A program made the translations under genes and the position numbers. Below are positions 1 through 33,983 of a DNA stretch of 33,983 nucleotides, piece after piece. The number at the start of each line of letters is the position of its first letter. Positions within the stretch are counted from its first letter, which is position 1. The stretch comes from an uncultured Bacteroidota bacterium. GTDB taxonomy: Bacteria > Bacteroidota > Bacteroidia > Chitinophagales > Chitinophagaceae. The stretch lies in NCBI GenBank assembly GCA_946479615.1, contig CAMLGR010000035.1, forward strand, positions 1 to 33,983. The letters run 5' to 3'. The notes beneath the pieces were generated by a model. It saw nothing but the letters and a program-made list of their open reading frames with translations. It was not told the origin of the DNA and made no database searches.

Positions 1-92
1 ACGAAGCAGTCACGGGTTAAAACTGTAACTATCTCCAAAACGTATATGATATCCGGTACACAAAATTTCTTTGCAGAACCTTAACCAGCTAA

Positions 93-638
93 TTGAGTAC
101 CAACCTAAAATATAGCGAACAAGAACTGGTGGCCTTGCTCCAGGAGAGAAGTGAGCATTCATTCAGTTACCTCTATGATAATTACTCGGGAGCTTTGTTT
201 GGTGTGATCAAAGGGATTATTGCCGATGAAGAAACCGTGAGAGATGTCTTGCAGGAGGTATTTGTAAACATCTGGAAAAAGATCAGCTTATACGATCCTG
301 CAAAAGGAAGATTGTTTACCTGGATGATGAATGTAGCCAGGAATGCCGCTATAGATAAATTAAGATCCCGCAGCTACCAGGATTCTCTAAAAAACCGGGC
401 GATCCCGGATCACGTAGATATGAATGCAGCAGGTGCCATTCTTCAACCACAAACCGATGATGTTGGCCTCAGGAAGATTCTTACTAAACTGAAAGAAGAA
501 CATCGCCTGCTGATCGACCTTTCCTATTTCCAGGGTTATACGCATGAAGAGATTTCCAGGGTATTGAATATACCCCTGGGAACCGTGAAGACAAGAATAA
601 GAAGTGCGTTGACCCAGTTACGAACCATGATTCAATAA
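93..638 (+). CDS. ECF-family RNA polymerase sigma factor
   Basis: This 181-residue protein is an alternative sigma factor that directs RNA polymerase to a dedicated regulon. Region 2 spans about residues 24-92 and contains the core-binding motif DVLQEVF (51-57) followed by a helix rich in aromatic and basic residues (FTWMMNVARNAAIDKL). Region 4 spans about 128-180 with the helix-turn-helix GYTHEEISRVLNIPLGTVK (148-166). The start is a TTG at 93; no in-frame ATG would keep region 2 intact. The anti-sigma gene begins 3 bases after the stop, so the two form one operon, and the pairing resembles SigK/RskA-type ECF modules. ECF operons are often autoregulated, but no matching promoter pair could be verified in the 92 bases upstream. 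The family call is firm; the regulon is unknown. Confidence 0.93.
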   Translation: MSTNLKYSEQELVALLQERSEHSFSYLYDNYSGALFGVIKGIIADEETVRDVLQEVFVNIWKKISLYDPAKGRLFTWMMNVARNAAIDKLRSRSYQDSLKNRAIPDHVDMNAAGAILQPQTDDVGLRKILTKLKEEHRLLIDLSYFQGYTHEEISRVLNIPLGTVKTRIRSALTQLRTMIQ

Positions 639-641
639 ACA

Positions 642-1457
642 GTGAACATAAAAGAATACATATCGAGTGGCATTATTGAAAGCTATGTGCTTGGACTTTC
701 TTCGGAAGAAGAAAGAGCCGAGTTTGAAAAGCTGTGCAGGGAATACCCGGAGCTGGTAGACGCGCGCATATCGTTTGAAATAGCCCTCGAACAGCAACTG
801 CTTAATAACAGTGCGGTTTTGTATAAGACTGATGATCTTAAAGACAGAGTGATGGAAGCTGTTAAGCAACAATCTCCCGTTAACCAAACAAAGATCATAT
901 CTATGCAAAGTTCCAACACAAACCGCAGCTCTTCGCCATTGCGATGGGTAGCTGCCGCTTCAATCATTTTGCTATTAGGATCGGGCTATTTCGCTTACAG
1001 GTTTTATTCAGAGAACCAGGAATTGAAAAACACCAATACACAGCTTGCTGCCAAGGTGGATTCAAGTTCCCGGATAAACGATAGTATCGCCAGTGTGATG
1101 GCGGAAGAACAAAAGCTGATGAAGGACCCTAATATTGCTGTCGTTAATATGTCCGGTACTACCAAAGCACCGGAATCATCGGCCAGTATTTACTGGGATT
1201 CCACTTCTGCCAATGTCTATCTCGTTGTCAAGAACATGCCCCAACTTCCTTCGGATAAACAATACCAGCTTTGGGCGCTGATCGATGGCAAACCCAAAGA
1301 TCTCGGTCTGTTCGATGTCGGGGCCAGCAAGAAGTTTATCCTGAAAATGAACAATACACAAAAAGCGGATGCCTTTGCGATTACCATCGAGGACCGGGGG
1401 AATACCGGCGGTCCTAACCTTGAACAATTACAGAATATGGGCAAGGCTAAACTATAG
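642..1457 (+). CDS. RskA-like transmembrane anti-sigma factor
   Basis: This 271-residue inner-membrane protein probably sequesters the sigma factor encoded 3 bases upstream. Residues 1-100 form a cytoplasmic, acidic helical region with the N-terminal pattern IIESYVLGLSSEEERAEFE typical of RskA-type anti-sigma domains. One membrane helix lies at about 102-120, followed by a short coiled coil (123-160). A periplasmic domain at about 180-270 contains YQLWALIDGKPKDLGLFDVG and ends in FAITIEDRGNTGGP, the conserved C-terminal RskA pattern. I see no HxxxCxxC zinc motif, so it is not a zinc-binding anti-sigma factor. It starts with GTG at 642, and the close spacing suggests translational coupling. 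The signal that releases the sigma factor cannot be read from the sequence. Confidence 0.88.
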   Translation: MNIKEYISSGIIESYVLGLSSEEERAEFEKLCREYPELVDARISFEIALEQQLLNNSAVLYKTDDLKDRVMEAVKQQSPVNQTKIISMQSSNTNRSSSPLRWVAAASIILLLGSGYFAYRFYSENQELKNTNTQLAAKVDSSSRINDSIASVMAEEQKLMKDPNIAVVNMSGTTKAPESSASIYWDSTSANVYLVVKNMPQLPSDKQYQLWALIDGKPKDLGLFDVGASKKFILKMNNTQKADAFAITIEDRGNTGGPNLEQLQNMGKAKL

Positions 1458-1570
1458 TCTGCCGCCTGAAAATATTTATCACCAACCAATCTTTCACGTA
1501 TGTGATTACGTAATTAGAACTGGGACCTGACAATTTTATTATTAGCGTTTTGGTTCTATAGTTGGTTAAG

Positions 1571-1605
1571 AAAAGGGGCCCCATTTATGGGGTCTCTTGT
1601 TTTAT
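1571..1605 (+). terminator. Probable terminator after the anti-sigma gene
   Basis: A GC-rich hairpin with arms GGCCCC and GGGGTC (about 1577-1582 and 1589-1594) around an ATTTAT loop is followed by a T-rich tail (TCTTGTTTTAT). It lies about 115 bases after the anti-sigma stop codon and would separate that operon from the VanZ-like gene. Confidence 0.6.
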
Positions 1606-1620
1606 ACAAACAGGAGATAA

Positions 1621-1750
1621 AGTACGAAATACAAAGTAAGAAGTATGATAAAGTCCGCAGTATCAGGTACGGGGTATTAACTACGAAGTAGATTAAAAAA
1701 ACCATCTTCATTAACACAGGCTGCGGTACATCGTGCTTCGTACTTACTGA
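1621..1750. repeat. Heptamer-word array A (AGTACGA type)
   Basis: From 1621 to 1693 the sequence reads as ten consecutive degenerate 7-nt words on the pattern RGTACGA (first AGTACGA, then AATACAA, and so on), with a single 3-nt slip (TAA) at 1649-1651. At about 1731-1747 the same word appears in reverse complement (TCGTGCT, TCGTACT), so the ends can pair imperfectly. The array fills most of the 306-base gap between the anti-sigma terminator and the VanZ-like gene. It uses the same word as array B at 3778-3866. I see no coding potential here. Confidence 0.7.
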
Positions 1751-1763
1751 AATTGTTTTATTA

Positions 1764-2156
1764 TTGCGAAAAAAATTGAAGCGCTTTTTTTACTATATCC
1801 TTCCACCCATTGCCTGGTTCATCATCTCTACTATTTTATTTACATTGCCGGGATCATCATTACCGAAAGAAGACTGGCTCGATAAAATATGGATCGACAA
1901 ATGGGTACATATCGGTTTATTCGCCACCATGGTGTTCCTGTTGGGAAGGGCGGGCTACCAGCAAACTCCATTGCCGAAACGCAAGCGTTATTTTATCACC
2001 TGCTGCCTGTTATGTATTGCTTATGGAGTAGCGATCGAATTCATCCAGAAATACTTTATACCTAACCGTTCTTTCGATTTGAAAGATATTGCTGCTGATA
2101 GCCTGGGAAGCATCCTGGGCGCCTGGTATTGCACCAGGAGGTATATAAAAGAATAG
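1764..2156 (+). CDS. VanZ-like integral membrane protein
   Basis: This small membrane protein has 130 residues and four predicted membrane segments at about 12-29, 47-62, 76-95 and 110-124. The family signature is visible as DKWVHIGLFATMVFLL (45-60) and as EFIQKYFIPNRSFDLKDIAAD (92-112), which matches the E-x-x-Q...R-x-x-x-x-x-D-x-x-x-N/D pattern of VanZ-like proteins. VanZ itself contributes to teicoplanin resistance, but most members, including short stand-alone Bacteroidota ones like this, have no proven role, so a resistance function should not be assumed. The start is TTG at 1764, immediately after repeat array A. No in-frame ATG precedes the first membrane segment. Confidence 0.82.
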   Translation: MRKKLKRFFYYILPPIAWFIISTILFTLPGSSLPKEDWLDKIWIDKWVHIGLFATMVFLLGRAGYQQTPLPKRKRYFITCCLLCIAYGVAIEFIQKYFIPNRSFDLKDIAADSLGSILGAWYCTRRYIKE

Positions 2157-2245
2157 ACCCCTGTGGAAACAGGGGTCGCAACCAAAACTAACTGCTTATG
2201 AGAAAATTGACTGTCTTTATATAAGAAGAACTTTCGTTCTTTTAT
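2156..2245 (+). other. Two hairpins around a susC-like leader and 8-codon ORF
   Basis: A perfect 9-bp stem with a GGAA loop (2156-2177) overlaps the last base of the VanZ-like stop codon. Then comes ACCAAAACTA (2181-2190) and an ORF of eight codons (MRKLTVFI, 2198-2224), followed by a small hairpin (GAAC-TTTC-GTTC, about 2228-2239) with a T-rich tail. The leader and first codons closely resemble the start of the susC gene here: ACTAAAACTA at 13316 and ATGAGAAAACTG at 13334. The stretch may be a decayed susC start, a leader transcript, or simply a terminator region. No gene follows on the + strand. Confidence 0.4.
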
Positions 2246-2695
2246 GATCTCTTTCTTTTACTAACGCAAATTTACTGCCATTAGTGTGAAGTGCACTGTT
2301 AATGAAAGTTTAAAAGGTATTTTCAGGTACTTTCACTCTCTGCTGTCCACGTAAAATCTCACTTTGAGGAGTTTTTTCCGCGAAACGCATTCTGCGTTTT
2401 TTTAAGACCTTCCCACTTCACCATTTTTAATGAACTCTAAAGTATTGTATTTCTTACTTCACCTTACATAATACACAAATCAGACCAAATTAATTTCCCA
2501 AACCGGTGATTCTAAAGTTAGGAAATAATTAATTGTTAATCAGACACTAATTGATGCCAAATGTTTATGCCATACTAAATAATCCCATAACAATCGTTTG
2601 CACTATACTACAAATGGGGTATTATTATCCCGTTAAGAAATTGAATTGATACTATTATATCACATCCTGATGCTTTATGTGATATGTGAAAAGCC
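2246..2695. other. Gene-poor intergenic stretch downstream of prfA
   Basis: This 450-base AT-rich stretch lies between the end of the VanZ region (+) and the end of prfA (-), and no convincing ORF was found in it. It holds three visible items. The first is a perfect -7 type box TAAATTTG on the - strand at 2267-2274. The second is a + strand hairpin with a T-run at 2383-2403 (AACGCA-TTC-TGCGTT then TTTTT). The third is a 9-bp inverted repeat (2657-2665 with 2677-2685) just beyond the prfA stop, which lacks a T-run on the - strand. A small RNA is possible but unproven. Confidence 0.4.
2383..2403 (+). terminator. Hairpin with T-run (possible + strand terminator)
   Basis: A short stem of about 6 bp (AACGCA / TGCGTT) with loop TTC is followed directly by a run of T. 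It has the form of an intrinsic terminator for a + strand transcript, yet no + strand gene ends nearby except the VanZ-like gene, about 230 bases upstream. Confidence 0.45.
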
Positions 2696-3760
2696 TTAGT
2701 TCTGCTTCGCCAGTTTTTCGGAGTTCTCTGCAAACTGCAATGCATCGATCAGTTCGGCGATATCGCCATTAAGGACTTCCTGGAGATTATATAATGTAAG
2801 ACCAATACGGTGATCTGTAACCCTTCCTTGCGGGAAATTATAGGTCCTGATTTTCGCGCTTCTGTCACCGGTACTGACAAGACTTTTACGGTGACGTGAT
2901 ATTTCCTCTTCCTGTTTTCTTACCTGCTCCTCGTACAGCCTGGTACGCATCATCTGCATGGCCTTTTCCCGGTTGGCCAGCTGTGTCCTTTCTGTCTGGC
3001 AAATAACTACCGTACCGGTTGGAATATGCGTCAGCAATACTTTCGTTTCCACTTTGTTCACGTTTTGTCCGCCGGCGCCGCCACTTCGTGCCGTTTCCAT
3101 TTTCACATCACTTTCTTTTAATTCAAAATCCACTTCCTCCGCTTCTGGCATTACAGCTACGGTAGCCGCAGAAGTATGCACCCGTCCACTGCCTTCGGTA
3201 TCGGGCACCCGTTGCACACGATGTACGCCGCTTTCGAATTTGAGCGTACCATATACATCATCACCCGTTACTTCGAGTTGCACTTCTTTATACCCTCCCA
3301 CGGTTCCTTCGCTTTCGCTGAGGATCGCTGTTTTCCATCCTTTTCTTTCGCAATAGCGGATATACATGCGCAGCAGGTCGCCGGCAAAAAGACTGGCTTC
3401 ATCACCACCCGTACCGGCACGTATCTCGAGTATGGCATTTTTTTCATCCTGCGGGTCTTTGGGTATCAGCAATTGCCGGATATGCGCCTCTGCTTTTTCC
3501 TTCTGTTCTTCCAGCCCCGGCGCCTCTTCTTTGGCCAGCTCACGCATTTCTTCATCTTCACCATTCAGCGCCTCTTTATAGAAAACAATGTCATCCAGTA
3601 TTTTTTTATACCCTTCATAAGCCGTCACGATCTTCTCCAGGCTCCTGTATTCCTTACTTGTCTCCGCAAATTTTTTATTATTGCTCACAATCTCCGGATT
3701 GGTCAATGCCATGCCCAGCTGATCGAATCGTCCTTTAATTGCTTCCAGTTTATCTAGCAT
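2696..3760 (-). CDS. prfA: Peptide chain release factor 1
   Basis: The protein reads UAA and UAG stop codons in the ribosomal A site and triggers release of the finished peptide. It has 354 residues, the usual length for RF1. The N-terminal helical domain covers about 1-100. The catalytic GGQ loop is at 230-232 within [15 protein letters not shown]. The codon-recognition tripeptide is P-D-T (186-188) in [17 protein letters not shown]; the P-x-T form marks RF1, whereas RF2 has SPF. The glutamine of GGQ is normally methylated by PrmC, which is not in this window. The gene is divergent from the amidohydrolase, and array B lies between them. Stop is TAA. I see no frameshift and no sign of transfer. 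Confidence 0.97.
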
Positions 3761-3777
3761 AATTTCAACATTGAAAA

Positions 3778-3866
3778 AAGTAAGTACGAAGTACGAGGTA
3801 AGAAGTACAAGTACCCGAAGTTAGAACAGGCTTCAATTGTCCGGTAGCCGTACTTCCTACTTACTT
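3778..3866. repeat. Heptamer-word inverted repeat B (AGTACGA type)
   Basis: Arm 1 (3778-3795) and arm 2 (3849-3866) are inverted repeats matching at 17 of 18 positions. From 3783 the left part reads as consecutive 7-nt words: AGTACGA twice, then GGTAAGA and AGTACAA. The right part repeats the reverse-complement word. It is the same word family as array A. It lies between the divergent prfA and amidohydrolase genes, the only array in the window upstream of both its neighbours. Confidence 0.75.
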
Positions 3867-3935
3867 AAAATGGTTTGCAAAGTTACTAAGAATAAATTTT
3901 TGGGATTTGGATTTTCAATGCTTGAATTTTGCAAC

Positions 3936-5096
3936 ATGAGGTATACCAAGTTCCAGGCCGATCAACTGTTTGATGGGTATCGTTTTGCCGACCAGCCTTC
4001 TGTACTTGTTATGACAGAAGATGGGAAGGTAGATGCCATTACAGCGGTGACCGATGCCGGTGATGATATCCAGACCTATAGCGGCATCCTGTCTCCTGGT
4101 TTCATCAACTGCCATTGTCACCTCGAACTCAGTCATATGAAGGGAATGATCCCTGAAAAGACAGGATTGGTCCCTTTTGTATCGAAAGTGATGCTGCACC
4201 GTCATATTGCCGAAGAAGAGATCCACCAGGCTATCCGTGTGGCAGAGGACGAAATGTACAGCAGTGGGATCGTAGCAGTAGGCGATATCTGTAACAATGC
4301 GATGACCATTCCCCAAAAAATTCTGGGGAGGATACAGTATCACAATTTTATCGAAGCCAGTGGTTTTTTACCGGAGCTTTCCGAACAGCGGTTTGACAGG
4401 GCGGTGATCATTTTCAATGAATATGCAAAACATTACGACCAACCTTCTGCTTCCAATTCGATCGTGCCACATGCACCTTATTCGGTGTCGCGGGAGCTAT
4501 GGCAAAAGATCATCGGTTTTCCTGGTAACCATCTCATGACCATCCACAACCAGGAAAGCCCGGAAGAAGACGAGCTGTTCCTGTACAAACGCGGTGCTTT
4601 TCTGAAACTGTATGAATCCATGGGGATCGATATTTCCTTTTTCCAGCCTTCAGCCAAAAGCAGCCTGCAGACCTTTCTGCCCTTGTTTTTGCCCCGGCAA
4701 CCATTGATCCTCGTACATAATGTTCATAGTACGCGGGAGGATGTCCGTTTTACCAAAAATGCCCGCTCCGCAGCCTGGTGGTGCCTCTGCCCCAATGCCA
4801 ACCTGTACATTACCGGCAACCTGCCTGACATAGATATGCTGAGACAGGAAACAGAATCTATCGTACTGGGCACGGACAGCCTTGCCTCCAATCACCAGCT
4901 AAGTATTTTATCAGAAATGCAAACCATCCGGCGGCATTTCCCGTCTGTACAACCGGAAGAATTATTGCGCTGGGCCACCAGTAACGGGGCCAAAGCCTTG
5001 CAAATGGAAAACATATTAGGTAGCTTTGAGACCGGCAAACAACCCGGTGTAACCCTTGTCAGCAGCGACCTGTCCGTATCGCAGCGACTTATATAA
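3936..5096 (+). CDS. Metal-dependent amidohydrolase / deaminase family protein
   Basis: This amidohydrolase-superfamily enzyme is probably a hydrolytic deaminase acting on a ring amine. With ATG at 3936 it has 386 residues. An in-frame start at 3837 would add 33 residues reading through repeat array B, so I prefer 3936, where the first strand of the family begins (MRYTKFQADQLFDG). Metal-site residues are visible: NCHCHLE (H60, H62), VPHAPYS (H179), HNQE (H204, E207), LVHNVHS (H261) and GTDSLASN (D314). This set fits the SAH/chlorohydrolase/cytosine-deaminase branch. The NCHCHLELSH form also recalls aminofutalosine deaminases of menaquinone synthesis, but no other futalosine gene is nearby, so the substrate stays open. 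The next gene starts 3 bases after the stop. Confidence 0.85.
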   Translation: MRYTKFQADQLFDGYRFADQPSVLVMTEDGKVDAITAVTDAGDDIQTYSGILSPGFINCHCHLELSHMKGMIPEKTGLVPFVSKVMLHRHIAEEEIHQAIRVAEDEMYSSGIVAVGDICNNAMTIPQKILGRIQYHNFIEASGFLPELSEQRFDRAVIIFNEYAKHYDQPSASNSIVPHAPYSVSRELWQKIIGFPGNHLMTIHNQESPEEDELFLYKRGAFLKLYESMGIDISFFQPSAKSSLQTFLPLFLPRQPLILVHNVHSTREDVRFTKNARSAAWWCLCPNANLYITGNLPDIDMLRQETESIVLGTDSLASNHQLSILSEMQTIRRHFPSVQPEELLRWATSNGAKALQMENILGSFETGKQPGVTLVSSDLSVSQRLI

Positions 5097-5099
5097 ACA

Positions 5100-7016
5100 A
5101 TGAAAACGATTTTAGTCATACTTATTCTTGCTACCGTCGTTTGCTGTTTTTCGTTTAGTCTTCACCAGAAAAAAGAGTATAAAGATTTTTACGTCAGTTC
5201 TCTCAACCAGTTCAAACAGGAAGAGGAACAGCTGCTGCACACTATACAATCGGCCAACCTGTCCAATGCCGCCGATCTGGAAAAGATCAGGGCTGGTATT
5301 GTTTCCAGCCGCAGGCGGCTGAAGGCCATGGATTTCTGGCTCCGTTATTTTGACCCCATTTCTTATCGAAAACTGAATGGTCCTTTGCCGGTGGAATGGG
5401 AAACAGAAGTGTTTGAAAAATTCGAAGCTCCTTATAAAAGAAAGGGTGCTGGTCTTAGCCTGGCTGAATTATATCTCGATGAACCAGCACTTAATAAGGA
5501 TAGCCTGGCTGGGTTTATCCAGACATCGATCGACAGCCTGCAGATGTTCAGAAAAGATTCCATTTTCCTGGAACTGGACAAGGATGATCATTTCTTTTTG
5601 GCGAACCGTTTATACCTGCTGAACCTTGCGGCAATCTATACTACCGGTTTCGAATGCCCCGATACCAGCCGGGTCATTCCTGAAATGCGGGCGATGCTGC
5701 ATGATGTAAAAACGATCTATACGTATTTTAATAATGATTTTCCGGCTACACCACTGACTACCGGCTACCTGGAGCTTTACGATAAAGCAATCGCCTTTGC
5801 AGATAAGCAGCCATCTTCTTATTCTGCATTTGACCAGTTTAGCTTTTTAAAAGATTATATCAACCCGTTGTTCCGCCTCAACCAGGAATATATCCGTAAT
5901 TATGATGCGGTATCATGGAGCTTTAATGATTATGCCTTAAGCAATGATGCTCCTTCTGTTTTTGATAAGTCATTGTTCATTTCGCAGAATACAAAAGGCA
6001 TTTTTTCATTGGTAGAGGATGAAGAGGTATTGGGTGAAATAAAAAAGATCGGCAAACTTCTTTTCTACGACCCGATATTATCAGGTAATAACAAAAGAAG
6101 CTGTGCGTCCTGTCATAAGCCAACAGAATTTTTTACCGATACCAGCATGGCAACAGCGTTCCAGTTTGATGAAAAAAATCATTTGCCACGCAATTCACCT
6201 TCTTTGATCAATTCGGTTTTTAATCACCTTGTAATGCTGGATGGAAAACATATTTCTTTGCAGGACCAGGCAAGAACAGTCATGAGCAGTCATGATGAAA
6301 TGAGCAGTGATCCCGATGAACTGGTTAAAAAAATAATGAGTTGCAAGGAGTACAAGACAGCTTTTAAGAAATTTGTGAAATATACACCGGAAGAAAAAAC
6401 ACCGGGCATGAGCCATATTATTTCTGCGGTCACTTACTACTATGCCGATTTCAGTAATTATTATTCACCGTTTGATGATGCGATGAATAAAAACACGGCA
6501 ATTCCGCAGGATGCGAAAAACGGCTTTAATCTGTTTATGAGTAAAGCGATGTGTGGCACCTGTCATTTTGTTCCGCATTTCAATGGTATAAAACCTCCTT
6601 ATATCGGTTCCGAATTTGAAGTACTGGGTGTGCCGGCAGATACAGCGTATACTAAATTAAGCGATGACAAGGGCCGGTATGATGTAAACCCGGCGGAGGA
6701 AACATTGCATGCCTTCCGTACCGCTACGGTGCGCAATGCCGAATTCACCAAACCCTATATGCATAACGGCGTATTCAACACGCTTGACCAGGTGATTGAT
6801 TTTTATGATGCGGGTGGTGGTGTCGGAAAAAAACTGGATGTTCCTAACCAAACCCTCTCTTCCGATTCATTAAAACTGACACGGAAAGAAAAGAAGGACC
6901 TGATTGCATTTATGCATTCGTTGAATGAAAAGATTATTTTTGATACCCCTCCTGCTGCGTTGCCCGTTTCTACCGACAAAGCACTTAATAACCGCAAACC
7001 GGGAGGCGAATACTGA
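5100..7016 (+). CDS. Di-haem cytochrome c peroxidase (MauG/CcpA family) with long N-terminal extension
   Basis: This 638-residue exported di-haem enzyme probably reduces hydrogen peroxide or another oxidant in the periplasm. Residues 1-21 form a signal peptide. Two haem motifs are present, CASCH (335-339) and CGTCH (485-489), and the conserved distal motif YMHNGVF is at 553-559. The peroxidase domain spans about 300-615, the normal size. Residues 25-300 are an additional, mostly helical region that I cannot assign with confidence; it may be related to helical domains fused to such peroxidases in Bacteroidota. A short cytochrome c gene follows 5 bases after the stop and is a plausible electron donor. 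The gene begins 3 bases after the amidohydrolase stop, so co-transcription is likely. Confidence 0.92.
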   Translation: MKTILVILILATVVCCFSFSLHQKKEYKDFYVSSLNQFKQEEEQLLHTIQSANLSNAADLEKIRAGIVSSRRRLKAMDFWLRYFDPISYRKLNGPLPVEWETEVFEKFEAPYKRKGAGLSLAELYLDEPALNKDSLAGFIQTSIDSLQMFRKDSIFLELDKDDHFFLANRLYLLNLAAIYTTGFECPDTSRVIPEMRAMLHDVKTIYTYFNNDFPATPLTTGYLELYDKAIAFADKQPSSYSAFDQFSFLKDYINPLFRLNQEYIRNYDAVSWSFNDYALSNDAPSVFDKSLFISQNTKGIFSLVEDEEVLGEIKKIGKLLFYDPILSGNNKRSCASCHKPTEFFTDTSMATAFQFDEKNHLPRNSPSLINSVFNHLVMLDGKHISLQDQARTVMSSHDEMSSDPDELVKKIMSCKEYKTAFKKFVKYTPEEKTPGMSHIISAVTYYYADFSNYYSPFDDAMNKNTAIPQDAKNGFNLFMSKAMCGTCHFVPHFNGIKPPYIGSEFEVLGVPADTAYTKLSDDKGRYDVNPAEETLHAFRTATVRNAEFTKPYMHNGVFNTLDQVIDFYDAGGGVGKKLDVPNQTLSSDSLKLTRKEKKDLIAFMHSLNEKIIFDTPPAALPVSTDKALNNRKPGGEY

Positions 7017-7021
7017 TTATT

Positions 7022-7384
7022 TTGAAACTTATTTATACCATACCTTTTTTACTGGCCGGCAGCATGTTGCTGCAACAGTGCCATCCCACCAAAAAAGTGG
7101 AATATGATATTCCCCCGCATTTTACAGAGATCAATAAAAAATTATTGATTGAAAAAGCGGAGAAAGGAAAGATATTATACCAACTGCATTGTTCCGGTTG
7201 TCATGGCATTTTTACAAAAGGGAAAGACAGCATTCCCAATTTTACCAAGATACAGATCGACAACTACCATACGGCTGCCCTGATCGGCATCGATGCAAAA
7301 AACCATGCGATCGCCAAAAAAATGAGCAGCGAACAAATAGACCAGGTGGTAACTTTTCTAAGACTGAGAAAGGTGAAGAAATAA
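7022..7384 (+). CDS. Small mono-haem cytochrome c, exported
   Basis: This 120-residue class I cytochrome c domain has one haem-binding CSGCH motif (57-61). The likely axial methionine is M101 in KKMSSEQ, followed by the C-terminal helix IDQVVTFLRLRK. The N-terminus is a signal sequence ending in LLQQC; the cysteine at 20 could be lipidated, although QQC is a poor lipobox. The start codon is TTG at 7022, 5 bases after the peroxidase stop. Its position strongly suggests an electron-transfer partner of the di-haem peroxidase, since many such enzymes receive electrons from small cytochromes. That partnership is inferred from gene order only. Confidence 0.88.
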   Translation: MKLIYTIPFLLAGSMLLQQCHPTKKVEYDIPPHFTEINKKLLIEKAEKGKILYQLHCSGCHGIFTKGKDSIPNFTKIQIDNYHTAALIGIDAKNHAIAKKMSSEQIDQVVTFLRLRKVKK

Positions 7385-7431
7385 GATACATTATTATGGG
7401 GTTGTATAGCATGTATATTGTTACAACGTGC

Positions 7432-7527
7432 TATAGAACACGGATCAAATTGGATAAACGGATATTAATTGATCTGGATAACTAATCCCCATAATATCCG
7501 TTTATCCAATTTGATCCGTGTTCTATA
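7432..7527. repeat. Perfect 36-bp inverted repeat (element C)
   Basis: Arms 7432-7467 and 7492-7527 are exact reverse complements over 36 bases, with a 24-base spacer. The core GGAT recurs at 7442, 7452, 7460 and, in the spacer, 7476, so each arm is itself made of repeated words. The element lies between the convergent cytochrome c (+) and recO (-) genes, where a hairpin could stop transcription from both sides. There is no T-run on either flank, so it is not a standard intrinsic terminator. Confidence 0.9.
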
Positions 7528-7581
7528 TTTCGCTTTTCGAATAAGAGCATGCTCAGGCGCATGGAAGCAAGAACAATCATT

Positions 7582-8328
7582 CTACCCCAGAATCTCTTTC
7601 AACACCGGCAAGGTTCTCAACGTACCGAAATCCTGTATATGGAGGGCATAATATTTTTCGTAAGCATATAAAAGGTTTCGCCGGAACTCATGATTGAGTT
7701 TTATGCCCGCCAGTTCTTCCGGCTGCATGACCTTTAATAATTGAGATGTAATATCTGCCTGTTTTTCTTCCAGGAAATAGGGATGCGGCGGTCTTTCCGG
7801 TACAAAACTCCCCTCCCGGAGATCTAAAAATAAATTTCGCGCTGAATCCCTGTCATCGATCCTGAAACCAAAGAACATAGCTAAGTGTAATGCAAAGAAT
7901 AAAGGAAAATTAGCTGTGACGCTGTTCTCACTTTTATCAAGATGCATAAATGCATCTTCGGCAAAATTGAAAAGATCAGGATTGGGCTCGGGTTGTTTCA
8001 AACATTTGGTAAATAATTCTACCATAAAAAGCGCCACTGCATTTTTTTTAACATCCGTTAAGATATTTTGGTAAATATGCGCCCAGCGAAATTCTTTGAT
8101 GCGTTGTAGTTGTTTCAGCTCATTATGATATACGATCATATCAAGTATGGCGGAAGGCTGAAAAAGATTGGCCTTGCCACTTCCCTTTTTGGAAGACGTT
8201 CTCACTCCATTTATCAAATAAGATTGAATGCCGAATAATTCGGTGAAGATGGTAACGATCAGGCTGGTCTCTCCATACTTCACCGCGCGCAATACGATGC
8301 CTTTTGTCGGATAGAGTTTATCAGCCAT
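7582..8328 (-). CDS. recO: DNA repair protein RecO
   Basis: RecO works with RecF and RecR to load RecA on gapped DNA and to anneal single strands coated with SSB. The protein has 248 residues, the usual size. The N-terminal OB-fold (about 1-80) shows the family pattern TKGIVLRAVKYGETSLIVTIFTELFG and SYLINGVR. The rest is the helical C-terminal domain, with no zinc-binding cysteine cluster. The ATG at 8326-8328 follows the porZ stop codon by a single base (TAA-A-ATG on the - strand), so recO is probably translated from the porZ transcript. The 36-bp hairpin of element C lies beyond its 3' end. Confidence 0.93.
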   Translation of the reverse strand: MADKLYPTKGIVLRAVKYGETSLIVTIFTELFGIQSYLINGVRTSSKKGSGKANLFQPSAILDMIVYHNELKQLQRIKEFRWAHIYQNILTDVKKNAVALFMVELFTKCLKQPEPNPDLFNFAEDAFMHLDKSENSVTANFPLFFALHLAMFFGFRIDDRDSARNLFLDLREGSFVPERPPHPYFLEEKQADITSQLLKVMQPEELAGIKLNHEFRRNLLYAYEKYYALHIQDFGTLRTLPVLKEILG

Positions 8329-8329
8329 T

Positions 8330-10624
8330 TTATTTACTTACAAAAACAATTTTAGCTACTTTCTTTTCAACTTTCTGTTCATCATTTATTAAAACAAAAT
8401 AAATGCCTGTTGCGATTTTTCTTCCTTTGTAATCACGGCCGTCCCAAACAGCTTGTCCACCCAATGCCTTTGTCTGATATACTAATCTCCCATCCGGTTC
8501 AATGATCTTTACAATAGCATTATTCACCAATCCCCGGATAGCAATCGTGCCCGTATAGGAAGGAGGAACAGGATTCGGAAAGACCAGTACATTTTCATTT
8601 TTCTCCCCGCCCTCGGTCGCCGTGCTCCGGAAAGAACAAATTCCTTTCAGCGTTGCCATGAATACTTCGCCGGTTCTTCCATCGATCGCGATTTTTCTTA
8701 CATCATTGCTAAGTAAAGGGCTGTTTTCTTCGGTAAACTGGTAAATTACTTCTTCTCCTGTAGCGTTGATCAGCCACACACCGTTCTTCGTAGCGACCCA
8801 TTTTCTATCAGCACCATCTACTGCAATGCTCCGCACTTCTTCGCCATTAAATAAATATCCTGCAAAATTTCCCTGTTGCACGATCGGCCATATCGCTTCA
8901 CAGCCCTGGCCGGTAAATGTTTCCTGCGGACATTGTATCACGCCGATACCATTGGTAGTACCCACCCAGATAAAACCACTTTTATCTTTTGCCACACATA
9001 ACACATCTCCATCCGGCAAATTACCATTCCCCGCTCCCGGTCTGTATATCTTCCAGTGATCATCACCTGGATTATCGATAGAAGCGCCATGATCATAGCA
9101 GATAAGCCCACCGCCTTTGACCGCTACGATCCATTTATAATTATTATCGTCAACCAATATTTGTGTCAATGCATTTTCTGTTAATGAAAACGGCACCGAA
9201 AATTTCTGCCAGCTTCCATCGCTCTTGCGAACAAGCAATGGCTGCAAAGCGCCATAGTTGGATATCCAGAGATTATTTTCAAAATCGAAAGCCAGCCCTG
9301 AAATACGATAACTGGTAGGATCACCAATCGCCGCTCCGATCAATCCCTGTTTGAATATCTCGAATGATTGTTCTGTCTTTATATGCAGCAAGCCACCGCC
9401 ATAGGAACCTGCCCAGGGCGTTTGATCGCGCGGATCGATAGCAATAGTTATATAATCAAGTAAAGTATCGAGTTGTGAAAAACGGTAGCGGTTGATATTG
9501 CTCCATTGTCCTTCTTTCAGGATATAGATCCCGTTGCCATTGTATTGATAGTTCCATGCTTCGTTGACCTCTCCCGCTGTTGCATAGAATACATTATTTA
9601 CCGATACCATTTCTCCACTGGCTGTTGCTTCTGGCGAATTGGGCTTGTATTGTTCATACGAAGAAGCAGTAAAATGAGAGAGCCCGCCAAACTGGTCAGC
9701 GATCCAGGGATCGTTTTGTACCAGTATAGTTTTACGTGGTAAAGAAATAGCCACCGGCTGGCTGATGGTGCGCACAAGACCTCCATCAGGATTGAGGATC
9801 GTCACCTTGCTTTCGCCGGTTGGTTTGCGCTGGCAAAGCGTGATCTTATTCTCCGAGATATTACTGTTGGTGATCGGCCAGCCATTTTCAAATAAGAAAC
9901 TCCAGTTGGTACCGGTCTGTACAAATAACGAATCATTTTTTTGCAGGATCACCTTGCCTTGTACCGTCATTACATTCTGGCAGGCACCTGCTGATAAACC
10001 GTTAGCAGCACCCACTAATTGCCAGTTGGCATAATCGGCAGGATTAGCTGTGTTCAGTGCTGTCTTTTTCAATCCTTCTTCTGTTGCGGCATAGAAAAAA
10101 CCGGGATCGCTGGTGATGCCGTTTATTTTCACCTGGCCACCGCCATTGCCAATGAACCAGGAATCCTTTACTTCATAACGTTCGCCATCGATAACAATGA
10201 TACCAAGACCGGTAGACAGATAATAATTTTTGCCAAGCGGATAAATCGCATAGATATTTTTATCGCCGATAACATTGTCGCGCTTTATATCCGACAGGTT
10301 GATGATATCGTTGCGATAGATGATATCGATATTGCTGTTGTTATAGGCAATAAAAAGTTTAGCATTGGCGGCATCGTAGCTGATAGTGGAAATGCCGGTT
10401 TCGCTGAGACCGGTGATACGGCTCCATCGTTCGATTGTATTGGTTTTATCTACTGTGAATAAACTATAAGGAGTAGCGCAAAAGATCTTATTATCTCCAT
10501 ACGCCACATCGATAGCGCTGTTATAAGGCAGGTGTTCGCGCCAGAGACCGACAGGGGGTAACGGTTGCTGGGCTGCCAGGCAGATCGTTGTCATCAGCCC
10601 TGTTATCAATAATAAAAATCTCAC
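8330..10624 (-). CDS. porZ: PorZ-like secreted propeller protein of the type IX secretion system
   Basis: This 764-residue exported protein has a signal peptide (about 1-18) and a start resembling PorZ (LPPVGLWREHLPYNSAIDVAYGDNKIFCATPYSLF). The middle is built of WD-like blades typical of two seven-bladed propellers, for example WVATKNGVWLIN and GTTNGIGVI. The last about 75 residues form a T9SS C-terminal sorting domain (VFPNPVPPSYTGTIAI ... GIYFVLINDEQ). In Porphyromonas gingivalis PorZ sits in the cell-surface attachment complex with PorU, PorQ and PorV and helps deliver anionic lipopolysaccharide; the same role here is inferred from homology. The name is moderately certain, because other surface propeller proteins carry similar domains. 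recO follows after one base. Confidence 0.8.
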   Translation of the reverse strand: MRFLLLITGLMTTICLAAQQPLPPVGLWREHLPYNSAIDVAYGDNKIFCATPYSLFTVDKTNTIERWSRITGLSETGISTISYDAANAKLFIAYNNSNIDIIYRNDIINLSDIKRDNVIGDKNIYAIYPLGKNYYLSTGLGIIVIDGERYEVKDSWFIGNGGGQVKINGITSDPGFFYAATEEGLKKTALNTANPADYANWQLVGAANGLSAGACQNVMTVQGKVILQKNDSLFVQTGTNWSFLFENGWPITNSNISENKITLCQRKPTGESKVTILNPDGGLVRTISQPVAISLPRKTILVQNDPWIADQFGGLSHFTASSYEQYKPNSPEATASGEMVSVNNVFYATAGEVNEAWNYQYNGNGIYILKEGQWSNINRYRFSQLDTLLDYITIAIDPRDQTPWAGSYGGGLLHIKTEQSFEIFKQGLIGAAIGDPTSYRISGLAFDFENNLWISNYGALQPLLVRKSDGSWQKFSVPFSLTENALTQILVDDNNYKWIVAVKGGGLICYDHGASIDNPGDDHWKIYRPGAGNGNLPDGDVLCVAKDKSGFIWVGTTNGIGVIQCPQETFTGQGCEAIWPIVQQGNFAGYLFNGEEVRSIAVDGADRKWVATKNGVWLINATGEEVIYQFTEENSPLLSNDVRKIAIDGRTGEVFMATLKGICSFRSTATEGGEKNENVLVFPNPVPPSYTGTIAIRGLVNNAIVKIIEPDGRLVYQTKALGGQAVWDGRDYKGRKIATGIYFVLINDEQKVEKKVAKIVFVSK

Positions 10625-10628
10625 GTAT

Positions 10629-10636
10629 CAAAAATA
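10629..10636 (-). promoter_or_regulatory. -7 box TATTTTTG directly upstream of porZ
   Basis: On the - strand the sequence TATTTTTG matches the Bacteroidota -7 consensus TAnnTTTG exactly and ends only 4 bases before the porZ ATG. The transcript would therefore be leaderless or nearly so. I find no convincing TTTG at the expected -33 distance. Confidence 0.45.
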
Positions 10637-10704
10637 TCTCAAACAGGTGAAACGGGAAGGGAAGGTTTTAAAAGCCAGAGCCGGGAATCATTTCCCCTGC
10701 TGGT

Positions 10705-10738
10705 TTTGGTATGGTAATAGTGATCATTTTTATGTTTC
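10705..10738 (+). promoter_or_regulatory. Possible promoter of the RND transporter gene
   Basis: TTTG (10705-10708) is followed after 22 bases by TATGTTTC (10731-10738), one base from the TAnnTTTG consensus. The spacing is slightly long. The start codon is at 10787, giving a leader of about 45 bases. Confidence 0.35.
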
Positions 10739-10786
10739 TTTGCAGCATCTTATGATTCACCATTTTGCATTTTAACAATAGTACCT

Positions 10787-13150
10787 ATGTGGCGAAAACT
10801 CGGACAATTTATTCTTGCTTACCGTTGGCCTCTTCTTATTATTCTTGCCATAGCCACAGCTGTGATGGGCTACTGGGCTTCTAAAGTAGAACTGAGTTAC
10901 GAATTTTCACGAGCTATTCCTGTTAATGATCCCGTCAATAAAGTATACCAGGCATTTAAAAAGAAATATGGCCAGGATGGCAACCTGCTGGTAGCTGGTA
11001 TAGAAACAAAAGACCTTTTCCAGGAAAAAACATTTAATGATTATGCCACGCTTCACCGGGAACTGAAAGCCGTAAAAGGAGTGATCGATGTTATCTCCGT
11101 TCCTTCCGCTGTTAACCTGGTAAAAGACCCGGAGACAGAGAAACTGAATGCCGTGCAGGTATTCCCAGACAAGACATTATCGCAGGCAGATATTGATAGC
11201 TCCAAAAATGTTTTTCTCAGCCTGCCTTTTTACCGTGATCTTTTATACAACCCGCAGACAAATGCCTGGCTGATGGGGATCAGCATCAATAAGGATGTAA
11301 TGAATTCTCCCAAAAGAAATGTAGTAGTGGAAGATATCCGGGCATTAACTGAAAAATTCGGACAACAACATCAGCTTGACATTCATCTCAGCGGTTTACC
11401 TCTTATCCGTACCGAACTTTCTACACGTATTGCCAATGAAATGAAATGGTTCCTGCTGGCATCAGTGGTATTATCGGCTCTTATTCTCCTGCTATTTTTC
11501 CGTTCTTTTGGTTCTATGCTTTTATCACTCGGGGTAGTGATCATCGGTGTATTATGGAGCCTGGGTACTATGCATTTATTGGGATATAAAATCACCTTGC
11601 TGACTGCTCTTATCCCCCCATTGATCGTAGTAATAGGAATTCCCAATTGTATTTACTTTCTTAATAAATATCATACGGCTTATAATGATACGGCTGAAAA
11701 AAATCCGGCTGATGCGCGCAGGCAATCATTGGTAACAATGGTAGACAGGATGGGGATCGTTACCCTGTTCTGTAATCTTTCTGCTGCTATCGGATTTGCT
11801 GTATTTGCATTGACAAAAAGTGAAATTCTGCAGGAATTTGGAATCGTAGCAGGTATCAATATCATGGCCCTGTTTTTCATTTCATTGGTATTGATCCCTA
11901 CGGTACTGAGTTTATTACCAGCGCCTAAACCCAAACACACAAAATATATCGATAGTCCGCGCCTCAACCGCTGGCTGGACCGGCTGGAGCGATGGTCGCT
12001 CAATCACCGGAAGTTTGTATTTGCCGTTACCATTCTTATTATTGGTTTTTCCATCGCGGGGATTTTCCGGTTGAAAAGTGTGGGATATATCGTTGACGAT
12101 CTTCCGAAAACAGATAAGATCTATACCGATCTGAAATTTTTTGAAAAGAATTTCAAGGGTGTTATGCCATTGGAAATATTGGTAGATACAAAGAAAAAAT
12201 ATGGCATCACCCGTAACCTGAACAACCTGCTACGGATTGATTCTTTATCTGCTTACCTGGCAGCCAGGCCGGAAATAGGCAAGCCGTTAAGTATTGCCGA
12301 AGGGCTGAAATTCGCCAAACAAGCATTTTTTGAAGGGGATAGCAGCAATTATTCCATGCCTACAGAATATCTCTTGCCTGGTCTCGCTGGTTACCTGAGC
12401 ATGAAAGGCGATACAGCCGCCAGCAAGAATTCTTTCGGCAAGCTGGTTTCAACATTTATGGACAGTTCGCGGCAGGAGGCCCGGATCAGTATTAATATGT
12501 CGGATGTCGGCACCACGCATTTACCGGAACTATTGGACAGCATCCAGACAAGGGCCAACCAGCTTTTTGATACTGCCAATTATAAAGTAACCCTGACCGG
12601 CACAAGTGTTACGTTCCTGAAGGGAAGCAGTTTTATCATCAACGGGCTTAAGGATAGTATTTTCTGGGCTTTTATCCTGATAGCGGTATGTATGCTCTAC
12701 CTGTTCCGTTCTGCCCGGATATTATTATGTTCATTGATCCCGAATGTGATCCCCCTGGTGATCACGGCGGGTGTTATGGGTTGGGTGGGGATACCATTGA
12801 AACCTTCTACTGTATTGGTTTTCAGTGTGGCACTCGGTATTGCTATCGATATTACGATACGTTTCCTGGTCAATTACAAGCAGGAACTCCCCCACCAGCA
12901 GTATGATGTAAAGGAAACGGTGATAGAGACCATTCACAGCACGGGTATCAGCATTATTTATACTTCCCTGGTGTTGATTGCAGGGTTTATCATATTCAGT
13001 TTCAGTGGGTTCGGTGGCACACAAGCCTTGGGCTGGCTCACTTCCCTGACCCTTGTGACGGCTACTCTTACCAACCTGGTCTTATTGCCTGCATTGTTAA
13101 TAAGCCTGATCCGGTATAAGAAAAAAAAATCCGCGCAGCATAAGCTGTAA
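10787..13150 (+). CDS. RND/MMPL-family efflux or lipid transporter
   Basis: This 787-residue inner-membrane transporter comprises two repeated halves. Each half has one membrane helix, a large periplasmic domain and a block of five helices. The first helix is at about 15-33 (WPLLIILAIATAVMGYWAS). The first helix block runs from about 221 to 378 and includes the sterol-sensing-like stretch ILLLFFRSFGSMLLSLGVVI; the second helix block lies in the last about 170 residues (FSVALGIAIDITIRFLVNYK). The length is below that of tripartite AcrB-type pumps (about 1040), which fits the MMPL/hydrophobe exporter branch that moves lipids or hydrophobic compounds. No membrane-fusion protein or TolC gene is adjacent, so the substrate is unknown. 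The gene is divergent from porZ. Confidence 0.9.
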   Translation: MWRKLGQFILAYRWPLLIILAIATAVMGYWASKVELSYEFSRAIPVNDPVNKVYQAFKKKYGQDGNLLVAGIETKDLFQEKTFNDYATLHRELKAVKGVIDVISVPSAVNLVKDPETEKLNAVQVFPDKTLSQADIDSSKNVFLSLPFYRDLLYNPQTNAWLMGISINKDVMNSPKRNVVVEDIRALTEKFGQQHQLDIHLSGLPLIRTELSTRIANEMKWFLLASVVLSALILLLFFRSFGSMLLSLGVVIIGVLWSLGTMHLLGYKITLLTALIPPLIVVIGIPNCIYFLNKYHTAYNDTAEKNPADARRQSLVTMVDRMGIVTLFCNLSAAIGFAVFALTKSEILQEFGIVAGINIMALFFISLVLIPTVLSLLPAPKPKHTKYIDSPRLNRWLDRLERWSLNHRKFVFAVTILIIGFSIAGIFRLKSVGYIVDDLPKTDKIYTDLKFFEKNFKGVMPLEILVDTKKKYGITRNLNNLLRIDSLSAYLAARPEIGKPLSIAEGLKFAKQAFFEGDSSNYSMPTEYLLPGLAGYLSMKGDTAASKNSFGKLVSTFMDSSRQEARISINMSDVGTTHLPELLDSIQTRANQLFDTANYKVTLTGTSVTFLKGSSFIINGLKDSIFWAFILIAVCMLYLFRSARILLCSLIPNVIPLVITAGVMGWVGIPLKPSTVLVFSVALGIAIDITIRFLVNYKQELPHQQYDVKETVIETIHSTGISIIYTSLVLIAGFIIFSFSGFGGTQALGWLTSLTLVTATLTNLVLLPALLISLIRYKKKKSAQHKL

Positions 13151-13167
13151 AAGGATTGTCATACCTG

Positions 13168-13188
13168 TTTCCCCTTGCACTGGGGAAA
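13168..13188 (+). terminator. Weak hairpin after the RND transporter gene
   Basis: A 7-bp stem (TTTCCCC / GGGGAAA) with a short loop lies about 20 bases after the stop codon. An A-run rather than a T-run follows on the + strand, so it is only a weak candidate for a terminator. Confidence 0.35.
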
Positions 13189-13256
13189 AAATTGATCGTG
13201 ATTATTTACTGGATTAAGGTAAAAGAAAGGCATTTTCAAGATTTTTTATTCACAAG

Positions 13257-13288
13257 TTTGCTTTATTTTAGCAACTTGTTATTTTTTG
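13257..13288 (+). promoter_or_regulatory. Bacteroidota-type promoter of the susC operon
   Basis: TTTG (13257-13260) is followed after 19 bases by TATTTTTTG (13280-13288), which is the TAnnTTTG box with one extra T. Spacing and sequence fit the known Bacteroidota primary-sigma promoter. Transcription would begin near 13293, leaving an A-rich leader of about 40 bases before the susC ATG at 13334. I see no Shine-Dalgarno sequence. Confidence 0.6.
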
Positions 13289-13333
13289 CACGGGCTACGG
13301 CTATTTTATATATATACTAAAACTAAAAAGCAC

Positions 13334-16300
13334 ATGAGAAAACTGTTACTTGCACTAACAGCGTTCCTGTATATTACAGGACAGTTGGCTGCACAGAAAG
13401 TTGTCACCGGTAAGGTAACCGATGAACAAGGAAAACCTCTCGCCAATGTATCAGTAACCATTAAAGGTTCCAAGACTGGTACAGTTACAAAATCAGACGG
13501 ATCTTATTCTTTATCTATCCCAGAAGGCGCTAAAGCGTTGGTGTTCTCTGCTGTGGATATGGTTTCTTCAGAAGTGTCGATCGGTTCACAAACCGTGATC
13601 AACCCTGCTTTGAAAGCAGAAGACAAAACACTTTCTGAGGTAATCGTGGTAGGTTACCAATCGATCAAGAAATCGGAGGTAACGGGTGCTGTAGCCAGGG
13701 TTGATGGTTCTGAAATAGCACAAAAACCCGTTGGATCATTCACCCAGCTTTTACAAGGTAAAGCTACAGGTGTACAGGTAACCGGCTCAAGCGGTCGTCC
13801 TGGCGCTAACGCTTACATCCGTGTAAGAGGTACAGGTTCTATCAACGCTTCCAACGAGCCATTGATCATCCTCGATGGTATTCCGATCAGTGGTGTTGCT
13901 TACAACATGCTTAACCCAAATGATATTGAAGATATCGCAGTGTTAAAAGATGCGGCTTCACAAGCTATCTACGGTTCAAGAGCTGCAAATGGTGTATTGG
14001 TAATCACCACCAAGAAAGGTAAAAGCAAACCAGAGGTTCGTTACTCTTTCCAATATGGTAGTTCCAAAGCACAGGAGTTAAAAAATCTGGAATTGATGAA
14101 CAGCCGTCAGAAACTGCAGTATGAGTTTGAAGGCAATAAATCAAACCCTATCATCGATACGATGATCGCTAACCGTGTTGCTTCAGGCGCTTTCCCTGCT
14201 AATAGCAGTCTGTTCACTATCACACCTGCACAAAGAGAAGCGCTGTGGTCTTTATTGGAAAGCCGGGGTGCCGGTAACTGGGCTGATTACCTGTTACAGG
14301 ACGGTCGCGTTATGATGAATGAAATCTCCGTATCAGGAGCTTCCAGTAAATTCAAATATTATTTCTCTTTCAACAAGAATGATAACGATGGTGTGCTGTA
14401 TGGTTCTTACTGGAACAGAACAGGTGGCCGTTTCAATGCTGAATACGCTGCTACAGACTGGTTTAGAATGGGAAGCAACATCGGTGTTTCTTACAGTAAA
14501 GAAAACAACGTAAGGTCTTTGTACAATACACAGAATGCCTATGCATCCCTGTTTATCTTCAACCCTTACGAGCCTGTTTACCTGGCTGATGGGAAAACGT
14601 ATAATTCAACTTTCTCCGGATATTCTCCGCTGGAAGGGACTGACAAGAACCCAAGTCTTCAAAACAGGTTATCTACTTACGGAACCTTTTTTGGGGAAGC
14701 AAAATTCTTCAAACACCTGACACTGAAAAGCCAGGTAGGTATTAACTATAATACATTGAATTTTGAAAATTATCTGGAGCCAGGATCTAACCTTGCTTCT
14801 ATTTTAGGTTATAACCAAAAGAACGATGGTGGTAACCAGGATTATACATTTGTAATCACCAATACCGGTACATGGATTCAGTCAATTGGTGACAATCACA
14901 ATATCAATGTGCTCGTAGGACAAGAGTGGACAAAGAACAGGTTCTATAGCTATTCTTTGACTGCCCGTGGTTTTCCTACAGCTTCTGTAACTACTCTGGA
15001 TAATGCCGGTAGTGCTACTGGTGCTACTACCAGCCGTAGTGACTGGGCTTTGAGTTCCTATTTTGCCAACCTGCAATATGATTTCGCCAAGAAATACTAT
15101 TTAACAGCAAGTGGTCGTCGTGATGGATCTTCCCGTTTCGGTGCCAACAAGCGCTTTGCCAATTTCTGGGCCGTTGGTCTGACCTGGGATGTCCGTAAAG
15201 AAGATTTCCTGAAGTTTGATGCATTGAGCACATTGAAACTCAGAACTTCAGTTGGTACATCAGGTACTGTTCCTTCTGGTTTGTATGATAACCTGGGTGT
15301 ATATTCATTATCCGCGGCTAAGTACAGCGATCTTCCTGCAGCCACGCCAGCCCGTCTCCCTAACCCAGATCTTACCTGGGAAGAAAACCATAATTACGAT
15401 ATCGGTATCGACTTCGGTTTCTTCAAGAACAGGCTTAACGGATCACTTGATTATTATAAAAGAAAAACCAACAACCTGATCTATGATAAGAACGTATCCC
15501 AGACAACAGGTTTTGCATCTTTCACCAGCAACGTTGGTAATCTTCAAAACATGGGATATGAAGTTTCTCTGAACGGAGATGTAATTAGAGGAAAAGATCT
15601 CACGATCAATATTTTTGCAAGTTATTCTCACAATGACAACAAGATCCTGAAACTTTATTCTGATAACGTACCTAAAACTCTTTCTTATTTCGCAGTTGGT
15701 CAGCCCGTATTTACTTATTACCTGAACCGTTGGGCTGGTGTTAACCCTGCAGATGGTAAAAACCTTTTTTATAAGGCAGATGGTAGCCTGACAGAAGCTT
15801 ACCTCGCCAGTGATGCCGTTTTATTGAAAGGAAAATCTCCACAGGTTAAATGGTATGGTAGTTTCGGAACTGATATCTCTTACACAGGATTCTAAGCTAA
15901 TGTTCAATTCTATTATTCAGGTGGTAACTACATCATGAACTATCAGTGGGGAAATGGCGCAAGTGAAGGTGAAAGCATTTCTGATAATCAATTCACAGAA
16001 GCCGCTGACTACTGGAAAAAACCAGGTGATATCGTAAGATATGCTAACCTGAACGATCTTACACAACGTGTTACTTTCGATAGTGATAAATATCTTCAAA
16101 AAGGAGATTACGTTTCCCTGAGAGATGTAACAATTGGTTATACTACTCCAAAATCATTATCTGACAAATTACATATCACTTCCTTACGTTTCTATGTTCA
16201 GGGTACTAACCTCTGGATTGGTACTAAATTCAAAGGACTGGTTGAGGTAGGTGAAGCGAATGGTGAATCAGGCTTGGTAAGCCCGGGTTTATATAACCTG

Positions 16301-16354
16301 TATGGTCAACCACAATTACGTGCGCTTACTTTCGGAGTTGATGTAAGATTCTAA
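13334..16354 (+). pseudogene. SusC/RagA TonB-dependent outer-membrane receptor interrupted by an in-frame TAA
   Basis: SusC-family receptors import oligosaccharides or peptides captured by SusD, using TonB energy. Without the stop, the ORF would span 1006 codons, a normal SusC length. Visible parts are a signal peptide (MRKLLLALTAFLYITGQLAA), a carboxypeptidase-regulatory-like domain (VVTGKVTDEQGKPLANVSV), a TonB box region (LSEVIVVGYQ), a plug (LLQGKATGVQVTGSSGRPG, AASQAIYGSRAANGV) and a barrel ending in the C-terminal strand FGVDVRF. A TAA at 15893-15895 follows TDISYTGF. The same frame then continues with ANVQFYYSGGN for 152 residues to the natural stop, without any shift. The 853-residue product would lack the last barrel strands and the C-terminal signal for BAM assembly. 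The cause may be a recent nonsense mutation, a sequencing error or readthrough. The ATG at 13334 is chosen because it begins the signal peptide. Confidence 0.9.
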
Positions 16355-16375
16355 CTTATTAAAACAAATTCTATT

Positions 16376-17839
16376 ATGAAAAAGGTATTAATTATAATTT
16401 TGGCAGCAACGATCGGCATTTCTTCTTGCAGCAAGAAGAAGCTGGAGTTGTATCCTTATAACCAGGTTGAAACTTCACAGGCATTTAATACAGAGACGGA
16501 TATCAATCTGGCCCTTAATGGTATGTATGCCGGCTTAAGGACTTCCGGTTCTTATTTTGTAAACGGTGTATGGAATATTATCGCCGATGTACTGGCAGAT
16601 AACCTTATCACTGATAAAAGTGGCCCTGGCCGTGGTACATTGGTAACATACGGCGAATGGCGTTATACCGGCCAGAATACATTTGGTTTCTTTGCTGGCG
16701 GATATACTATTACAAGAAGAGCCAATGCGATCCTGGAGAACATTGACAGGTTTGCTGATGGTACCTTCAAGAACAACGCCAAGGGTGAGGCTCTTGCTTT
16801 AAGAGCTATGGTTTATTTTGATATGGCAAGAGTTTATAGCAAAACATATTTAAATGCTTCTGCTACCGATTCTACCATGCCTTATGTAACCTCAACAGAT
16901 CCTACGATCACTCCTGCCAAAGAACCGGTAAAAGGTTTCTATGACAAAGTAATTGCTGATCTGGAACTGGCAAAAACGCTGATTAACAACAATTCTGTTG
17001 CCAACAGCACGAATGTGTACCGCCTGACGAAAAGAGCTGTGTCTGCATTACTTTCCCGCGTATACTTATACAAAGGTGATTGGGCTAATTGCATCGCAGC
17101 TTCTACTGAAGCATTGACAGCTACTCCTGATCTTCCCAGCAGAACTGCTTTCCCTGGAATATGGCAGGATGATGCGTCAAACGCAGGTGTTCTGTTCAAA
17201 GTAAGAAACTCAACATTGGATAACTTAAATGCTCAGGGAGTTAACTACTATCAGATCGTAGCCAACGAGAAGAAATCAGAATACCTGGTCGAGTATAATT
17301 TCAGGCAAATGTTCATTGCTTCTGATATCAGGTCATCTACTTATATTCAGACCGGCCCCTTCAACTCTAACCAATACAACCACGTTATTAAATATAACGG
17401 CAGACCAAGCACACCACTCGGCGTGGTTGATGGTAAAGTGTTAAGGACGGCTGAAGTGATATTAAACCGCATGGAAGCTTATTACAAGAGCTCCAATATA
17501 CCAGCTGCTGTAGCTGACCTCGTATTGCTGAAAGCAAACAGGTACTCAGGTTATGATGCCGCTACCACAACGGACCTGGCTCTGACAGGCGCTCCATTGC
17601 TGGATTCCATCTACACACAACGCAGACTGGAACTCGCTTTTGAAGGTGACCGTTTCTGGGATCTGAAAAGAAGAAATCTGCCAGTAGTAAGAGATGGTAC
17701 CAAGGGTGATAAAGCTGACGGTACAGGTATTCCTTTCGTATTTACTTCATTACCTGCTGGTGATAACAAATTCCAGTTGCCTTTTCCTCAGTCCGAAATC
17801 AACTTTAACCTGAATTTGAAACAAAATCCTGGCTATTAA
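16376..17839 (+). CDS. SusD/RagB-family nutrient-binding lipoprotein
   Basis: This 487-residue surface lipoprotein caps the SusC channel and binds the nutrient. The signal peptide ends in the lipobox GISSC, with the lipidated cysteine at 18 followed by SKKK. The typical N-terminal pattern (LELYPYNQVETSQAFNTETDINLALNGMYAGLR) is present, TPR-like helices follow, and the C-terminal signature RRLELAFEGDRFWDLKRR lies at 416-433. It ends in the usual NLKQNPGY. It begins 21 bases after the interrupted susC and is probably in the same operon. No glycoside hydrolase, peptidase or sensor gene is adjacent, so the ligand cannot be predicted from context. Its own frame is intact, so any decay of the system is confined to susC. 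Confidence 0.95.
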   Translation: MKKVLIIILAATIGISSCSKKKLELYPYNQVETSQAFNTETDINLALNGMYAGLRTSGSYFVNGVWNIIADVLADNLITDKSGPGRGTLVTYGEWRYTGQNTFGFFAGGYTITRRANAILENIDRFADGTFKNNAKGEALALRAMVYFDMARVYSKTYLNASATDSTMPYVTSTDPTITPAKEPVKGFYDKVIADLELAKTLINNNSVANSTNVYRLTKRAVSALLSRVYLYKGDWANCIAASTEALTATPDLPSRTAFPGIWQDDASNAGVLFKVRNSTLDNLNAQGVNYYQIVANEKKSEYLVEYNFRQMFIASDIRSSTYIQTGPFNSNQYNHVIKYNGRPSTPLGVVDGKVLRTAEVILNRMEAYYKSSNIPAAVADLVLLKANRYSGYDAATTTDLALTGAPLLDSIYTQRRLELAFEGDRFWDLKRRNLPVVRDGTKGDKADGTGIPFVFTSLPAGDNKFQLPFPQSEINFNLNLKQNPGY

Positions 17840-17874
17840 GTCGGTATTATATCAATTACTAATAATACACTATT

Positions 17875-18693
17875 ATGAAAAATAAGTTTAGTTATGTTTT
17901 ACTGGCCACCGGGTTTATCTTTCTTGCATCTATCCTGATGTACAGTTGTAAGAAGGATAAGGTGGTAACACCTAACCAGGAGCTGGCATTATTTGGAGCC
18001 GGCGGTACAACAGTAAGTTACCTGGTACCTGATGATCCGAATGCAGTTTTTAAAATTGGGCTTGGTCTTACCAAACCAGCTTCAGCTGACAGGCATATCA
18101 CCTTTACTGTTACTTCTCCAACAGGAGCAGCAGAAGGAGTTCAGTACACTATTTCATCAAAAACAGTGACTATCCCTGCTGGTAAAGTAGTTGATTCAGT
18201 TTCACTGAAAGGTCTCTTTGATGGTTTCCCAACCGGAAGAAGAGATACCCTGGTTTTGAAAATTACCGGTGGTGATGTTCCCGTACTCGTAGGAAACGAT
18301 GTCTTTAAAGTTGTATTACAGAAATTCTGTCCGCTGGATATGTCCATTTTCAATGGCGACTTTGAAGTAGTTCAGGATGGTTGGGAAGATTATTTCCCTG
18401 GTGATGTTGTTACAATCAGCTCAAGTGGTAATGTAATCACTTTTGATTACCCTACTCCTTACAATCACCAGCCACTTCTGATCACGGTGAACCCCACCAC
18501 GTTTGCTACTTCGGTGCCGCTGACTTCGATCGGTCGTTATAGTGCTACGGGTACTATTTATACGGCTAAGAGCGTAGCAGGTGCGAACAGTGTTGTTATC
18601 CCTTGTGACGGAATTATCAGCGTATTGCTGACCTTCGGTTCTACAGGTGGTGCCAACTACGGTGACCTCTTATTGAAACTTCGTAAGATCTAA
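17875..18693 (+). CDS. Surface lipoprotein of the SusCD operon, beta-sandwich type
   Basis: This 272-residue exported protein has lipobox MYSC, the lipidated cysteine being residue 25, followed by KKDKV. Residues about 35-150 resemble an immunoglobulin-like or DUF1735-like domain common in SusE-type proteins (HITFTVTSPTGAAEGVQYTI, VTIPAGKVVDSVSLKG). Residues about 150-272 form a second beta-rich domain beginning LDMSIFNGDFEVVQDGW. I do not recognise a precise family. It starts 35 bases after susD and is followed by a strong terminator, so it is the last gene of the operon. Proteins in this position usually sit on the cell surface and help bind the substrate, which is inferred here from position. 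Confidence 0.8.
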   Translation: MKNKFSYVLLATGFIFLASILMYSCKKDKVVTPNQELALFGAGGTTVSYLVPDDPNAVFKIGLGLTKPASADRHITFTVTSPTGAAEGVQYTISSKTVTIPAGKVVDSVSLKGLFDGFPTGRRDTLVLKITGGDVPVLVGNDVFKVVLQKFCPLDMSIFNGDFEVVQDGWEDYFPGDVVTISSSGNVITFDYPTPYNHQPLLITVNPTTFATSVPLTSIGRYSATGTIYTAKSVAGANSVVIPCDGIISVLLTFGSTGGANYGDLLLKLRKI

Positions 18694-18714
18694 AGATTCA
18701 ATTCCAGATATAAA

Positions 18715-18747
18715 GGGGCTGTCTCAACCGAGACAGCTCCTTTTTTT
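18715..18747 (+). terminator. Intrinsic terminator of the susCD operon
   Basis: Arms 18715-18725 and 18730-18740 form an 11-bp stem (one G-T pair) with loop AACC, followed by seven T. It lies 22 bases beyond the lipoprotein stop. The stem sequence GGCTGTCTCAA is shared with the ends of the inverted-repeat element at 18982-19094. Confidence 0.9.
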
Positions 18748-18981
18748 ATATTAATCCTGCACCGGTTATTAAAAAAGATTACCATCCTTTATGCCCTAAA
18801 TTCTGATTGATAGAACAGTTGTTGAATATTGAGCAAAAATGTTCTGCAGGAACTAGGGCCGCTATACTGGTTGATCGCATTAAATATTCAAATTAAAGGG
18901 GAGGATCTCTTCATGATGACCCCGATGTATCAATTTTTACCTGCTGAAACCCCTTCAGATTCCAGAATACCACTTATAAAA
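18748..18981. other. Intergenic stretch without a supported gene
   Basis: No credible gene was found in this interval. A frame from a TTG at 18829 stays open to 19002 (57 residues, including ELGPLYWLIALNIQIKGEDLF) and runs into the left arm of the inverted-repeat element. It could be a fragment of an insertion-sequence gene, but it matches no family I recognise. Confidence 0.4.
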
Positions 18982-19094
18982 AAGAGGCTGTCTCAAAGGT
19001 AATCCGAAGGCCTTGAGAATTGTGTAAACGAAAATTCTCTCCATCGGGTTACCCGAATAAAATCGGGTAAAAATTACTTTTGAGACAGCCTCTT
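18982..19094. mobile_element. MITE-like element with 22-bp inverted ends
   Basis: The ends 18982-19003 and 19073-19094 are inverted repeats matching at 21 of 22 positions (AAGAGGCTGTCTCAAA...). The interior has further small hairpins at about 19015-19039 and 19044-19069. The length is about 113 bases with no ORF. GGCTGTCTCAAAA-type termini occur on some insertion sequences (IS1182-like ends come to mind), so this could be a non-autonomous derivative. It lies between convergent genes and could also serve as a two-way terminator. No clear target-site duplication was seen. Confidence 0.6.
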
Positions 19095-19115
19095 CTCTTA
19101 TACTGATCCAATTAT

Positions 19116-20297
19116 TCATCTCAATACTTCTGCCAGTTTGCTTTCCAGCGCTGCTCCCCTTAAGGACTGCCCGATCACTTTCCCTGCCGGATCTACCAAC
19201 ACGTTAAAAGGAATTCCCTCAAACCCGTACAATCCTACCACCGGGCTGTTCCAGAACTGGAGATCGCTGACATGCGTCCAGGTAAGATTATCATCCTTGA
19301 TTGCTTTCAGCCACTTGTCCTTTTCTCCCGGCCTGTCTAATGATACACCTAATACCGTAAAATTTTTATCCTTAAACTGGTTATAAGCTGTTACTACCGC
19401 CGGGTTCTCATGACGGCAGGGACCGCACCAGCTGGCCCAGAAATCAACCAGTACAAATTTTCCCCTGAATGAATGAAGACTTATTTCTTTTCCGTTTACA
19501 TCAGGCAATGAAAAATCAGGCGCTTCTTTTCCTACCCAACTACTGGCCATTGCTTTCTTTTGCTGGTTTACCAGGGAAGCATGTATAGCCGCTACCGCCT
19601 GGTGGTCAGGAAAACGGCTGGCAGCATTGCCTACAATTTCCATAACCTGGTCATCGCTCAATGCAGGTAATCCAAACCCTGCTCCATTGGCAGTAGACTG
19701 GTAATATCCTAGTTCAAACATTATAAGAGCAGGGTCAGAAGCGCGTACAAAAGCAGCTTTTGCTTCATTTCCCATTTTTTCTGCTAATGTCTTTTGCTGT
19801 GCCTGCAACGGGAATAAAATACTGTCCGCCACACCTGTTTTCCGAAGACTATCTACCTGTTTTGTATTAATAAAAATCGTTTCGAGATCCTTATTAAATC
19901 CGACAACAAAATCTTTCAACTGCTGGCTGGCTGTTGAACCTTGCACATCATAAGTCTCGGGAAATTCACTGTTCTCTTTACTCATTTTGATATCCAGCTT
20001 TACAGAAGGCGTATCGCTGATAACAGATACAACCGGGTACATACTATGATCGAAAAGAAGATTGAATACTACCGATTCCTTAGGATCGGCTTTCAAAGAA
20101 AATTTTCCATCTTTCCCGATCAGCATGGAATCTACCAATGTCGGCTGCATAGTAGTCGCCGGTACTTCTTCGAGATAGATCATTTTTGCACTGTTATTAT
20201 TAATGACACCACTCACCGTGAATTTATCATTGGATTGATGTTCATTGCAGGAAAGCAAGAGGATCAACACCGAAACAGGTACTAGTATTTTACGCAT
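19116..20297 (-). CDS. TlpA/ResA-like thiol-disulfide oxidoreductase lipoprotein with DUF4369-type N-terminus
   Basis: This 393-residue exported thioredoxin-fold protein is anchored by a lipid at cysteine 17 (LLLSC). The N-terminal part (about 22-130) has the DUF4369 pattern (FTVSGVINNNSAKMIYLEEVPATT), and a helical linker follows. The C-terminal AhpC/TlpA domain (about 254-393) contains the active site WCGPC (C291, C294) and a cis-proline region GIPFNVLVDPAGKVIG (proline 363). Such proteins reduce disulfides in periplasmic substrates, for example apocytochromes. Bacteroidota carry many paralogues, so the specific substrate is not clear. It is downstream of gatB on the same strand, separated by repeat element D. 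Confidence 0.92.
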   Translation of the reverse strand: MRKILVPVSVLILLLSCNEHQSNDKFTVSGVINNNSAKMIYLEEVPATTMQPTLVDSMLIGKDGKFSLKADPKESVVFNLLFDHSMYPVVSVISDTPSVKLDIKMSKENSEFPETYDVQGSTASQQLKDFVVGFNKDLETIFINTKQVDSLRKTGVADSILFPLQAQQKTLAEKMGNEAKAAFVRASDPALIMFELGYYQSTANGAGFGLPALSDDQVMEIVGNAASRFPDHQAVAAIHASLVNQQKKAMASSWVGKEAPDFSLPDVNGKEISLHSFRGKFVLVDFWASWCGPCRHENPAVVTAYNQFKDKNFTVLGVSLDRPGEKDKWLKAIKDDNLTWTHVSDLQFWNSPVVGLYGFEGIPFNVLVDPAGKVIGQSLRGAALESKLAEVLR

Positions 20298-20340
20298 ACT
20301 TATTTTTTCAAATTTTATTATCAGATCAATTTCAGAAGCT

Positions 20341-20430
20341 CTATGTGAAATCTATGTGCCTATGTGGTAAAAAGGCTGACTGGCGTAATCTTACCACATA
20401 GGCACATAGGACACATAGATTTCACATAGG
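20341..20430. repeat. CTATGTG-word inverted repeat (element D)
   Basis: The word CTATGTG occurs at 20341, 20352 and 20360, and its complement CACATAG at 20395, 20403, 20412 and 20423. Arm 1 (20341-20370) pairs completely with the right side if a 9-base unit (20403-20411) is looped out, so the right arm holds one more word copy than the left. It lies just downstream of gatB, between it and the TlpA-like gene. Confidence 0.88.
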
Positions 20431-20432
20431 TA

Positions 20433-21884
20433 TCAAGCTTTTAGTTTCTCCAGGAGCAATTCATTGGTCACTTTCGGATCTGCTTTTCCTTTGGACCGTT
20501 TCATGACCTCGCCTACAAAAAGAGATAAAACTCCTTTCTTTCCCTTTTTATACTCCGTTACTTTTTCGGCATACTTTGCCAGCACTTCATTGATGATCGG
20601 CTCCAGCGCAGACGCATCCGATTGCTGGATAAGATTTTGTTCGGAAGCAGCCTGCTGAGGTGTTTTGCCCGGATGTTCCAAAAGGTATGTAAACAAACGG
20701 GAAGAGGCCGCCGAAAAACTTACTTTATTGCTATCAACCAGTTCCAGTATGCCAGCCATCGTAACAGGCGACAAGGGAAACACTGTTATTTCCTTATTGT
20801 TTTCATTCAGCCATGATTTAACAGGACCCAGCATCCAGTTAGCCGCTGCCTTGTAGTTGGAAGTATGATCAAGAATCGATTCAAAATAATCAGCTGTTTC
20901 TTTTTCTTCTGTCAATACCTGTGCATCATATTCGGACAACTGCCATTGCGTGGTATATTTTTTAACCCGCTCCTGCTGCAGCATGGGGATTGTTTTCCGG
21001 ATGGATTCAATAAAACTATCATCCAACTGAAAAGGAGTAAGATCAGGGTCAGCGAAATAACGGTAATCGTCCGCATCTTCTTTATCGCGGGTGGCGAAAG
21101 TAGAACCGTTATCTGCATTGAAACTTCTTGTCTGCTGCAAGATCGTTTCACCATTCTCCAGCATACCGATCAACCGCTTCGATTCCGATTCTACGGCGCG
21201 TTTGGCATTACGGATCGAATTCAGGTTTTTCACTTCTACTTTTGTACCCAGCTTCGTGTCTCCTTTCTTTCTTACCGAGATATTTACATCGCAGCGAAGA
21301 CTACCTTCCTCCATATTTCCGTCACACACACCGAGGTATCTCACCATTTTACGTAACTCTGAAAGATACGCGTATGTTTCATCGGCGCTGTGCAGATCAG
21401 GCTCGCTTACGATTTCGATAAGTGCTGTACCTGCACGGTTAAGATCGATACAGGTATTTTCGCTATCGGCATCATGAATACTTTTTCCCGCATCTTCTTC
21501 CATGTGGATGCGGTTAAGCCGTATCTTTTTCTCTCCTTCCGTTGTTTTGATCATGATATACCCGCCCTTGCAGACAGGAGTGGTATGTTGCGATACCTGG
21601 TACCCTTTGGGAAGATCGGGGTAGAAATAATTCTTTCGTGCGAAGTAATTATGTCTTTCAATTTCGCAATGACAGGCCAGCCCCATCTTAATGGCATATT
21701 CGATCGCTTTCCTGTTCATTTTAGGAAGTGTGCCCGGGTGGGCCAGTGTTACAGGACTGACATGTGTATTAGGAGCAGCGCCATAAGCGGTACTGTCCCC
21801 GCAGAATAACTTGCTTTGCGTAAGCAACTGGGCATGCACTTCAAGTCCTATGACGATCTCGTATTTTTCGTGGATAGCTGTCAT
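20433..21884 (-). CDS. gatB: Asp-tRNA(Asn)/Glu-tRNA(Gln) amidotransferase subunit B
   Basis: GatB is the kinase/transamidase subunit of GatCAB, which converts Glu-tRNA(Gln) and Asp-tRNA(Asn) to the amidated forms. With ATG at 21882-21884 it has 483 residues. A TTG three codons upstream would overlap a -7 box at 21891-21898, so the ATG is preferred. The family start YEIVIGLEVHAQL is followed by THVSPVTLAHPGTLPKMN, DLPKGYQVSQHTTPVCKGG and the signature RCDVNISVR. The C-terminal YqeY-like tail (about 330-483) ends in KADPKVTNELLLEKLK. gatA and gatC are not in this window. Use of GatB suggests that glutaminyl- or asparaginyl-tRNA is made indirectly in this organism. Confidence 0.97.
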   Translation of the reverse strand: MTAIHEKYEIVIGLEVHAQLLTQSKLFCGDSTAYGAAPNTHVSPVTLAHPGTLPKMNRKAIEYAIKMGLACHCEIERHNYFARKNYFYPDLPKGYQVSQHTTPVCKGGYIMIKTTEGEKKIRLNRIHMEEDAGKSIHDADSENTCIDLNRAGTALIEIVSEPDLHSADETYAYLSELRKMVRYLGVCDGNMEEGSLRCDVNISVRKKGDTKLGTKVEVKNLNSIRNAKRAVESESKRLIGMLENGETILQQTRSFNADNGSTFATRDKEDADDYRYFADPDLTPFQLDDSFIESIRKTIPMLQQERVKKYTTQWQLSEYDAQVLTEEKETADYFESILDHTSNYKAAANWMLGPVKSWLNENNKEITVFPLSPVTMAGILELVDSNKVSFSAASSRLFTYLLEHPGKTPQQAASEQNLIQQSDASALEPIINEVLAKYAEKVTEYKKGKKGVLSLFVGEVMKRSKGKADPKVTNELLLEKLKA

Positions 21885-21890
21885 AAACAG

Positions 21891-21898
21891 CAAAAATA
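21891..21898 (-). promoter_or_regulatory. -7 box TATTTTTG directly upstream of gatB
   Basis: This is an exact TAnnTTTG match on the - strand, ending 6 bases before the gatB ATG. It implies a very short or absent leader and argues against the alternative TTG start at 21893, which lies inside the box. No clear -33 element is seen. Confidence 0.45.
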
Positions 21899-21961
21899 AC
21901 CCATTTTAGGTACGCGTACGGGACGAAAAGCAAGGGGAACAGAACGTTTAACAAACAACAT

Positions 21962-21992
21962 AAAAAAACCCTCACCGGGGAACCGGCGAGGG
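21962..21992 (-). terminator. Intrinsic terminator of the PDZ protein gene
   Basis: Read on the - strand, a 10-bp GC-rich stem (CCCTCGCCGG / CCGGTGAGGG, one mismatch) is followed by seven T (the A-run 21962-21968 on the + strand). It lies about 25 bases beyond the stop of the PDZ gene and ahead of gatB. Confidence 0.88.
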
Positions 21993-22015
21993 TAACTACT
22001 GCAAAATATATATAA

Positions 22016-23017
22016 CTAAAGATCTGTTGTTTTCAGTTTGCGTGGGATTTTCACATCCAGGGTTTCTGTTTTACCTTTTCTCTGCACTTTCATTTTTACA
22101 GAAACCTTGTCCTTACTGTCTTTCATCACTTTGGCGATCTCATCGGCGCTGTTCACGGCCTTTCCGTCTACTTCAGTGATCACATCCTCTTCTTTGATAC
22201 CGGCTTTGGCGCCATTACCATCTTCATCCACATCCAGCACTTTTACACCTTTACCATCTTCAGTATCCTGAACAGAAACACCCAACCTTGGTGCACCACC
22301 TGCCCAGCTCCAGGTATTGAAAGCCTGGCCTCTTACACGTGGCATTGCCTGTATCCGCGGCATGCTGAAATTCATATCAGGCATATTGAATCCTTCGCCG
22401 TTTTTATAACTAAATACGTTTACACCCTTCCATTTGCCCAATTCTGCTGTTGCTTTTTGTTCTTTTCCATCACGGAGATAAACAACATTTACTTTTTCAC
22501 CTGGCTTGTGTGCGGTTACTGCTTTTGACAGGTCATCGGGATCCCCGATCGTTTTATCATCGAGTTTGGTAATGATATCATCTTTTTTCAGACCTGCTTT
22601 TTCTGCGGCGCTTTCTTTAGTGATGGTTTGAATTTTCACTCCTTTATCCGCTTTTTCGGTGGTAACTCCGAGCATAGCCCTGTTCTCGTCCATGTTCAGC
22701 AATGCGTAATTATCATTCCATGATCCTGCAAGACCCTGGCCAAAGATCCGGGCATCCTTTATCTTGTTGCGGAATACATGCACATCGCTGTCTTTCAAAT
22801 CTTCTACAGGCTTTCCATTGACAGTGATCTTATCGCCATCCACTACGATCACCATCTTCTCATTATCATCACCGGAATGGCTGATAATGATCTGCTCACT
22901 GCCTTTTTTATCTTTACTCTTATCTTTTTCCTTATCCTGGGCCAGCAGGCAAACCGGCGCCATCAATGCTGAGGAGAGAAAAACCACAGACAATTTTCTA
23001 AAAATTTGTTTCATCAT
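22016..23017 (-). CDS. Secreted protein with two PDZ domains and no protease domain
   Basis: This 333-residue exported protein has a signal peptide (about 1-27) followed by a highly charged linker (DKEKDKSKDKKG). PDZ domain 1 lies at about 113-192 (AMLGVTTEKADKGVKIQTI, AGLKKDDIITKLDDKTI) and PDZ domain 2 at about 243-325 (RLGVSVQDTEDGKGVKV, AGIKEEDVITEVDGKAV). HtrA/DegP proteases have tandem PDZ domains after a trypsin-like domain; here no His-Asp-Ser catalytic region exists and no truncation is evident. The protein probably binds peptides or exposed C-termini in the periplasm as an adaptor or chaperone, which is inference. Start could be either of two adjacent ATG codons (23017 or 23014). 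It has its own promoter and terminator. Confidence 0.88.
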   Translation of the reverse strand: MMKQIFRKLSVVFLSSALMAPVCLLAQDKEKDKSKDKKGSEQIIISHSGDDNEKMVIVVDGDKITVNGKPVEDLKDSDVHVFRNKIKDARIFGQGLAGSWNDNYALLNMDENRAMLGVTTEKADKGVKIQTITKESAAEKAGLKKDDIITKLDDKTIGDPDDLSKAVTAHKPGEKVNVVYLRDGKEQKATAELGKWKGVNVFSYKNGEGFNMPDMNFSMPRIQAMPRVRGQAFNTWSWAGGAPRLGVSVQDTEDGKGVKVLDVDEDGNGAKAGIKEEDVITEVDGKAVNSADEIAKVMKDSKDKVSVKMKVQRKGKTETLDVKIPRKLKTTDL

Positions 23018-23055
23018 TACAGTTTTTATAATTAACTACGTTGAGTTTCGTAGAT

Positions 23056-23086
23056 CAAATATAAAGACATTTTCCCGAATACGAAA
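23056..23086 (-). promoter_or_regulatory. Promoter of the PDZ protein gene
   Basis: On the - strand TTTC (23083-23086) is followed after 19 bases by TATATTTG (23056-23063), an exact -7 consensus at consensus spacing. The start codon at 23017 gives a leader of about 35 bases. Confidence 0.65.
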
Positions 23087-23288
23087 TCTTTCGGAATGTT
23101 AAAAACTGTTAATTAAACAGAAGGAATTAAAAGCTGACAGACGGGAAAAATACGCAAAGGATTGAACCTGACTGCACTGAACTTAGGGGGAAACCTTTAG
23201 TCTTTGTATTTATTCACATCAGCCTTTGACAATATTATAAATAATTGATTATAAATTATTTAAAAAAGATCGCCGTATTTATCCCAAG

Positions 23289-23296
23289 TAGATTTG
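23289..23296 (+). promoter_or_regulatory. -7 box TAGATTTG upstream of the small membrane protein gene
   Basis: This is an exact TAnnTTTG match preceded by a very AT-rich stretch (23228-23268), but without a TTTG at the -33 position. It would give a leader of about 75 bases for the ORF at 23377. The rest of the 359-base gap between 23018 and 23376 holds only the PDZ gene promoter. Confidence 0.35.
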
Positions 23297-23376
23297 CCCC
23301 TGTCAGACACCTTGAAATCCGCATTAAAATGCGCATATTTGACATCGCAACCCAAACTAATTAAGGAATAAACCTT

Positions 23377-23505
23377 ATGCTGAAAATTTTGGCTATTGGA
23401 TGTATTTGTGTCTGTACCCTGGTTATCGCTTATGTCATCAAGATCTATCTTGAAAGTCCCAGGATGAAGACCAAAAAGGATAAAAACCAGGAGTTTCGCT
23501 TCTGA
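23377..23505 (+). CDS. Small single-pass membrane protein, 42 residues
   Basis: A short ORF from ATG at 23377 to TGA at 23505 encodes a hydrophobic N-terminal helix (ILAIGCICVCTLVIAYVIKI, residues 4-23) with three cysteines. A basic, charged tail follows (SPRMKTKKDKNQEFRF). This inside-positive, single-helix layout is typical of genuine small membrane proteins and unlikely for random sequence. The stop codon abuts the alaS stop codon (23506, - strand) with no base between, so the two genes are convergent. I recognise no family. A perfect -7 box lies 80 bases upstream. Confidence 0.6.
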   Translation: MLKILAIGCICVCTLVIAYVIKIYLESPRMKTKKDKNQEFRF

Positions 23506-26118
23506 TTACAGAAGCTCTTTAATGGTTTCTATCACCTCTTTTAATTTCCCTGCATCTTGCCCCCCTGCTGTAGCTAATGTTTTCTGACCACCGCCTCCTC
23601 CTTTAATAAGCAGAGCTACTTTTTCCTTGATCAATTTCCCGGCATCAAGGCCTTTTGCAGCAGCTACCGTATCGGAAATACCGATGGCGACAAATGGTTT
23701 GCCATCGATATTGGCGCAAAGCACGGCCAGGTAATCGTGAAGATTATTTTTAAGGTCGAAACATACTTTCTTCAATGCATCGGCACTGCTCACTTCGATG
23801 ATATCACCTATAAATGTCACCCCATTGATGATCTCATCTTTCTGTAATAATTCATTCCGCACCGCTACCAATTGCCGCGCTTCCATTTTTTCTACTTTCT
23901 TTTCAAGCGCTGTTTTTTCTTCCGCCATTTTTTCGATGGCTTTCAGCGGATCTTTTGATTTCAGTAATTCATTGACGCTTTTAAGCTGGTTGAGCTTTTC
24001 CGTTATATAATCGATAGCCACAGCACCGGTAACAGCTTCTATACGCCGTACACCGGCAGCAATAGCCGATTCGGAAGTAATCGTGAACAACCCGATCATA
24101 CCTGTAGAACCGACATGGGTGCCACCGCATAATTCAATAGAATAAGAAGGATCGGCTACCACTACTCTTACTTTATCACCATATTTTTCTCCGAAAAGCG
24201 CCATCGCACCCGATTTCAACGCTTCTTCCTTCGACATTTCAGTGATAACAACAGGAACGTTTTCCCTGATCTTTTCGTTGACCAGGTCCTCTACCTGTTT
24301 TATCTCCTCATCAGTCATTTTTGAAAAATGAGAGAAATCAAACCGTAATAATTCCGGCGATACCAGCGAACCTTTCTGCGCCACATGGTTTCCTAATACC
24401 CGTCGCAACGCTGCATGCAACAAGTGCGTAGCGGTGTGATTATAGGTAATCGCCTGTCTCTTCTTTCCATCTACAAGCGCCGTAACAGCAGCTGCAGGGT
24501 CAGCGGGAAGATGATCTGCAAAATGAATAAAAAGATCGTTCTCTTTCTTTGTATCGGTAATATGGATTTTATCATTACCGGAGATCAATAAACCGGTATC
24601 CCCTACCTGTCCGCCACTTTCTGCATAGAAGGGCGTCGTTTCCAGCACTAGCTGGTATTGTTCTTTTCCTTTTGCTTTTACCTTCCTGTACCTGACGATC
24701 TTTGTATCAGTTTGCAGATCGGTATACCCGGTAAAAGTTGTTCTGGATGCGTTGTTTACATCGACCCAGTCTTCTGTATCAACAGCAGTTGCCGCACGGC
24801 TGCGATCCTTTTGCTGTTTCATTTCGTCTTCGAAACCCTTTTCATCTACTGTCAACTTGCTTTCAGAAACGATCAACCGGGTAAGATCAATCGGGAATCC
24901 ATAGGTATCGTATAATTCAAATGCTTCTTTACCGCTTACAGAACCTGAAGTAGCCGATTGTAAAATGGTATCTATTTTTTTAAGCCCTTTTTCCAGCGTC
25001 CTCAAAAATGCCTCTTCTTCTTCTTTCACCACTTTACTTACAAAATCAATCTGTTTCTGCAATTCCGGGAATACATTTTCGAATTGTTTGGCCAATACCG
25101 GCACTAACCGGAACAACAAAGGTTGTTTATAATCCAGGTAAGAATAATAATATCGCGCCGCCCTTCTTAATATTCTTCTTATCACATATCCTGCCCCTGT
25201 ATTGGAAGGCAATTGTCCATCAGCGATAGTAAAGGAGATCGCACGGATATGATCCGCCAGCACACGAAATGCTACGGCTTGTTTACTATCACTGTAATCA
25301 TATTTTTTACCGGTGATCTTTTCTACCTGGCTGATGGTGCCGCTAAAAATATCCGTATCGTAATTCGATGTTTTGTTTTGCAATACTCTTACCAGGCGTT
25401 CAAGACCCATTCCTGTATCCACATGTTTCGCTGGTAATGGTTCAAGCGTACCGTTCTTTGAGCGGTTGAACTGGATAAATACATTGTTCCAGATTTCTAT
25501 CACCTGCGGATCATCATTATTCACCAATAATTTTCCGTCTGATTTTTTTCGTTCGGCATCGGGGCGGCTGTCCACATGTATTTCAGTGCAGGGACCACAG
25601 GGACCCGTATCACCCATTTCCCAGAAATTATCTTTTTTATTGCCCGGAATGATCCTGTCTTCACTGATCCATTTTTTCCATTCTTCCAGCGCTTCTTCAT
25701 CTTTGGGGATACCTTCTTTTACATCGCCTTCAAATATGGTTACATAAAGACGGTCCTTGGGAATCTTATATACTTCGGTAAGCAATTCCCAGCTCCAGGC
25801 AATAGCTTCTTTTTTAAAATAATCTCCAAAGCTCCAGTTACCCAGCATTTCAAACATCGTATGGTGATAGGTATCCACACCTACTTCTTCCAGGTCGTTG
25901 TGTTTGCCGCTTACCCGCAGGCATTTTTGTGTGTCGGCGGCACGGGCCCAGGGTGCATTTTTATTGCCCAGGAAATAGTCTTTAAACTGGTTCATCCCTG
26001 CGTTGGTAAACATCAGGGTAGGATCGTTCTTAACGACAATGGGGGCCGATGGCACTATCTCATGCCCCCTGGAACGGAAAAAATCCAGGAACTGCTGACG
26101 TATATCTGCGCTGTTCAT
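23506..26118 (-). CDS. alaS: Alanyl-tRNA synthetase
   Basis: The enzyme charges tRNA(Ala) with alanine in an ATP-dependent reaction and edits mischarged serine and glycine. It has 870 residues, the standard bacterial length. The class II catalytic core covers about 1-460 (motif near RSRGHEIVPSAPIVVKNDP, and GYVIRRILRRAARY at 310-323). The editing domain has HTATH (561-565) and CGGTH (664-668), the four zinc or substrate residues. The C-terminal DHHA1-type domain ends with GGGGGQKTLATAGG. ATG at 26116-26118 begins the conserved N-terminal helix. It is followed 3' by the convergent small membrane protein gene, and divergent from the M23 peptidase gene, a neighbour that I recall as common in Bacteroidota. 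Confidence 0.98.
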   Translation of the reverse strand: MNSADIRQQFLDFFRSRGHEIVPSAPIVVKNDPTLMFTNAGMNQFKDYFLGNKNAPWARAADTQKCLRVSGKHNDLEEVGVDTYHHTMFEMLGNWSFGDYFKKEAIAWSWELLTEVYKIPKDRLYVTIFEGDVKEGIPKDEEALEEWKKWISEDRIIPGNKKDNFWEMGDTGPCGPCTEIHVDSRPDAERKKSDGKLLVNNDDPQVIEIWNNVFIQFNRSKNGTLEPLPAKHVDTGMGLERLVRVLQNKTSNYDTDIFSGTISQVEKITGKKYDYSDSKQAVAFRVLADHIRAISFTIADGQLPSNTGAGYVIRRILRRAARYYYSYLDYKQPLLFRLVPVLAKQFENVFPELQKQIDFVSKVVKEEEEAFLRTLEKGLKKIDTILQSATSGSVSGKEAFELYDTYGFPIDLTRLIVSESKLTVDEKGFEDEMKQQKDRSRAATAVDTEDWVDVNNASRTTFTGYTDLQTDTKIVRYRKVKAKGKEQYQLVLETTPFYAESGGQVGDTGLLISGNDKIHITDTKKENDLFIHFADHLPADPAAAVTALVDGKKRQAITYNHTATHLLHAALRRVLGNHVAQKGSLVSPELLRFDFSHFSKMTDEEIKQVEDLVNEKIRENVPVVITEMSKEEALKSGAMALFGEKYGDKVRVVVADPSYSIELCGGTHVGSTGMIGLFTITSESAIAAGVRRIEAVTGAVAIDYITEKLNQLKSVNELLKSKDPLKAIEKMAEEKTALEKKVEKMEARQLVAVRNELLQKDEIINGVTFIGDIIEVSSADALKKVCFDLKNNLHDYLAVLCANIDGKPFVAIGISDTVAAAKGLDAGKLIKEKVALLIKGGGGGQKTLATAGGQDAGKLKEVIETIKELL

Positions 26119-26138
26119 ACTATGAAAGCTAAAAAGGG

Positions 26139-26169
26139 TTGACTTTTGATGCTGAACGACTTATATTTG
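26139..26169 (+). promoter_or_regulatory. Promoter of the M23 peptidase gene
   Basis: TTG (26139-26141) is followed after 20 bases by TATATTTG (26162-26169), an exact -7 box at consensus spacing. Transcription from here would carry a leader of about 115 bases containing the C-rich/G-rich hairpins at 26175-26229. Confidence 0.5.
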
Positions 26170-26174
26170 TCATC

Positions 26175-26229
26175 CCCTCCCCGGTAAAGGAAGGGAACCC
26201 CGCCTGCCTGAGCGTTAGCGAAGGAGGCA
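26175..26229. repeat. Two imperfect palindromes in the M23 leader
   Basis: A first stem pairs CCCTCCC with GGAAGGG (about 26175-26196), and a second imperfect palindrome runs from GCCTGCCTGAGCG to GCGAAGGAGGC (26202-26228). They look like REP-type intergenic palindromes. Alternatively they form structure in the 5' leader of the M23 transcript. Confidence 0.4.
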
Positions 26230-26289
26230 AAGGTAATGTTTCAAACGGCATTTGAACTCAACTCAACCAGGGTTAAACGCTTGTTTGTT

Positions 26290-27261
26290 ATGAAAAAAAT
26301 CAAATATTACTATAACACCAATACCCTTCGTTATGAAAAACTCGAGGTTCCCCTGCGCGTTAAATTGCTGCGCATCTTCGGGTTTATAGCTGCCGCCTTC
26401 GTCACTGCAGCGCTCATCTCCTATTTCGCTTTCCAGTTTGTCGGTTCTCCCAATGAGAAGTTGCTTCGTTTACAGAATGAGCGCCTGCAGGACCGCTACG
26501 AGGCTCTCAGCGACCAGGTAAAAACGCTGGACCAGCAGATGAAAGAGCTGGAAAAAAGAGACAATAATGTTTACCGTTCCATCTTCGAAGCCACACCGAT
26601 CCCCGATAGCGCCCGTGCACGGGAAATGGAGAACCAGATCGAACTGGCTACCGTAGAAAATATGGGTAATAGTGAATTATTTACTTCGCTTGTATCGACG
26701 ATGAATAATATCAGCAGCCGGATCAAAGTGCAGAAAAGTTCGTATGATGAAGTAGACGGACTGGTAAAAAATAAGGAGAAATTGCTGTCCCATACCCCCG
26801 CCATTCAACCGGTCAGCAATAAGGACCTGACACGTATCGCTTCGGGGTTTGGCTATCGCATCGACCCGATTTATAAGACCACCAAAATGCATGCAGGCAT
26901 CGATTTTACAGCGCCACAGGGTACTCCTATCTATGCTACGGCAGATGGCACGGTTAAAACTGCAGGTAATACCGGCAATGGATATGGTAATCACGTCGTG
27001 ATCAACAATGGTTATGGATATGAAACATTGTTTGGTCATATGATGAAAGTAAAAGTGAGTGCCGGGCAATCTGTAAAACGTGGTGAAGTGATTGGCTGGG
27101 TAGGGAGTACAGGTAAATCCACCGGCCCTCATTGTCACTATGAAGTACATAAAGGCGGTACCAAGATCGATCCGGTATATTTCTTCTATAATGATTTATC
27201 TCCTGATCAATTCGACCGCATTTTGAAACAAGCGGCCTCTTCCAATCAAAGCCTTGATTAG
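26290..27261 (+). CDS. Membrane-anchored M23 (LytM-type) peptidase
   Basis: This cell-wall endopeptidase or divisome regulator has one N-terminal membrane helix (about 28-50), a coiled coil (about 55-92) and a LytM/peptidase M23 domain (about 180-300). Zinc ligands are visible: H201 and D205 in HAGIDF, and H283 in HCHYE (281-285), with H281 as the catalytic histidine, so it is probably active. From ATG at 26290 it has 323 residues and starts MKKIKYYYNTNTLRYEKL, a start I know from many Bacteroidota homologues. An in-frame ATG at 26236 would add 18 residues without family character and is rejected. The alaS - M23 - MerR order supports a conserved housekeeping role in peptidoglycan turnover. 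Confidence 0.93.
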   Translation: MKKIKYYYNTNTLRYEKLEVPLRVKLLRIFGFIAAAFVTAALISYFAFQFVGSPNEKLLRLQNERLQDRYEALSDQVKTLDQQMKELEKRDNNVYRSIFEATPIPDSARAREMENQIELATVENMGNSELFTSLVSTMNNISSRIKVQKSSYDEVDGLVKNKEKLLSHTPAIQPVSNKDLTRIASGFGYRIDPIYKTTKMHAGIDFTAPQGTPIYATADGTVKTAGNTGNGYGNHVVINNGYGYETLFGHMMKVKVSAGQSVKRGEVIGWVGSTGKSTGPHCHYEVHKGGTKIDPVYFFYNDLSPDQFDRILKQAASSNQSLD

Positions 27262-27377
27262 TGAGTGGTGAATGGTCAATAGTCAATGGTGAATGATAAC
27301 CGAGCATTCATCCCTTAATGTAATAATTGAGTATTCACCATTGACTATTGACCATTCACCATTCACCGCTATTCACC
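27261..27377. repeat. GGTGAAT/GGTCAAT heptamer inverted repeat (element E)
   Basis: Arms 27267-27294 and 27333-27360 are perfect 28-bp reverse complements, each exactly four 7-nt words. Including 27261-27266 and 27361-27366 the stem reaches 34 bp with one G-T pair. The right side continues with another ATTCACC (27361-27367), a 3-nt slip (GCT) and a further ATTCACC (27371-27377). The element begins at the last base of the M23 gene stop codon and ends about 35 bases before the merR promoter. Confidence 0.92.
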
Positions 27378-27412
27378 TCGCCTGTATAACTTTTCCACAC
27401 TGTGGTACCAAC

Positions 27413-27445
27413 TTTGCTATAGAGCATACATCGTTTGTATCTTTA
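27413..27445 (+). promoter_or_regulatory. Promoter of the MerR-family gene
   Basis: TTTG (27413-27416) is followed after 21 bases by TATCTTTA (27438-27445), one base from consensus. It ends 9 bases before the ATG at 27455, which implies a nearly leaderless transcript. Confidence 0.55.
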
Positions 27446-27454
27446 TAGTAATGT

Positions 27455-27994
27455 ATGGGAAAGCCACTTACGCAAATAACATTTGAATTCAGCGCGGCAG
27501 CAGAAGAGAATACCAATACTGATGTTGTCACAATAGCGCCTCCTCCGCCAATCATTAAAGAAAAAAAAGCCATGGTAACGAATACACCCGTTAAGAAAGG
27601 CACATCAACGAGGGGCAGGCGTTCTTTAAAAGATATCGCGCTTACTGCCGATCTTATCCAGGTGCCGGAAGATGAAATTCTTTTTCAGAAACAATATTAT
27701 TCGATCGGGGAAGTGGCGACAATGTTCCGGGAAAACCAGTCACTGATCAGGTATTGGGAAACGGAGTTTGATATTCTGCAACCCCGGAAGAACCGGAAAG
27801 GAGACCGCTTTTTCCGCCCGGTAGATGTAAAGAACCTGGTGCTGATTTATGACCTGCTTCGCCGCCGGAAATTTACCATTGAAGGCGCCAAAGACTACCT
27901 GAAGAAGAATAAAAAGGCAGAAGCGAAATTTGAAATGATCCAATCCCTGGAAAAGATAAAGTCTTTTTTACTGGAGTTGAAAGCCAGTCTCTGA
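27455..27994 (+). CDS. MerR-family transcriptional regulator
   Basis: This 179-residue DNA-binding protein has a winged helix at about 81-148: YYSIGEVATMFRENQSLIRYWE (81-102), then FDILQPRKNRKGDRFFRPVDV with the usual R-x-Y/F wing. A short helix follows at 153-177 instead of a long dimerisation coil and effector domain, so no ligand-binding part is visible. Residues 1-80 are an unusually long, low-complexity N-terminal extension (APPPPIIKEKKAM). The start at M40 (27572) is possible, but the promoter box at 27438-27445 sits correctly for the ATG at 27455. Such single-domain MerR proteins beside M23 peptidases are common in Bacteroidota, and their targets are not known. Confidence 0.88.
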   Translation: MGKPLTQITFEFSAAAEENTNTDVVTIAPPPPIIKEKKAMVTNTPVKKGTSTRGRRSLKDIALTADLIQVPEDEILFQKQYYSIGEVATMFRENQSLIRYWETEFDILQPRKNRKGDRFFRPVDVKNLVLIYDLLRRRKFTIEGAKDYLKKNKKAEAKFEMIQSLEKIKSFLLELKASL

Positions 27995-28108
27995 GGCATT
28001 CATGATTCTTTGTTAAACAGATTGGCCGCTCTGCCTGCAACTTTAACAATTATCCCTTCATCTTCTGATTGCTTGCTGTTAGTTTTACACCCGCTTACAT
28101 AAACATTT

Positions 28109-28627
28109 ATGAAGAAATTTTTTATTCTCTCCGTACTGTCTGTTTTTTCTGCTCTTGCTGCTTTTTCTCAAAATCAATTTGAAGTAAGTGCAGATCCCAA
28201 AACAGGTGAAAAAGTAATGAAAGGCATTATCTCGCGTTCCGTTCTTGAAAAAGAGCCCAGTTTTACCTGGTATGCCGACGCACAAAAAATATATGCTCCC
28301 AATGAAATGGCAGTTACTGCTTTAAAAAAGAATGTTGATTCGGTCGAGTTGCTGGTATTCATGGGCACCTGGTGCGAAGATTCGCATTTCATAGTACCGC
28401 GCTTTTTCTCATTATTGGATAAAGCCGGTTTCTCATCCGATCGTGTAACGCTTATCGGTGTTGACCGTAATAAAAAAACATTGAGCCATCTTTCCGAAGC
28501 AATGAATATCACCAACGTTCCTACGATCATCGTTTTGAAAAAAGGAAAAGAATTGGGCCGTGTGATCGAATATGGCCACGATGGTCTTTTTGATAAAGAA
28601 TTAGGACAGATACTTTCTTCCAACTAA
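28109..28627 (+). CDS. Secreted thioredoxin-like protein with C-x-x-S active site
   Basis: This 172-residue exported protein has a signal peptide (about 1-20, ending LAAFSQ) and a thioredoxin fold. The active-site motif is W-C-E-D-S (C89, S92), so the second cysteine of the usual CxxC is a serine; the cis-proline is P138 in TNVPTI. A single-cysteine site fits a monothiol or isomerase/chaperone-like role, or binding of an oxidised partner, rather than a normal disulfide reductase. The first about 75 residues before the fold contain no known domain. It stands alone between the MerR gene and the convergent MscS gene. Confidence 0.85.
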   Translation: MKKFFILSVLSVFSALAAFSQNQFEVSADPKTGEKVMKGIISRSVLEKEPSFTWYADAQKIYAPNEMAVTALKKNVDSVELLVFMGTWCEDSHFIVPRFFSLLDKAGFSSDRVTLIGVDRNKKTLSHLSEAMNITNVPTIIVLKKGKELGRVIEYGHDGLFDKELGQILSSN

Positions 28628-28680
28628 CAAGTGAGCAAGCTGCTTCACTTAAAACCCAACATCTAAAACCTGGTATTATT

Positions 28681-29778
28681 TTACTTCAACCGATCGCTGC
28701 CGATGATCTTTACTTCCGTGGAGGAACCGGCAATATCGATTTTTAATTCTTCGAGGAGCTTTAATATACTGAAGTTGATCTCTTCCTTGACTGTATTATA
28801 ATCTTTCTGGGTGATCGGGCCGGTAAAATATTCTACCAATACCTGGAAAGAAGCGGAACTGATATCATTCAGTAAAACGGTAGAACTTTCGATTTCTTTT
28901 CTTTCCAGTATTTTCCGGATTCCTTTTACCAACTGATCGAGTGCAGCAGCAGTAGTTGACAATCCCGCTTCAATACGCAGGTCGCCTTTACGCTGCGTAC
29001 GTAAAGAAAGATTATCGAGAATACTATCGACCATTTGCTTATTCGGTACGGTAATAAATGTTTTCTGATCCGTACGTATGCGCGTACTTCTCAATCCGAT
29101 CTTTTCAACCGTGCCGGTAAAATTATGCACTTTCACCACATCTCCCAGGCTAAAGGGTTTATCAAAAAATATAATGAAAGAAGCGATCAGGTTTTCCAGG
29201 CTTTCCCGTAAGGCGAGTGCGATTGCTGCTCCAACAAGACTAAGACCCGTCAACAGGTTACCGATATTGGACCCGAAAACAAATTTCAGGATCATCAGTA
29301 AGCCAATAATAACAAGAATGACCTTGAAGAAATCCTTGAAAAAAACGATCAGTTGATTATCTGTTGGATCAGGCGTTTGATTAGCGCGTATGCTAAGTAT
29401 GATAGAAATAAAATCGATGATCCGTAACAAAAGACGGATAAATGAAATAATGATCACAAAAGAACCGATCGCAGTGAAAAGTTCTTTCGTAGAGATCTTA
29501 TAAATTTCTACGTTTAATTCAGCGGGGAAATTCAGTTTGTGCAGGGCGATCACTGTAACCAGTACAGCCAGGAAAAAACCCAGTGGTCTTGCTACCAGCG
29601 TGATAAAAGATTTTTTCTCTACATCTTTCCAGACACGGCGGATAAACTGGAATAAAAGAAGAGCGATAGAACGGGCAAGATATTTTTTAACGATCACTAC
29701 AAACAGGATAACTATCGCAACGATGAGATAATTAAGTAAACTATTATCCAGCCATTGTTTTTTCAAAAATTCAAACAT
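28681..29778 (-). CDS. MscS-family mechanosensitive ion channel
   Basis: This 365-residue membrane protein opens under membrane tension to release solutes after osmotic downshock. Hydrophobic segments lie at about 14-30, 60-80, 101-130 and 149-168. The pore-lining helix follows at about 173-205 (LTGLSLVGAAIALALRESLENLIASFIIFFDKPF). The beta domain comes next with the conserved GDVVKVHNFTGTVEKIGLRSTRIRT. The alpha/beta C-terminal domain ends near residue 365. The length is above E. coli MscS (286) because of two additional N-terminal helices, which is common in this branch. It is convergent with the thioredoxin-like gene, 53 bases away. Confidence 0.93.
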   Translation of the reverse strand: MFEFLKKQWLDNSLLNYLIVAIVILFVVIVKKYLARSIALLLFQFIRRVWKDVEKKSFITLVARPLGFFLAVLVTVIALHKLNFPAELNVEIYKISTKELFTAIGSFVIIISFIRLLLRIIDFISIILSIRANQTPDPTDNQLIVFFKDFFKVILVIIGLLMILKFVFGSNIGNLLTGLSLVGAAIALALRESLENLIASFIIFFDKPFSLGDVVKVHNFTGTVEKIGLRSTRIRTDQKTFITVPNKQMVDSILDNLSLRTQRKGDLRIEAGLSTTAAALDQLVKGIRKILERKEIESSTVLLNDISSASFQVLVEYFTGPITQKDYNTVKEEINFSILKLLEELKIDIAGSSTEVKIIGSDRLK

Positions 29779-29830
29779 ACTATACTGCTCCCGTAGGTCG
29801 CAAAACTAATTAAATCCCACCGGCCTGCCG

Positions 29831-30640
29831 TCATTGGAAGGAGTAAATTTCTATACTATCTTTTTTCATAGCATAGAGCCGGGATGAAGTGAAGTTAAAA
29901 TACGGACTTTGGTAAAGTTCAGCGGGCATGTTCCAGTTTTCCACCCGGAAATTGACAATGTTGTACCGATGCAGGATATTGCCGGACGACCCGTAAATGT
30001 ATTTCCCTGCTACCTTCAGGTTGTGCCAGCCGGTGATCGGGATTTTATTTTTCAATGCCCCGTAATAATCGAATACAAAGACAGCTTTTGAAGAATCATA
30101 CAGGTATACAAACTGGTCCTGGTCGTAAATCTTTTGTGGCGAAGGCGCCTGGTCGAATAACATCCGGAAATCGGGGGTTTCCTGTAACAGTTTGCCTTCT
30201 TCATCGATCTTCTTCAGTTTATTTTCCACTTCATCGTATATCCAGATCTTATTATCATACGACTGACCGATCGCACGTGCCTGCAATATGTTTTGTTTGC
30301 GCAGGTCGATAATATTACGGATAGTGAGGAATTTATCGAGCACGACAATAGTGGCGAAATCGCGGTAGTATAATAATATTTTCAATGGGTTGGAAACATC
30401 GATCAGGGTAGCTTTTCCGAATTTTTTTACATCATTGAACACACCCATCGAATCTCCGTTGGCATTTAGTTTTTTTACCTGGTTGGTGCTGCTGAGCAGG
30501 TAAATATTATCGAGATTGTCTACCGTAAAAGCAACGATATCACCGTCTATCCTTTTGAAGAATTTAAAAGATGTATCTGTTTGCGTCTTTGCCTGGGCAA
30601 AAAACAGGAGAAGCGATACTATGGTCAGAAATCTCTTCAT
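29831..30640 (-). CDS. Secreted propeller-like protein of unknown function
   Basis: This 269-residue protein has a signal peptide (about 1-19: RFLTIVSLLLFFAQAKTQ) and a series of short beta repeats such as DNLDNIYLLSSTNQVKKLNANGD, YDNKIWIYDEVENKLKKIDEEG and VYLYDSSKAVFVFDYYG. These resemble NHL- or six-bladed-propeller blades, each ending in a turn with D or N and G. No catalytic motif is seen. It overlaps the lpxH gene upstream by 4 bases (ATGA at 30637-30640), so the two are translationally coupled. A link with lipid A or the envelope is possible from this coupling, but no function can be assigned. Confidence 0.8.
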   Translation of the reverse strand: MKRFLTIVSLLLFFAQAKTQTDTSFKFFKRIDGDIVAFTVDNLDNIYLLSSTNQVKKLNANGDSMGVFNDVKKFGKATLIDVSNPLKILLYYRDFATIVVLDKFLTIRNIIDLRKQNILQARAIGQSYDNKIWIYDEVENKLKKIDEEGKLLQETPDFRMLFDQAPSPQKIYDQDQFVYLYDSSKAVFVFDYYGALKNKIPITGWHNLKVAGKYIYGSSGNILHRYNIVNFRVENWNMPAELYQSPYFNFTSSRLYAMKKDSIEIYSFQ

Positions 30641-31413
30641 GATTGATTGCGGATGATCTTGTCATCGTTTCCTTTGAAAGAAACCAGGTTCATGGTTGCC
30701 CCATCAAGGACCGCATAAGTATAATAACGTATCCAGTCACCCAAATTAATATACCGGCTGCCATCAGACAGACGAAAATCGATGGGCAGGTGTCTATGTC
30801 CAAACACAAAAAAATCAATCTTTTTTTCTTTCAGGGTGTCTTTGCAATAAGTGATCAGCCATTCCTTGTCCTCGCCGAGAAAAATCTCCTCTTTGGCCCC
30901 TGTTTGCGCCCGGCTGCGGCGGCTGAGATAATTGGCGATACCTACTCCCACAACAGGCGGAAGGATACCAAATAGCCACTGGCAGACAGGATTGCGGAAT
31001 ATTTTTTTAAGCCGTTTGTATCCATGATCGCCCGGGCCCAAACCATCACCATGACCCACCAGGATTTTTTTCCCATTTCTTTCAAATTCTTTGGGCTCGA
31101 AATAAACGGGGATATTTAATTCAGTCTGCAAATAGTCGCGCATCCACATATCATGATTGCCCACAAAAAAATGCATCGGGATGCCGGCATCGGTCAATTC
31201 TGCAAGTTTGCCCAGTAAACGGACATATCCTTTTGGCACTACTTTTTTGTATTCGTACCAGAAATCAAACATATCGCCGACGATAAATATCTCTGCGGCA
31301 TCGTCTTTTATTTCAGTAAGAAACTGTACAATGATCTTTTCTCTCTCCAGGCTGGAAGCATGGTCAGGAGCGCCTAAATGAAAATCGGAAAGAAAATATA
31401 TTTTTTTTGACAC
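30637..31413 (-). CDS. lpxH: UDP-2,3-diacylglucosamine diphosphatase (LpxH-type)
   Basis: This calcineurin-like metallophosphoesterase removes UMP from UDP-2,3-diacylglucosamine to give lipid X in lipid A synthesis at the inner membrane. It has 258 residues. Metal-site motifs are FLSDFHLG (D10, H12), GDMFDFW (D47), GNHDMW (N86, H87), GHGDG (H121) and GHRHLP (H206, H208), all in the order of the family. The helical insert LRSFL-type lid of LpxH is represented by residues about 125-195. Its length and the DMFDFWYEY segment fit LpxH rather than a generic phosphoesterase. The propeller-like gene overlaps its end by 4 bases. A 30-codon ORF lies 11 bases upstream of its start. Confidence 0.88.
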   Translation of the reverse strand: MSKKIYFLSDFHLGAPDHASSLEREKIIVQFLTEIKDDAAEIFIVGDMFDFWYEYKKVVPKGYVRLLGKLAELTDAGIPMHFFVGNHDMWMRDYLQTELNIPVYFEPKEFERNGKKILVGHGDGLGPGDHGYKRLKKIFRNPVCQWLFGILPPVVGVGIANYLSRRSRAQTGAKEEIFLGEDKEWLITYCKDTLKEKKIDFFVFGHRHLPIDFRLSDGSRYINLGDWIRYYTYAVLDGATMNLVSFKGNDDKIIRNQS

Positions 31414-31424
31414 GTCAGTAGATA

Positions 31425-31517
31425 CTATTTTGAAAACAGTTTGTATTCACCTTCTATCACACCGTCGCTTTTTTTATCAGCTGCTTTAAATAAAACGGGG
31501 AAAGAAGAAAGTTTCAT
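31425..31517 (-). CDS. Possible small ORF upstream of lpxH, 30 residues
   Basis: A short - strand ORF from ATG (31515-31517) to TAG (31425-31427) encodes MKLSSFPVLFKAADKKSDG and a short acidic/basic tail ending YKLFSK. The composition looks protein-like, and the gap it fills (184 bases, 31414-31597) is otherwise empty. It ends 11 bases before the lpxH start, so it could be a leader peptide or a remnant of a larger gene. I recognise no family. Confidence 0.3.
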   Translation of the reverse strand: MKLSSFPVLFKAADKKSDGVIEGEYKLFSK

Positions 31518-31597
31518 GCAATTTATTTGAGTATATCAACACTTCATTCCGTTTCCTGTGAACAGGAGCAAGCTGCTGATTTTTTAAGACGGCTAAT

Positions 31598-32023
31598 TTA
31601 TTTTTTCCGTCCCTTGTATTCCATCAGGTCACTGGAAGTGATAACAGGTTTGCTGCTTACATCACCGCAATACCAGTATATCCATGCAGTAACCGGTTTG
31701 CCATGACTGAATATCGTTGCCGGCAGGCGCTGGTATAAAGGAGTTTCGCCATGCTCGGGAACCACACCTTCATAATCATCCAACTGGCCAATGGCCCAGG
31801 AAAATTCTGCTTCGTTTTTGATCACATACAATTCACCCAATATGAATGTATCTTCTTCAGAAGGTATGGCCGCAGGATATTCACCCATATCAAACAGCTT
31901 TCCTTTTACTTTTGCATCGCTGACAAGGTTGAAATAACGGCTGATGTATTCATACGCCGGGCTGCGGAAACCACTGCGCAATGAACCATACACGAATAAA
32001 TGATGAATGCTGTTATCAGTCAT
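31598..32023 (-). CDS. Gamma-glutamylcyclotransferase / AIG2-like family protein
   Basis: This 141-residue single-domain protein has the family start HHLFVYGSLRSGF (glycine loop YGSLR at 12-16) and ends its core in the catalytic-type glutamate E85 within LDDYEGV. Family members cleave gamma-glutamyl dipeptides or amines to 5-oxoproline, but many bacterial AIG2-like proteins have no tested substrate, so only the fold and probable chemistry can be stated. It follows the LUD-domain gene on the same strand after 33 bases and may be co-transcribed with it. Confidence 0.85.
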   Translation of the reverse strand: MTDNSIHHLFVYGSLRSGFRSPAYEYISRYFNLVSDAKVKGKLFDMGEYPAAIPSEEDTFILGELYVIKNEAEFSWAIGQLDDYEGVVPEHGETPLYQRLPATIFSHGKPVTAWIYWYCGDVSSKPVITSSDLMEYKGRKK

Positions 32024-32056
32024 ATCCTAAAAGTACAACGCTGCGGGCAATAAATA

Positions 32057-32692
32057 TCAGGATTCTACGAGGAATACATATGCTTCTTTAGGACCGTGCA
32101 CACCTACCACCAATGTTTTTTCAATATCGGCCGTACGGCTGGGGCCCGTAGCAAAGGTGATCAGCGAAGGAAGTTTGCTGCCATACTTGTCTTTGACCAG
32201 TTGCAAAGCATCTTTCACATCATAAACAAGCTGATCGGTATAAGCAATGCAAATATGAACTGGAGCATATACGCTGGTGATGCGGCCGCTTGGTTGTGCC
32301 GCACTCATTACCACGGAGCCCGTTCTTGCCACCAGGCATTCACAGCCGGTGATCGATACATCGCAATCAGCAATGCCGGTTGTAACGATACGATCCTCAA
32401 GTTGCACACCAGCCGATTGCAATAATTTATCTTCGAGGCAATATACTTTCTTCCAATCCATTTTTTTTACCAGGCTGCTCAGTTGAAAAGCCAGCTCCTG
32501 CCGGTTGATACAATAGATAAACCTGCCCTGTAGTTTGGAAAACTGTTCGGCAAATTCTACTTCTTTTTCCTGGCTGGAGGGTTGAAATACCGATTCATTT
32601 CCTTCGCTTTTGGGAAAAGGAAGAGGCGTTGAATGACTCAACGCCTTACGTATTTTTTTTAAAATATTTTCTTTGGAAGGAGAAACGTTCAT
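32057..32692 (-). CDS. LUD-domain protein (LutC-like)
   Basis: This 211-residue protein is built of one LUD domain, seen in the segments EDRIVTTGIADCDVSITGCE, CLVARTGSVVMSAAQPSGR and the C-terminal FATGPSRTADIEKTLVVGVHG. In LutABC, LutC takes part in lactate oxidation to pyruvate, but lutA and lutB are absent here. In Bacteroidota this stand-alone LUD gene is often next to ftsH, as in this window, and its role there has not been shown. It starts at the ATG 32690-32692, about 80 bases downstream of ftsH, with repeat element F between. Confidence 0.85.
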   Translation of the reverse strand: MNVSPSKENILKKIRKALSHSTPLPFPKSEGNESVFQPSSQEKEVEFAEQFSKLQGRFIYCINRQELAFQLSSLVKKMDWKKVYCLEDKLLQSAGVQLEDRIVTTGIADCDVSITGCECLVARTGSVVMSAAQPSGRITSVYAPVHICIAYTDQLVYDVKDALQLVKDKYGSKLPSLITFATGPSRTADIEKTLVVGVHGPKEAYVFLVES

Positions 32693-32699
32693 GTGTGAA

Positions 32700-32768
32700 G
32701 TTTAAGGGTTTAAGGTTTAACAGTTTAAGAGATGTATTCTTAACCATTGAACCTTTAAACTTTTAAAC
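32700..32768. repeat. GTTTAAG-word inverted repeat (element F)
   Basis: The left half has GTTTAAG or GTTTAAC at 32700, 32708, 32715 and 32723 (steps of 8, 7 and 8). The right half (32739-32768) carries the complementary words and matches the left at 22 of 30 positions. It fills nearly all of the gap between ftsH and the LUD gene. It is the most degenerate of the inverted elements. Confidence 0.75.
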
Positions 32769-32772
32769 GATA

Positions 32773-33983
32773 TTATGGCAACGACTTGTTCGTAACATCA
32801 CTATCATAAGGCGGTACGCCGGCTGAAATTTCACCGGTGCCTGCTGTAATATCCGGCGTCTCTTCATCTGTTAACGATTTCTTTTCCTCGTACGGTCTTT
32901 TACCGATCAGCGTTTCCACATCACTCTGGAATAATACTTCTTTTTCCAGCAATGCTTCCGCCAGCTTGGCAACCTGCTCTCTTTTTTCCAGTAATAATTT
33001 CTTTGTTCTTTCATATTGCGCATCGATCAGTTTTCTTACTTCTTCATCGATGAGCCTGGATGTTTCTTCCGAATACGGTTTGGTAAAACTGGTTTCCTGC
33101 TGCGGATCATAGAAACTGATATTACCTATTTTATCATTCATACCGTATACCGTAACCATTGCATAAGCAATACGCGTGATCTGTTGCAAATCGTTCTGCG
33201 CGCCGGTAGATATTTTACCAAAAAAGATATCTTCACTTGCTCTTCCACCCAGTGTCATGGATATCTGGTCGCTCAACTGGTCGGTGTTATAGAGGTATTG
33301 TTCTTTCGGTGTGTATTGCGCATATCCCAATGCAGCAGTACCTCTTGGCACGATCGTTACTTTCAATAAAGGATATGCATGCTCGAGGAACCAGCCGCAG
33401 ATCGCGTGTCCTGCTTCGTGGTAAGCAATAACTTTTTTCTCTTCGGGTGAAATGATCTTGTTCTTTTTTTCCAGTCCACCTATCACCCTGTCAACTGCAT
33501 CTTGGAAATCCGACATATCAACGGATTCTTTTCCTTTTCTCGCAGCAATCAGGGCCGCTTCATTACATACATTGGCGATATCAGCGCCGGCAAAACCCGG
33601 TGTTTGCTCTGCCAGTTTATGTACATCGAGCGTCTGCGATACTTTGATGGGTTTCAAATGCACTTTGAAAATTGCTTCGCGGCCTTTCAGATCGGGTTTA
33701 TCGATCGTGATCTGCCTGTCAAACCTGCCTGGTCTCAATAAAGCAGTATCCAGTACATCAGGTCGGTTAGTAGCTGCCAGCACAATAATGCCTACATCCG
33801 TACCAAAACCATCCATTTCAACGAGTAATTGGTTCAGGGTGCTTTCTCTTTCATCATTACTCATCATCACATTCTTACCCCTTGCACGACCGATAGCATC
33901 TATTTCATCGATAAAAATGATACAAGGTGCTTTTTCACGCGCCTGTTTGAAAAGATCTCTTACACGGCTGGCTCCTACTCCTA
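32773..33983 (-). CDS. ftsH: ATP-dependent zinc metalloprotease FtsH, 3' part (5' end outside window)
   Basis: FtsH is a membrane-bound AAA+ protease that degrades misfolded membrane proteins and regulators. About 402 codons are visible. The reading frame runs to the window edge, where the N-terminal membrane part and Walker A are cut off. The visible region begins with [14 protein letters not shown], then Walker [12 protein letters not shown], the second region of homology [20 protein letters not shown], and the zinc site HEAGH in [12 protein letters not shown]. The downstream part has the M41 helices ([23 protein letters not shown]) and a short Ser/Glu-rich tail. No frameshift is seen. The following LUD gene is on the same strand, separated by element F. 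Confidence 0.97.

Follow-up and report, generated by a model that had tools for sequence, protein, structure and literature searches.

Genomes of the Chitinophagaceae harbour numerous intergenic arrays of tandem words, 7-8 nt and sometimes 9 nt long, which are frequently inverted and have an inward polarity. Their words are dispersed over the genome and rare in coding sequences, their loops are mostly unrelated, and at orthologous positions one word is replaced by another. The window analysed here, a whole stretch of 33,983 nucleotides from an uncultured bacterium of this family, contains six loci, five of which may well be members of this large class and the sixth its relative. Searches of an open-access literature library listed no description of such arrays in Chitinophagaceae.

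Word arrays in the window

The initial annotation had proposed six intergenic loci of one architecture, short tandem words arranged wholly or partly as inverted repeats, with only the word changing. The loci, in forward-strand coordinates, are these:

Array A, 1620..1746: degenerate GTACGAA/GTAAGAA words at 1620-1691, a spacer and a short inverted arm at 1727-1746; an anti-sigma (RskA_C) gene on one side, a VanZ-like gene on the other
Array B, 3778..3866: GTACGAA/GTAAGAA words at 3778-3811, a loop and an inverted arm at 3849-3866; divergent genes on either side, one presumably prfA (named from our own reading of its protein sequence), the other an amidohydrolase gene
Locus C, 7432..7527: perfect 36-bp inverted repeat with a 24-nt loop, lacking 7-nt periodicity; convergent cytochrome c and recO genes on either side
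Array D, 20341..20430: CTATGTG words at 20341-20370, a loop and a mirrored arm at 20391-20430; downstream of gatB
Array E, 27261..27377: GTGAATG/GTCAATG words at 27261-27295, a loop and a mirrored arm at 27326-27377; downstream of an M23 peptidase gene
Array F, 32698..32768: GTTTAAG/GTTTAAC words at 32698-32730, a 7-nt loop and a mirrored arm at 32738-32768; takes up the whole gap from a stop codon to the start of a LUD-domain gene

The neighbouring genes confirm the claimed placement at gene 3´ ends for all loci but B: A follows the anti-sigma gene, D gatB, E the M23 peptidase gene and F the gene at 32773-33870.

The common architecture was borne out for four loci. B, D, E and F are inverted tandem word arrays above chance, and A is a direct array whose inverted arm is weak. 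Each of the 17 window gaps of at least 50 nt was shuffled 300 times under a Markov model. The tandem score of the gap was never reached for A and E and was reached four times each for B, D and F. The inverted-repeat score was not reached once for B, C, D, E or F, and was reached in 69 of 300 shuffles for A. Arms are complementary over 18 nt (94%) in B, 19 and 18 nt (both 100%) in D, 34 nt (97%) in E and 36 nt (100%) in C. Those of A pair over 19 nt at only 79%, and those of F over 31 nt at 74%, with a best short piece of 14 nt at 93%. Since the tandem scan of its gap gave no array, locus C is a plain long inverted repeat, and its earlier reading as an array of words with a GGAT core had to be abandoned.

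The shuffled control did not reproduce the heptamer periodicity at the observed rate. A tandem score of 36 was reached in six of the 17 gaps against a shuffle mean of 0.88, yet one shuffle set also gave six. An inverted score of 32 was reached in four gaps, and the joint tandem and inverted threshold was passed by three (B, D and E), with a shuffle maximum of 0 in both cases; F lies slightly under the inverted cut of the joint test. All six regions fold better than their shuffles, with z from -3.1 to -13.9 (A -3.1, B -3.8, C -13.9). A search of the window against Rfam gave no matches at gathering score. The gap 23017-23505, which is not among the six loci, reached the tandem score too (13 of 300 shuffles) and is devoid of inverted structure.

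Abundance, word families and polarity in relatives

Exact double words of the window are nearly absent from 80 relatives, and word-free detection was therefore used. The survey covered 1.98 Mb from five relatives, with 984 gaps amounting to 266 kb. These gaps contain 246 arrays of period 7 and 141 of period 8, compared with six and six in shuffles and with 11 and 7 expected at the rate of coding sequences. At least one array is present in 274 of the 984 gaps sampled, more than one in four. Words present in at least three gaps form four to six families per 380-400 kb, accompanied by 10-19 singletons, and same-word inverted pairs number 59.

Words of the window recur in other genera and so are not unique to their sites. 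D-related words were found in L040, F-related ones in L007, L010, L013 and G005, and E-related ones in 25 arrays listed outside the window, some of them counted twice. The GTTYACRN family has a constant core, two variable last letters and a mostly exact spacing of 8 nt; matches to its pattern, several per array, number 42 in G001, 71 in G002, 61 in G003 and 104 in G024. Words were shared between genera by 140 of 3000 random gap pairs versus 28 of 2000 pairs with permuted units. A scan for breadth in the phylum, over 20 genomes (20 kb each) and with a gap-based count marred by poor gene calls, gave nine arrays in five loci, four of them in G014, a member of the same genus as G001. In 50 kb of E. 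coli K-12, taken as control, there were none.

Periodic hairpins tend to be polar: the strand read inwards from either side is G-rich and C-poor in 32 of 34. Among 55 non-periodic hairpins, G exceeds C inwards in 25, falls short of it in 24 and equals it in six. Of all arrays with skew, 283 of 398 are G-rich inwards. Neighbouring pairs of unlike words (n = 76) comprise 28 G-then-C, 20 C-C, 19 G-G, five C-then-G and four ties, and C-then-G occurs in nine of 62 inverted pairs. In the 45 of 59 elements that could be tested, an arm fits its own partner more closely than it fits arms of the same word family at other places, by +0.145 per nt on average (p = 0.0017). The best partner is the own arm in only ten of these 45, so similarity of arms mostly reflects the shared word family; exact mirroring of arms was discarded, the effect being only modest in this comparison.

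Orthologous gaps, gene ends and possible origin

A comparison of orthologous gaps had been proposed in the initial annotation. Array presence is common to relatives above expectation, mostly with different words. An array stands on both sides in 34 of 176 orthologous gap pairs, with 11.8 (sd 3.4) expected; none of 2000 permutations, for which genome, gap type and length served as strata, gave as many as 34. At these 34 shared gaps the words are unrelated in 25 cases and related in nine. The porZ-recO gap displays about ten word types of arrays across 12 loci. In L156, both arms there carry GTTTACC heptads, and the loop resembles by eye those of L153, L154 and L159, all three of which carry octads. 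Such retention of an array with its word swapped may point to a poorly studied route by which intergenic DNA is made and maintained; the shared sites could also be merely permissive ones.

Arrays start at a median of 20 nt past the stop codon. They occur in 63 of 185 gaps between convergent genes and in 43 of 208 between divergent ones; when the count is confined to gaps of at least 500 nt, their frequency is alike across gap types. Canonical terminators were found in 16 of 163 co-directional gaps with an array versus 88 of 397 without; in convergent gaps (24 of 62 versus 44 of 115) there is no loss, and some arrays enclose a separate canonical terminator. Replacement of canonical terminators was seen in co-directional gaps and not in convergent ones. 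Selection for an RNA hairpin, sought through wobble bias, gave a negative result: 49 co-directional periodic elements have 54 sense and 68 antisense wobble pairs, favouring neither RNA strand, although the test may lack power, non-periodic elements having 35 and 34. The suggested role as transcription barrier or mRNA 3´ stabiliser finds only indirect support, in the placement after stop codons and in the fewer co-directional terminators, and is opposed by the convergent gaps and the wobble test. Possibly, arrays act as 3´-end, two-way transcription boundaries.

The explanation we favour, with middling confidence, is slippage plus hairpin-templated copying, tolerated where SbcD is not recognisable, the arrays possibly being kept as 3´-end boundaries. 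Strand slippage would expand the words, and the second arm would be written and rewritten via hairpin copying, a template switching within the quasi-palindrome, so that both arms can change together. Arrays of the same word at other places in the genome would trade short tracts. The arrays would be tolerated in genomes where no SbcD hairpin nuclease is recognisable, and would last chiefly where a structure past the stop codon does no harm or serves to bound transcription in both directions. The architecture would thus be kept while the letters drift. Slippage with strand switching, the mechanism first envisaged for the window, is consistent with a common architecture of changing words, which is itself well supported. 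Hairpin copying alone, however, does not predict the many neighbours of the same polarity or of unlike words, which counts against this explanation. SbcD gave no match above cut-off in 24 genomes, several of them drafts, with weak matches under the cut-off in 15; as it is missing from array-poor relatives too, its loss is permissive at most.

Less likely, although a serious competitor, is neutral growth of slippage-prone words at permissive sites, in which case the arrays are functionless and shared sites reflect the same tolerance in relatives. The free replacement of words at orthologous gaps agrees with it, as do the lack of RNA-strand bias in the wobble test, the lower frequency of arrays in divergent, promoter-bearing gaps and the terminators retained in convergent gaps. 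Pure slippage nevertheless leaves unexplained the inversion, the inward G-rich polarity (also of unlike-word pairs, 28 versus 5) and the word repertoire common to genera.

That an enzyme spreads the arrays as mobile hairpin elements, be they akin to REP/RAYT systems, MITEs or retroelements, is improbable; a hairpin-mobilised element had been one of the alternatives in the initial annotation. Word families are scattered through the genome, as GTTYACRN is in G001, G002, G003 and G024. A pair of elements in L007 agrees fully in its 35-nt arms and has homologous loops, as has a pair in L040, and both pairs imply that whole elements do get copied. The MITE-like core which these pairs suggested was, however, not found among 48 loops of at least 15 nt from the five genomes: strong homology is confined to two pairs of orthologous sites, and other loop matches are short (E 0.008-0.04). 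The multitude of families and singletons in each genome also speaks against a mobile element. A reverse transcriptase as maker is not supported: array-rich G001 and G004 (the latter a metagenome-assembled draft) have no RVT_1 match. Nor is a RAYT supported by the surroundings of Y1_Tnp genes, which are present at 25 places in eight of nine genomes. Of the five such genes examined, four lack a period-7/8 array within roughly 1 kb. The single Y1_Tnp gene detected in G005 has an array directly ahead of it; one in five is what background density could give. With loops mostly unrelated and neither gene type tracking the arrays in these samples, a mobile element is unsupported.

Equally doubtful is the view that arrays are binding sites for DNA- or RNA-binding proteins recognising word families at fixed 7-8 nt spacing. 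The conserved core, variable ending and mostly exact 8-nt spacing of GTTYACRN fit it, as does the reappearance of families across genera. Against it, each genome has several families unrelated to one another, and words are often replaced at orthologous sites, which would require many proteins swapping their targets. Least likely of all is a dedicated DNA-writing process acting at intergenic breaks or fork ends. It would add G-rich 7-8 nt words, by end addition or iterative short-template copying, to the two 3´ ends that face inwards, before these are joined, and, if true, would yield inverted inward-polar arrays, with arms possibly of different words, and lineage-specific repertoires overwritten at the same gaps.

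Inward polarity and word swapping at kept sites offer sharp tests of structural selection, hairpin-templated copying and end addition, and bear on palindrome survival in bacteria and transcript ending in Bacteroidota.

Comparison with known systems

Bidirectional intrinsic terminators are hairpins near stop codons. The arrays are likewise hairpins near stop codons and plentiful in convergent gaps, but differ in being periodic, with a G-rich 5´ arm and a long spacer. Intrinsic terminators have a GC-rich stem with a U-tract behind it; a scan of positions 20200-33983 of the window found no terminator-like site at D, E or F. MITEs have inverted terminal sequences flanking a spacer, and in this the arrays resemble them; unlike in MITEs, the loops are mostly non-homologous, the L007 and L040 pairs being exceptions. 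REP palindromes carry a conserved tetranucleotide tag alongside and flank a linked RAYT-type (Y1_Tnp) gene.

Like REPs and BIMEs, as characterised in PMC12306157, the arrays are intergenic, palindromic, dispersed and many per genome. REPs have few consensus motifs according to the same text, whereas the arms of the arrays are tandem words of several families with letters unconserved between species. Instead of one or a few conserved high-copy palindromes, we found periodic arms whose words vary within and between genomes.

The TAACTGA heptamer repeats, as described in MacGregor 2015 (PMC4679880), consist of one fixed word, form 169 direct sets and one indirect set in the main genome and lie mostly immediately upstream of start codons. 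That paper (PMC4679880) also notes that repeats of different heptamers stand at TAACTGA sites of Gramella forsetii and A. sublithincola, that Elizabethkingia anophelis has larger assemblages of heptamers (all three are Bacteroidetes), and that relatives are without them at the same site. The arrays share with such heptamer simple sequence repeats, so described, tandem 7-nt words in intergenic positions above chance. In place of a single exact word in direct orientation, they consist of word families and inverted pairs. Compared with TAACTGA repeats as portrayed there, Chitinophagaceae arrays have many words, frequent inverted pairs and inward polarity, lie mostly near stop codons, and have their word replaced at a site that is kept.

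Loci of the window

The prfA gene of the window finds its best relative, at 93% identity, in a Segetibacter MAG (among the best 80 of 474 relatives), and these relatives together with the gene order place the window in the Chitinophagaceae. Since the gene order of the prfA region is common to most of the 80 loci found among these best relatives, orthologous gaps can be compared. Genes adjoining the following loci (forward-strand coordinates) were named by Pfam. An array here is a short word, mostly of 7-8 nt, in tandem, often with a mirrored second arm across a loop.

A, 1620-1746: tandem array
B, 3778-3866: inverted tandem word array
C, 7432-7527: inverted repeat
D, 20341-20430: inverted tandem word array
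E, 27261-27377: inverted tandem word array
F, 32698-32768: inverted tandem word array

The initial annotation ascribed one word-array architecture to all six loci. This holds for B, D, E and F, which exceed shuffles. Locus A is a tandem array with an inverted arm whose score, matched by 69 of 300 shuffles, is not significant alone, and C, formerly read as a GGAT word array, is a perfect 36-bp inverted repeat devoid of periodicity. RNA folding is good for all six, as would be expected of any inverted repeat. Another significant inverted repeat (18982-19094), AAGAGGCTGTCTCA...TGAGACAGCCTCTT, lies between convergent genes, has a spacer of 69 nt and is not a word array; its motif forms a compact hairpin in a relative (L023, 17066-17101).

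Abundance, words and placement of arrays in relatives

When 81 sequences totalling 1.51 Mb (the window and 80 relatives) were scanned without reference to any word, 84 inverted repeats emerged; one Markov shuffle gave 3. Self-match of their arms is elevated at shifts of 7, 8, 14-16 and 21-22, as well as at 1 and 24. Tandem arrays scoring at least 40 numbered 115, distributed across 36 of the 81 sequences, against 3 in shuffles. We then have five genomes (G001, 380 kb; G002, G024, G005 and G014, 400 kb each; gaps of 50-1200 nt), in which the proposed heptamer periodicity clearly surpasses the shuffled control: 246 arrays of period 7 were found versus 6 shuffled and 11 expected from the coding rate. 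Corresponding values are 141 versus 6 and 7 for period 8, and 30 versus 18 and 22, closer to background, for period 9. An array of period 7-9 is present in 274 of 984 gaps. Under a stricter score, density is 12 to 33 per 100 kb in these genomes and 0 to 31 in twelve more thinly sampled genus members (9.5-40 kb each), being zero in G013 (40 kb) and G017 (13 kb). E. coli K-12 gave no array in 50 kb. The arrays are real and abundant in the relatives sampled. One relative (L067, 5372-5640) carries the same architecture with a longer unit, CTACAAGAATGCCGCTCCTTCGGAG-type, in tandem and then inverse.

Each 380-400 kb contains four to six word families occurring in at least three gaps each, plus 10-19 singletons. 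The octad pattern GTTYACRNGTTYACRNGTT has 42, 71, 61 and 104 matches in four genomes of one genus (several per array). Further matches number 13, 3 and 2 in three other genomes, and 11 of the 18 genomes have none; read backwards, the pattern matches at most once. Each of the window's four word families, searched for as the initial annotation proposed, recurs in arrays of other genera: outside the window, GTACGAA in one array (G005), CTATGTG in one (L040), GTGAATG/GTCAATG in 25 listed arrays and GTTTAAG in 8, some listed arrays being counted twice because L038, L048 and L051 fall inside the G002, G005 and G001 stretches. Words are common to 348 of 3000 random pairs of array-bearing gaps within a genome and to 140 of 3000 between genomes, versus 28 of 2000 with unit letters permuted.

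By gap type, arrays occupy 63 of 185 convergent gaps, 168 of 591 co-directional gaps and 43 of 208 divergent gaps; these types are somewhat error-prone because genes were called by a simple purpose-written script. The excess of convergent over divergent gaps (p 0.003) is confined to gaps below 500 nt and disappears above that. In co-directional gaps, arrays lie a median 20.5 nt from the upstream stop versus 36 nt from the downstream start (p 0.002), and canonical terminators are rarer with arrays (16/163) than without (88/397, p 0.0005); arrays may replace terminators or merely lie within operons. Terminators do not differ in convergent gaps (24/62 with arrays, 44/115 without) and are scarce in divergent ones (1/43 and 9/160).

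Word arms enclose a separate inner hairpin at G001 197651-197780, G002 217224-217368 (joined-stretch coordinates) and L040 16626-16786; at the first two sites the inner hairpin resembles a canonical terminator. A recurrent hairpin with GGATAAGGTGTTA in its loop (L042 2038-2109, L049 1464-1540, L055 2476-2552, L073 2383-2447) is possibly a conserved regulatory element of these four relatives.

Inward polarity of the arrays

In the 5' arm of 34 periodic hairpins, G exceeds C in 32, falls below it in one and ties in one, C making up 9% of letters; the counts for 55 non-periodic hairpins are 25, 24 and 6. This polarity is not a matter of strand choice, because the 5' arm of a hairpin is identical on both strands. 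Arrays read G-rich into the gap in 283 of the 398 having skew (convergent 76/106, co-directional 162/229, divergent 45/63), with about 25% G versus 15% C inward. Single arrays do so in 95 of 143 cases, the exception being divergent gaps, whose left half holds few single arrays (3 follow the polarity, 5 do not). Among 143 neighbouring pairs, inverted same-word neighbours are G-then-C in 46 versus C-then-G in 9, and unlike-word neighbours in 28 versus 5 (20 C-C, 19 G-G). Array-free gaps show slight skew at most (-0.05 to +0.08 by half).

Replacement of words at kept sites and possible mechanism

The comparison of orthologous gaps that had been suggested revealed array presence shared beyond expectation. 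In the five genomes, both members bear arrays in 34 of 176 gap pairs, not independent because these genomes share 103 gap groups; 11.8 (sd 3.4) were expected, and none of 2000 permutations, stratified by genome, gap type and length class, reached 34. Words are unrelated (score <22) in 25 of the 34 and related in 9, above the 4.7% of random pairs, so some arrays were inherited along with their word.

The best example of a kept site with a changed word is the porZ-recO gap, compared in 17 genus loci and six of the wider family, of which L066 has the gap of L157. Word arrays occur in twelve loci, with roughly ten word types represented: GTGAATC, GTTYACNN (in three species), GTTTACC, GAATTAT, a GTTGACA set of mixed words (3 of 100 shuffles reach its inverted score), ATACATGA, ACGGAATAC, GTTGATTGG, ATGTACG and AGTCGGGAAG. 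In L040 the gap carries a long inverted repeat lacking periodicity, and in L166 a weak 10-nt repeat; L155, L157, L158, L162, L167 and L030 lack arrays there. The same neighbour is missing at this site in L152 and L164, and the gap is only 2-16 nt long in 28 of 41 measured loci. L156 has heptads in both arms, L153, L154 and L159 octads beside loops alike by eye; both arms therefore seem to have changed together.

Strong loop homology between elements of one genome was not found among 48 loops, hence whole elements are not usually copied. Exceptions are L007 and L040; the L007 pair (6256-6403 and 17695-17844, one genome), with identical 35-nt arms and loops about 69% identical, is by its sequence apparently a rare case of whole-element copying. 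Arms are modestly closer to their own partner than to same-family arms elsewhere (best partner in 10 of 45). We infer that three processes make the arrays: words would expand by slippage, copying across the hairpin would act together with it, and same-word arrays would exchange short tracts.

A RAYT-like or reverse transcriptase gene, as initially envisaged, did not regularly accompany the arrays in the genomes and places sampled. Of 24 genomes, 15 lack an RVT_1 (reverse transcriptase) match, array-rich G001 among them; Y1_Tnp (REP-type transposase) was found in 8 of 9 genomes at 25 listed places, and an array adjoins it in one of five examined. In G005, an inverted GTGAATG/GTCAATG array (L269, 851-961) directly precedes the only Y1_Tnp gene found. 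The hairpin nuclease SbcD exceeds its family cut-off in none of the relatives' 24 genomes (some drafts; weak sub-cut-off matches in 15) and does so in 8 of 14 control genomes. The lack of an above-cut-off match, common to array-rich and array-poor relatives, may make long palindromes tolerable. Wobble pairs (54 sense, 68 antisense) do not point to selection at the transcript level.

Searches of largely open-access literature for the class and for six literal words gave, among the papers listed, none describing this class. Word searches of the available portions of RepRanger (Chitinophag- names, 'heptamer') and of a tandem-repeat survey (Chitinophag- names, 'heptanucleotide') gave no mention. 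Polarity and word swapping at kept sites make the arrays more interesting than first supposed. MacGregor (2015, PMC4679880) describes TAACTGA heptamer arrays as mostly direct and placed before start codons, notes that three species of Bacteroidetes have other heptamer repeats, and refers to a survey that found 7-nt units to be the most frequent kind of long simple repeat in the majority of genomes.
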